DNA of 64,000 bases from Watersipora subatra (taxonomy: Eukaryota > Bryozoa > Gymnolaemata > Cheilostomatida > Watersiporidae): contig NC_088717.1 of the NCBI RefSeq assembly GCF_963576615.1, forward strand, positions 51,003,026 to 51,067,025, given 5' to 3'. Below the pieces are notes generated by a model, which saw only the letters and a program-made list of their open reading frames with translations, was not told the DNA's origin and did not search any database. Both the position numbers and the translations under genes were made by a program. Of this stretch, positions 1-64,000 are shown piece by piece (the stretch's first letter is position 1; each line of letters opens with the position of its first letter).

Positions 1-1447
1 TTTAGAGAGACGTTTAAAGAGACGTTTAGAGAGACTGGTAACAATACAGTTATCTAGCTGACAATCTAGTTAGCTTACAATTGCGGAGCTTTTTACAGAT
101 AAAAATACGGTTAGCTGAATAGGCAAATGTGTTTCCCAGTGTGTTAGTTTAAGAAAGACATTTTGTGATATTAATTTTCATTTGATTTTTCTGCAGATAC
201 GTTAAGTTTATATATGTTTTTTACATGTAGTGAACGTATTTCTAAATATAAATCACAGCCAGTCTTCTCAAAGTGTTTTGATAATCTCATTATCATATTC
301 TCACAATCCTTGTCAGACTGAATCTTTCATCACAAGAGATGTAAAGCAAACTAACCGAATCCACAGTGATTCTAGGATCTAAACATAATCCGCTACCTGT
401 CAACTCTCTTAACAAGATGTCTGATCTTTTCAAACTAGTAATCTTTGAGCTCAGAAAGAAATGGCCTAAAGCTAAACTGCTAACAACAGGTAGTGAAGTT
501 ACGCTTATTCAAAGGTCACAAGAACACACGAATTTCAAGGAGGACTCTAGTTAAAGCACCCAATCGTACTCATGATGAAACAGTTCTACAGATAATAAAA
601 CTGCTTCTACAAATGGTGAAAGCATTACAAGGGGTGTAAATCTTGCCAATGATGACAATTCCAATGAGGTTGATCAGCCTAGTAGTTCAGAAGAAGGTTT
701 TATAAACGAAAAACCTGAAACCTTTTTACAGAATACGCAGCTTTTAAGGTTGAGCAACACATTCCAAGCTAAGAGAATAACAATGGGTGTAATGATGAAG
801 ATGATGCACGACAGGTAGATATTACCACTTATGGTGGGCAACATAAAATACAGTATGCACAAGGCATTAGAGATTGCCTCCCAGCCACAGGCAGTTTTCT
901 GGAGCGATCACTTCACCAAAACAGATAAGTTTACAAAACAACAAGGCTCAAATTTGTTTATCAACAGGATGAGCCACTTGTTACGCCACCTTGCCATTTT
1001 CACAGAGCTACTCTTCAACCAGTACCAAGGATTTACAGATTAACTCCAACCGTTCCCTCGAGAAAATAAATTGCACAAGGTTATATTTGAAGAGATGATG
1101 GCTGCTCAATGTTGACCAGAGAAGAGACCTCACAGCAATTCATAGATAGCTTATAGCTTACAAAACCCTATATTCATGAGTCAACAGTATAATACCAACA
1201 AATATCACAGTATTCTGCAGACGAGGTGTGTAAATCTGCAGCTTCGACCACAGGTCATCATGGTTTTCAGAAAGCCACAAAATCTTTTTAGTAACCAGCA
1301 CAAAAATTGAATAGGTGAACTGGTTATCTACAAAGGGTGCGATGCTAAACACACGGTTTATGTCAGCCATCTCACAAACTCTATCATCCATCACAATGCT
1401 ATCTAATTAACTAATGGTAGCCATTGCCTACTTTAACGTGTTTAATC
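1..1447. other. Unassigned AT-rich sequence
   Basis: No convincing gene, repeat array or transposon end was recognised here. Only short frames of at most about 80 codons occur, without a known motif. It is probably diverged intergenic or transposon-derived DNA. Confidence 0.4.
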
Positions 1448-2016
1448 AGATAACCCAGTGGTTCCCAACTACCTTGGAGCCATGGACCCCCTGAGCTCCT
1501 TATCTAAAAGTCACGGACCCCTTTATAAACATCATAATATGTGGTGTTTATAACAATGCATTGTAAATTGAAATGTTTCAATTTCCATGGATTTTAGTAT
1601 ATCGCTGAAATTGAAGAGGGAGAGAAAGAATTACGTGTTTGCTGGTTACAGATTTTGTTGTTTCGTACTACTAACCGGAAATCAGGTACTATCCAGCGAT
1701 TGATGCACATAGGTAATAAAAATCTGGACCCAAAATCCTAACAAGACAACGCGACCACACCACGGGAATTTCATTAGCCCCGAAACCCAGACTAGCACAA
1801 TCCCAACAGAGCTCGATCATTAAATTCCGCCCATATGATAGCGTCACCTATCCTTTTAGTGTTTTATATCATTGATCTAACCACTATGAGACAGAAATAG
1901 CTGTAAATAACTAGCTAGAAAACCCAATACTCGCATCGGGCGGTGGACCCCCTCAAAACCTTCTGTGGACCCCTAAGGGGTCCATAGACCACCAGTTGGG
2001 AACTACTGAGATAACC
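1448..2016. mobile_element. Non-autonomous hAT element (MITE) with 8-bp TSD
   Basis: The element spans 1456-2008 (553 bp). It begins CAGTGGTTCCCAACTA and ends in the imperfect inverted copy TTGGGAACTACTG, and the inner ends also pair (GGACCCC/GGGGTCC). The 8-bp direct repeat AGATAACC flanks it at 1448-1455 and 2009-2016. A CAG...CTG terminus with an 8-bp target duplication is the hAT signature. No transposase frame is left inside, so it must have been moved in trans. Confidence 0.85.
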
Positions 2017-2189
2017 GAACCAACATTATTTTCTGAGACCCATTGGAGTTTACGGACTGAAAGTTCTCTTTCAAAATGCTAACACAAAAATAGAGTTAGA
2101 AATTAGTCCTTCTTAGAATGGCATCCTCTACTTGCAATTCAAGCCTGTATTCCCTGGTCGCAAGTTCGGGCAACAAATGTTAGGTGACT

Positions 2190-2448
2190 AGTTATAAGCA
2201 CCTGGGGTTTGGGGGCAGTGTAAGCCCCCAACGGGGTTCGGGGCAGCGCCCCGAAGTTCTGGACCTTTTAAGCATCAACAACCCTCAGAGTATGCTTAAA
2301 TGCAATCAATTATAAGCATCAAAATCTACATAAATATATTTTTTATGGTTTTTATGGTTTTATAGGCAAAACCTTTTCTTTATTCAACGAAAAATATAAA
2401 ATCGTGACACTACAGATTTCTGTAAAGGTCACTGACAAAACAAGAGCT
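2190..2448. other. GC-rich hairpin patch beside hAT relic
   Basis: A G/C-rich stretch at about 2205-2260 contains self-complementary blocks (GGGGCAGTG...AAGCCCC, GGGGCAGCGCCCC) that stand out in AT-rich surroundings. It lies just past the 3' side of the hAT transposase relic and could be part of that element's terminal region. No gene is visible. Confidence 0.35.
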
Positions 2449-2740
2449 ATTACTTCTTTATTGCAATAGCTCTAGATCTGTCAATGTGTTCATGACAGAA
2501 ATCTTTCACAACTGATTCTGTATCTGTTTCAACATCTTTCTACATGTGTAATATTAGGAGATTATTTAGCAGAGCCTGCCCCATAGTGCTCCTCGTCGAT
2601 GTATTGATTTACTTCAATACAGAAAAGGATCTTTCACTCACTGCATTAGTGGCAGGGAAAACCAATACTATATTAGTGAGCCTGAAAATTAGTGAAAATG
2701 CAAGTTTAGGGGTCTTCTTTTTACTCCCACTATAAGCAAT
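2449..2740 (-). pseudogene. hAT transposase C-terminal relic
   Basis: Reading the minus strand gives FPATNAVSERSFSVLK followed, after a stop, by RSTMGQALLNNLLILHM. This is the signature of the hAT C-terminal dimerisation domain (hATC). At least two in-frame stops interrupt it (after VLK and after LHM), and the rest of the transposase was not found. It is therefore a dead fragment of an autonomous hAT element of the type common in aquatic invertebrates. It does not belong to the MITE at 1456-2008, whose ends lie outside it. Confidence 0.75.
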
Positions 2741-3839
2741 AAAGTTCAGTTTGCAAGTCTCAACAAAGACTGACTCACTCATTTGGCGAGATCACCATGG
2801 AGACAATATAGAACGCTAGTAGCTAATAGATTAGTTGTTGGAATTTCCAACCGTTCTTGGAATTTACAATCTTTCTTGGAATTTCCAACTTGGAAATTCC
2901 AAGTGGATGAGAGATCACTTGGGCAATTCTTAGTACTTAGCCGCCGAAAATCACTAAAAAGTTGAATACGGGCCTGTTGCAATCAGTGGCCATTTTTATA
3001 CTCACTCCAAAAGTAGGTTTTAGGAAGACAAGACCACTCTCGATAAGCAATGTGGCGCGCCGCTAATTATTTCAGGTGCTTTCAGAAAAAGATTCGTTAA
3101 ATGTCCAGAGAGCAGATGGCAAAACTGGCTAACTATATGAGATATCAGTTCACATATGGCAAATTTGCCAGGATTGGGAGCTCTCAACAACAGCTGGGAA
3201 GGGGGAAGAAAGTGGTAAACTGCTACCACAGCTTCAGTCAGCAGATGGAATAGACAGTCCTTTGAATACAGACAAACAAAGGTAAGTATCCAGATTTTGC
3301 AGATCCTGCAGACTTTATCTGCAGTAAGGCAAACCTTATTATTGAGCCGTGCTCTGTAGCTCTTAATAAAAATGATGGTTAATTCACCAGTCTTGAGCAC
3401 AGCATAAGGAAACAGGAGCTTTTTGGGCTATAGCAGGACTCAGAAAGCAATTGCAATTTGGACACAGACATGGCAGCTGTCTGGACTCAACAGGATTTAT
3501 GCGTATATCGTAATAGAAATATTTTTGCTATATGTTTCAAATTTAGAGATTAATTCAACTATGGGAAGAAAATGAAGTTCATCAAAAAGGGACTGTGCTT
3601 GAGATGTTTGATTGCTGAACATAGGTCCAAATTCTGTCAGCAGTAAGAGAATTGTCAAGATGGTGAGAAACCCCATCTTACTATTCTTTATCAGAATAAC
3701 TTTGTGCTTGCCAAATCAATCAAATCTCATTGGGATCGAATCTCAAGGACTGTATCCTAAGACACTTTATCCATACTCACAGCATCAGAGCTGCAACAGC
3801 CACTACAGTCAGCTACTGGCAATTCCATATTAGGAAACA
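2741..3839. other. Non-coding stretch with short palindromic motif repeats
   Basis: At 2836-2907 the motif TTGGAATTTCCAA and variants occur about four times in a row, the last two facing each other. The remainder has no recognised gene. 3600-3839 may be the degraded gag/protease side of the BEL/Pao relic that follows, but the frames are too broken to say. Confidence 0.35.
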
Positions 3840-5935
3840 ATGTATGTGAGGTGCCATTAACGATTGTGCCAGTTAAGATTACAAGTAACACTGTTGAAAG
3901 CAAAAAACTTGATCTACGCTCTTAGATTCCCAATATGACTAATCCTTTATAACGTGCCAGGCTGCAGCTGGTTTAAAAGCCAATGTAATATTCACAGCTT
4001 TCAACTTTAGAACAATGGCGTAAAGCACAGAGAAGCAAGTACACTGTAAGAAATATATTGGTTTGGCAGTAGCTTCTTATCAGCGTTCATCACCTTCTAT
4101 AATCTTACCAGATTGCATTTCAAAACAGCATATTTTTATGAACCATATCTCGTCTCTAAAGAAAGCTCTTTAGTATTCTCATCTTTAAAGTGGAGAAGCT
4201 GGAGAAGCCTCTCATTATCTAGACTTGGATTGTTTATTGAATACAACTGGTCAAATGCTCTGTGATCTTTAGGTACATTATTATGGTACGCAAATGGTCG
4301 ATCCATACTGAAAGTTTGGATCGACCATTTGCGGTGAAGGAAACTCTTGGATGAGCCATGGTTGGCAAAGCACAGTTACTAGCAAAGAGCTACAACACCT
4401 TGTATCATAACCAAGCCTATCCTCAAACCAATGCACTGTGAAGCAAAAGACAAGAAGTGAAGTATGTATAAAAAAATGTTGGAAGGAAGTTTTACCTTTT
4501 GACGCTTTGAGGTGCTTAGAAAAAGATTTCTTATCCAGTAGAAAGAATGCCATGATGTTTAAAAAAACTAGGGTCTTGGAGTTGCTGAAGATCAATACAT
4601 GTTAACAACTGGATGGTCACTAAAATATACCTCTTTTGTTTAAAGCCCAGCCATAGCTGAGATACAACAGGAACATGGCTGGATGAAGGTTTGCCCAAAC
4701 ACAAAGAAAAGTGTGAATGGACAGTTTACAATAAAAAGTATGAAAAAGTTCAATTATTGTCGAGTTCAATGTCATTGATCATAGAGAGAGGTGAAGCAAA
4801 GAAAGGTCCATGTTACCAAGTATCAAAAAACCAATGCATAGTATATACCACATCATGCAGTCTTCCATCCCAAGAACCTGGGCAAGTTGAGGGTGGTCTT
4901 TGACTGCAGTGTTATTGATGGTCGCAATTTTCTCAACTCCTGTCTCATGCTTAGACCAGACCTAAACAATGAGCTGCAAACAGTCTTGCTTCATGGTTGA
5001 TTAAATTAGATAGCCATCATGTGGGACGTCTAACACATGTATCACCACTGCTATATTGAGAAAAGTAACTGAGGCTTTCTCAGCATAAAAACTTTTGTGA
5101 TTACAAAGTGACTGTTCATTTGCAAGGGACCACATCATCGCTTAACTGTGTAAAAGTTGGAGTGAAAGGAGTTGCCACCGATCATGGACAAAGGTCTCCA
5201 CCAGGTCAGCTGTTCATCCAAACAATTTCTATGTAGATGACAGGCTTTGTAATTTGAAGACAGAAAGAGAAGCCATAGAAATTTTGCATGACATGCAGGA
5301 CATTTTTACAAAAAGAAATATAAAGTTACAAACAGAAAGTTTTGTACGCTGCTCTTTTCGATGATAGATTAAGAAATGCATTGCTGGTTAATATTCATGA
5401 TACTGTATTGCCTTCTAAAAAAGTTTTGGCTGTATACTGGAATACAAGAAGTAATGACTAGAGCTACAAAGTTCATATATAAATCAACCATTTTACTGAG
5501 AGAGGCATGCTATCAATAGTGTTTGCCATCTATGATCCACTCGGACACATTCCTGTGGGATTCTGAAAAAGACACTTTTTTTGCAAGCCATTAGTAAATC
5601 AGGAAGGTGGGGGCCCTCTGCCGGAACAGTTGTGAACTTTATGGGAAAAATGGCGAGCCCAGTTATAATACCTACCAGATGTTGTTATTCCTAGATGCAA
5701 CAAGCCCGCAGACTTCTGATAGGTTTAGAAAACAGAGCTGCATCATTTTGCAGATGCTTCTACAAGATGATATTTTACAGTCTCCTATGCTTGGCTAACA
5801 AATGATGCAGATCAAATTAGCTGCAAGATGTTGATGGCAAAGTCAAGAGTTGCGCAAACAAGGATACAAATGATACATTGCTTAGAGTTGCAAGCTGCAG
5901 TGGCCTTCACAAAAATTACTAAACAATGGTCATAT
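3840..5935 (+). pseudogene. BEL/Pao LTR retrotransposon pol relic
   Basis: Three-frame reading recovers consecutive pieces of a BEL/Pao-type pol. Around 4848-4995 there is YIPHHAVFHPKN, GKLRVVFDCS and LNSCLM.RPDLNNELQ (RT fingers). At about 5228-5245 there is the RT catalytic box FYVDD. At about 5510-5560 there is SIVFAIYDPLG, at about 5640-5665 LWEKWRA, and at about 5735-5755 LHHFADAS, the start of the RNase H fold. LELQAAVAF follows at about 5885. Dozens of stops and frameshifts separate the pieces. No LTRs or flanking target duplication were recognised, so only an internal part survives. The order of blocks matches Pao-family pol, which is why this is preferred over Ty3 or Ty1 types. Confidence 0.75.
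4289..4333. repeat. Perfect 17-bp hairpin
   Basis: CGCAAATGGTCGATCCA at 4289-4305 is followed after 11 bases by its exact reverse complement at 4317-4333. It lies inside the BEL/Pao relic. A perfect stem inside otherwise eroded sequence suggests a recent local inverted duplication. Confidence 0.8.
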
Positions 5936-7296
5936 CTCGACATACGAGCTTAATGCATTCCGAGTCGGAGATCGTATGTCAATTTATTTGTGTCTCAATG
6001 CACTATTTTTTTTAATATAAAACAATTAAGTACAATTTAATCCATTACCATACTATGAAAAAACCAGCTAAAACAAGATGTTACATTAGAAAATGTGTTT
6101 TTAATTGTTGTAATTCACTACCTATGCTCACAAAGTAACAAATACTTATTTAGTTGTTATGGTCAGAAATCAAATATAACATCACTATGTACACTACTAT
6201 ATATGGAGTTTTTACCTTCGAGACAGACATTGTGGATAACGGCTATTTGAGACAGCCGTTATGTTCGACTAGATGATTAGACCAAGCTGAAACGAAACTG
6301 TAAAGTAGCGAGCATCTACATGTATATTTGATAAAGACTTTTCGGTAGAACCCAAACCGTTGGTCATAAACTAGTGCTACGAAACGTTTTATATTGAGCC
6401 TTTTATTGGCCTTTCATTTCACGTCAAAACAATAACCATGTCGAGTATGTCGTTGAAATAAAGGAATTCCAACCTACGGCATTTTCATGATGGCTACGAT
6501 TAACTGTTCGTTTTTGAGCTTTTAAAAGCTTGTAATCACATTTCCACGTGTTTTAAACCTACAACACAACAGAGTTAGACATAGTAAACCTTTTGATACC
6601 AACTATCTGTAATGTGAATTTTGTTGCAAGTCAACCTTTAATTATTATGATAAAACTACTTCTAAATCAAAAGTATCTCTGAAAAGACTTTCTTAAGTTG
6701 GAGCGACTGCTGAACTTTATACCTAGATAAGCTTTTCTTATACGATTATTATTGTTATTATATCGATAATCTATATTAATAAATACCACTTTATCATTGT
6801 GTTTGTCTGTTAGTACACGTAGATGTTGCGCGTTTCCGCAATTTTAGACGATTTTATAAAAACTTTGCAAGCTTCATGTTGTCTGCCAGATTGCCAAAAT
6901 ATTTGGTTTAAAAATTCCTTCTAGTTTTGGAGAACCAGCATCTTAAACATCTATCACTGGCTTAGTGCTAGTAGGGATTAAACCGTCTCAACAACAAGTG
7001 AATGTATTAATATGCAAGTGATATTTCTCAGTCAGATAGCAGAGATAAAAAGAGTGATGACATTGATAAGGTGTATCGCATAAAAAGCTCTTCATCGAAT
7101 ATTCAATTGGAGTGTATTCATAAGACAGTTAGTATCGTTAATAGCTAATATAATGTATAATACATTATATTAGCAGGTTGCCTCTATTAAATATAATAGA
7201 GGCAACCTCATAAAATGAGCTGCATCTCGATGTGAGTGTTTCATAAAGTGCATTTCATGAACTTTACTCTCTGATTGAAAAACCAAATTTATTAAA
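5936..7296. other. AT-rich intergenic DNA, foldback-related segment
   Basis: No gene is seen. The piece around 6200-6235 (GAGTTTTTACCTTCGAGACAGAC) resembles a segment of the large foldback element at 32.7-33.7 kb, so a diverged member probably sits here. A 9-bp-stem hairpin (ATAACGGCT/AGCCGTTAT) is at about 6238-6263. 7150-7210 contains short inverted TATAATGTA and GAGGCAACCT motifs just beyond the K+ channel stop codon. Confidence 0.4.
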
Positions 7297-7523
7297 TCAA
7301 GGAGACAACTTGTCTCTCTGTTTCCGGTCTGATTCAGCTCTCTCCCTTTTCTTGTTGTGCTCATAAACCACAGCGAAGTTCCCTCCAACAATGGCGATAG
7401 GCAGGGCAGTTATGGTAAGCCCCATAATCATTACTACGACTGTAGCGAGATATCCGGGTACAGTGGTAGGGTACATGTCTCCATAGCCCACAGTTGTCAT
7501 GGTTACAAGGACAAACCAATAGG
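7297..7523 (-). CDS. Voltage-gated K+ channel, terminal exon (pore, S6, tail)
   Basis: This is the last exon of the channel gene whose other exons are 9760-9920 and 10876-11882. The acceptor is ttgcttgcag; the exon starts with two bases that complete GCC, giving AYWFVLVTMTTVGYGD. It encodes the K+ selectivity filter TVGYGD, S6 (VVMIMGLTITALPIAIV) and a short cytoplasmic tail of about 30 residues rich in K, R and E, ending at a TGA. The usual Kv gate motif PVP is replaced by PIA, so the second proline is missing. In vertebrate Kv subunits that do not form channels alone, this motif is also altered. The tail is much shorter than in most Shaw/Kv3 proteins. Confidence 0.85.
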
Positions 7524-7986
7524 CTGCAAGCAAAATTACACAAAGGTCGGCTGCCCTCTCAACTTTGAGCCCTAGCACTTACAAAACTTTTGGGTTCTAT
7601 GCATGTAATTGCAACCAGTTGTTGGTGTTGCAACTAAATATATTGAAATATTATAAATATAATATGTTAATTATACTGTTATAACGTATTAGTATAATAT
7701 AATAATTATACATATAGTCAAAATATATTGCTCAAGTAAAAACTAAGTTGTAGCATGTACCTACTTTCATAAAATTCATTTACTGTTTTAATAATTAGCT
7801 ATATACATGGCATATATTTTTGGCTTTGATTTCAAAAACCAAAATGGAAGATACCTATAATAATATGTATACAAACAAAAAATATATTTATGTGTATATT
7901 GTAAACATATATATGTAAATACACAGCAACATATGTATAAAAACTTATGTGGTTATGTACATCTACATTGTGTATATGCATGTATT

Positions 7987-8338
7987 TCTGAAAGTTTGTC
8001 GTCGTTGTATATGTCCAACTAGTGCTACAAAAATCTTGGAATAAAGAATCCGTATTGCAGAAGATTCGATCTCAGAACCTCCTGTTCTCCAGATGATTAG
8101 CTAAAAAATTGAGCTGTGTGAGATGCATGGATTCATTGGGCGATATAAGTCACTATAACTTGCTCTCACGGCTCTTATTAGTAAGTTTAGCAATATGGGT
8201 ATTGGGTACTAGCTTGCTCAAATTAGCCATTGGCAATGTGCCATGCTAATGTCAAGTAGCAGGCAACTCCATGTACATTACCTGCCTTTGTTTAAAAGAT
8301 ATCTTCTAATACTCGTGTGATGCCAAGTATTACGCTAG
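7987..8338 (+). mobile_element. Helitron-like non-autonomous element, degenerate
   Basis: It starts TCTGAAAGTTTGTC and ends in CTAG followed by T. The subterminal hairpin is decayed (CGTGTGATGCCAAGTATTACG). It shares its middle (GAATAAAGAATCCG, ATTAGCCATTGGCAATGTGCCA) with the other copies listed. Confidence 0.5.
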
Positions 8339-8396
8339 TGTGTATATGTGTATATGCTCATAAAATATATATTTTATATATCTATATATATATATT

Positions 8397-8830
8397 TCTC
8401 AAAGTCCGTGTGTACGTGTGTTCGTCGGAAATCCGGCTATAGATCTTAAAATCTTGGAATAAATATTCCGTACCGAGGAGGTTTCAATCTGGAACCAAGC
8501 CGCCCAGCCAGTATTACACCTAGCCCATAAGACTACGGAGAAGTCAAATTCCTAGCCTGCCAATATAAGTCATTATATCAGAGCAAAACCTAACTGCTTT
8601 GCGTATGACGCGGGTCATAGCATAACGTCACGATAAGCTGTTCGCTCACATTATTAAACTTGTTAATAGCAAAACTCTCACTGCTTCTCATTGTTTATAA
8701 AACAAAAAACTTTGCTCATGATATGTAGTTGGAAAGTTAGAATGGCAAATGTTGTAATATGTTGAACACAAATCAATTTTCTGTCCAAATACTCTTCTAT
8801 TACACGGGCAACGCCGAGTGGCACAGCTAG
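8397..8830 (+). mobile_element. Helitron-like non-autonomous element
   Basis: It starts TCTCAAAGTCCG and ends ACACGGGCAACGCCGAGT, then GCACAG-CTAG followed by T. A TC start, a short GC-rich hairpin about 10 bases before a CTRR end, and a T after it with no target duplication are Helitron hallmarks. No Rep/helicase frame is present. The opposite strand carries a tRNA-like block near 8500-8560, so a SINE origin for part of it is possible. Confidence 0.55.
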
Positions 8831-9248
8831 TACATGTATATTTATATATGCATATGTTATTATTGTTAGAAACGATAGTTTTATAAAGAATAAAGAAAAC
8901 TCAGTACACAAAGTATTGAGTCAAATATAACACATTATATATATCTCAATGTTTGTCTGTTGACTGTCGCTTGTCTGACCAGTTATAGCGATAATGTTTT
9001 AACAACACAAAATTCCAAAAAAAATTTCATTGTAATCATAACAAAACAGACTTCATTTGGAAAAAAGATAAGTAACTTTAACCTACTTCAAAACTTTAGT
9101 TATATATATATATAGTTACATATATAGCTATATATATAATATGTATATATAGCATGAGTATATATATATACACAAAATAATTACATGGACATATATATTT
9201 GTGTATACATTGTATATGCATAAATATATATCAGCGTGTGTATGTATA

Positions 9249-9644
9249 CTAGCTGTGCTACCCGGCGCTGCCCAGATAATAAAAATCAGCTTATAAACAA
9301 TGAGAAATAATAAGATTTGCCTGCTACTTGCCAATAGCCTGGCACATTGCCAATGAATAATTTGAGTTAGCTTACTAATAAGAGCTACGACGTTACGCCG
9401 TCATGACGTTACATTCTCATGATGTTACGCCATCATATTACGTCATGACCGAGAGCAGTAGTTTATTTGCTCCTATATAGCAACATATATAGCCTATTTA
9501 AAATGTCAAGCTTGTGTGGCAGAATTGGTAAGGTGTCAAACTGGTAAACCGAAGGGCCTGAGATCAAATCTTTTGCAATACGGATTCCTTATTCCAAGAT
9601 TTAACAGCCATATCTGGAACTACACACATACGGAGAAATAAATG
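9249..9644 (-). mobile_element. Helitron-like non-autonomous element with tRNA-like block
   Basis: This is a minus-oriented copy: the plus strand starts CTAGCTGTGCTACCCGGCG (the inverted 3' hairpin end). On the plus strand 9518-9575 has an A-box-like TGGCAGAATTGG and a B-box-like GAGATCAAATC. The TC end is eroded near 9640. Confidence 0.55.
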
Positions 9645-9759
9645 TAAGATATATGCATTAACTGACCAGCAGTTTTTAATTACATTTACATTAAATGCAA
9701 CTTTAAACAGTTTGCATCTTTTAATTCTTTTACAGCTCACCTGACAATGGAAATCTTAC

Positions 9760-9920
9760 CTGATGGAATGCTGTTGAGAGGCAGGCCTTGACCGACAGTG
9801 TTTAAAATGCTAAAGTAGACCAGGGGACCAAATATGAGGACAGACATAGCCAACAGGACAACAAGTAGCAGGATTTCTTTCCAACTTCTGTACAGAGTGA
9901 TTAGTAAGATCTTTAGTCCG
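9760..9920 (-). CDS. Voltage-gated K+ channel exon (S4-S5 linker and S5)
   Basis: The exon lies between the acceptor ttttttacag and the donor G/GTAAGA. It starts in phase 2 and ends in phase 1, which fits both neighbouring exons exactly. It is too short to stand out as a long frame. The translation is SGLKILLITLYRSWKEILLL, then S5 (VVLLAMSVLIFGPLVYFSIL) and an outer-pore turret ending LNSIPS, which joins AYWF of the next exon. SGLKIL...SWKEILLL corresponds to the conserved Kv S4-S5 linker, and NSIP to the pore-helix start in Shaw-type channels. Confidence 0.85.
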
Positions 9921-9944
9921 CTGTAAAAAATACTGACCTAAAGA

Positions 9945-10738
9945 TAAGTTACTAATATGATACTGGGTGACTAATATGATACTGAGTGACTAATATGATA
10001 CTGAGGGACTAAAATGATAATGAGGGACTAATATGATACTGAGTAACTAATATGATACTGAGTGACTAACATGATACTGTGTGACTAATATGATACTGAG
10101 TGACTAATATGATACTGAGGGACTAAAATGATACTGAGTGACTAATATGATTCTGATTAACTACTATGTTACTAAGTGACTAATATGATACTGAGTAACT
10201 ACTATGATACTAAGTGACTAATATGATACTGACTGACTAATATTGTACTGAGTAACTAATATGATACTGAGTGACTAATATTATACTGAGTGACTAATTT
10301 GTTGCTGAATGACTAACATGATACTGAGTGATTAATATGATACTGATTGACTAATATGATACTGAGTGATTAATATGATACCGAGTGACTAATATGATAT
10401 TGAGTGACTGATATGATACTGAGTGACTAATATGATACTGAGGGACTAATATTATACTGAGTCACTAATATGTTACTGAATGACTAACATAATACTGAGT
10501 AACTAATATGATACTGAGTGATTAATATGATGCTGAGTGACTAATATGATACTGTGTGACTAATTTGATACTGAGTAACTAATATGATACTGAGTGACTG
10601 ATATGACACTGAGTGACTAACAGGATACTGAGTGAATAATATGATACTGGGTAACTAATATGATACTGAGTGACTAATATGATACTTAGTGACTAATATG
10701 ACACTGAGTGACTAATATGTTACTGAGTAACTAATAGA
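9945..10738. repeat. 19-bp minisatellite in K+ channel intron
   Basis: Unit GACTAATATGATACTGAGT is repeated about 41 times with point variants (GAGG, GTGT, GATT). It lies in the 0.95-kb intron between the T1-S4 exon and the S5 exon and makes up most of it. Confidence 0.95.
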
Positions 10739-10875
10739 ACAATACGACTGATATGGACTATTAGGTCTAATATGGTATAGGTTCAAAATTACTTCTTGCT
10801 ATCATGGCAAAAGAAGTTGACTTGCATTTTTGATTTTTGCAGATGAGATGTTAAATATATCACAATGTCACAAAC

Positions 10876-11882
10876 CTGTAAACATAAGCGTAGCTGAACA
10901 AACGAAAATATCTCGCTTGTCCTATTGCAATTCTGATAACACTTGCAACCATAGAGCTGACACACAACTGATCACTCTCCGGATATCGATCAAGGTCTGT
11001 TAATATGATCATCACAACAGGAGCTGTCAGCGCAAAGCACACAAACTCTATTATCGATATTATCATATCAACTCCGTGTATAGTCTTCCAAAACTGTTTT
11101 TTATTTGGACAGGTTAGAAATCTAAGCCAGATTTCAGCTGCGAAAATGAATGTGACATAGCCAAAATTTGTAGCAGACTTCGGGGCTCCCTTTATCCACT
11201 GGGCTAAATATTCTTCACAAGACATATCTAGAGAGAAAAGCTGTGCAGAGTCATTTCTGGTAAGGCCTCCTGTTTCACTCCATAGAGAAGGAACTGAATA
11301 GATTGCCATTGTAAGTCCAGAAATGATTGTCAGTAAAAAGTAACAGAGTGCATATACTTTTGCACCTGCTTTAAACTTTGTATCTTTTCCAAATGGATCA
11401 GTCAAGAAGCACCACACGTAGTAGGACTTTGGATAGTCTCCATCTGCATTTTTAATTTTGGGTTTTAGTTTTTTGTTGAAGTACTCAAACTGCCTGTCAA
11501 GTTCTTTTTCTTCAGACATATCTTGAAAGCAGCAGTTTGATACCGCTTCAGTATCAATCTCCCAGAATTCCAAGTGCAACAGAAAGTTTGAGTAGCAGAC
11601 ATTCTTAGGACAGTGAAGCTCATCGCTTATGTAGAAATTTAAAACCTCTCTGAATATTTCAGCGTCGCTCTCAAAGAAGTAATTGGCACGGGACGGTTCC
11701 TTTTGCACCAACTTGCCGAGTCGAGATTCGGGGTATTTTAGCAAAGTGCCTACAGTACTAACAAAGTTATGTCCGGAGATGTTGATTATTATTTTCTTAG
11801 CTGTTGCTGATTGAGGAAGTATTCTTTTCTTAGGCAAATCATGAGAGACAGCTTCTTTTACCAGAGCTTCAACAGTGTTGAC
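10876..11882 (-). CDS. Voltage-gated K+ channel, Shaw/Kv-type, T1 to S4 exon
   Basis: This large exon of a Kv alpha-subunit gene runs from acceptor ttgtag (phase 0) to donor CAG/GTTTGT (phase 2). Numbering from the exon start, the T1 tetramerisation domain is residues about 29-120 (INISGHNFVSTVGTLLKYP, FFESDAEIFREVLNFY). It contains the complete H-x5-C-x20-CC zinc site of non-Shaker T1 domains (H90, C96, C117, C118). S1 lies at about 174-197, S2 at about 240-258 with its acidic residue (AAEIWLRF), S3 at about 269-294 with the conserved Asp (GVDMI), and S4 at about 315-336. S4 reads VIRIAIGQARYFRLFSYAYVY, so only two of the usual arginine positions align and the later K/R positions are S or Y. 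Joined to 9760-9920 and 7297-7523 the frame is open for 464 residues. The start codon must lie in an upstream exon that I could not find. Confidence 0.87.
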
Positions 11883-12283
11883 CTACAAAGTATAACTGCG
11901 GTACTTACGCTAGCTCATTGACAACTTTGAGTAAATTTCATATACTTATTTATATTACTTTATTGGCGATGATTTTATTTCAAACAAAGGTTTTATGCAA
12001 ACTATGTAAAAACAGTAATGACCCTCCCACTGTACTGTAACAAAAAATCTATAACCATTAACTTGCGACTAACCTTACTATCCAGTAATGAGCATGAATT
12101 TAACAAGGCAGAACCACCTTATCAAAAAGCACTCAATGACAGTAATTATAGCTATACACTGAAGTAAAAACACATCCTGGCTCAGCCATCGACTAACAAG
12201 AGACAGCGTAAGCGACATATAACATGGTAATACTCACCTTTTAACGCCGATGTACAGACCACAGGTATTCTTTAGTGGGATAT
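11883..12283. other. Upstream intron/flank of the K+ channel
   Basis: No initiator exon is recognisable. A donor-like AAAAG/GTGAGT occurs on the minus strand near 12240, but the frame in front of it ends in phase 2 while the next exon needs phase 0, so it is not supported as the first coding exon. Confidence 0.35.
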
Positions 12284-12956
12284 TGCTGAAGCCGAGGCCG
12301 GACCTTAGACTGTACACACAAAAAACAACAAAGGTCCACGTAGTTGTAAGCAAAAACAAAAGTATCCATCTAAATATCTCACCAATCCGATGAGCAACAC
12401 ACACAAAAACTAAACCAACCGACAGTACCACCCATCATGCCAAAACACTCCAAGTTTCAAGTCATGTCTGGTACAACTCACTTTATGGTTTCTCAAAACT
12501 TGTCTCTAGTTCCCTATTAATTTGAGACTGTCCGATTACTATTTGCTAAATGGTCGCTGCTAGCCTAGCCTAGCGTCCTGCTTCAACACCTCAGTAACTA
12601 TTGGGGAAACGTTCGGGAGCACTCAGCGATGCCTCGATAGTTACTGAGGTGTTGAAGTAGGACGCTAGGCTAGGCTAGCAGCGATCATTTAGAAAACAGT
12701 AATCGGACAGTCTCAAATTAATAGGGACTTGGAGACAAGTTTTGAGAAACCATAAAGTGAGTTGTACAAGAAATGACTTGAAACTTGGAATATTTTGACA
12801 TGATGGGTGGTGCTGTCGATTGGTTTAGTTTTTGCTTGTGCTGCTCATCAGATTGGTGAGATATTTGAATGGATACTTTTGTTTTTTCTCTTAATTACGT
12901 GGACCTTTATTGTTCTTTTTGTGTGTGTAGACTACGGCCTGGCCTCGGCTTCGGCA
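12284..12956. repeat. Large foldback palindrome (arms about 320 bp)
   Basis: The left arm 12284-12601 and right arm 12637-12956 are reverse complements with modest divergence, around a 35-base loop. The inner part is nearly perfect (CTCAGTAACTAT/ATAGTTACTGAG, GACGCTAGGCTAGGCTAGCAGC). The similar hydrophobic frames seen on opposite strands of the two arms simply reflect the palindrome. It could be a foldback transposon. No target duplication was recognised. Confidence 0.85.
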
Positions 12957-13449
12957 ACCACAGGACACCTGTGGTACAAACTAACATATGCAGACAGTTT
13001 AAAAACTAGATACATGTTTTCCCCCTACTCATTCGCTGCAACAAGTATTTAGCAGATACTATGTTTTCATGACTCGAATGATGCATTTATAATATTATAT
13101 ATATGAGCAATCATTATTGTGGTAATCAATAGTCATATTTTACAATATGTTTTCCACAAGGTACCACAGCGAGTAAACTAACTAAAAAGCAGTGTACAAC
13201 AAAAAAATAAAATAAAAAAGCAAAGAAATTATAGTCTAAACTAAATAGCTAGTGAATAGTTTAGCTAATATAATAATGTTGGAACTGAATGCATAAAATA
13301 TGTAAAACGTTAGCTTGAGGATTGATGTGAGTATTGCTTAAAGAAAAAGTGGACAAATAAAAGCTCTGTGAAAGTAGTTATACATAATCTATGACAACAA
13401 ATTTCTAGTTATGAAAACAGCGTGTAATATTAAAATGTTAAAATAGGTA
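12957..13449. other. AT-rich non-coding DNA
   Basis: No recognisable gene or repeat boundary. It separates the foldback palindrome from the 3' end of the LINE relic. Confidence 0.4.
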
Positions 13450-16130
13450 AGGCTAGATGGTGAATGGTATTATTGGTCAGAGGATAGTAGGTTTAGTTTG
13501 AGTTTTGTTTTAAAAGATTGCAGAGGAAGAGTTCTTAACTGAGTGCAGAGGTTATTAAATGAATTTAGCAGGTTACTGTTGAGTTTGCTGTGGTTTATGG
13601 CACTAGGTAATTTATATTTGGTCCTGGTTTTGTGACCATGATTTACGGTTTGAAAGCTATTGCTGAGATATTTAGGGCAGTTATTGTGGAGTATTGAATG
13701 AGCAGTGAGGCAGGTAAAGTACTGTGATAGCTTCGGTAAAGGAAGAACACCAGTAGTGCTTGTTATTAAGTTGGTAGGTGGTAAGTGATGGTTTTTATGG
13801 GGTATGTTTAGGTCTTTGCATATAAGTCGTAAAGCTTTTTTTGTAACATAAATAGTGTGTTGGTATATTTTACAGGTGTTGTAGGGTAGAACACATGTAG
13901 GCCATATATAAGATAGGAATGTATAAAATTATAGTAATATAGTCTGGCAGTATCAAAGTTCATAAGATTATGAATGTTATAAAATAAACGTAGGTTAGAT
14001 AATATTTTATTTGAAATGAATGAGATTTGGTCTAGCCATAATAAAGAGTTGTTGATGATAAAGCCAAGTAGTTTAAAAGGAGATTGTCTTGTTAGGGTAC
14101 TGTCGAATATAAAAATTGTCAGAGGGAAATTCAATTGTGGATTTACTTAGATATAGTGAGATTCCGCAATGTTATGAAGCATCTGATTTGTCACACACTC
14201 CTGTTGGATAAGTCTTAGGTCTGAATTTATTTTAGATTGGAGGCATGAAGGGTCAGTTTTGGATATAGAGAATGAGGTATCGTCAGGAAAGCATGAGGTG
14301 TGCTGTAGAGTGGTAACTTAAGTGAATCATTTATAAAAATTTGAAACAGTGTGGGTGCAAGAACTGAACCTTGTGGAACGCCAGTACCTATAGGACCGTA
14401 TATACCAGGGGTCAGGAACCTGCAGTTCTGGAGCCGCATGCGGCTCTTTCACTCCCTCCCTGCGGCTCCCTCTGACTTTGGATCTTTTTATTTTTTTACC
14501 ATAATTATGCCTAGTAATTAATAAAAATATAAAAGTTTTATCATTAGATTTTGTAACATAATTCAAAAAATTGTAATTATGGTGATAAATCAAACATTGT
14601 TGCTTGCTATGCGTTACTATTTATGTGCCAGTAAGACTGCCAAAATTACACCAGCCGGCACGACACTCCTTGAATTTCTTTACCCCAGGTAGGCAAACTA
14701 TGGCGAATACTAAGGAAAGTGACAGAAGAAAACAGAACATTTTTATCTAACGTGGACTGATTCATTTGCTTTCACTGCTGATGAGACTGGTTCACCAGTT
14801 TGCTTAATATGTGATGAGAAATTTGCAAACAAAAAGTCTTATCGTCAAATTTTGCAAACATCTTGTTAAAAGGACTGAACTAAACATGAAGTTGCAATTT
14901 TTCTTAAAATTAACCTTAAAAACAACGTAATATTTTCACGTTACATTCAAGTTATTATTAGCTATTTTATTGTTCTTTGCAGAAACTTAATTTTTTTTTC
15001 TCAACAGTTATATTATTATACATCCTACACCTTTTTGTTTTATGGTGTAAAAGCTAAACAAAAATGTTACATGTAGTAGTTATTTTTTTGAAATTTAAAA
15101 TATCAAAAGGGGTTTGTGGCTCCCACTGCGTTCTTTTCTGTTGGAAACGAGTCCAAATGGCTCTTTGAGTGGAAAAGGTTACAGTCCCTTGCTATAGGAA
15201 GAGCATCTCAGCAGATATATTTTTTTTTTCACGCATTGGTGCCGTTCATTCAGATATGACCTGATGGTGTCAAGAAATTTAACAGTTATTCCTATGTTTG
15301 CAAGTTTTGAAATAAAGATATTATGATTAATCATGCCAAAAGCTTTGTGAAAGCCAAGAAAGATAATGACTAAAGTATTTTTGTTCCTGACCATGTTTGA
15401 CCAAGTGGAGTAGAGATGATGAATGATTGGGATACAAGAGTGGTTTTTTCTAAATCCTGACTGTAAGCTGCTTATAGTGTTGTTGTTATCTAAGTGTATT
15501 TGAAGCGCAGTAAGTATGTCTTTCGTAAATTTTAGAAAGTAAAGGAAGTACAGATATGCGTCTATAATTAGATAAATTATTTTTATCACCACCCTTGTGT
15601 AGTGGGGTAATTATAGCAGTTTTCTATAGTTCAGGGAAAGCTGCTTCCTTAATAGCTCTATTAATGATATCTGTAAGCTGGATGATTATAAATGGCAGTG
15701 ATATGCAAAGAATTCGAATTGAGATGTTGCCAATACCTGTAGCTTTGTCTGAACGATTGCGATGCAGTATGTTTACTACATCGGCTGTATGTATAGGTGA
15801 AATAGTATTTGAAGCATGTGAATAGCTATGCGAATTAAGAGTCTAACTGCGTTAGTTTTTGATATTTAGATTTCTAGAAATGTTGATAAAATGTTTGTTA
15901 AATGCATTACCCAACGAACGTGCAGGGGTATCAGTTTCGGATGACATATCTGGATTAGTGCTGTTTTTGTTAGTGTTGCGCATAACTTGCCACAGCTTTT
16001 TGATTTGCGTAGCTTTTGACTCTAAAATTGAATTAGAAATATAAATTTTCTTCTTTTCATGTATTAGATTTGTCGAGTAATTTCTCTGTGTTTTATATTT
16101 GTTCCATAACTGCTGACTTTAAAGTTTATC
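13450..16130 (-). pseudogene. CR1/L2/Jockey-like LINE reverse transcriptase relic
   Basis: The minus strand carries blocks of an APE-type LINE RT in correct order. From about 15800 to 15560 there is DKATGIGNISIRIL, ITPLHKGGDKNNLSNYRRISVL. From 15560 to 15190 there is SLQSGFRKNHSC, FLGFHKAFGMINHNI and YLNERHQC. From 14390 to 14300 there is GVPQGSVLAPTLFQIFIND. From 14130 to 13810 there is FKLLGFIINNSLLWLDQISFISNK and the C-terminal thumb/tail, which ends near 13500. Stops and frameshifts separate the blocks, and the element is split by the 14396-15191 insertion. The endonuclease half is absent or unrecognisable. The exact clade is uncertain. Confidence 0.8.
14388..15199 (+). mobile_element. 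hAT-like insertion with BED-finger relic, 8-bp TSD
   Basis: The insertion at 14396-15191 lies in the LINE. The duplicated octamer CTATAGGA flanks it (14388-14395, 15192-15199), and deleting one copy rejoins the LINE protein at GTGVPQGS. Near-terminal inverted sequences are CAGGGGTCAGGAACC (about 10 bases in from the left edge) and GGTTACAGTCCCTTG (right edge). Inside, on the plus strand from 14700, MANTKESDRRKQNIF and, after a stop, CLICDEKFANKK resemble the BED/zinc-finger N terminus of hAT-derived GTF2IRD2/ZBED-type proteins. The extra bases before CAGGGGT are unexplained. Confidence 0.65.
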
Positions 16131-16634
16131 TCTCTTTTCCATATTTTTTGGAATTTCAATGTCCAACCAGAAACCCACTAGCCAGCAAAACCCACTAGCC
16201 ACTAGAACCCACTAGCCAGCAATATTTTAATGCGCATGATTCGCAAGTGCCGTTTCCATGATTCGCAAGCATGATAGATTCGATAAAGTTTTGCAAATCG
16301 CAAAAATTGCTTAGCTTGCGGATTTATGCCGTTTCCATGATGCGGTTAACTTGCAGATCGGCTCAAACTTACACATCATGCAGGTCATGGAAACATAGTG
16401 AGACATGCACTAAAACTCAGCTACTCCAGCATTCCTAACATGAAGCAACGCATAGACTTGCATAACAGATCCTTGCTAAACAACTAGGAGAGCACGACTG
16501 CAAGTAGGAACCGCAGTTGCAGAGTAAGGAACAACTGCCTACTGGATGAAAACTGCCTAGCTACAAACATAACATACCAGGGTATAGTGGTCTAGAGGAG
16601 ACACAGGTGCCAAGACCACTAACATAGGCCTATG
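16131..16634. other. Non-coding repeats beside LINE relic
   Basis: A short tandem motif (ACCCACTAGCCA, three copies at 16170-16222) is followed by two copies of GCCGTTTCCATGAT with an inverted copy near 16385 (CATGGAAAC). This suggests a small MITE-like element at 16230-16400. No gene is seen. Confidence 0.4.
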
Positions 16635-16870
16635 CACAACCGATTTCAAATGTACATATAGAAACCACAAGGCTTCATTCATGCTCTTATAATTCATAAC
16701 TCCGTAAACGCATCTCAATACAAGCGATAGGATTAAATGGAAAATTATGCAGAAAGCCCAAGTCTATTCAAACCTAACAAAGAAATGCCATCTGTGCCTT
16801 ACTGAAAAGTATTACATCATTTGCAGGCCAGAAACATCCACCTTAAACAAAAGAAGTGAAATCAACAACA
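16635..16870 (+). pseudogene. Penelope-like element C-terminal fragment
   Basis: The frame encodes FKCTYRNHKASF and then YSNLTKKCHLCLTEKYYIIC and TLNKRSE. The same blocks follow the GIY-YIG domain in the Penelope copy at 48.4-49.4 kb (SYSNVTKTCNLCQTEK). Only this C-terminal piece is present, and it comes from a different, more diverged subfamily. Confidence 0.7.
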
Positions 16871-17281
16871 CAATCAGACACTCCTTGAAATATCTTCTTA
16901 GCCTATATGATTCAGGCAGAGGCGAAGCTACGAACACCAGCAACACCAGGAGAGGCAATTCCAACAGCCATTTAACGCAAGTTCTCTGACGAGTGCAGAA
17001 GCACGAAACAGAAATGTCGTGACCCCAGGGAGAAGCATTAGGCTGGATTTTAAGATAAGTAACATTAACCTATTCCAACACTCTATTTAGTTATAACACT
17101 CCGCACTTTTTAGAGCGTAGAGTGCTGTTAGCAGTAGGCCTGACTACATATATATATAAATAGACATATAATTATAACTAAAGTTCTACTATATTATGTA
17201 ATAATATAGTAAAGTAATGGTAAAATAAAAGAGCTCTACAAGAAATTTGGGCAAATAGTACTAGTTACGGAAGATAGTTGC

Positions 17282-17479
17282 ACTTAATTTGCAGCTACTG
17301 GCAGTTTCATGACGTCTTCTGTCAATCTTCAGGCTGCTACTAAAACTCAAGATGGTAACTGATATTCCTGCCCATATCAGAGAAAAGGACGGGAATATCA
17401 GTCACAATCTTGAATTTTAGTAGCAGCCCGAAGATTGACAGGAGAAGTCATGAAACTGTCAGTAGCTGCAAGTTAAAGT
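17282..17479. repeat. MITE-like palindrome, 87-bp arms
   Basis: Arms 17282-17368 and 17392-17479 are inverted copies (GCAGCTACTGGCAGTTTCAT / ATGAAACTGTCAGTAGCTGC) around a 23-base loop. A half copy with the same left flank occurs at about 62250-62420. Confidence 0.8.
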
Positions 17480-17483
17480 TATA

Positions 17484-17560
17484 CAGGACAGATAGCGCAG
17501 TTGGTAAGGTATCGGGACCGTGATCATTAGGTCCTCGGTTCAAACCCCAACAACTGCACT
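17484..17560 (+). promoter_or_regulatory. tRNA-like Pol III promoter (A and B boxes)
   Basis: TAGCGCAGTTGG at 17493-17504 matches the A-box consensus and GGTTCAAACCC at 17537-17547 the B box, at tRNA-like spacing. The flanks do not form a paired acceptor stem, so this is a tRNA-derived sequence rather than a tRNA gene. It sits 150 bases upstream of the RLE retrotransposon frame. It is either that element's own 5' region or a SINE head inserted in front. Confidence 0.65.
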
Positions 17561-17710
17561 TTTCTAGTGGTCCTCAGACAAAACCCTTGCTTGTATAATG
17601 TCTACAACCTCTATGATGAGTGCAATAACCAAAGCCATGCCGGCTCGGACGTCGCCCGGTCAAACAAGGTCCGCGCTGCCTGTAGCTGAACCAGGACAAG
17701 GCAGTGAAAA

Positions 17711-20700
17711 ATGGGCTATTGGTTCAAAACAGATGAAATGGACCTCATGCAGTGCTACTTTATGAGTGAACCTCAAAAGTGGGGCGACATAGAAAAGATG
17801 CGTCAACTGTGGATAAACATGCCCCCTGAATTGCCACTAACCGCTAAGCAACTTGTAGCTCAGAGGAGTAACATAATCAAGCGGCACCTCATATCGGAAC
17901 TTGAGGTAGATGAAATTAGGGAACAGTTCACCCAAGTAACCTCAACCAATGAGGAGTGCATGTCAACACACACTGTCACGAATACACGATCATGTGTTGA
18001 TTCACAGGTTGAAGGGTTCATGCACTTTGACCTTGACCCAAGGGTGACAGAGCTTGCGGAAAATATCATCAACAAGATGTCAGCTGCTAGTGATTATGGT
18101 TGCAGGGTTCCACTACGAAGAGTTAGCAAGGCCATACCCAAGAAGCTGTTAGAAGACCTTAACTTGGCACTGGAGTCGATCTCAACTGAATCAATCAGTG
18201 AAACTAATGCCTTAATCTACAGTACAGCAACCGTCATCTTGGAGGAGATGGATATTAAGCCAACAAGGCTTCAAGCCATTCCATCCTGGCAGCTGAGGCT
18301 ACAAAATAAGATCAAGGACTTGCGCAAGAAAGTTAGTAGGCTCAGTGAGAGATCTAACCACAGTTTGGAGCGTCCAAAAAGGGAAGCCACAATAGGAGCT
18401 CTAGAATCTGCCAAACAGCAGCTAGTAGCACTCTCGGCACGACTGAAGCGGTACACCAAAGAGCAGGATAACAAGAGAATGAACAAACTGTTCATCAATA
18501 ATCCATCTAGAGTGTATTCCCAGTTCAAAGGTGAACTGCAGAAGACAATGTCTGAGCTTTCCCGATCTAGCACTTCAAAGTTCTGGAAGGACATCTGGGA
18601 GAAAGAGACTACTCATAACACCACTGCAAATTGGCTGAAGAGGCTTAAAGAGAGCCATCAACACACTGTGGCTCAGCAAGGACTCACCATCAGCAAAGAG
18701 GACATCAAGTGCAGAGTGCAGCGTATAAAAAACTGGGCAGCACCTGGCCATGACATGATTCAAGCTTTCTGGTTGAAGAAATTGAAATCACTTCACACTA
18801 GAATGGCTAAGCAGATGGAATGCCTAATAGAACAAGGTGACCATCCAGAATGGCTGACCAAAGGAAGAACTGTACTTCTGATAAAACATCCAAAGCAGGG
18901 GCCGATTACCACAAACTATCGACCAATAACGTGCTTGCCCACCACCTGGAAACTGCTCTCAGGGATAGTTGCAGACAAACTGGAAGAGCACATGAGTCAC
19001 TATATGACCAGTGCTCAGAAAGGAATTGGGCGCAACACTCGAGGAGCCAAACATCAGTTACTGGTGGATCGGACGGTCTGTCAAGACAGCAGGAAAAGGC
19101 AAACCAATCTTGCCATGGCTTGGATTGACTACAAAAAGGCCTATGACTCAATTCCCCATAGTTGGATACTTGAGTGCCTCAGTATGTACAATGTTCACCC
19201 TGCTCTTGTGGCATTCATCAAGATGTCAATGATCAAATGGAGGATGAAACTGGAGGCTAATGGCAAAAAGCTGGCGAGTGTCAAAATTAAACGAGGCATC
19301 TATCAAGGTGACTCCTTATCACCGCTGCTATTCTGCATATGCTTAAACCCTCTAAGCAATATGCTGGAGGAGACTCAAAATGGGTACCAGTTTAAGAGTG
19401 GCACCAAGATAAACCACCTCTTTTACATGGATGACATCAAGCTGTACGCTAACAAAGAAAGAAACATTGATTCGCTAATACACCTCACTCAGGTATACAG
19501 CAAGGACATCGGAATGACCTTCAGTAATGTGGAAGGCTGATTCTTAAGAAAGGCCATTCTATGCTCACAGATGGACTAAGAATGCCAAATGGTACTATCA
19601 AAGATATAGAAGAAGCGTACAAGTACTTGGGGATAATGCAAAGCAACATCAACCACGAAGCCGAGGTACGTCACAAAGCCATTACCGAATACAAGAAACG
19701 CCTTCGGCAGGTCTTACGGAGCCAGCTCAATGCCAAGAACCAAGTCATGGCAATAAATACCTACGCACTGCCAGTAATAAGATATTCAGCAGGCATAATA
19801 AAGTCGACTGAGGAAGCCATCAAAGAAACGGATATAGCAACTCGTAAACTGCTGACCATGCATGGAGCACTCCACCCAAAATCTGATACTACTAGATTGT
19901 ATCTTGATAGGAAAGATGGCGGTAGGGGACTCAAAAGTGTGCAGCAGACAGTGAAAGAGGAGGAGCAAAGCATCAAAGCATATGCAGCCTCCATGGCCAC
20001 TTCAGATAAGTTGCTAGCTGAATTTTAATCGGCTGCTCTTACAACGGACCTACGCCCTGATGATGAAGAAATTGACTGGCACACGAAACCTCTTCATGGT
20101 GCTTACCACCAACAAATATCTAAGGTTGGCGATCTTCACCAGACATATATGTGGCTGAACAAAGGAAATCTAACGGCCAATACAGAGTCGCTAATCATGG
20201 CAGCCCAAGAGCAAGTGCTCCCAACAAGGCAACTCCAAACAAAAATCTATCACACTAGAGACGATCCTAGATGCAGACTGTGCAAAGATGCACCTGAGAC
20301 CATCCAACACATCATCAGTAGATGCAAGCAGCTAGCAGGAAACGCATACACTGAGCGGCATAATCATGTTGCAGGTGTTGTGTATAGAAGTCTATGTGAT
20401 GAGTATGGCCTTAATAAACCACAACACTGGTGGGAAGCTCCTGGTAAGGTCAATGAAAATGACCGCGCTAAAATCCTCTGGGACTTCTACATCCGAACTG
20501 ACAAGCATGTCTTAGCAAGCCAACCAGATATAGTGGTGGTAGATAAGGAAAACAAGATGGCTACTATAATAGACATAGCAGTACTCAATGACTACAATAT
20601 AGCCAGCAAAGAAAAAGAAAAGGTAGAGAAATATCTCCCTCTTGGAGAAGAGATTAAAAAATGCTGGAATGTACATGTAAGAACAACTGTAATCCCAGTA

Positions 20701-20925
20701 GTCATTAGGGCACTGGGCGCAATAACACCGGCGCATAAAATGTGGCTTGCCCAAATACCAACAACAATCAACTCAGGTGAGTTGCAGAAAAGTGCGCTAT
20801 TGGGAACAGCTAAGATCTTAAGGCGAGTGCTCAAACTCCCAGGTCTCTGGTAGGAGACCCGATTTAGAGCAGAATATACCACCCATACGGGGTATCCGGG
20901 GTGAGGAAACAATTTTTTATATATT
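17711..20925 (+). mobile_element. RLE-type non-LTR retrotransposon, near full length, inactivated
   Basis: This is the longest of four copies in the window. A single protein, split here by lesions, has a Myb-like/basic N-terminal half, an RT with YRPITCLPTTWKLLSGI, WIDYKKAYDSIPHSWI, KRGIYQGDSLSPLLFCICL and the catalytic box FYMDDIKLYA (19422-19451). A thumb (KYLGIMQ) and a C-terminal zinc knuckle C-x2-C-x7-H-x4-C (about 20272-20325) follow, then a PD-(D/E)xK-type endonuclease (QPDIVVVD, TIIDIAV, KEKEKVEKY). That order is typical of R2/R4/Dong/NeSL/Hero-type elements, which cut their own target. An 8-bp deletion at about 19532 (present intact in the 44.4-kb copy) shifts the frame, and a TAA at 20026 replaces a sense codon. 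The 3' end reads GGGTGAGGAAACAATTTT and passes into a TA repeat. Confidence 0.88.
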
Positions 20926-20927
20926 TT

Positions 20928-20960
<33 letters not shown>
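20926..20960. repeat. TA microsatellite at retrotransposon 3' end
   Basis: TA-rich tract directly abutting the 3' end of the RLE element. Confidence 0.8.
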
Positions 20961-20961
<1 letters not shown>

Positions 20962-21333
20962 CCATCTAGTAGACACTGTCTATCTAGTAGACACTGTTTA
21001 TCTAGTAGACACCATCTAGTAGACACTGTCTATCTCGTAGACACCATCTATTAGACACTGTCTATCTAGTAGACACTGTCTATCTAGTAGACACCATCTA
21101 GTAGACACTGTTTATCTAGTAGACACCATCTAGTAGACACTGTTTATCTAGTAGACACCATCTAGTAGACACTGTCTATCTAGTAAACACCATCTATTAG
21201 ACACTGTCTATCTAGTAGACACTGTCTATCTAGTAGAAACCATCTAGTAGACACTATCTATCTAGTAGACACCATCTAGTAGATACTGTTTATTTAGTAG
21301 ACACCATCTAGTAGACACTGTCTATCTAGTAGC
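20961..21333. repeat. Minisatellite TCTAGTAGACACTGTCTA / TCTAGTAGACACCA
   Basis: An 18-bp and a 14-bp version of the same motif alternate irregularly for about 370 bp. The reverse-complement array, about 550 bp long, is at 26609-27160. Confidence 0.9.
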
Positions 21334-21664
21334 CAGTGCGCGCAGAAGCTAATGAATTATTTAGTCATTGAAACTGAGTGGACCTGTAAACTTAAAGTCT
21401 ATAAACAAAGGTCAAGGATATGGAAACTCAGGCTAGAAATCGAATATTCTCTTTATGTCAGTCTGTTGACCAGTACAATAATATTAACTTGTGAGCATGC
21501 ACTAATTTAGAACAGATATGAAGTATAGTAAACATCCAGTAGTCATATCAGAATCATACCACTGTTACCCTGACTACTCAGAGGGGGGGGGGCCAGAGGA
21601 GCACAAGCCTCAGATAAATGCCATGTTAAAGGAAAAGCTGTCTAGGATGTTTCTGAAGCAGGCT

Positions 21665-21666
<2 letters not shown>
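21334..21666. repeat. Inverted repeat arm, partner at 26272-26608
   Basis: About 330 bp (AGCCAGTGCGCGCAGAAGC ... GTTTCTGAAGCAGGCTGAC, including a run of 10 or so G) is present as a reverse complement at 26272-26608 with only scattered differences. Together with the flanking minisatellites it forms a separate inverted pair nested within and beside the large duplication. Confidence 0.88.
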
Positions 21667-21743
<77 letters not shown>

Positions 21744-21872
21744 ATATATATATATACATATATATATATTGTTATATATATATATATATTGTTACATATA
21801 TATATATTGTTACATATATATATATTGTTACATATATATATATTGTTATATATATATATATTGTTCTTTATG
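21667..21872. repeat. TA microsatellite with TATATATTGTTA units
   Basis: About 70 bp of pure TA is followed by about six TATATATATTGTTA-type units. The long Tyr-Ile frames here are low-complexity artefacts. Confidence 0.95.
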
Positions 21873-21934
21873 TGTGTACATCTATAACAACAACTATAAC
21901 AGCTTTTTTGAGTCATGGCACAATTTTCAGGTTT

Positions 21935-23940
21935 ACAAAATTCTGAGGCACTCTACCAATCAAAATAACACAGAATGACACTTTAATGCAGTAATACATA
22001 TAATTAATAATTTGTCTAATGTCTTCATACACTTACATAGTGGGAAATGGGGATATTCTTGCAAAAATATTAGAAAGCCACACACGAAACTCTTGCTCAA
22101 CAGTTCTCAATCTCACAAATGCCTTGGATCATGCCAAATGAGGTGTCAGTAAAACACTAACATAAACATTCATACACATAACGGCAGCTCTAATAAATTA
22201 TAATACAAGTGAAAGATAAAAACATGATCAGAATGACAACAAATAACAAATAATAAATAAACTTCACATTTAGGAAACTATGGATGCAGTCATCTACCTT
22301 GTTCATTTCTTATGCTTTTCACTTGTCGTTATATGCTTTCGAAAAAGTAAAAACGTCTATTTGTCTTGCTTGACCGCTCTCAACAAAGGGGTTGATATTG
22401 CTGAAAGTTGTTTTTGAATCCAGGATGCAACCAGAACTCATTTAAAAGGCAGCACTTGACAGGGAAAATCAATTTTCCGTTAACCATTAATAGTGACTTC
22501 AATAAGATGTCAACCCATCAGACGTCAACCTTTTAAAATAAGTCAAGCTAAGAGCAAACACTCCTACCATTAATTCTATAGTCAGGTACGATTGAAGTGT
22601 TAAAAAGTGTCAACAATGTATGATTTTCATGTATGAAGTGGGTGGATATTGATGTGTAAGAGCACTCTAGAGTTAATAATACCCTTGCTTGTAGATGTTC
22701 ACATTACAGATAATTCATGGTCAATAATGACAGGCTGAGATTAGATAGGCTAAATAACAAACCTATGATTAAAAAACATTTGTTCATTATTTATTAATGC
22801 TGATTTAATATTTATAATATTTATTTAAAAATAAGTATCAAATAAATAGTAAACATGCATTTGATTATTATACTATTATAATGCATAGAGTACAGATATT
22901 GAAGTATAATTCTCACACTCAATAGTTTATCTGTATATACATATATCTCAAAGTTTGGCTATGTGTACTTGTGTAGTTCGTATAACTAGTTATAACTAGT
23001 AGAATCTCGGAATAAAGAATATGTATCGTGGAAGATTTGATTTCGGAACCTCCCCTTTTTTAGACGACATGCCAAACCATTGCGCTAAGCGAGATTGATG
23101 GATTCATTGGATGATATATGTCGCTTTGTGGGTGAAAATACGCTACCGCTCTCCGTTACGGCGCAACGTCAGTCTGTACATTAATAAGAGCGATAGATAA
23201 CTAGCTTACTTAAATTAGCCATTGGCAATGTGCCAGGCTAATGACAAGTGGCTGAGTTTTAATACCCGTGCAACGCCAGGCATTCCGCTAATATTTTTCT
23301 AAATTTGTGATCAATACTATTGATAATTGATAATATCTTCTCTCATTTAGTGAATTGGTGGAGACCTCAAGATATATGACGCCGTATCAAATGCTTTAAA
23401 GGGAAATAGAGTTAATCACGTAGCACTGGCAGCTGCTTTTTTATTACAAAATTGCAACTGATTAAAAAGCAGCGTCTATATCTGCCCATTATGTTCATTA
23501 TTGATTATTGATTATTCATTCCATTGATTATGTTCAGTATAAAACTTATTCATCCACTGTTAGTAAACATCATGCTACAACATGCCACCGCACTAGATGC
23601 TAAAATTGTTCAAAAATTGAGAACTAGAAAAATAAAATAAGTTGTGAATTGTGTGACCTTGTTATTAGTGTCTATTTAACAGCTTTAGTGGCACACGTGT
23701 AGAGACTGAAGTCTCTAAAAATAGCATTAAAGGTTGGACAACTCCTCAGACGCATTACTATTTGATACATTACAAGGTACACTGGCTGGTGCTTTGGTTA
23801 GGCATGATAAATCTGTTTGTTTCTACCTGAAAACTTGTGATGAGCAATGAAACAATATCATGTCATACCTCAACTAGCACCCAAATAGTCTCGAGTACTG
23901 TCAGTAATCAGCAAGTATAATAAGTTAATAACTATACAAA
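21935..23940. repeat. Left arm of large inverted duplication, outer non-coding part
   Basis: This matches 59780-61740 in reverse complement over essentially its whole length (for example CAATCAAAATAA, AATGACACTTTAATGCAG). No gene is seen in either arm here. Both contain a Helitron-like copy at the same place, so that insertion predates the duplication. Confidence 0.88.
22946..23291 (+). mobile_element. Helitron-like non-autonomous element
   Basis: It starts A/TCTCAAAGTTTGGC and ends ACCCGTGCAACGCCAGGCATTCCG-CTAA/T. Insertion between A and T with a CTAA end is as expected for Helitrons. The mirror copy is at 60323-60668. Confidence 0.6.
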
Positions 23941-24183
23941 CAATTATTCAGGTACAGGTTTTATAATGTTGTGGTATCAAATGTCACCAGTTTGAATCAC
24001 GTATGATGAAATTCTTTTTTCCAACATATAACCATGGTTTTGGACAAATAGACAGATGGACAGACGGCTCTTATTATAGTAATGACTTTGCCAGTCTTGT
24101 GTACTGTGAAGGATCATCATGTGAGCCAGTACAATACAGAGAATAATGATCTGCATAATTATGTGAAAGTTTCTAATGCCGAT
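23941..24183. repeat. SINE-like dispersed repeat
   Basis: It contains a B-box-like block (CCAGTTTGAATCACG), a run of T, and the tail GACAGACGGCTCTTATTATAGTAA, which recurs around 35.4, 42.95, 50.7, 59.5 and 62.9 kb. The mirror copy is 59435-59690. This is probably a tRNA-derived SINE family. Confidence 0.5.
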
Positions 24184-25352
24184 GACTAGTGCAGGTGTTA
24201 CTGCATTGGACTACTACAAATACAGTAACACCAGACTAGTACAGGTTTTACTGCATTGGACTACTACCAATACAGTAACACCAGACTAGTACAGGTTTTA
24301 CTGCATTGGACTACTACCAATACAGTAACACCAGACTAGTACAGGTGTTACTGCATTGGACTATTACCAATTCAGTAACACCTGTACTAGTCAGGTGTTA
24401 CTGCATTGGACTACTACCAATGCAGTAACACCTGTACTAGTCTGATGTTACTGTATTAGACTACTACCAATGCAGTGACACCTGTACTAGTACGGGTTTT
24501 ACTGCATTGGTAGTAGTCTAATGCAGTAATACATGTACTAATCAGGTGTTACTGCATTGGACTACTACCAATGCAGTAACACCTGTACTAGTCTGATGTT
24601 ACTGCATTAGACTACTACCAATGCAGTGACACCAGACTAGTACAGGTTTTACTGCATTGGACTACTACCAATACAGTAACACCAGACTAGTACAAGTGTT
24701 ACTGCATTGGACTATTACCAATTCAGTAACACCTGTACTAGTCAGGTGTTACTGCATTGGACTACTACCAATGCAGTAACACCTGTACTAGTCTGATGTT
24801 ACTGCATTAGACTACTACCAATGCAGTGACACCTGTACTAGTACGGGTTTTACTGCATTGGTAGTAGTCTAATGCAGCAATACATGTACTAGTCAGGTGT
24901 TACTGCATTGGACTACTACCAATGCAGTAACACCTGTACTAGTCTGATGTTACTGCATTAGACTACTACCAATGCAGTGACACCTGTACTAGTACAGGTT
25001 TTACTGCATTGGTAGTAGTCTAATGCAGTAATACATGTACTAGTCAGGTGTTACTGCATTGGACTACTACCAATGCAGTAACACCTGTACTAGTCTGATG
25101 TTACTGCATTAGACTACTACCAACGCAGTGACACCTGTACTAGTACAGGTTTTACTGCATTGGTAGTAGTCTAATGCAGTAACATCAGACTAGTACAGGT
25201 GTTACTGCATTGGTAGTAGTCCAATGCAGTAACACCTGACTAGTACAGGTGTTACTGCATTGGTAGTAGTCCAATGCAGTAACACCTGACTAGTACAAGT
25301 GTTACTGCATTGGACTATTACCAGTGCAGAAAACCTGACTAGTACAGGTGAA
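24184..25352. repeat. Hairpin satellite (long array)
   Basis: About 24 units of roughly 48 bp are present. Each is itself a hairpin: GTGTTACTGCATTGG, a 7-9 base centre reading ACTACTA or TAGTAGT, and CCAATGCAGTAACAC. Units are joined by CTAGTACAGG or CTAGTC linkers. The centre appears in both orientations from unit to unit. The shorter mirror array is 58998-59434. Confidence 0.9.
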
Positions 25353-26271
25353 TGCATGAGTTCATATGCTACTAAACTGAATGCCATGAGTTCGAATCCT
25401 GAATGATGCAATCTTTTTTCACAATTTCAAACCATGGCGTCAAATGAATGGAAAAACATAAATGATTATCATTATAGCAAAGATCCGCAATGATTCTGAT
25501 GGGTAATGCTTAATTTTGTCAAGTATTACAATTGATACTAGATGAGATACCATTAGTAAGCATAAAAAACTGCTAGAGGTCAGTTTCACCAGTCCCACTG
25601 ACCTCTAATTAGTCCAATTAATTTTCTATTTGTCATTTTTAGCCATGGAAAGGCTATCATAAACTGCTCTTTTAAAGTGCCGTCTTCACATACTATGTAC
25701 TAAAACTCATTACTGTTTTGTAACTCTTTAACGCCAAAACACTGGCTTACATATAACCATATTTTCACAGCTAAGATGAAAAGGCACTATCCAAAAAAAG
25801 ACGCATCGTTTCAACTGATGTAAAAAGCTAGCCCAATACCGAGCCACTTTTGTAGGCAAAAAAGCATTCTAAGCCTACCAGCAAAATAATCATTTCATGG
25901 ATCCACAAAGCCTTTGGTAGACACATAAAATTCCCTCCATTGAATTTAGATAAAAAATATTGGGATCGTGAACATCATTAGCATCTGATGAATGTAAACA
26001 ACAGAGGTTAAGCATGAGCTCTTACAGATGGTCTTAATAGTTATCTTCGTGGGTCAATACTAGTTGGTAGTGTTAACTAGTATTGACAGCAAGACCATCT
26101 TTACATCAATCCTCTTTCATAGTAATTTCATTACATTAATAGGCTGCTCGTGCTCAAATGCATGGGTTGACGACTCTTTACTTTAGCAATTCTTGATGCT
26201 TACATTTACAGATTTCTTTTATACATAGAGCAATCGACTAGTGGGTGCCATTCAGGCACAAGACATAGTCA
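25353..26271. other. Left-arm-specific non-coding DNA
   Basis: This segment and the following inverted block have no counterpart in the right arm, which goes directly from the satellite to sequence matching 27.47 kb. It contains a B-box-like GAGTTCGAATCC near 25390 and a CAATACTAGTT..AACTAGTATTG hairpin near 26055-26083. No gene is seen. Confidence 0.5.
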
Positions 26272-27160
26272 GCCTGCTTCAGAAACATCCTAGACAGCTT
26301 TTCCTTTAACATGGCATTCATCTGAGGCTTGTGCTCCTCTGGCCCCCCCCCCTCTGAGTAGTCAGGGTAACAGTGGTATGATTCTGATATGACTACTGGA
26401 TGTTTACTATACTCCATATCTGTTCTAACTTAGTGCATGCTCACAAGTTAATATTATTGTACTGGTCAACAGACTGACATAAAAAGAATATTCAATTTCT
26501 AGCCTGAGTTTCCATATCCTTGACCTTTGTTTATAGACTTTAAGTTTACAGGTCCACTCAGTTTCAATGACTAAATAATTCATTAGCTTCTGCGCACACT
26601 GGCTACTAGATAGGCAGTGTCTATTAGATGGTGTCTACTAAATAAACAGTATCTACTAGATGGTGTCTACTAGATAGATAGTGTCTACTAGATGGTGTCT
26701 ACTAGATGGACAGTGTCTACTAGATGGTGTCTACTAGATGAACAGTGTCTACTAGATAAACAGTGTCTACTAGATAGACAGTGTCTACTAGATAAACAGT
26801 GTCTAATAGATGGTGTCTACTAGATAGACAGTGTCTACTAGATGATGTTTACTAGATAAACAGTGTCTACTAGATGGTGTCTACTAGATAGACAGTGTCT
26901 AATAGATGGTGTCTACTAGATAGACAGTGTCTACTAGATGGTGTCTACTAGATAGACAGTGTCTAATAGATGGTGTCTACTAGATAGACAGTGTCTACTA
27001 GATGGTGTCTACTAGATAGACAGTGTCTAATAGATGGTGTCTACTAGATAGACAGTGTCTACTAGATGGTGTCTACTAGATAGATAGTGTCTACTAGATG
27101 GTGTCTACTAGATAGATAGAGACTAGATGGTGTCTACTAGATGGTGTCTACTAGATCTAC
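26272..27160. repeat. Inverted copy of 20.96-21.67 kb with expanded minisatellite
   Basis: 26272-26608 is the reverse complement of 21334-21666. 26609-27160 is the reverse-complement minisatellite (TAGACAGTGTCTACTAGA / TGGTGTCTACTAGA), about 1.5 times longer than its partner. Confidence 0.88.
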
Positions 27161-27464
27161 TAAAGAATAACGAGAAAAACGCCGATCATTCCTCTGAAAG
27201 AAATCAAACTCAACAATACTGAGTTCAGACATGCATGTAGTTGCAAACCTTTAAGATTATTTTTTAAATTCTGTGTTTTACAAAATGTGAATTTAATCAA
27301 ATCTCAGTTTGTATCACAGCTGACTGCTAATTCTTTATGGTCTCTTTCTATATATGTATACTCAGTATGGCACACGCAGAGAGGCTGGAAATCGTTACTA
27401 TTTTGAGCATTTTTTTAAAAGTTTGATTAACGCTGAATTTGCAGATATTTTTCAGCAAATAGAT

Positions 27465-28100
27465 GTGCCCGTAAATGTGCTGCAGTCCAGCATTATGCAA
27501 CCGCAAGGGAGACAATAATTAATTAAAGCTTCTACAACTCATCATCACAAAAGTTTGCATAAGGCATTTGGACTAGACTGAAGCATGCAAAAGTTATCAC
27601 CAGTGAGATTATTCAATATGCTGGCAGTAATTCATTAAATTGAGAAAGAGAAGACAATTACCAAACAGCTGCCGGTTTTTTCAGACCACGAGTCAAGGGC
27701 ATAAGTCTAAAATATAATATATCTATTGGTGTTCATGTTAGCATTGAACTGCAGTTATGGTCTTTATCCATTTTTAATAGACAATATTTGCTAATGAAGA
27801 TTTGTTTTAAATTCTAACATAATATAAGTTTATTGTATTACACTTATTGTATTGGATTTTTTTACCATTTGCTTGTGAAGTTTTGCACTAAAGCAATTGT
27901 GGCTGAATGTCTTTCCTAACACCAGGTTCGAATCCTCGTGTATCTAGACCTAATGACCTGCAGTTGATCATAAGCTGGTGTACTAACCACTGACCTGTTG
28001 ATCATACTGTCCCACAGATACTCCCTTAATTCATTGTATTCCTTCATTCATTCATTCATTCATTCATTCATTCATTCATTCATTCATTCATTGTATTGCG
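27465..28100. repeat. Left arm segment with SINE and CATT repeat
   Basis: Reverse complement of about 58390-58985. 27890-28015 (minus) is the head of a tRNA-derived SINE (GGATTCGAACCTGGTGTTAGG), and about 28040-28098 is a (CATT)n run of roughly 13 units. The SINE body is cut short here compared with the right arm. Confidence 0.7.
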
Positions 28101-28417
28101 CTAAAAGTAGTCAATAGACCAATTGCAAACACTCACTACAAAAATATCATATAACGTCGCTGTAAACAAAAATAGTAATTTAAAAAAAGAACAGTTTTTT
28201 TAATATTTATGATACACACAAAGTAACAATAGGAAGAATCATAATAACGGACAGCTATGGTTCAAATAAATAAGGAGAACCATCTATAAATAGTTGTCGT
28301 TTGGGTGGGCTACATCGGCCACACAGCTAACTTTTACTCAAAAGTAGTATCAGATTAAAGTGCATCAGAATTCAAATGAGAAATCTTCTTTGATGGACAA
28401 CTGAAGTTATAGTACGC

Positions 28418-28536
28418 TCATGGCTGCTCCGGTTGAGAGATATTCACACAGTCATTTGGAGTGTAGTCTTTGCTGAACGTATGCCAGACATTGCGTGGCC
28501 TTTCATTAACCAAGTCACACATGTACTTCATGTAAT
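28418..28536 (-). pseudogene. Fucosyltransferase pseudogene, last exon (premature stop)
   Basis: It follows acceptor gattttacag and in phase 1 completes GAT, giving DYMKYMCDLVNERPRNVWHTF. The frame ends at TGA (28418-28420), exactly where the right-arm copy has TGT (Cys). Beyond the stop the next 24 codons still match the right-arm C terminus, so the stop truncates a once longer protein. Confidence 0.8.
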
Positions 28537-29796
28537 CTGTAAAATCCAACAGCAGACGTTTCCTTAGAAAACATGAGTGTGTTTCCAGACAAGAAACAAT
28601 ATGAAAAAAGTTCACACGATAAATGGAGTAAAGGCAGGTTTATGAAAGACAGTATCGTGGGCGTTTTTGGACTTGAAATCAACAAATGACCATGAGTGGG
28701 TAAACCATAAACCAGAAGTCATACTGATTGCACCTCTAACAGTTGCCAGTTAGCTGTCACTTGTTAACTAGAGTGGCTTATCACAAATAGCTGATCATCA
28801 GCAGATTTGAGCTTGGCTCTGGCAACTTTGCTGTTTACATATAATATTAGAATGCATGACTGTTAATACATTTACTTTGTCTCATTAAAACTAATTTTTA
28901 AAAGGAAAGCAACATAGCAAAAACTAATTTATTATTACCAAATACAGCAAATGGTGAATTGTTTGCTGCAACTTTAAAAAATAAATGGGATAATTTTTTT
29001 CTTAGAAATTGTACAGCAACTGATCACATCGCAAAGTCAAACATTGGATTTCAAATTCCACAATCCGCAAGCTTAGCCTTTTAAAAATATACGACTGCTA
29101 ATAATCTGACAAGAACTTAATATTTAATATAAACTTTGTAAATTTTGGCTTCTGGCATAAATTTTACATGAATCAATATCAATTACTTTTATTGGACCAC
29201 ACAAAGCTTGATTCCACAAACAAAACATTAAATTTTAAATACGTACATCAAACTTCATGAAAATATGTTGATTGAACAAAAGGTACCATCCAGTTATTGA
29301 AATTGGACATTATAATTTGAAACATGCAAAGTTATGTTCCCTGTAACGTGTTGGTTTGTGAGGACTACAGCTATATTGTTGGACCATAGAAATTAGTCAA
29401 AAAATGTGACTATTCTAGAACATTCTCCAACCATATCACCTGCTGTTTTTTTGGTGTAGAAAAAAGACACTGTCTACACTTTAAGCTTCAGCAATTCTAC
29501 AAATCACAGGCTTAAACTGTTCCACTGCTAGATACAAGGCTGATTATTAGCAGAAAAACAAAATTTGTAAGTTTTTTTTCTATGAGTAGGTGGCGCCAAG
29601 TGGAAATTTTTTATATTTTTCAATGTCTAATAGTTAATAATATTGAACACAGAAAGCAGTGTAAAGCCTATATAAAGTTTACAGCGGCGTCCTAGGCTGA
29701 CTTTGCAAAGCTTGAATGTATATTTCATTATGACAACCAGAGTAATTGAGAGAATGAGAGAGTGTTTTGGATGGATACTTATAAGTCGAGACATAC

Positions 29797-30786
29797 CAAC
29801 GTAGTATCCCAAGCTTCTGTAGTCATCAAACATGGTGAAATGGCTCGTGTCAATCTTATACTCATTCTTCCACTTATTGTAGTAGTTGAACGCCTGTGCA
29901 TTTTGTGACACAAACTGCAGGTGCTCGGCAAGTGCTTTGGGCGACGTAAAATTTCTAACATGGATAAAGCTGTGTGGAGGAGTGATGGAAGCATAGTCCT
30001 CCATAGAAAGTCCACCCAGAGCTACCGGTATAGTCGTGCTGTTGGCTATAAGAACTTTCCAAAATTTTCCAGAAATGTAATCTTTGCATAAATTGTTTTC
30101 AAAGCTGAGATAAAACATGTAGTCTTGCATTCGTGGTTGACCTCTCCGATTAATCGTACCGCTTATTTTTTTAAAAGTCGTTGGGCACGCCTCTTTTCTT
30201 GCTAACGTATGAAGATCAATGGTTATATATTTAGATAGCTCTAAAACATACTCTTCTCGTCCACCGAGTATATTATTGGTATCATTCCACTTTTTGCAAT
30301 GTGAAACACACCAAAGCGCGCGCAATTTTAGCATATTAGGATAAGGAGTGTAGAAATAGGCCAAGGGTGGCGTTATCTTCATTAGCCTTGGTCGAAACAC
30401 ATGGTAGCTTTCTTCTGTTGTCCTATCAAATGTAACGCTGTAGTTGAAGAAGCCATCCCATCGCGGCTGTAGTGAGGCGTGTTTTATTTTTACTTGAGGT
30501 TCCTTTGAATAAAAAATCCACAATTGTCCTGGATATTTTTGTGGTGGGGTTTTAAGATAGTAAATATCTTTTTCACTGAATGCGATCACATCTGCTCCAA
30601 CTGTGCTGTTTGCTCCATGTTCATAGAAACAGGTATTTTTACCAGTTTTTACATGACCTCTGTGGAAACTGTGAGAATAGCTTGTCAGTTGTCGTATTAA
30701 AATTCTTTTGGCATTCATGGTTACTTGTATTACTTGCTCTGTTTTAAGTATTTTGATGTCATTATACCTGTTTGTTGTTGGTTTAT
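29797..30786 (-). pseudogene. Fucosyltransferase (GT10) pseudogene, main exon, left arm
   Basis: Near-identical to 55767-56753. The frame is open through the catalytic region: LWCVSHCKKWND..GGREEYVLELSKYI, then FYLSFENNLCKDYISGKFWK, PVALGG and PPHSFIHVRNFTSPKALAEHL, the GT10 nucleotide-sugar-binding block. The donor G/GTATGT at 29797 is intact. The acceptor in front of the exon has changed from GTAG to GTAA (30787-30788), and exon 1 carries a nonsense codon, so a correct transcript cannot encode the full enzyme. One extra codon distinguishes its 5' end from the right copy. Another possibility is use of the internal ATG at 30718 from a different promoter, which would give a protein without a membrane anchor. 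Confidence 0.82.
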
Positions 30787-30950
30787 TTACAATAAGAATA
30801 AATACAAAGTCTCAGACGCCTTTGTCATAGCTTGAGAACTAAAGATCCTCAAAGCTCACTGATTATTTCAAAGATTAGCTCCGGTTTATAACTTGTATAT
30901 TTTGAAGAATAGTCGCTTCATACATTGCATGGCTAGAGTTTAGTAACACA

Positions 30951-31014
30951 AACGTGTTCAGACACGTTCAGACATGTTCAGACACGTTCAGACATGTTCA
31001 AACATGTTTAGACG
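30951..31014. repeat. Tandem decamers resembling p53-family half-sites, left arm
   Basis: About six head-to-tail 10-mers of the type AGACATGTTC / AAACATGTTT are present. Several fit RRRCWWGYYY and others have C or G at the centre. The mirror set is at 55549-55598. Confidence 0.7.
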
Positions 31015-31086
31015 GTACATGAAATAGTCTCAGTATAACAAGCAGCATGCTTTTCCATTGCTTGCATCTCACCAGTTGCTATACCT

Positions 31087-31436
31087 TAAAGCCTGGTTCC
31101 CATATAGTACACAGTCCCGAGTATCGCCGGCAAGATCGCAAGTCTATCGGCTATGGAATAGGAACATACGCACTGAGTACTGCCATTATTTGCAACGGTA
31201 GTCAACGCAAAAGTTCAGTGCTGTTCAAACTTTGCAAGGAGCCGCCAGCAAAACCTTTTCCAATGTACAGGTAAAATTCAGCACTTTTAAAACGGCATAG
31301 CGGGTGACCATTTTTATGTGACAATCAGCGACACAGCTTTATGAGAACATAAGCTGTCGAGTCTATCACTGCAAGTGTTTTGCTACACCGATTACAGCCG
31401 GGGTCTTGCAGCGGATATGGTAAACACGCTTTAGAT
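31087..31436. mobile_element. MITE-like repeat in fucosyltransferase intron 1
   Basis: About 350 bp with imperfect inverted ends (AAAGCCTGGTTCCCATATA and the complement of CATATGGTAAACACGCTTT). The right arm holds it twice (54488-54834 and 55126-55478). No coding content. Confidence 0.55.
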
Positions 31437-31559
31437 AAGCACAGTGTTTGTGCTTTTAAACCTTAATTGAGAATAAATAGGTAAGTCAACAGAGCAAACA
31501 TGAAGCTTTTCGTAATAATAAAATCTGTGAACACTTCAATTTACTAACTTTGCTAAATT

Positions 31560-32045
31560 ACACCTCCAGGTACTTCTACTTTCCGACTGAAAAGCATATC
31601 TTGGCAAACCAGCCAAATATTGTAGTGATAGATGAAGAGAGCAAGATGCGTACTATAATAAATATAGAAGTACTCTATGACTACATCATATCCAGTAAAA
31701 AGGAAAAAGTGGAGAGATATCTCTAACTCAAAGAGAAGATTGAAAACTGCTGACATGCAAGAGTAACTGTCGTTCTGTTAGTCATCGGAGTACTGGGTGC
31801 AACAACACCTACACATAAAATGTGGCCCAAATACCAGCAACAATTATCACAAGCTGCAGAAAAGTGTGCTATTGGGAACTAAGCCATCACCAGTAGCGCT
31901 TTTCTGCAACTCGCTTGTGTTGATTGTTGCTCGTATTTAGATTTTGAGGAGAGTGCAAAAACTCCCAGGCCTCTGGTATAAGATCGGAGCTTGAGTAGAC
32001 ATTACCCTCCACGTGGGCAAATGAGGGGATGAGACACAATTTATA
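31560..32045 (+). pseudogene. RLE retrotransposon 3' fragment (old copy)
   Basis: It encodes pieces of the C-terminal endonuclease region (HILANQPNIVV, TIINIEVLYDYI, SSKKEKVERYL) with stops, then the 3' UTR end GATGAGACACAATTTATA running into TA-rich DNA. The right arm has the mirror relic at 54165-54370, so the insertion predates the inverted duplication. Confidence 0.75.
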
Positions 32046-32072
32046 TACAGTATACTTATCTATATATATATT

Positions 32073-32488
32073 TCTCAAAGTCTGTCGTCCTTCGGTATGT
32101 CCAGCTATTGCTATTATTAAAATAGCTGTAGCTGGACGATGCTGACGCACATCATGGAGTACTGTCATTAGAAGCCTAGCGCTTATTAGCAAGCTTACTG
32201 AAAATTTCCATTGACAATGTGCCAGTATAATAGCAAGTGGCCAGCAACTCTCATTACTTCTCATTGTTTATAAGCTGATTTTTAATACCATTTTCCATTG
32301 GCCTTGTGCCAGGCCAATAGCAAGTGGTAAGCAACTCTCATCACTTATCATTATTTATAAGGTGACTTTTAATACTATTTTCCATTGGCAATGTACCAGG
32401 CTAATAGCAAGCGGTCGGCAACTCTCATCACTTCTCATTGTTCATTGGCGGATTTTTAATACCCGGGCAATGCTGGGGGTGCAGCTAA
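32073..32488 (+). mobile_element. Helitron-like element with internal 84-bp triplication
   Basis: It starts TCTCAAAGTCTGTCG and ends ACCCGGGCAATGCTGGGGG..GCAG-CTAA/T. The block CCATTGGC..TGTGCCAGGCTAAT..CAACTCTCAT is repeated three times at about 32205-32460. A second, truncated 5' end starts at about 32511. Confidence 0.55.
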
Positions 32489-32675
32489 TTTATATATACG
32501 TATATATTTCTCAAAGTATGCCCATATGTATGCATTCCGGCTATAGCTATTAAATTTTTGATGGATTTGAATTCACCGTGAATGCATCGACAAGTTTTTT
32601 ATCCGGGCGGTCTACCACTGAGCTAGAACGGCATATTGATCACAGATGTTTTCATATCCCATGCACATGCTAATT

Positions 32676-33745
32676 GTTTTAGCCTTGCTCCCACGCGTTG
32701 CGATGCCTCTGTTGAAAAATATTTTGTGATCTAAGTTTATGCGACATGATGCCTCTTCGTTTTTTTTGTTAAGGCTAATTTATTCCGCCCCGCGATATCT
32801 ACAATAATTTATCTCGAACTTAAAATTTGGCGATTTATGTACTGATTATATACGTTATTAAAATATATACATCCCTGAACTTGCCATGGCGAGTTATCCG
32901 TTATATGATATATCCGGTATCCGTTGAAATATAAACGCTTCGCAATGATAAAATTAATGTTAAAAGTTTAAGGTTTACTAAAATACAAACTAAATCTTCT
33001 TTCAAGTGTGTGTTTAGTAAACTTAATTCATTTAAGTTAGATTCAGCGTTTATATTACACGTCTGCCTCAAAGGTAAAAACTCTCTACGTAGTACATTGT
33101 AATGTTATATTATATTGGGCCTGCAAATCATAACTACAAAATGCACTAAAATCAACCAAAAAAATTGGCATGTAAGGGACCTAGGCTAATATCATAGGCT
33201 ATAGGTAAAAATCATCATCATTTAAAATAGGAAAAAAGTACTATGTTAACCTTAGTAACTATGAGTGCCTACAATGACTTCACTGCATTTTATGGTTATG
33301 ATCTGCGGGTCCAAGATAATATAACATTACAATGTACTACACGGAGAGTTTTTACCTTAAAGACAGACGTGTAACATTAACACTGAGTCTAACTTAAATG
33401 AATTAAGCTTACTAAACACCTACTTGAAGGAAGTTTCAGTATGTATTTTAGTAAACCTTAAACTTTTAACTAAAATTTTGTCATTTATCTGTTTGTGAAT
33501 CTGTTTTCACTTAAACGGATAATGCTGAACTCGCCATGGCAAGCAATGTATATCTCTTAATAATATATATAACCTGTACACAAATCACCAAATTTTAATT
33601 TCAAGAGAAATTATTGTTGACATTGTGTAGCAAAAAAAATTTGCCCTAACAAAAAAAATAACGAAAAAGCATCGTGTTTAGCAGAAGTAAGCGAAAAATA
33701 TTTTATGGCAAGGGCTTCGTAACGCGTGAAGGCAATGCTCAAATA
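32676..33745. repeat. 1.07-kb foldback palindrome in FUT intron 1
   Basis: The left arm (about 32676-33140) and right arm (about 33310-33745) are inverted copies. Pairs include TTAGTAAACTTAATTCATTT with AAATGAATTAAGCTTACTAA and GAACTTGCCATGGCGAG with CTCGCCATGGCAAG, around a loop of about 170 bp. It is absent from the corresponding intron of the right arm, so it arrived after the duplication. Confidence 0.8.
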
Positions 33746-33754
33746 ATACGTCAA

Positions 33755-33826
33755 AGACACTAACATATATTGTACATTTTGGCGTATGCATACGCTATAT
33801 GTACAGTATATGTTAGTGTCTTTGAT
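33755..33826. repeat. Hairpin next to foldback element
   Basis: GTCAAAGACACTAACATATA is matched by its inverted copy TATATGTTAGTGTCTTTGA, with a small palindrome GCGTATGCATACGC between them. Confidence 0.75.
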
Positions 33827-34328
33827 TAAAACATTTTGTAAAGCTCAATGGTAGAGAGCGTAAATGAAAAAAATTTTCCTTTTCAAAAAATTTACTGTTT
33901 TTACTGTAATCACTATTTTTCCATTTAAAAGTTATCTACAAAGTTGCGGAAGGTTAACGCTAGTTATAACTTTGTTCTGTATTCTGCAAAGCTGAAAGGA
34001 GTGAGCATTGCACAGCAATATAATAAACTTGTCAAGAGTTGGTCCAAAGTAAACATCTAAACTGTATATACAATTCTCTCAACCTGCTCTCCCTGTCTAT
34101 ACATCGATAACCAAGAGAGAATCAACACTCATAAATTGGCTGAGCAAAGACTCTTGTACTGTCATATGAGAACCAAATATGTGAATCTTTTATGTAAATT
34201 TCTTGCATAGATGATGATATTTGTTTCATGTTGTATCAATGAATATTGTCATTTCCATTGACTACAGTTTCTGTTTGTTTTACTACTAAAATCTTGCTAA
34301 GCTATTGTGTGAGAATCTACTCGCTTAC

Positions 34329-34416
34329 TCGAATACTTTAAGCCTTGGGTTGTGTACTTGTAAACTATAATAGCAACTGGTGAGACGAAAACCAGCGATG
34401 TAAAATGTCACTTCAT
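34329..34416 (-). pseudogene. Fucosyltransferase pseudogene exon 1 (nonsense at codon 3)
   Basis: Mirror of 51757-51844. It starts ATG AAG TGA, so the Arg codon 3 of the right copy has become a stop; the remaining codons still show the membrane anchor (VAIIVYKYTT). The donor GTAAGC is kept. With this lesion the left gene lacks a usable signal-anchor start. Confidence 0.85.
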
Positions 34417-36149
34417 GTTGAGATTCACCACTGTACTGAAATAATTACTAGTAACTAGTGTTCTTAGGCAACCGTAGTTCAATTCCCTAGCGCAGTGTTT
34501 AGATGTTGAGAAGACCACAATGACGAGCCATAGAAGCTTTTATGCACAATTGGAAAGCTTCCTATAGAGTCTGATTATTGTACATATAGCAAGCTCTTAC
34601 GCTTCTGTACAAGACACCTCAAAGATGACGTGATATACATATGAATATAGAGCTATTGGCAATTTTTTATCCATATGCTTCAATGTGCTGTTATTTCTAA
34701 CTGAGTTTCAATTTAAGATAGAGTTATCCGCTCTTGTAGGTGTCACCTTTCAGAGACAGTCTATTAAAAATTGCCCAATCTTATATACATGTGCTTACGA
34801 TGTGTGATAGTGTGTTGTTTGGAAGTAGTGCCTTAACAGTACATGATAGCTAAATGATTGCTCCCTTCTAAGCTAGAAAAGAAATATGAACTTAAGTGGC
34901 TGGAATCTTAAGATTGCCAAAGACATAGAAATAAAATTATATATTATATACACAACTACCATGGCAGTCTAGAGCATTGTCAGACATCGTCAGATGCGCC
35001 AATAAAAATAGAGAATAATTATGGATACATTTATTCTAATATACTGAAAGGTCGAGGCTTAGCCAAGTTGCTAGAATGTAGCGCTGCGAAACTGAATATC
35101 ACGAGTTTTAAAACCCGTATGAGGCAATAATTTACCCCAACCGCAAACCACGACTTCAGAAAAAGGACGAACATACAGGGCTTTTCTTGTAATAAATATG
35201 GTGTAATGCAACAAGTTTGAGTAACTCTATGACAAGTTTTGGCTACTGTCACTATCTACACTCCTAAGGTATGTTGACTCCTTGCCTTCCTCATAGACAG
35301 CAAAGAGTCAGACCATGTAAAGCCCTTTTCTTAATGTTTATTTACCAGCCTTTATCTTATACTTCTATATTCTATCCACCTTCAGCAATCTTTCACACGC
35401 TACCTGTCAGTTTCTTTTACTATAGTAAGAATCATGTTTAACTATCTATCTAAAGCTATGCTTAGAGGTTCGGAAAAAAAGGTTTTCAATGAGATTCTAA
35501 ACTACGGCTTTATGACACTGTAACAACTGCACCAATCAACCACCTTGCTGTATGTTGGAATATTTTTCCAGTTACTTATTACACCAAACAATTTTTCATG
35601 ACACATCGACTGCCAGGGCACTAGATGTTTTTGAAAAGCCATTTTATCTTCTAAGAGCAAATATTTTGTTTAACCGCCTGTCTGGTGAGAAAGGTGAGAA
35701 ACCTGTCTGGGGAAACAGATTAATTTTCCAAAGAGATCTTTACATACAAAAACTTGTGCATAGAAAGTTGTAGTTTACTAAATCATGTCTTGAACTCATT
35801 TCAACTGTTAGTTTCATTAAACATTTTCTAAATTACCATGGTTATATTTACCGACTTTTGAAACTTGACTGAGAAATCAATTGAGAAAACTCGATTGGAA
35901 GATAATGAATCTAAAATAGAATGTAAAACTGTGATATAACCTTAGTTAGACATCATGAACTGGCAGACTAGCGAAGCCATAGCAGCCTATTAAAGATGAC
36001 CTACACATATAGTTAAATATAAAACAGAATAAAGATAGATTCTAAGATAGACAACGTCAATGACAGGAAAGACAGCTGATTGAAGATAAACATATGTACA
36101 TGTGGATAAAATATCTGTTTGTGCTGTTTGACCGATTGATACTGGTGAA
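34417..36149. repeat. K+ channel-FUT intergenic block, left copy
   Basis: This spacer occurs three times: here, inverted at 50048-51756, and directly at 62430-63639. It contains a tRNA-derived SINE-like unit with an A-box-like TTAGCCAAGTTGC near 35053 and the shared GACAGC...CTTATTATAGTA tail. No gene is seen. Confidence 0.75.
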
Positions 36150-36383
36150 TTATTTAGATATTTCTGGTGTGCTGTTGTAGTTTGCTTCAAGCTGCTCTTT
36201 CTCTCTCTTCTGGTTGTGTTCATAAACCACAGCAAAGTTTTCTTCCCACGATTGCAATAGGAAGAGCGGTTATTGTTAGACCCACAAGCATCACCACAAT
36301 GGTAACTAGATAGCCCGAGAAAGTTGTAGGATACATGTCTCCATAGCCAACTGTTGTCATAGTGACAATCACAAACCAATATG
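36150..36383 (-). pseudogene. K+ channel pore exon, frameshifted copy
   Basis: It follows acceptor gttgttgtag and reads AYWFVIVTMTTVGYGDMYPTT, then GLTITALPIAIVG. One inserted base after the GTGGGA codons shifts the frame at GGNFAVVYEH. The exon is 234 bases instead of 233 in the intact copy at 63640-63872. It is probably the 3' exon of the pseudogene whose T1 exon is 40595-41616. Confidence 0.85.
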
Positions 36384-36439
36384 CTACAACAACAAAAAAT
36401 AGCTGTGTTTAATGTGGAAAAAAAACAAATAGTTTGATG

Positions 36440-36905
36440 TGCATATGATTGCATGTATACACAGACACCCATCGCACACACCCTCACACATGCAAGCACG
36501 CACACACGCAAACACACACATGCACGCACACACACACACACGCACACACGCACACATACACACACACCCACACACCCACCCATACACCCACACACACGCA
36601 AGCGCGTACGCACCCACACACACATATGTGCACATATGTGCACATACACACACGAATGCACATATGTGCACATACACACACATAAACATGCACATACGCA
36701 CACACACACATGGACACATAAATATGCACACACACATGGACACATAAATATGCACACACATATGGACACATAAATATGCACACATACGCGAACACGTACA
36801 TATGCACGCACACATGGAAACGTACATATGCACGCGCACAGAGACACATACGCATGAACATACCATACTCATGGACACACACCAACACATTCCCACACAT
36901 GCATG
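36440..36905. repeat. CA-rich microsatellite upstream of pore exon
   Basis: An imperfect (CA)n tract with ACGC and ATAC variants, about 460 bp. Equivalent TG/CA tracts flank the other two copies (49555-49745 and 63945-64000). The long His-Thr or Val-Cys frames here are artefacts. Confidence 0.95.
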
Positions 36906-36954
36906 CTTAGTTGCACACACAGACACACATGTGCATATCAATTCATTGTTATAC

Positions 36955-37045
36955 ACAGTATATATATATAACAATGAATAACAATGAACAATATAATTAT
37001 ACATGTATATATATAATTATATTGTTCATATATATATATATATAT
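36955..37045. repeat. TA-rich microsatellite at retrotransposon 3' end
   Basis: TA tracts separated by ACAATGAATAACAATGAAC. They directly abut the 3' end of the minus-strand RLE element. Confidence 0.85.
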
Positions 37046-39453
37046 AAAGAAAATTGTTTCCTCACCACGGATACCCCGTATGGGTGGTAAATTCTGCTCT
37101 AACTCGGGTCTCCTACCAGAGACCTGGGAGTTTGAGCACTCGCCTCAAGATCTTAGCTGTTCCCAATAGCGCAATTTTCTGCAACTCACCTGAGTTGATT
37201 GCTGTTGGTATTTGGGTAAGCCACATTTTATGCGCCGGTGTTATTGCGCCCAGTGTCCCAATGACTACTGGGATTACAGTTGTTCTTACATTGCAGCATT
37301 TTTCAATTTCTTCTCCAAGAGGAAGATATTTCTCTACCTTTTCTTTTTCTTTGCTGGCTATATTGTAGTCATTGGGTACTGCTATATTTATTATAGTAGC
37401 CCTCTTGTTCTCCTTGTCTACCACCACTATATCTGGTTGGTTTGCTAGGACATGCTTCTCAGTTCGGATGTAGAAGTCCCAGAGGATCTTAGCGCGGTCA
37501 TTTTCATTGACCTTACCAGGAGCTTCCCACCAGTGTTGTGGTTTATTAAGGCCATACTCATCACATAGACTTCTATACACAACACCTGCGACATGATTAT
37601 GCCGCTCAGTGTATGCGTTTCCTGCTAGCTGCTTGCATCCACTGATGATGTGTTGGATGGTCTCAGGTGCTTCTTTGCACAGTCTGCATCTAGGATCGTC
37701 TCTAGTGTGATAGATTTTCGTTTGGAGTTGCCTTGTTAGGAGCACTTGCTCCTGGGCTGCCATGATTAGCGACTCTGTATTGGCCGTTAGGTTTCCTTTG
37801 TTCAGCCACATATATGTCTGGTGAAGATCGCCAACCTTAGACATTTGTTGGTGGTAAGCACCATGAAGAGGTTTCATGTGCCAGTCAATTTCCTCATCAT
37901 CAGGGCGTAGGTCCGTTGTAAGAGCAGACGATTGAAATTCAGCTAGCAACTTATCTGAAATGGCCATGGAGGCTGCATATGCTTTGATGCTTTGCTCCTC
38001 TTCTTTCACTGTCTGCTGTACACTTTTTAGTCCCCTACCACCATCTTTCCTATCAAGATACAATCTAGTAGTGTCAGATTTTGGGTGGAGTGCTCCATGC
38101 ATGGTCAGCAGTTTACGAGTTGCTATATCCGTTTCTTTGATGGCTTCCTCAGTCCACTTTATTATGCTTGCTGGATATCTTATTACTGGCAGTGTGTAGG
38201 TATTTATTGCCATGACTTGGTTCTTGGCATTGAGCTGGCTCCGTAAGACCTGCCAAAGGCATTTCTTGTATTCGATAATGACTTTGTGACGTACCTTGGC
38301 TTCGTGGTTCATGTTGCTTTGCATAATCCCAAGTACTTGTATCCTTCTTCTATATCTTTGATGGTACCATTTGGCATTCTTAGGCCATTTGTGAGCATAG
38401 AATGACCCTTCTTAAGAATTATTCTTCCACACTTCTCAATACCGAAGGTCATTCCGATGTCCTTGCTGTATACCTGAGTGAGTTGTATTAGCGAATCAAT
38501 GTCCCTTTCTTTGTTAGCGTACAGATTGATGTCATCCATGTAGAAGAGGTGGTTTATCTTGGTGCTACTCTTAAACTGGTACCCATATTGAGTCTCCTCC
38601 AGCATATTGCTTAGAGGGTTTAGGCATATGCAGAAGAGCAGCGGTGATAAGGAGTCACCTTGATAGATGCCTCGCTTAATTTTTACGCTCGCCAGCTTTT
38701 TGCCATTAGCCTCCAGTTCCGTCTTCCATTTGGTCATTGACATCTTGATGAATGCTACAAGAGCAGGGTGAACATTGTACATACTGAGGCACTCAAGTAT
38801 CCAACTATGGGGAATTGAGTCATAGGCCTTTTTGTAGTCAATCCAAGCCATGGCAAGATTGGTTTGCCTTCTCCTGCTGTCTTGACAGACCGTCCGATCC
38901 ACCAGTAACTGATGTTTGGCTCTTCGGGTGTTGCACCCAATTCCTTTCTGAGCACTGGTCATATAGTGACTCATGTGCTCTTCCAGTTTGTCTGCAACTA
39001 TTCCTGAGAGCAGTTTCCAAATGGTAGGCAAGCACGTTATTGGTCGATAGTTTTTAGGAATCGGCCCCTGCTTTGGATCTTTTATCAGAAGTACAGTTCG
39101 TCCTTTGGTCAGCCATTCTGGATGGTCACCTTGTTCTATTAGGCATTCCATCTGCTTAGCCATTCTAGTGTGAAGTGATGTCAATTTCTTCAACTAGAAG
39201 GCTTGAATCATGTTATGGCTATGTGCTGCCCAGTTCTTCATACGCTGCACTCTGCACTTGATGTCCTCTTTGCTGATGGTGAGTCCTTGCTGAGCCACAG
39301 TGTGTTGATGGCTCTCTTTAAGCCTCTTCAGCTAATTTGCAGTGGTGTTATGAGTAGTCTCTTTCTCCCAGATATCCTTCCAGAACTTTGAAGTGTTAGA
39401 TCGGGGAGGCTCAGACATTGGCCTCTGTAGTTCACCTTTGAACTAGGAATACA

Positions 39454-39455
<2 letters not shown>
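37046..39455 (-). mobile_element. RLE non-LTR retrotransposon, 5'-truncated copy
   Basis: Same family as 17711-20925 at high identity. The 3' end (GAGGAAACAATTTTC on the minus strand) abuts TA repeats at 37045, and the 5' truncation point at about 39455 also abuts a TA tract. RT, zinc knuckle and endonuclease are present, but there is a frame break near 38320 (KYLG) and in-frame TAG stops near 39195 and 39335. It sits in the intron region of the K+ channel pseudogene and separates its T1 exon from its pore exon. Confidence 0.88.

Positions 39456-39512
<57 letters not shown>
39456..39512. repeat. TA microsatellite at 5' truncation point
   Basis: Nearly pure (AT)n of about 55 bp, immediately beyond the 5' end of the truncated RLE element. 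Confidence 0.9.
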
Positions 39513-39514
39513 TG

Positions 39515-39835
39515 TTACCTGCTTATCAGCTTAACAGCCAGGCACACCACCAACTGCCACTTAAACACCTTGCTGCATTATGGAATAATTGTGGAAATAG
39601 CTGTTACACATGACAATCTCTCACAGAATACTAGACTCCCAGGGCACTAGTCATGTTAATTTATGTAACACATTTATCGCTAGTAGCTGCAGGTACCTGA
39701 GGGAACACTACTAATGGTATTCTCCTGGTCCATGGCAGTTATTGAAGAGAAAAAGATCATAGGTTCAAATATGAGAACTGACATAATTATGGTAAGCAGA
39801 GAGACGAGAAGAATTAACTCTTTTTCAGTAGAATG
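39515..39835. repeat. Inverted repeat arm, partner at 42590-42885
   Basis: TTGCTGCATTATGGAATAAT, GACTCCCAGGGCACTAGT and the AGAGAGACGAGAAGAATTAA end are all found as reverse complement at 42590-42885. The pair brackets the K+ channel T1 pseudogene. It belongs to the SINE-like dispersed family seen elsewhere. Confidence 0.8.
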
Positions 39836-39974
39836 CATTGAGCACTGTATGAACTATGAAATGTGGTTCAATGGCAATCGGTAAATGTTAAATTTCTCAA
39901 AATTAGAGCCTTGATACTACATCACAACTTACCTTTGCCTAATATCTTGTAATTAATTCTGCTTTGTTATTGTT

Positions 39975-40300
39975 GGTATTATAGCCCAGTAGTCTAAAGC
40001 TTTTCTTTGAGGTGTAAGTTCAAATCTCACTACTGCACCATTATTTATAGTATTTCTTTCATATGTCTAACACTGTTTACTGTTTTGTTATTAGTTCTGT
40101 AGCTGTTATTGTTATTACCATTGTTGTTGCTATAATGATAATTATTGTTGCTATAATCTATACTATAATAAGAGCATGTTTTGTCTGTCTGAAAACTGAA
40201 AAAAGTATAAAAAGAATTTGTCTCACAAAGGAATTGAACCCAGGGTGTAAGTTTCAGAAGTAAGGACACTACTATTACACCACTCATAAACCCTAACCAG
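39975..40300. repeat. tRNA-like SINE heads facing each other
   Basis: Plus strand 39984-40042 has a B-box-like block (AAGTTCAAATCTC). Minus strand about 40290-40228 has an A-box-like GTGGTGTAATAG and B-box GGTTCAATTCC. An ATT/GTT-rich simple repeat lies between. No intact tRNA fold is supported. Confidence 0.5.
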
Positions 40301-40594
40301 TACTTGGATAATTCTCCATATATCCTAATTACTCATGACGATCTCTCACCATGCACAGACTGGCAAGTGAACTCGTAATAATAATTATTGTTACTGTTCT
40401 GATTGTACATTACTTAAGGTGATATGCAATTAACTGAATTTGTTCCAATCACATTAAAAAAATTGTTAAATACATGTTTTTTATAAATGTTAGAGATGTC
40501 GCTCGGTTCAGACAGACAACTTACTAGTGTAAGTTTAAGACAGCAGAGAGCAGTTAGTACACAAACATTCCATATGACTGGGAAAAGCACCAAC

Positions 40595-41616
40595 CTGTAA
40601 ACAGAGGCATAGTTGAGAAGTCGCAAGTATCTCATCTGTCCCACTCCGACGGTGATCATTCAAGCGCAGAAAGCGGCAACGCATAGCGAAAAGCTATTTT
40701 TAAAATTCTCTGCGTTTAGCGCGACCACAAAAATACAAAAAAAATTGCAATAACGTAGAATACAGTTTCAGTACGCGAAATGAGCATATCGATACCGTTT
40801 ATCGATTTCCAAAACTTTCATTTATTTGGACAAGTGATGAACCTGATCCAAATCTCAATCGCGTAGACGATGAAGCATAAGAGGTTCAAGTAGCCAAAAA
40901 CATCAGGAATGAGAACGAGCCACATGTCGCCGGACCCTTCGCAAGAAGTGTTGTACTTGATGTCTGGTAACCGAGTTGGCTGGGGGCTTGAGTTTGTCTC
41001 GACATTATTCCATGCAGCTGGTAAAGTCAAAATGGCAGATTGTAGTGCCAAAACAGAGTAAATAGCAAATAGCTCACAGCAAACGCTTTTGAACCAGCGC
41101 GACGCTGCGTACCTGGCCTAAATGGGTCAGTCAGAAAACACCAAGTCAAGTATGCTTTTCAGTTTTTTGAACCACCGTAGGTCTTGGCCTTGACATTTCT
41201 ATTAAAATAATCAAATTGTTTGTCTAAATCGCTACTGTTTTTCGCTTCTTGAATGCAGAATTCCGAAATATTTTCTGCAGCAATTTCCCAAAATTCCAAG
41301 TGAGACAGGAAGTCTGAATAGCAGATGTTTGTAGGGCAGTGCAGCTCACCGCTTATGTAAAACTTGAGAGCCTCCTTGAATATCTCTGCACCACTTTCAA
41401 AGAAGTAATTCGTACCAGAAGGTTCTTTCTGTACCAGCTCACCGAGCCGTGAGGTCGGATATTTTAACAAAGTGCCGACAGTGGTAACAAAGTTCTGTCC
41501 AGAAATGTTGATCATTATTTTTTGCTCTTTAACTTTTATGGTGCCACAAAGTCTTGAATGTCAACAGTTTGTGGATTGTCATTAATGCCTGTCAAGAATA
41601 TGGCAGCAATGTCTAC
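40595..41616 (-). pseudogene. K+ channel T1-S4 exon pseudogene
   Basis: Paralogue of 10876-11882 with matching acceptor (ttgtag) and donor (CAG/GTTGGT). T1 is readable (INISGQNFVTTVGTLLKYP, FFESGAEIFKEALKFY), then AYLTWCFLTDPF (S1 side), AIEIWIRFITCPNK (S2) and GQMRYLRLLNYASVYR (S4). Lesions: a TAA soon after the acceptor in the required frame, a TGA before AYLTW, a frameshift inside S1, a TGA after TCPNK, and loss of the S3 reading. The exon boundaries survive although the frame does not, so it decayed after duplication as a gene, not by retroposition. Confidence 0.87.
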
Positions 41617-42589
41617 CTACAACACGACATCATTACTTTAAAATAATTTTATATATGCTGATTAATTTTTTGTGTTGTCATTGCTTATGAACACCAACTA
41701 AAGTAAACTACAGATCAGCACATAAAAAGATTAAATACATGTAGTACACGACAAAACACTGAAAATAAAATCTTTTGATCATGACCTTTGCCAAAGAACA
41801 AATTGGGTGCAGCTCTGTTTTGTTTAAATCAATACTGTTACTGTCACCAAGTGACAGCAACAGTATTGATAATTTAAAGGTAAATTTAATTTAAGATAAT
41901 TTAAGATATAAATTTAAGATAATTTAAACAGACCATAATTTAAGGGTGAATAACTCCATCATCCTTAATTAAAAGCCACCCAAGTAAAATCTTTTGTAGC
42001 CAAAATGAACAAAACTACTTGCTGGTAAACCACTAATTTCAACAACCAAGTACCCATTTTCCTCTTTAGGAGTTACTGTAAATTATTAATACATTTTTGA
42101 GTGCAAAGGTATGCTCTGAGTGCTCTGGGAGTGCTCTGAGTGCAGAGGTTATGCCAGTTTTGTTTACTCCATATGAAAATAGAAAATGTTTCAAACGGGT
42201 ACAAGTATACATATATATTTATGATATAAATTTGTTCAAACCTTAAAAGACTGAGTCAAAGAAAGCAGAATAAGAGGCTTTCACTTTTTGTAAAAGAAGA
42301 CAAGTCACATTTAAGCACTTTTATCTGAACACACTTTATATGTTCACACATTGACAATAACCAGTTGAAAACCAGGCATGCGCTTTGTTTTAAACTAAGA
42401 AATACCTTGACAACGGTGATAGAAAAAGCAACTCCCACCAAAAGACTCAAGACTGGATGTAGGTTAGATAGCGCATATAAGCAGCTTTAAAAGAGTTATC
42501 TGCTCCTTTGAAAATTTTCTGTGATTCCAGCTGAATGAGTTACTTGTAGTGAACTAAAAGTAATGCTAATAACCTTTTACAAAAGCTGG
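41617..42589. other. Non-coding flank of K+ channel pseudogene
   Basis: The only structure seen is a short inverted repeat at about 41830-41866 (ATACTGTTACTGTCAC / GTGACAGCAACAGTAT), plus repeated AATTTAAGATAA words at 41880-41945. No gene. Confidence 0.45.
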
Positions 42590-43290
42590 AAAGAATTAAT
42601 TCTTCTCATCTCTCTGCTTACCGTGTCAGTTCTCATATTTAGACCTATGATCTATTTCTCTTCAATAACTGCCATAGACCAGGAGAATACCATTAGTAGT
42701 GTTCCCTCAGGTACCTTCAGCTACTAGCAATGAATGTATTACATAAATTAACATGACTAGTGCCCTGGGAGTCTAGTGTTCTGTGATAGATTGTCATGTG
42801 TAACAGCTATTTCCACAATTATTCCATAATGCAGCAAGGTATTTAAGTGGCAGTTGGTGGTGTGCCTGGCTGTTATTCTGAATGTCTAAGTGTGATTGCT
42901 GCATAAGGCATTATTTTCTCCTAACCTCTAAGCGTGTCTTCCAAAAGACTCGGCTCTTATTATAGTAAACGTTAGTACCTTGGCAGTCCGCTGTGTTGTG
43001 AGGGAGCACCATGTGTGCTAAAGAATAAGTATGTGCACAATTATTCTTAAACATGTATGGCAAAGGGTTGACACAGGTGGTAGGGCGCATGGTGCTGAAG
43101 CCCATAGTCATACAGTACAGTCTTTTTTCCCAACCTCCAGTGATGGCTGACAATTACTAGTTAACTGTTGAAGAAGAGCTGTTGAAGATGAATAACTCCT
43201 GTTCCTGTCCGATGCACCTTTTTCTTAACATCTAAGAATAGCTTCAGACAGACAGACAAATAAATACATTCCTTATTATAGTTAGTAAGG
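42590..43290. repeat. Inverted repeat arm plus SINE-like unit
   Basis: 42590-42885 pairs with 39515-39835. 42940-43270 carries the dispersed family (GACTCGGCTCTTATTATAGTAA, CAGACAGACAAATAAATACATTCCTTATTATAG). No gene. Confidence 0.6.
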
Positions 43291-43783
43291 CCTACACTAA
43301 AACTCAAAATTATAGCGTGTCACACTTGATAAGCATAAAATTACTTATTCTGGGCTCACTGTTTTTTCAGCAACTTTTGCAGAAATTGCTCTATGATGGT
43401 CTAACTCTACACTAAGTAATATGTAATTCGCCTAATAAAATATAACTGATCTACATGTAGGAATCCATACAGACATATTGAGTTCAGAATGATTTTATAA
43501 GTTCTTCAGCTATATGGGCTTTGCATGTGATCTAGAACGTCTGATTTATAAACAACAAGTTGGGCTTATAAACAACAATTCCCTAAAAAGGTGGTGACAA
43601 GAATGATATCCTCCCTCAAATTGCTCTGTGCAGTTGAACATGTCTTCAGTCGTTGAGGCTCTTTTGCCACTGAATTCAGGCATTTCCAGACTAGATCACA
43701 GAGCTATAGTTTGTTTATATACATACAAGTATATCACAGCTAGTATATTTATAAAACTAGCTGTGTTATCTGGCATTGGTCAT

Positions 43784-43787
<4 letters not shown>
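43291..43787. other. Unassigned DNA before RLE copy
   Basis: No gene is recognised. The frame that opens at 43628 is non-conserved sequence that happens to read through the TA tract into the RT of the element beyond it. Confidence 0.4.

Positions 43788-43820
<33 letters not shown>
43788..43820. repeat. TA microsatellite at 5' truncation point
   Basis: (AT)n of about 30 bp abutting the 5' end of the truncated RLE element. Confidence 0.9.
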
Positions 43821-43824
<4 letters not shown>

Positions 43825-45845
43825 GGGGCCGATTCCTAAAAACTATCGACCAATAACGTGCTTGCCCACCACTTGGAAACTGCTCTCAGGAATAGTTGCA
43901 GACAAACTGGAAGAGCACATGAGTCACTATATGACCAGTGCTCAGAAAGGAATTGGGCGCAACACCCGAGGAGCTAAACATCAGTTACTGGTGGATCGGA
44001 CGGTCTGTCAAAACAGCAGGAGAAGGCAAACCAATCTTGCCATGGCTTGGATTGACTACAAAAAGGCCTATGACTCAATTCCTCATAGTTGGATACTTGA
44101 GTGCCTCAGTATGTACAATGTTCACACTGCTCTTGTGGCATTCATCAAGATGTCAATGACCAAATGGAAGACGGAACTGGAGACTAATGGCAAAAAGCTG
44201 GCGAGTGTACAAATTAAGCGAGGCATCTATCAAGGTGACTCCTTATCACCGCTGCTCTTCTGCATATGCCTAAACCCTCTAAGCAATATGCTGGAGGAGA
44301 CTCAATATGGGTACCAGTTTAAGAGTAGCACCAAGATAAACCACCTCTTCTACATGGATGACATCAAGCTGTACGCTAACAAAGAAAGGGACATTGATTC
44401 GCTAATACAACTCACTCAGGTATACAGCAAGGACATCGGAATGACCTTCGGTATTGAGAAATGTGGAAGGCTAATTCTTAAGAAAGGCCATTCTATGCTA
44501 ACAGATGGCCTAAGAATGCCAAATGGTACCATCAAAGATATAGAAGAAGGATACAAGTACTTGGGAATTATGCAAAGCAACATCAACCACAAAGCCGAGG
44601 TACGTCACAAAGCCATTACCGAATACAAGAAACGCCTTCGGCAGGTCTTACAGAGCCAGCTCAATGCCAAGAACGAAGCCATGGCAATAAATACCTACGC
44701 ACTGCCAGTAATAAGATATTCAGCAGGCATAATAAAGTCGACTGAGGAAGCCATTAAAGAAACGGATATAGCAACTCGTGAACTGCTGACCATGCATGGA
44801 GCACTCCACCCAAAATCTGATACTACTAGATTGTATCTTGATAGGAAAGATGGCGGTAGGGGACTCAAAAGTGTACAGCAGACAGTGAAAGAGGAGGAGC
44901 AAAGCATCAAAGCATATGCAGCCTCCATGGCCATCTCAGATAAGTTGCTAGCTGAATTTCTATCGGCTGCTCTTACAACGGACCTACGCCCTGATGATGA
45001 GGAAATTGACTGGCACACGAAACCTCTTCATGGTGCTTACCACCAACAAATGTCTAAGGTTGGCGATCTTCACCAGACATATATGTGGCTGAACAAAGGA
45101 AACCTAACGGCCAATACAGAGTCGCTAATCATGGCAGCCCAAGAGCAAGTGCTCCCAACAAGGCAACTCCAAATGAAAATCTATCACACTAGAGACGATC
45201 CTAGATGCAGACTGTGCAAAGATGCACCTGAGACCATCCAACACATCATCAGTGAATGCAAGCAGCTAGCAGGGAACGCATACACTGAGCGGCATAATCA
45301 TGTCGCAGGTGTTGTGTATAGAAGTCTATGTGATGAGTATGGCCTTAATAAACCACAACACTGGTGGGAAGCTCCTGGTAAGGTCAATGAAAATGACCGC
45401 GCTAAGATCCTCTGGGACTTCTACATCCAAACTGACAAGCATGTCTTGGCAAACCAACCAGATATAGTGGTGGTAGACAAGGAGAACAAAAGGGCTACTA
45501 TAATAGATATAGCAGTACCCAATGACTACAATATAGCCAGCAAAGAAAAAGAAAAGGTAGAGAAATATCTCCCTCTTGGAGAAGAAATTGAAAAATGCTG
45601 GAATGTAAGGTCAACTGTAATCCCAGTAGTCATTGGGACACTGGGCGCAATAACATCGGCGCATAAAATGTGGCTTGCCCAAATACCAACAGCAATCAAC
45701 TCAGGTGAGTTGCAGAAAAGCGCGCTATTGGGAACAGCTAAAATCTTGAGGCGAGTGCTCAAACTCCCAGGTCTCTGGTAGGAGACCCGTGTTAGAGCAG
45801 AATTTACCACCCATTCGGGGTATTCGGGGTGAGGAAACAATTTTT
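43821..45845 (+). mobile_element. RLE non-LTR retrotransposon, 5'-truncated, open RT and endonuclease
   Basis: The best-preserved copy: the frame is open from the RT fingers (KQGPIPKNYRPITCLP) through FYMDDIKLYA (44347-44376), KYLGIMQ, zinc knuckle CRLC...H....C (about 45206-45259) and the PD-D/K endonuclease to the stop at 45781. Roughly 650 codons are uninterrupted. The N-terminal half is missing, so it is not autonomous. The 3' UTR is short (about 60 bases) and ends GGGTGAGGAAACAATTTT before TATATA. High identity to 37046-39455 suggests recent activity. Confidence 0.9.
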
Positions 45846-45911
45846 TTTTATATATAGTATATGTGGTTTACACTGTAAAGTGCTCAATAATCGAGTCAAT
45901 TAGAGCTGTGT

Positions 45912-45999
45912 ATGAAGTTTATTAAAAACTACAGGTTAAAATCATTACTACTATTAATAGTAGTAATGATTTTAACCTGTAGTTTTTCATAAACTTCAT
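45912..45999. repeat. 88-bp near-perfect palindrome
   Basis: Arms of 42-44 bp (ATGAAGTTTATTAAAAACTA ... TAGTTTTTCATAAACTTCAT) meet at a central TTAA. The upstream GTGCTCAATAA words resemble the outer end of the Penelope element at 46.3 kb. Confidence 0.85.
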
Positions 46000-46053
46000 A
46001 TATATATATATATATATATATGAATAGATATATATAATAGAATATATATATAA

Positions 46054-46084
<31 letters not shown>

Positions 46085-46280
46085 CTATCGAAATGTATCA
46101 TACTTAGAACTAAAATCAGAGTGCTCAACATGGGATGGAGCAGTATAAATTATAAATTGAATTATTTAATTTTCTAATTTATATATATACATTTATATAT
46201 GTTTATATATATATTTATATATATATTTATATACATATATATAATTATATATATATATTTATATACACATATATACTTTG
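46000..46280. repeat. TA-rich microsatellite cluster
   Basis: Several (TA)n tracts (46000-46085, 46180-46275) separated by about 100 bp containing a second GTGCTCAA word. Confidence 0.85.
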
Positions 46281-46339
46281 TTTCATGTATGTACACTAAG
46301 AGTGCTCAATATAAAATAGAGCTATAATACATAAAAGTA

Positions 46340-48395
46340 TTTGGGTAAAGTTTATTCAATTTATTACTACAACCATTGGTTTCATACAGCCAGCGAGCTA
46401 GCTGCAATCGTCAGGTAGTGTGAATGTGTACAGAGCAGTTGCTTTCATCACTAAATGTTAGGGGGATTAAAAGGATTAAAAAGCTAAAAGCTCGAAACTC
46501 AAAAGTTGGGATTGCTCTCCATAGAGGTATAATTGGTCATTATGTGTTCGCAAGTAAATATTTGTTTCTGTGTCTACATGATGACATGAGTTCTGATCGT
46601 TTATTCAAAGTTGCCTGCTCGGGTCTAAATATAATGAACAGTTTCTCTGTCTGGCATAAGTTACAAGTCTTGGTTACGTTGGAGTACGACTGCGCTTTGG
46701 TGACAATGTTCCATGATGTTGTATATCTTATATTGCTGCTTTTTAGGTGCCATATGTGTTTGCTCAGCTCAGTAGCGTTTTGGTTTTTTTGCGTGCGTGA
46801 AGGATGACTTGTGGTTGGAGAATCGTGTCTTGAAGCTTCCTTCAGTGAGTCCTATATAGCTTTCTGTCTTGTTGTTAGATGTTACATTGCATTGGTAAAT
46901 GACACTGCTCTCAAGGCATTTTCCATCTAATGGGCACTGTGAAGGCTGTCGACAGTTGCATTCCTTTGAAGGTGGTGGGCTTTCTTTGTTGCTTAGAGTT
47001 CTCTTATTTTTGCTGTCAATGATTTTAGCAATGTTTGGTCTGCATGAGTAGCTAACCTTCAGTGTTGCGCGTTTGAAGATTTTGCATAGCTTGTGATTGG
47101 TTGGGAATTGTTCTGACACAAATTTTCAGGAACTCATGGCCAATGTTGGTTTTTCCACTCTTGCTGTATGGTGGGTTATACCAGATTATGCTACGCTTGC
47201 GTTGTTTTTCACATTGTCTGGGTGTCTCCTCTCTGTATTCTAGTCTATTTTTATATCCACTCTTATCAATAGCTTCTTGGTATATCTTGGCTGCCTGGTT
47301 GAAAGATTCCTCATCGGATGATATAGCTGATAGTCTTCTATTAATGGATTCTGGGATGTTTTTAAGGATAGAGCGGGGGTGAATTGATTCCTGATGCACG
47401 TATGTAGGTGTATTTCCTGGTTTGATGTAGGGTTGATGTTTGCCAGTATTCAGGTTGAGCGTTACATCTAGATAGTTAGTTGTCTTCGTGTTTGCTTCAA
47501 TTGTGATACTTAACCCATTATCTTTAAAAGTTTTGCATATTTCTTTTTTATTCTCTCTGTTTGTTGTGGTGCGGTGTTAAATGCCGCAAGTCCGTCGTCT
47601 CTATAAAGTCCGATTGTTTTTCCAAACTTTTTAGTTAGAGTGCTTAAGAGGAAACTTCCGACCACTTCACAGGTCTCGGCTCCGTCATAAAAACCCATAG
47701 TCACGTCAAATTGTTTTTCTGCTGTTTTTTTTGCACCATGGTTCGTTATTGTGAAATAACATGGAGCGTTTTGCGTGCATTATAATGTTGCGCTCTTCTT
47801 TTGTGATCGTACAATGTTTAGAGGCAAAGTCCAGGGCTTTGTTGAGGAGTTTTTCAGTTAATGATGGATAATAGTTCACAATGTCGAAACAGATGAAAAT
47901 GAGAGATTTCTTATCTGCCAGGCTGTTAAACCAATTTATAACAGCTGCTGTGTTCCTCCATTGGTTGATGTTGGTTGCTGCTACAACTTCTCTGTTGATC
48001 TTTTTCAGTAATTGCTTGCTGATCTTACCAAGTTCTAGTTTCGATGGGTTTATTAATCTACAGGTTGGTTTGGTCATGAAGTTTGCTTTATGATCCTTGA
48101 AGGTTAAGAATGCTTGTTTGTCTGCAAGTTTTTCTATTCTATCGTCCAGGTTGAGCTTGTGCGCTATTTCCTTTGAGCGCTCTATGATTTCTGATCTGGT
48201 GTTTTTCTTGTCTTTTGTGTAATCTTTAGTGATGTTATTCATTAGCAGCTTGTTGTATGTTGGGATGTCAGTCTTATAATAGTTGAATGTCTTATCTGCC
48301 TTTATTATGAGCTTGTTGCTGTCTCTAACATGCTTCTCTATGTCTTTATCAAGTGTGTGCTGGAATTGAAATTTACCATCTCTAAACGTAATGTT
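46340..48395 (-). mobile_element. Penelope-like element, minus copy with RT and GIY-YIG
   Basis: Minus strand: the RT begins near 48360 (IIKADKTFNYYKTD), continues with the Penelope hallmark CRLINPSKLELGKISKQLL and FDIVNYYPSL (48242-47706), and has catalytic YRDDGLAAF in the next frame (about 47610). It is followed by the linker (PESINRRLSAISSDEESF) and the GIY-YIG endonuclease region (SSVIYQCNV, SYIGLTEGSFKTRFSNHKSS), ending near 46340. Frameshifts occur before YRDD, near 47119 and near 46780, so it is inactive. The N-terminal part is missing: at about 48395 it meets an inverted partial copy. Confidence 0.87.
46366..46419 (-). ncRNA. Hammerhead ribozyme motif (minus copy)
   Basis: The 54-base motif is identical to the one at 49348-49401 in reverse complement: stem I GTAGT/ACTAC, core CTGACGA, a stem II hairpin of about 10 bp, core GAAA, and a 3-bp stem III (ACC/GGT) with the cleavage site after a T. 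Hammerheads with such short stem III are known from Penelope-like element termini. Confidence 0.75.
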
Positions 48396-49435
48396 GCTCT
48401 ATCGTTAAAAACTATCCCAAAATCCATTAATAGAAGACTATCAGCTATATCATCCGATGAGGAATCCTTCAACCAGGCAGCCAAGATATACCAAGAAGCT
48501 ATTGATAAGAGTGGATATAAATATAGACTAGAATACAGAGAGGAGACACCCAGACAATGTGAAAAACAACGTAAGCGTAGCATAATCTGGTATAACCCAC
48601 CATACAGCAAGAGTGTAAAAACCAACATTGGCCATGAGTTCCTGAAAACTGTGTCAGAACAATTCCCAACCAATCACAAGCTATGCAAATTCTTCAAACG
48701 CGCAACACTGAAGGTTAGCTACTCATGCAGACCAAACATTGCTAAAATCATTGACAGCAAAAATAAGAGAACTCTAAGCAACAAAGAAAGCCCACCACCT
48801 TCAAAGGAATGCAACTGTCGACAGCCTTCACAGTGCCCATTAGATGGAAAATGCCTTGAGAGCAGTGTCATCTACCAATGCAATGTAACATCTAACAACA
48901 AGACAGAAAGCTATATAGGACTCACTGAAGGAAGCTTCAAGACACGATTCTCCAACCACAAATCATCCTTCACGCACGCAAAAACCAAAACGCTACTGAG
49001 CTGAGCAAACACATATGGCTCCTAAAGAGCAACAATATAAGATATACAACATCCTGGAACATCGTCACCAAAGCGCAGTCGTACTCCAACGTAACCAAGA
49101 CTTGTAACTTATGCCAGACAGAGAAACTGTTCATTATATTTAGACCCGAGCAGGCAACTTTGAATAAACGATCAGAACTCATGTCATCATGTAGACACAG
49201 AAACAAATATTTACTTGCAAACACATAATGACCAATTATACTTCTATGAAGAGCAATTCCAACTTTGAGTTTCAAGCTTTTAGCTTTTTAATCCTTTTAA
49301 TCCTCCTAACATTTAGTGATGACAGCAACTGCTCTGTACACATTCACACTACCTGACGATTGCAGCTAGCTCGCTGGCTGTATGAAACCAATGGTTGTAG
49401 TAATAAATTGAATAAACTTTACCCAAATACTTTTA
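48396..49435 (+). mobile_element. Penelope-like element, inverted 3' partial copy
   Basis: The plus strand repeats the 3' half of the minus copy at very high identity. An open frame runs from PKSINRRLSAISSDEESF through HEFLKTVSEQFPTNHKL, CNCRQPSQCPLDGKC and SYIGLTEGSFKTRF to a stop at 49004. The conserved tail SYSNVTKTCNLCQTEK follows in another frame, and the element terminates near 49435. With the minus copy it forms a head-to-head inverted pair of about 1 kb arms. Confidence 0.85.
49348..49401 (+). ncRNA. Hammerhead ribozyme motif (plus copy)
   Basis: Stem I strands ACTAC (49348-49352) and GTAGT (49397-49401) pair perfectly. The core CTGACGA is 49353-49359. Stem II TGCAGCTAGC/GCTGGCTGTA pairs with wobbles, the core GAAA is 49384-49387, and stem III ACC/GGT encloses AAT. 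Predicted self-cleavage is after T49396. All invariant core bases are present. Confidence 0.78.
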
Positions 49436-49444
49436 TATATTTAT

Positions 49445-49500
49445 ATACATATATACATATACACACATATATATATATATATATATATATTGCTATTGGC
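49445..49500. repeat. TA/CA microsatellite
   Basis: TATATACATATACACACATA followed by pure TA; a TATTGGC..GCCAATA palindrome follows at about 49490-49520. Confidence 0.8.
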
Positions 49501-49554
49501 TATATATATAGCCAATAGTAATATATGTAGTCAATCCATTCAATAGCAATGAAT

Positions 49555-49745
49555 GGATGTGCTTGTGTGTGTTCGTGTGCGTGTGCGTGTGTTCATGTGC
49601 GTGTGTTCATGTGCGTGTGTGTGTCCATATGTGTGTGGGTGCGTGCGTGTGTGCATGCACTCTGATGTGTGTGTGTACGCGCATGCGTACAAGTGTGTGT
49701 GCTTGCATGTGTGGGTGTGCGTGTGTGAGTGCCTATGTATACATG
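49555..49745. repeat. TG-rich microsatellite (right-arm counterpart of CA tract)
   Basis: Imperfect (TG)n with CGTG and CATG variants. It is the inverse of 36440-36905 and lies at the same distance upstream of the pore exon. Confidence 0.9.
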
Positions 49746-49810
49746 CGGTCATGTGCGTATCAAATTAATTCTTTTTCTCCACATAAAACAGTTATTTTGT
49801 GTTGTTGTAG

Positions 49811-50047
49811 CATATTGGTTTGTGATTGTCACCATGACAACAGTTGGCTACGAAGACATGTATCCTACAACTTTCCCGGGCTATCTAGTTACCATCGTGA
49901 TGATGCTTGTGGGTCTAACAATAACCGCTCTTCCTATATTGCAATTGTGGGAGGAAACTTTGCAGTGGTTTATGAACACAACCAGAAGAGAGAGAGAAAG
50001 AGCAGCTTAAAGCAAACTACAACAGCACACCAGAAATATCTAAATAA
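49811..50047 (+). pseudogene. K+ channel pore exon, right-arm copy with damaged filter
   Basis: Acceptor gttgttgtag is kept, then AYWFVIVTMTTVGYED: the second filter glycine is now Glu (GGC TAC GAA GAC). Two separate 2-base insertions, one in S6 after ALPI and one in the GAGAGA run, disrupt the frame (237 instead of 233 bases). No upstream channel exon is present before it; Penelope DNA occupies that side. Confidence 0.87.
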
Positions 50048-51756
50048 TTCACCAGTATCCATCTGTCCAATCGCACAAATATATATTCTATCCACATGTA
50101 CATATATGTTTATTTTCAATCAGCTGTCTTTTCTGTCATTTACCTTGTCTATCTTAGAATCCATCTTTATTCTGTTTTATATTTAACTATGTGAGTAGGT
50201 CCGTTTTATTAGACCGCTACGGCTCCGCTAGTCTGCCAGTGCGTGATGTCTAAATACGGTTCTATTACAGTTTTACTTCTATTTCAGATTTTTTATCTTC
50301 CAACGACGATTTCTCAACTGATTTCTAAATTAAGTTTCAAAAGAGAGAAAATATAATCATGGTCATTTGGAAAATGTTTAATGGAACTATCAGTTGGAAG
50401 GCTCTTTGAGATGAGATGAAGACATTATTTAGTAAAGTACAACCTTCTGTGCACAAGGTTTTTGAATAAAAAGACTTTTTTAGAAAATTAATCTGTTTAC
50501 CAGACAGGTGATCAAACAGATATTTGCTCTTGGAAGGCTACTAGCTTTTAAAAGCAACTATCGGTAGTACCCTGGTTGTTCAAGGCACCGCGAAAAACCA
50601 TTTGGTGTAATAAGTAACTGCGCAATTATTCCAAAGTACAGCAAGGTGGTTGATTGAGGCAGATGGTACAATGTCAGCCAGCCAGGCAGAAAGCCATAGC
50701 TTAACATCTAATTGAAAACTTTAGTTTCCGCATCTCTAAGCATGGCTTCAGACAGATGGCTAGACACAGTTCTTATTATAGTAAAATAAATTGACAAGTA
50801 GCGTGTGAAAGATCGCTGAAGGTGAATAGAATATAAAGAGTAGAAGATAAAGGCTGGTTGAATAAACATTAAAACACGGGTTTTACATGGTCTGACTCTT
50901 TGCTGTCTATGAGGAAGGCAAGGAGTCAACATACCTTAGGAGTGTAGATAGTGACAATTGCAAAAACTTGTCATAGAGTTACTAAACTTGTTGCATTACA
51001 CCATCTTTACTACAAGAAGAGCCTGGTAAGTTATATTCTGAAGCTGTGGTTTGCATTTGGGTAAATGCTTGTCTCATACAGGGTTTAAATCTTGTGATAT
51101 TCAGTTTGACGGCGCTACATTCTAGCAATTAGGCTAACCATCGACCTTCTAGTATATTAGAATAATTGTACCCATAACTATTCTGTTTTTATTGGCGCAT
51201 CTAACGATATCGGAGAGCGCTCTAGACTGCCATGGTAGTTTGTTTATAATATATATATATATTTGTCTTTTTATGTCTTTGCCAATCTTAAGATTCCAGC
51301 CACTCAAGTTCATATTGCTTTTCTAGCTAGAAGGGAGCAATTGTTTAGCTATCACGTACTGTTAAGAAACTACTCTAAAACAACATACTATCACACATAG
51401 TGTGTATATAAGATTTAAGCTATTCTTAATAGACCACCTTTGAAAGGTGACATGTGAAAGAGCGGATAACTCTACCTAATTGACATTCAGTTAGAAATGA
51501 CAGCACATCAAGACATATGGATATAAAATTAAGCTTGCAGTCTCTGCCAATAGCTCCATTTCATATGCAGTTTATCAGCTTGCTATATGTACAATAGTCA
51601 GATTCATTAGGAAGCTTTCCAATTGTGCATAAAAGCTTCTATCCGCTCGTCATTGTGGTCTTTTCAATGTCTAAACACTGCGCTAGGAAATTGAACTACG
51701 GTTGCCTAAGAACACTAGTTACTAGTAATTATTTCAGTACAGTGGTGAATCTCAAC
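50048..51756. repeat. K+ channel-FUT intergenic block, right copy
   Basis: Reverse complement of 34417-36149, with the same SINE-like unit. The fucosyltransferase promoter and 5' UTR should lie near its end, but no TATA or initiator match is convincing. An in-frame ATG at 51667 precedes the chosen start. Confidence 0.7.
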
Positions 51757-51844
51757 ATGAAGCGACATTTTGCATCGCTAGTTTTGATCTCACTAGTTGC
51801 TATTATAGTTTACATGTACACAACCCAAGACTCAAAGTATTTAG
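51757..51844 (+). CDS. Alpha-1,3-fucosyltransferase exon 1 (signal anchor)
   Basis: Twenty-nine codons end at donor TTAG/GTAAGT in phase 1. MKRH is followed by a hydrophobic stretch of about 16 residues (FASLVLISLVAIIVYMYT), giving a four-residue cytoplasmic tail and a type II membrane anchor, the normal topology of Golgi fucosyltransferases. A is at -3 of the ATG. The in-frame ATG 30 codons upstream would add a long polar tail and is less likely. The phase matches the exon at 55767. Confidence 0.8.
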
Positions 51845-53164
51845 GTAAGTTTCTCAGACACTAGCATAGCATGATTTTAAGAGTAAAACAAACAGCAACT
51901 GTAATTAATGGAAATAACGATTTCACTGATACTAAGTGAAACAAATATCATCATCTATGCAAGAAATTTACATAAAACATTCACATATTTAGTTATAATA
52001 TGAAAGTACGATACTCTTCACTCAGTCAATCTATGAGTGTTAATTTTTTTTTGGCTACTGATGTATAGACAGGGGGAGCGGGTTGAGAAGAGTGTATATA
52101 CAGCTTAGATGTTTACTTTGGACTATCTCTTGACAAATTGACTATATTGCTGTGCAATGCTCACTCCGCCCGGCTATCCAGAATACAGAACAAAGTTATA
52201 ACTAGTGTTAACCTTTCGCAACTTTGTAGATCATTTTTAAATAGAATAAGTAATTAAATTTTATTATTAGCTTATTTTCTGTCATAGAATATACGTCACA
52301 CATGTTTATAATGATCTTCCTCTAGGTCTTAGATAGAAACTGTTGTGTATTCACTCACCACAACTTCCCGCCTCCGTAGCAGGAAGAAGAATGCTCTCTT
52401 TTTTACACCCTTCTCCATATCTAGTCAGCTATTCCTTAGCTTTATCAATAAGCTGAGAAAGCTACATAATCCTGCAAGCCTGTGTGAGAGGCTTTGCTTC
52501 CCAAAACCTATCTGGCTCCCTTAGCCCAAGTTCCTGTAACATAGTCAGGCGCGCAAGATACGTCTGCGTATACAACAGAATGCATGTAGAATGTTTCAAA
52601 ATTTTATCTTATTTCAACAAAAAACTTTATGTCTCTCTCAATTGCCTTACTTTTTTCTTTTAGCGAGACATTTTGCCCCAAGTTTACATCCATCAGTACA
52701 TTCACCTTCATTGAGTAGAAAATTTGCTTCGTATTGGAAACTGTCTTAGCTCCATTACCAAGTCATGTAATCCTACAAACTATATCATCTCTCAAAGAGA
52801 CAATCATACTTTTCCTTGCCTTCTTTATGTCTTTTTCTGCCAGACTATTTGAAAGTACTACTTCCTCTACATTTAAACATGGACTTACACAAAATTTTGT
52901 AGATTTTATCAAAAAGTATTGGTGTGTTTCTATCATTTGCGATTGTCATTGATGTTTGAGGATCTGATAGCCAGGATGTTTCAAGATGAAACTTGAGAAA
53001 ACCTGACCGCAGTTAAAAAGCTTGTATATAGTAAGAGTACTATACTAAGTACAGATGCATGTATATAAGAGTTTTAACTGTCGCAGGCTTATTTATATGT
53101 CTATAATATATATTACACATACACATAATATATAGACATACATGTATATTATATTATATATGTA

Positions 53165-53535
53165 CTAGCTGCGCTACCCTGCGTTGCCTGGGTAATAAAA
53201 AGGTCTTTGGACAGAAAATTGATTTGTATTTAACATATAATAAACTTTCCCATTCTTACTTTCAAACTACATATCATGAGATAAGTGTTTCGTGTAGTTG
53301 AAATCAATTAAGAGAAAAATAAAAACAACTGTAAAGGTTTTAAAACTTTGTCAAATGACTGTAACTTTTAAGCTATTAGCCTGGCACACTGCCAATGGAA
53401 GATTCATGTAAGCTAGTTACAGTAATAAGCGCTGGGCTTCTAATGAAGGTAAACCATGACATTGCGTAAGCATTGTCCAGCTAAGCTATTTTAATATCTA
53501 ATAGCTATAGCTGGAGGGACACGCATACTTTGAGA
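53165..53535 (-). mobile_element. Helitron-like non-autonomous element
   Basis: Minus-oriented: begins CTAGCTGCGCTACCCTGCG (hairpin end) and finishes ACTTTGAGA, the inverted TCTCAAAGT start. Confidence 0.55.
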
Positions 53536-53547
53536 AATATATATATA

Positions 53548-53980
53548 CTAGCAGTGCTACCTGGCGCTGCCCGGGTAATAGAAAAGTATTTGGACAGAAA
53601 ATTGATTTGTGTTTAACATATAACGACATTTGCCATTCTAACTATCAAACTACATATTATGAAAAAAGCGTTTTGTCTTATAAACAATAAGTAGTGAGAG
53701 TTACTCGCTATTAACCTGTTTAATAATGTGAGCGAACAGCTTCTGGTGACGTTATGCTATGACCCTCGTCATACGCAAAGCAGTTAGGTATTTGCTCCCA
53801 TATAATGATTTATATTGGCAAGCTAGCAATTTGATTTCTGTAGTCTAGTGGGTAAGGCGTAAGACTGGCGAGGCAGGGTCTGAGAACAAATCTTTTTTGG
53901 TACGGAATATTTATTCTAAGATTTTAAGATCTATAGCCGGACAATCAATCCTACAAACCTACATATGACAAACTTTGAGA
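53548..53980 (-). mobile_element. Helitron-like non-autonomous element with tRNA-like block
   Basis: Minus-oriented copy adjacent to the previous one, with CTAGCAGTGCTACCTGGCG at the left and AACTTTGAGA at the right. Plus strand 53845-53905 has TCTAGTGGGTAAGGCGTAAG and a B-box-like GTCTGAGAACAAATC. Confidence 0.55.
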
Positions 53981-54015
53981 AATAAATATATATAGATATA
54001 TAAGATAGAGATATA

Positions 54016-54017
54016 AG

Positions 54018-54095
<78 letters not shown>
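54016..54095. repeat. (TA)n(TG)n microsatellite
   Basis: About 60 bp of TA followed by about 14 bp of TG. Confidence 0.95.
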
Positions 54096-54164
54096 ATAAC
54101 ATTTATATAGTATATGTATCTGTATACTAAACTTCTAATAACTACTAGAGTTATAGTTACTCTT

Positions 54165-54370
54165 ACATGTCAGTATTTTTCAATCTTATCTCTGAGTGGG
54201 AGACACGTAGTTTTTCAGGTTATCCTTTTTCTTTGCTGGCTGTGTTGCAGTCATTGGGTTCTGCTATATCTGTTATGGTAGCCCTCTTGCTCTCTTTGTC
54301 TATCGCTACAATATTAGGCTGGTTTGCCAAGACAGCCTGTCAGTCCGGAAGTAGAAGGCCCCGGAGGTGT
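54165..54370 (-). pseudogene. RLE retrotransposon fragment, mirror of 31.56 kb
   Basis: The minus strand retains degraded endonuclease-region codons (KTAWQT.., VAIDKESKRATIT.IAEPND, SKEKG). Same fragment as 31560-31800 in the opposite arm. Confidence 0.65.
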
Positions 54371-54483
54371 AATTTAGCAATTTTAGTAAATTGAATTGTT
54401 CATATTTTATTATTACTAAAAGTTTTAAGTTTGCTCTGTTGACAAATTTATTCTCAATAAGGTTTAAAAGCATAAACACGGCG

Positions 54484-55120
54484 CATAGCTAAAACGTGGT
54501 TCCCACATCGGCTGCGAGACCCCGGCTGTGATTTCGCACAGCTTAACATTTGCCCCGCTAGACTCGGCAGCTTATGTTCACATAAAGCTCGTCGCTGATA
54601 ATCGCATAAAAATGGCCACTCATCACGCAGTTTCAAAAATGCTGATCTTTACCTGTACAGTGCATTTAGGGAAGGTTTTGCCTGTAGCCTGTTGCAAGTT
54701 GAATAGAGCTGAAGCCTTGCAATATTCGGCAAATACCACGTTACTTGGAGTATAGGTCCTAACTTCACCGCCGATAGCACTGGGATCCTGCCAGCAATAC
54801 TCGGGACGTTTATATAGGAACCAGGCTTTAAGGTGTGACAAAAGCGTGTTGCTTGTTGTACTGAGACTATTTCGTGTACAGCCTGAACGTGTCTGAACAC
54901 GTCTGTGGTACACAACTCTAGCCATACAATGTACAAAGTGACAATTCTTCATAATATACATGTTATAAACTGGAGCAAATCTTTGAAATAATCAGGGAGT
55001 TTTGAGGATTTTTAGTTCTCCAGCTATGACAAAGCTAAATGTGGCTTGACTCAACTTGGTACCTATTCTTATTTTAGATAAATCAACAACAAACAGGTAT
55101 AATTATATGCTAAATTATCA
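54484..55120. repeat. Tandem duplication unit 1 in FUT intron 1
   Basis: It contains the MITE-like repeat (54488-54834), two imperfect 10-mers (54885-54905) and at its end a copy of the exon 2 acceptor and first 30 exon bases (decoy acceptor at 55076-55077). Unit 2 (55120-55800) contains the real exon 2 start. The left arm has only one unit. Confidence 0.75.
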
Positions 55121-55125
55121 TAGCT

Positions 55126-55478
55126 AAAGCGTATTTCCCATATCGGCTGCGAGACCCCGGCTGTAATCTCGTGTAGCAAAACACTTGCAGTGATATACTC
55201 GACGGCTTATGTTCTCATAAGGCTGTGTCGCTGATTGTCACATAAAATGGTCACTTGCCATGTCGTTTTAAAAGTGCTGACTTTCACCTGTACATTGGGA
55301 AAGGTTTTACTGGCGGCTCCTTGCAAAATTTGAACAGCACTGAACTTTTGTGTTGACTACTGTTGCAAATACTGGCAGTACTCGGTGCGTATGTTTCCTA
55401 TTCCATAGTCGATAGCCTTGCGATCTTGCCGGCGATACTCGGAACTGTGTACTATATGGGAACCAGGCTTCAAGGTAT
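55126..55478. mobile_element. MITE-like repeat, second copy in FUT intron 1
   Basis: Same element as 54488-54834 and 31087-31436; ends AAAGCGTATTTCCCATATC and GGGAACCAGGCTT. Confidence 0.55.
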
Positions 55479-55548
55479 AGCAACTGGTGAGATGCATGCA
55501 ATAGAAAAGCATGCTGCTTGTTATACTGAGGCTATTTCATGTATCGCT

Positions 55549-55598
55549 AAACATGCCTGAACATGTTTGAACATGTCTGAACGTGTCTGAACACGTCT
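55549..55598. repeat. Five tandem p53-family-like decamers
   Basis: AAACATGCCT, GAACATGTTT, GAACATGTCT, GAACGTGTCT and GAACACGTCT are head to tail without spacer. The first three fit RRRCWWGYYY exactly. They are located 170 bp upstream of exon 2. Confidence 0.7.
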
Positions 55599-55766
55599 GT
55601 GTTACTAAACTCTAGCCATGCAATGTATGAAGCGACTATTCTTCAAAATATACAAGTTATAAACCGGAGCTAATCTTTGAAATAATCAGTGAGTTTTGAG
55701 GATTTTTAGTTCTTAAGCTATGACAAAGGCGTCTGACGCGAGACTTTGTATTTATTCTTATTGTAG

Positions 55767-56753
55767 ATAAATCAACAACAAACAGGTATAATTATGTCAA
55801 AATACCTAAAGCAGAGCGGATACAAGTAACCATGAATGCCAAAAAAATTTTAATACGTCAACTGACAAATTATTCTCACAGTTTCCACAGAGGTCATGTA
55901 AAAACTGGTAAAAATACCTGTTTCTATGAACGTGGAGCAAACGGTACAGCTGGAGCGGATGTGATTGCATTCAGTGAAAAAGATATTTACTATCTTAAAA
56001 CCCCACCACAAAAGTATCCAGGACAATTGTGGATTTTTTATTCAAAAGAACCTCAAGTGAAAATAAGGAACGCCTCACTACAGCCGCAATGGGATGGCTT
56101 ATTCAACTACAGTGTTACATTTGATAGGACAACAGAAGAAAGCTACCACGTGTTTCGACCCAGATTAATGAAAATAACACCACCCTTGAATCATTTCTAC
56201 ACTCCTTATCGTAATATGCTAAAATTGCGTGCGCTTTGGTGTGTTTCACATTGCAAAAAGTGGAATGATACCAAAAATATACTCGGTGGACGAGAAGAGT
56301 ATGTTTTAGAGCTATCTAAATATATAACCATTGATCTTTATACATTACCAAGAAAAGAGGAGTGTCCAACGACTTTTAAAAAAATAAGCGGTAAGATTAA
56401 TCGGAGAGGTCAACCACGAATGCAAGACTATATGTTTTATCTCAGCTTTGAAAACAATTTATGCAAAGATTACATTTCTGAAAAATTTTGGAAAGTTCTT
56501 ATAGCCAACAGCACGACTATACCAGTAGCTCTGGGTGGACTTTCTATGGAGGACTATGCTTCCATCACTCCTCCACACAGTTTTATCCATGTTAGAAATT
56601 TTACATCGCCCAAAGCACTTGCCGAGCACCTGCAGTTTGTGTCACAAAATGCACAGGCGTTCAACTACTACAATAAGTGGAAGAATGAGTATAAGATTGA
56701 CACGAGTCATTTCACCATGTTTGATGGCTACAGAAGCTTGGGATACTACGGTG
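55767..56753 (+). CDS. Alpha-1,3-fucosyltransferase (GT10), main catalytic exon
   Basis: Transfers fucose from GDP-fucose to N-acetylglucosamine-containing glycans in the Golgi lumen (family role). Acceptor ttattgtag, donor G/GTATGT; with exons 51757-51844 and 58013-58194 the CDS is 1257 bases, 418 residues, all phases agreeing. In full-length numbering, residues 52-180 are the N-terminal acceptor-side lobe (IAFSEKDIYYLK, LWIFYSKEPQ, FNYSVTFDRT). Residues about 183-222 carry the family block LWCVSHCKKWND..R.EYVLELSKYITIDLY. Residues about 251-320 are the GDP-fucose lobe: FYLSFENNLCKDYISEKFWK, PVALGG, PPHSFIHVRNFTSPKALAEHL. N-glycosylation sequons NYS, NST and NFT fit a luminal enzyme. No stops or frameshifts. 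Orthology within GT10 (Lewis-type or core alpha-1,3) cannot be decided by eye. Confidence 0.88.
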
Positions 56754-58012
56754 GTATGTCTCGACTTATAAGTATCTATCCAAAACATTCTCTCATTCTT
56801 TCAACCACTTTGGTTGTAGTAATGAAATAAACATTCAAGCTTTGCAAAGTCAGCCTTGGACGGAGCTGTAAATTTTATATAGGCTTTACACCGCTTCCTG
56901 TGTTCAATATTATTAACTATTAGACATCGGAAAATATAAAAAATCTTCACTTGGCGCCACCTGCTCATAGAAAAAAAACTTTCAAATTTTGTTTTTCTGT
57001 TAATCATCAACCTTGTATCTAGTAGTGGAACAGTTTAAGCCTGTGATTTGCACAATTGTTTAAGCTTGTAGTGTAGGCAGCGCCTTTTTTCTACACAGAA
57101 AAAATCAGCAGGTAATATGGTTGGAGAATGTTTTAGAATAGTCACATTGTGTTGACTAATTTCTGTGGTCCAACAATATAACTCTGTGCCTGACAAACCA
57201 ACACATTACAGGGAACATAACTTCAATTTTTAAAAATTATATTATCCAGCTTCAATAACTGGATGGTACTTTTTGTTCAATCAACATATTTTCATGAAGT
57301 TTGATGTACATATTTAAAACTTGAAGTTTTATCACTGGAGTCAAGCTTTGTGTGGTCCAATAAAAGTAATTGATATTGATTCATGCACAATTTATGCCAA
57401 AGGCCCAAACTTTACAAAGTTTATATTAGATACTAAATAACTGTCAGAATATTAGCAGTCGCGTAACTTTAAAAGGCTAAGCTTGCGGATTGTGGAATTT
57501 AAATGCAATGTTTGACTTTTCGATGTGATCAGTTGTTGTACAATTTCCAAGAAAAAAATTATATTTTTTTTAAGTTGCAGCAAACAATTCAGCATTTGCT
57601 GTACTTGGTAATAGTAAATTAATTTTTGCTATAATGCTTTCCTTTTAAAAATTAGTTTTTAATGAGACAAAGTAAACGTATTAATAGTCATGCATTCTAA
57701 TATTATATGTAAACAGCAAAGTTATCAGAGACAAGCTCCAATCTGCTGATAATCAGTTATTTGTGATAAGCCACTCTAATCAACAGGTGACAGCTAGCTG
57801 GCAACTGTTGCAGGTGCAATCACTATGAATTGTGATTTACGATTTTCCCACTTATGGTCATTCGTTGGTGATTTCAAGTTCAAAAACGCTCACTATACCG
57901 TCTGTCATAAACCTGCCTCTACCTCATTTATTATGTAAAAAATTTCGTATTGTTTCTTGTCTGGAAACGCATTCATTTCTTTTAAGGAAACGACTGTTGT
58001 TGGATTTTGTAG
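56754..58012 (+). other. Fucosyltransferase intron 2, right arm
   Basis: 1.26-kb intron, the mirror of 28537-29796 in the left arm, with well preserved alignment. No transposon insertion or other gene is seen in either. Confidence 0.75.
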
Positions 58013-58194
58013 ATTACATGAAGTACATGTGCGACTTGGTTAATGAAAGGCCACACAATGTCTGGCATACGTTCAGCAAAGACTACACTCCAAATGACTG
58101 TGTGAATATCTCTCGACCGGACCAGCCATGTGCGTATTACAACTTCAGTTGCCCATCAAAGAAGATTTCTCATTTGAATTCTGATGCATTTTAA
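58013..58194 (+). CDS. Alpha-1,3-fucosyltransferase last exon
   Basis: After acceptor gattttgtag the exon completes GAT and reads DYMKYMCDLVNERPHNVWHTFSKDY, then a Cys-containing tail (NDCVNIS..DQPCAYYNFSCPSKK) to TAA. GT10 enzymes typically have C-terminal cysteines in disulfides, and this copy keeps three that the left-arm copy partly loses to a stop. Confidence 0.85.
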
Positions 58195-58404
58195 TCTGAC
58201 ATTACTTTTGAGTAAAGGTTAAATGTGTGGCTCGAAGCAGCCCACCCAAACGACAACTATGTATGGATAGTTCTCGCTGTTTATTTAAACCATAGCTGCT
58301 CGTTATTATAATTCTTCCAATTGTTAATTTGTGTGTATCATAAATATAAAAAAAACTTTTTTTTTTAAATGATATGAATGAATAAATGAATACTATGAAT
58401 TAAG

Positions 58405-58640
58405 GGAGTATCTGTGATTGAGTGGTTAGTGCGCCAGCTTATAATCAACAGGTCCAGTGGTTCGAGACACACAAGGATTCGAACCTGGTGTTAGGAAGGG
58501 CATCCAGTCACAATTGCTCTAGTGCCAAACTTCACGTACAAATGGTAAAAAACCATTTGCAGTGGCAACCCCTGATGCGGAAAAGCCGGAATAAGGAGCG
58601 CGAGTGTAATACAATAAACTTCAATAATGTTAGAATTTAA
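58405..58640 (+). mobile_element. tRNA-derived SINE, V-SINE-like
   Basis: The head has GAGTGGTTAGTGCGCCAG (A-box region) and GGATTCGAACCTGG (B box). It is followed by the central motif TGTTAGGAAGGGCATCCAG and the tail block GTGGCAACCCCTGATGCGG..AAAAGCCG, which are recognisable in SINEs from many aquatic animals. It ends near AATACAATAAACTTCAATAATG. The left arm has a truncated copy (27890-28015). Confidence 0.75.
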
Positions 58641-58997
58641 AACAAATCTTCATTAGCAAATATTGCCTGTTAAAGATGGATAGAGATCAGAACTGCAGTT
58701 CGATGCTAACATGAACACCAATAGATGTATTAAATTCTAGACTAATGCCCCTTGACTCGTGGTCTAACAGACCGGCAGCTATTTCGGTAATTGCCTTCTC
58801 TTTCTCAATTTAATGAATTATTGGCAGCTTACTGAATAATCTCACTGGTGCTAATCCCACTGCTGCTAACTCTTGCATGCTTCAGTCTAATCCAAATGTC
58901 TAATGCAGACTTTTGCGATGATGAGTTGCGGCAGACTTTATTAATTATTGTCTCCCCTTGCGGTTACATGATGCTGGACTGCAGCCCATCTATAGGC
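58641..58997. repeat. Right arm segment matching 27465-27830
   Basis: Non-coding; reverse complement of the left arm up to the satellite junction. Confidence 0.75.
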
Positions 58998-59434
58998 ACA
59001 TCTACAGACCAACGCAGTAACACCAGAACTAGTCAGGTGTTACTGCATTGGTAGTAGTCCAATGCAGTAATACCTGTACTAGTCAGGTATTACTGCATTA
59101 GTAGTAGTTCAATGTAGTAACACCTGACTAGTGCAGGTGTTACTGCATTGGACTATTACCAATTCAGTAACACCTGACTAGTACAGGTGTTACTGCATTG
59201 GACTACTACCAATGCAGTAACACCTGACTAGTACAGGTGTTACTGAATTAGACTACTACCAATGCAGTAACACCTGACTAGTTCTGGTGTTACTGCATTG
59301 GTAGTAGTCCAATGCAGTAACACCAGACTAGTACAGGTGTTACTGCATTGGTAGTAGTCCAATGCAGTAACACCTGACTAGTACAGGTGTTACTGTATTG
59401 GTAGTAGTCCAATGCAGTAACACCTGTACTAGTC
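58998..59434. repeat. Hairpin satellite (short array)
   Basis: About nine units of the same hairpin satellite as 24184-25352, again with the centre in both orientations. The array is about 440 bp against about 1170 bp in the left arm. Confidence 0.9.
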
Positions 59435-61740
59435 ATCGGCATTAGAAACTTTCACATAATTAAGCAGATCGTTATTTTCTGTATTGTACTGGCTCACATG
59501 ATGATCCTTCACAGTACACAAGACTGGCAAAGTCATTACTATAATAAGAGCCGTATCCGTCTATCTGTTCATCCAAAACCATCATACGGGATTCAAACTA
59601 GTGACATTTGGTACCATAACATTCTAAAACCTGCACTAATCAACCACCTCGCCACATTTGAGAATAATTGTATGTATAGCTATTACACTCGCTGATTGCA
59701 GACAACATTTGAGACTGCCTGGGTGTTAGTCGAAGTATGATAAGTAAGACATATAATCTTGTTTCTTTGTTCAGCACAAGTTTTCAGGTAGACATAAACA
59801 AACTTATCATGCCTATCCGGAGCACCAGCCAATGTACCTTGTAATGTGTCAAATAGTATTGTGTCTGAGGAGTTGTCCAACCTTTAATGCTATTTTTAAA
59901 GACTTCAGCCTTTACACATGTGCCACTAAAGCTGTTAAATAGACACTAATAACAAGGTCACACAATTCACAACTTATTTTATTTTTCTAGTTCTCAATTT
60001 TTGAACAATTTTAGCATCTAGTGCGGTGGCATGTTGTAGCATGATGTTTACTAACAGTGGATGGATAAGTTTTATACTGAACATAATCAATGGAATGAAT
60101 AATCAATAATCAATAATGAACATAATGGGCAGATATAGACGCCGCTTTTTAATCAGTTGCAATTTTGCAATAAAAAAGCAGCTGCCAGTGCTACATGATT
60201 AACTCTATTTCCCTTTAAAGCATTTGATACGGTGTCACATATCTTGAGGTCTCCACCAATTTACTAAGTGAGAGAAGATATTATCAATTATCAATAGTAT
60301 TGATCACAAATTTAGAAAAATATTAGCGGAATGCCTGGCGTTGCACGGGTATTAAAACTCAGCCACTTGTCATTAGCCTGGCACATTGCCAATGGCTAAT
60401 TTAAGTAAGCTAGTTATCTATCGCTCTTATTAATGTACAGACTGACGTTGCGCCGTAACGGAGAGCGGTAGCGTATTTTCACGCACAAAGCGACATATTT
60501 CGTCCAATGAATCCATCAATCTCGCTTAGCGCAATGGTTTGGCATGTCGTCTAACAAACGGGAGGTTCCGAAATCAAATCTTACGCGATACATATTTTTT
60601 ATTCCGAGATTCTACTAGTTATAATTAGTTATACAAACTACACAAGTACACATAGCCAAACTTTGAGATATATGTATATACAGATAAACTATTGAGTGTG
60701 AGAATTATACTTCAATATCTGTACTCTATGCATTATAATAGTATAATAATCAAATGCATGTTTACTATTTATTTGATACTTATTTTTAAATAAATATTAT
60801 AAATATTAAATCAACATTAATAGATAATGAACAAATGTTTTTTAATCATTGGTTTGTTATTTAGTCTATCTAATCTCAGCCTGTCGTTATTGACCATGAA
60901 TTATCTGTAATGTGAACATCTACAAGCAAGGGTATTACTAACTCTAGAGTGCTCTTACGCATCAATATTCACCCACTTCATACATGAAAATCATACATTG
61001 TTGACACTTTTTTAACACTTCAATTGTGCTTGACTATAAAATTAATGGTCGGAGTGTTTGCTCTTAGCTTGACTTATTTTAAAAGGTTGACGTCTGATGG
61101 GTTGACATCTTATTGAAGTCACTATTAATGGTTAACGGAAAATTGATTTTCCCTGTTAAGTGCTGCCTTTTAAACGAGTTCTGGTTGCATCCTGGGTTCA
61201 AAAACAACTTGCAGCAATATCAACCCCTTTGTTGAGAGCGGTCAAGCAAGACAAATAGACGTTTTTACTTTTTCGAAAGCATATAACGACAAGTGAAAAG
61301 CATAAGAAATGAACAAGGTAGATGACTGCATCCTTAGTTTCCTAAATGTGAAATTTATTTTGCTATTTGTTGTCATTCTGATCATGTTTTTATCTTTCAC
61401 TTGTATTATAATTTATTAGAGCTGCCGTTATGTGTATGAATGTTTATGTTAGTGTTTTACTGACACCTCATTTGGCATGATCCAAGGCATTTGTGAGATT
61501 GAGATCTGTTGAGCAAGAGGTTTGTGTGTGGTTTTTTAATATTTTTGCATGAATACCCTCCTTTCCCACTATTTATGCGTATGAAAAAATTAGACAAATT
61601 ATTAATTATTACTATTATCAATTATATTATTATATATTATTATATTATTAATTATATTATTATATTTTTAGTTATTATTGTACTACTGTATTAAAGTGTC
61701 ATTCAGTATTATTTTGATTGGTAGTGTGCCTCAAGATTTT
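59435..61740. repeat. Right arm of large inverted duplication, outer non-coding part
   Basis: Reverse complement of 21935-24183. It contains the mirrored SINE-like unit (59435-59690). The end of homology is close to 61740 (TTGATTGGTAGTGTGCCTCA); the left arm meets its TA/TATTGTTA tract just outside the matching point. No gene. Confidence 0.85.
60323..60668 (-). mobile_element. Helitron-like element, mirror of 22946-23291
   Basis: The plus strand reads TTAGCGGAATGCCTGGCGTT at the left and AACTTTGAGA/T at the right. Confidence 0.6.
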
Positions 61741-62119
61741 GTAAAAAAATTATTGAAAATCACCGCTTCAGGGCATTTTTGATAGCAAACATCAACTCAT
61801 AGACATGTTTCTTTAGCTGAATTCAACAACCTTTGGTACAAGTCAGTAGCAAGATTGTAAAGGAAAAAATCTTGTCAAAATTAAGAGAAACAACTGAGAG
61901 AAATTAAAATTGGCTACTTTAATATCTGAATGCTGATTGAATTGGGTCCGTAGACGTAAAATACACCTCGAGTTCAAAGCTTCAAACACAATATTATCTT
62001 TCATTAGCAGATTTCATTTTTAGAGGCCAGAAAGAATAGACAAGTATTTTTTACCCAAGACACAAAACACTTTAATAAAAAAGGATATATATATATATTT
62101 ATATATATATAAAAATGCT

Positions 62120-62191
<72 letters not shown>

Positions 62192-62430
62192 CTTGCATAA
62201 ATATACATATATAGATATACTTGTATAAATATAGATATACTTATATAAATATACATATAACTACAACTAAAGTTTTACTATACATGTATTATAAAATAAT
62301 GTAGTAAAATAAAAGAACTCTGCAATAAATTGAAGCAAGTAGTAAAAGTTATGTAAAATAGTTACACTTAACTTTCAGCTACTGGCAGTTTCATGACTTG
62401 TTCTGTCAATTTTCACTTCTTTTGTTAAGT
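61741..62430. other. Junction region between duplication blocks
   Basis: Contains TA-rich tracts (62085-62190) and a half copy of the 17.28-kb palindrome family (about 62250-62420, AGCTACTGGCAGTTTCATGAC). The third copy of the K+ channel-FUT spacer begins at about 62430. No gene. Confidence 0.6.
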
Positions 62431-63639
62431 GGCTGGAATCTTAAGATTGGCAAAGACATAGAAATGCAATGATATATTATATACACAAATACTTTGGCAG
62501 TCTAGAGCGATCTCCGATATCGCTAGATGCGCCAAAAAAACAGAGAATAGTTATAGATACAATGATTCTACTATACTGAAAAGTCGATGGTTAGCCTAGT
62601 TGCTAGAATGTAGCGCTGCCAAACTGAAAATCAGAAGATTTCAAACCCATATGAAACAATCATTTACCCCAAATGAAAACCACAGCTTCAGAAAAAAGAC
62701 GAACATACAAGGCTCTTCTTGTACTAAAGATAATGTAATTTAAAAATTTTGAGAAACTCTATGACAAATTTTTACAACTGTCACCATCTGCACTCCTAGG
62801 GTATGTTGACTGCTTGCCTTCTTTGTAGACAGCAAAGAGTCAGACCATGTAAAGCCCGTGTCTTAATGTTTATTCACTTCTGGCCTTCTTCTACTTTTAT
62901 ATTCTATTCACCTTCAGCTATCCTTCACACGCTACCTGTCAATTTATTTTACTATAATAAGAACTGTGTCCAGCCATCTTTCTGTAGCCATGCTTAGAGA
63001 TTCGGAAACTAAAGTTTTCAATTAGATGCTAAGCTATGGCTTTCTGCCTGGCTAGCTGACACTCATCATCTGCAACAATCAACCACTTTGCTGCACTTTG
63101 GAATCACTGCGCAGTTACTTATTACACCAAACAGTTTCACACAGTGCTTTGAACAACCAGGGTATTAGTTGTCTTTAAAAGCCAGTAACCTTCCAAGAGC
63201 AAATATTTGTTTGATCACCTGTCTGGTAAACAGATTCATTTTCTAAAAAAAGTCTTTTAATTCAAAAGCCTTGTGCATGGAAAATTGTACTTTACTAAAT
63301 AATGTTTTCATGTCATCTCAAAAAGCCTTCCAACTGATAGTTCTATTAAATATTTTTCAAGCAACCATGATTATATTTACTCTCTTTTGAAGCTTAATTG
63401 AGAAATCTTGGTTGGATGATAATGAAACTGAAATAGAATGTAAAACTGTGGAGCAGACAAGCGGAGCAGTAGCAGCTTAATAAAGATGACTTGCACACAT
63501 AGTTAAATATAAAACGGAATAAAGATGGATTATAATATAGACAAGGTCAATGACAGGAAAGACAGCTGATTGAAGATAAACATATGTACATGTGGATAGA
63601 ATATATATTTGTGCTGTTGGACAGATTGATACTGGTGAA
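62430..63639. repeat. K+ channel-FUT intergenic block, third copy
   Basis: Direct repeat of 34880-36149 and inverse of 50048-51300. It breaks off at 62430, before the position where a fucosyltransferase exon 1 would be, so this unit lacks that gene. Confidence 0.8.
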
Positions 63640-63872
63640 TTATTTAGATATTTCTGGTGTGCTGTTGTAGTTTGCTTTAAGCTCCTCTTTCTCTCTCTTC
63701 TGGTTGTGTTCATAAACCACAGCAAAGTTTCCTCCCACGATTGCAATAGGAAGAGCGGTTATTGTTAGACCCACAAGCATCACCACGATGGTAACTAGAT
63801 AGCCCGGAAAAGTTGTAGGATACATGTCTCCATAGCCAACTGTTGTCATAGTGACAATCACAAACCAATATG
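63640..63872 (-). CDS. K+ channel pore/S6 exon, intact third copy
   Basis: Acceptor gttgttgtag, then AYWFVIVTMTTVGYGDMYPTT, S6 GLTITALPIAIVGGNFAVVYEHNQKRE and a tail of about 20 residues ending PEISK and TAA. It is 233 bases with no break, unlike the 36.2-kb and 49.8-kb copies. Like the 7.3-kb gene it has PIA in place of PVP. Upstream exons would lie beyond the window edge, so whether a whole gene exists cannot be seen. Confidence 0.82.
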
Positions 63873-63944
63873 CTACAACAACACAAAATAACTGTATTTT
63901 ATGTGGAGAAAAAGAATTAATTTGATACACTCATGACTGCATGT

Positions 63945-64000
63945 ATACATAGGCACACACACACCCACACATGCAAACACACACACTTGTACGCACGCGC
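63945..64000. repeat. CA-rich microsatellite (window edge)
   Basis: Start of the CA tract equivalent to 36440-36905; continues out of the window. Confidence 0.85.

Follow-up and report, generated by a model that had tools for sequence, protein, structure and literature searches.

An old inverted duplication of a fucosyltransferase gene and a Kv channel exon in Watersipora subatra

Genes and repeats of the locus

We have analyzed a window (the whole stretch of DNA under study) of 64,000 nucleotides. It is eukaryotic in character: It has 37% G+C, LINE-type reverse transcriptase ORFs and long AT and CA microsatellites. Searches of the whole window gave no Rfam matches at gathering scores and no tRNA genes.

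The main feature is a pair of mirrored arms, detected by self-BLAST of the window. The left arm (L, about 21.94–36.62 kb) is the reverse complement of the right arm (R, about 61.74–49.56 kb). Four inverted blocks are colinear between the arms, and inspection by eye pushes the outer ends out to about 21938 and 61740 (Table 1). Minus-strand matches to R cover 10,221 bases of L, while none of 20 shuffled versions of R (6-base blocks) gave any matching bases. The plus-strand control matched 1,168 L bases, most likely coming from a largely self-complementary 50-base satellite. The homology is thus long, colinear and in reverse complement, and it includes non-repeat sequence, as in an inverted segmental duplication. 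The large inverted duplication with a spacer of about 13 kb proposed in a sequence-only reading is borne out. That reading placed the arms at 21.9–36.4 and 49.8–61.7 kb; the mirrored match stands, but the arms are not continuous. The homology is interrupted at about L 31.74–33.9 and R 52.26–54.15 kb, which are poorly alignable or unrelated, except for one match of about 175 bases (78%).

Table 1. Features of the window and divergence between its arms
Feature	Positions	Strand	Identity, divergence or basis
Left arm (L)	21938..36625	+	Self-BLAST, edges by eye
Right arm (R), reverse complement of L	49557..61740	-	Self-BLAST, edges by eye
Inverted block	L 21992-24608 / R 61617-59011		91.1% identity, self-BLAST
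Inverted block	L 27460-28060 / R 59004-58368		78.1% identity, self-BLAST
Inverted block	L 28178-31437 / R 58370-55121		90.7% identity, self-BLAST
Inverted block	L 33916-36625 / R 52249-49557		81.7% identity, self-BLAST
Spacer (about 13 kb)	36626..49556	.	Two LINE copies, broken channel exon, Penelope-like element
R fucosyltransferase exon 1 (hydrophobic N-terminal segment)	51757..51844	+	Predicted
R fucosyltransferase exon 2 (GT10 domain)	55767..56753	+	Pfam profile, splice reading
R fucosyltransferase exon 3 to stop	58013..58194	+	Predicted
L exon 1 start, stop at codon 3	34396..34416	-	Comparison with R
L exon 2 open frame	29723..30811	-	Acceptor AG to AA (within 30779-30796)
L exon 3, acceptor to premature stop	28406..28546	-	Stop within 28406-28426
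L Kv pore/S6 exon	36153..36435	-	Frameshifted
R Kv pore/S6 exon	49780..50044	+	Frameshifted, TVGYED in filter
T Kv pore/S6 exon	63643..63930	-	Open
Kv first exon (BTB to S4), upstream of L pore exon	40588..41524	-	Broken
T, third copy of L 34.90-36.5 kb	62425..64000	+	Self-BLAST; runs to window end
LINE copies, three	18510-20962, 37005-39456, 43819-45862		94.6-96.4% alike, self-BLAST
Element with inverted parts	46326-49441		Parts 97.3% alike, self-BLAST
L-only insertion with 32-base satellite	25351..27458	.	Arm alignment
50-base satellite, L	24185..25350	.	23.3 units
50-base satellite, R	59009-59433	.	8.5 units
Tandem duplication (copies 54484-55106, 55119-55795)	54484..55795	.	Copies 71.5% alike
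L-R divergence segment	L 21960-22090		23.8%; 130 sites beside AT-rich insertion, partly alignment noise
L-R divergence segment, conversion-like tract	L 22091-23686		2.5% (39/1590 aligned sites)
R partner of conversion-like tract	59928..61518	.	Arm alignment
L-R divergence segment	L 23687-29762		11.8%
L-R divergence segment	L 29763-31387		5.5%
L-R divergence segment	L beyond 31387		13.9%

Each arm contains a three-exon GT10 fucosyltransferase gene, next to which lies the final exon of a Kv channel gene. The R gene model has GT donors and AG acceptors at its joins and a single frame, which reads as an intact protein of 418 amino acids. This product matches the Pfam profile Glyco_transf_10 with 132.3 bits (cut-off 23.9, E 2.1e-38). 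The Glyco_tran_10_N profile remains below its Pfam cut-off in the same product (23.9 bits vs 28.7), and we have judged this domain dispensable for GT10 membership. R is thus a predicted GT10 fucosyltransferase by its C-terminal domain and its DYISEK motif. The L copy is broken: It has two stops, in exons 1 and 3, it has lost the splice acceptor of exon 2, and in this exon the Glu of the conserved DYISEK motif is replaced by Gly. We take this Glu to be a residue with a role in H. pylori FucT. FUT9, FucTA and another GT10 enzyme (7yro), the three that we have aligned, all have it, and it is not named in the available parts of PMC8433944 and PMC11949838.

In a 362-codon open frame around exon 2, whose ends both extend into introns, comparison of L and R gives a Ka of 0.037–0.041 and a Ks of 0.12–0.16. 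These values indicate selection on at least one of the two fucosyltransferase lineages for much of the time after their split.

The window also contains a further channel gene (gene A), with exons at 11882–10863 and 7545–7333. The Kv first exon at 10860–11882 (minus strand) has a BTB domain (Pfam E 1.2e-16), and its best solved relative is Kv4.2 (E 4.8e-16); presumably it has few basic residues at the expected S4 position. The broken exon at 41524–40588 looks similar to it. A 19-base tandem satellite is found nearby, at 9947–10736 (41.6 units, 0% indels according to TRF).

The three LINE copies and the Penelope-like element are found outside the arms. The LINE copies differ less from one another than most of the arms do; the first one contains the Pfam domain RVT_1, with zf-RVT below cut-off. 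Old fragments resembling the LINE 3' end are found in both arms (31569–31879 and 54137–54361), about 75–77% alike to the full copies. For three frames of the element at 46326–49441, which we take to be Penelope-like by resemblance, Pfam gave no match at E 0.01.

Several segments set the arms apart and correspond to later events: the L-only insertion, a foldback, an R-only segment and the length of the 50-base satellite, whose L and R arrays match each other on both strands. The first three agree with the sequence-only reading. The insertion, which it had placed at 25.35–27.46 kb, is found in the arm alignment, and part of it matches 20964–21671 in reverse (93%). The foldback near 32.68 kb is an inverted repeat of about 1.1 kb, with arms at about 32673–33154 and 33275–33747, and 52256–53160 (52.26–53.16 kb) has no counterpart in L. 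The tandem duplication at 54.5 kb, which had also been taken as a later event, is not supported as one. Both its copies are kept in R and one in L, and it is probably older than the arms, because its copies are 28% different, more than the arms are.

Divergence between the arms

We have segmented the L–R divergence after excluding the satellite, the L-only insertion and the unalignable stretch (Table 1). Most non-coding intervals are 11–18% different. The three intervals 3' of the enzyme gene show 11–13%, and four of the five intervals in L 33920–36130 show 11.5–18.1%; L 34560–34897 reaches 17.2%, and three short stretches reach 20% or more. Lower values are found around exon 1 (8.3%) and on the intron side at 30820–31387, where only 33 of 556 sites differ. 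Divergence differs by region without a full explanation, this intron side and L 34560–34897 being two of the cases.

The arms appear to be old paralogues, because of the divergence of most non-coding intervals and the similar Ks of the shared gene. Two haplotypes joined head to head during assembly would also give mirrored arms, but this is very improbable indeed: Most non-coding sequence is 11–18% different, the arms have different insertions, one gene copy is broken and the other one open, the spacer has 13 kb, and there is a third copy of one segment, described below.

The sequence-only reading had suggested looking for conversion tracts through the identity along the arms, and one such tract is found, at L 22.09–23.69 kb. 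It is less diverged than the adjoining sequence (38/1555 vs 272/2297 sites, Fisher p 1.7e-29). Its edges are sharp, with more diverged homology on both flanks, which covers only about 150 bases on the outer side. This strongly suggests a later gene conversion between the arms, which may have gone in either direction. Strong constraint on a conserved non-coding element would likewise leave few differences, but we consider it improbable for this tract. Such an element would hardly have sharp edges, and parts of the tract (L 23003–23122 and 23198–23252) are similar to repeats elsewhere in the window. In L, the tract does not fully contain any stop-to-stop frame of 55 codons, among the frames that begin at 21900 or beyond. 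The arms do not behave as a palindrome homogenized throughout by conversion: The 2.5% value is found in one tract, against 11–18% in most non-coding intervals. Long inverted repeats of this size are in general unstable, as the sequence-only reading noted; at this locus, the visible traces are this tract and a mosaic of the three copies of the channel exon, described below.

We have also considered conversion of the fucosyltransferase exon, where L and R differ at 63 of 1086 sites. Its Ks is similar to the divergence of the non-coding intervals. Conversion was therefore rejected, and the low number of differences is read as constraint.

The third copy and the origin of the mirrored arrangement

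A third copy (T) of the channel-exon end of the arms, absent from the sequence-only reading, is found at 62.4–64.0 kb. Its homology to R and L begins at about L 34898. The match between R (49679–51307) and T (64000–62425) is inverted (86%). It covers a coding exon and its non-coding flank, and we have therefore rejected a mere dispersed repeat.

The three copies form a mosaic. Of the 1510 sites without gaps, 135 support R+T, 84 L+R and 61 L+T, while nine are different in all copies. The pattern switches at L 35359, and none of 2000 permutations gave as strong a change. In L 35.36–36.5 kb (n=1061), R and T differ by 8.4%, L and R by 14.4%, L and T by 14.6%. R and T also have in common, against L, a 26-bp gap and two 12-bp stretches. 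Over these 1.1 kb, R and T are nearer to each other than either is to L, and they group as sisters. In L 34.90–35.36 kb, the differences are 11.6% (L–R), 14.5% (R–T) and 16.3% (L–T), with 42 LR, 29 RT and 21 LT grouping sites out of 449; nine adjacent LR sites are probably one event. In this part the copies can hardly be ordered, with what looks like a slight lean towards L+R. With the exon of gene A as outgroup, 215 sites, too few for rooting, gave 1 shared derived base for R+T, 2 for L+T and 0 for L+R.

The history which we favor, with modest confidence, is that of an old paralogous inverted duplication, with no active system, in which a tandem duplication was followed by a staggered-break inversion. 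A block made up of the fucosyltransferase gene and then the Kv channel gene would have been duplicated in direct tandem, with a period of about 26–27.5 kb. The right fucosyltransferase unit would then have been inverted through staggered breaks, turning the direct pair into mirror-image arms and leaving behind a second, inverted copy of the neighboring channel-exon segment (R 49.56–51.31 kb vs T 62.43–64.0 kb). From the channel exon in the direction of the first exon of the enzyme, L and R continue without a break, and T ends within this interval, at L ~34898. T lies 0.7 kb from the end of the right fucosyltransferase unit, and the two gene pairs have a similar spacing (26 and 27.5 kb, according to the exon coordinates). 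Flipping the right unit would restore the order of L beside T. This is the pattern expected if a direct tandem copy had been inverted through staggered breaks, and an inverted duplicate is found at both ends of the proposed inverted segment.

The L fucosyltransferase has lesions, as do the channel exons of both arms; open frames are kept by the fucosyltransferase of R and by the channel exon of T. Satellite changes and LINE, Penelope-like and foldback elements have accrued, presumably in this later period. Finally, the conversion of about 1.6 kb very probably re-homogenized L 22.09–23.69 kb.

A simple inversion does not account for everything. The copies in L 34.90–35.36 kb do not group as R+T, so that some exchange must be added to the proposed history. 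A repeat fragment at the edge of T could have caused the cut of T. This fragment, at 62232–62415 and 81.7% alike to 17145–17331, ends about ten bases before T starts. Because of the mosaic before 35359 and this fragment, we retain another explanation as a serious but clearly less probable one: The L block, with the fucosyltransferase and the channel exon, may have been copied directly in inverted orientation beside a pre-existing channel gene, T, with a later R/T conversion over 1.1 kb. Over L 34.90–35.36 kb, L and R are slightly more similar to each other, with T outermost, and the L–R divergence 3' of the enzyme gene (11–13%) is below the L–T one (14.6–16.3%). Adjacent inverted copies are also the majority of the youngest same-chromosome duplicates in C. 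elegans, according to the available part of PMC4546093. On the other hand, a direct inverted copy requires a conversion which covered 1.1 kb or more and carried several indels, and the end of the R arm 0.7 kb from T, together with the cut of T on its fucosyltransferase side, would be due to chance.

Comparison with other inverted duplications

Titles and abstract openings gave no literature on this locus. The arms resemble the inverted segmental (gene) duplications of animal genomes, with nearby paralogous blocks in opposite orientation, decay of a gene in one copy and local conversion. Unlike in these duplications in general, the origin is complicated here by a third, partial copy and by an inversion which probably came later. 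In Drosophila subobscura, staggered-break inversions such as O8 have inverted duplications derived from one breakpoint, and truncated breakpoint copies decay while the other copy stays functional, as given in the accessible part of PMC5080602. An inverted duplicate at each end of the segment, its proposed origin from one breakpoint and the decay of a truncated copy beside an open one are shared with our locus, but the proposed inverted segment has only about 11 kb here and is deduced from this locus alone. The arms of Y-chromosome palindromes are kept alike by gene conversion (PMC3403216, in the part available). Conversion between inverted arms is presumably common to both cases, but the arm blocks are 78–91% alike here, with near-identity in one tract only.

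In summary, the inverted duplication is real, old and ordinary in kind, and by itself it opens no long-standing question. Arms which are more than 10% different may still exchange a 1.6-kb tract, so whole-arm identity may be misleading for dating such duplications. The locus allows one to read how a gene copy decays next to a partner which remains open, and how inverted arms may arise from tandem duplicates. We suggest, tentatively, that a direct tandem pair became mirror arms through a staggered-break inversion of about 11 kb, and that the parent copy, the inverted unit, the duplicated breakpoint segment and the later conversion may all be read in a single 64-kb stretch.
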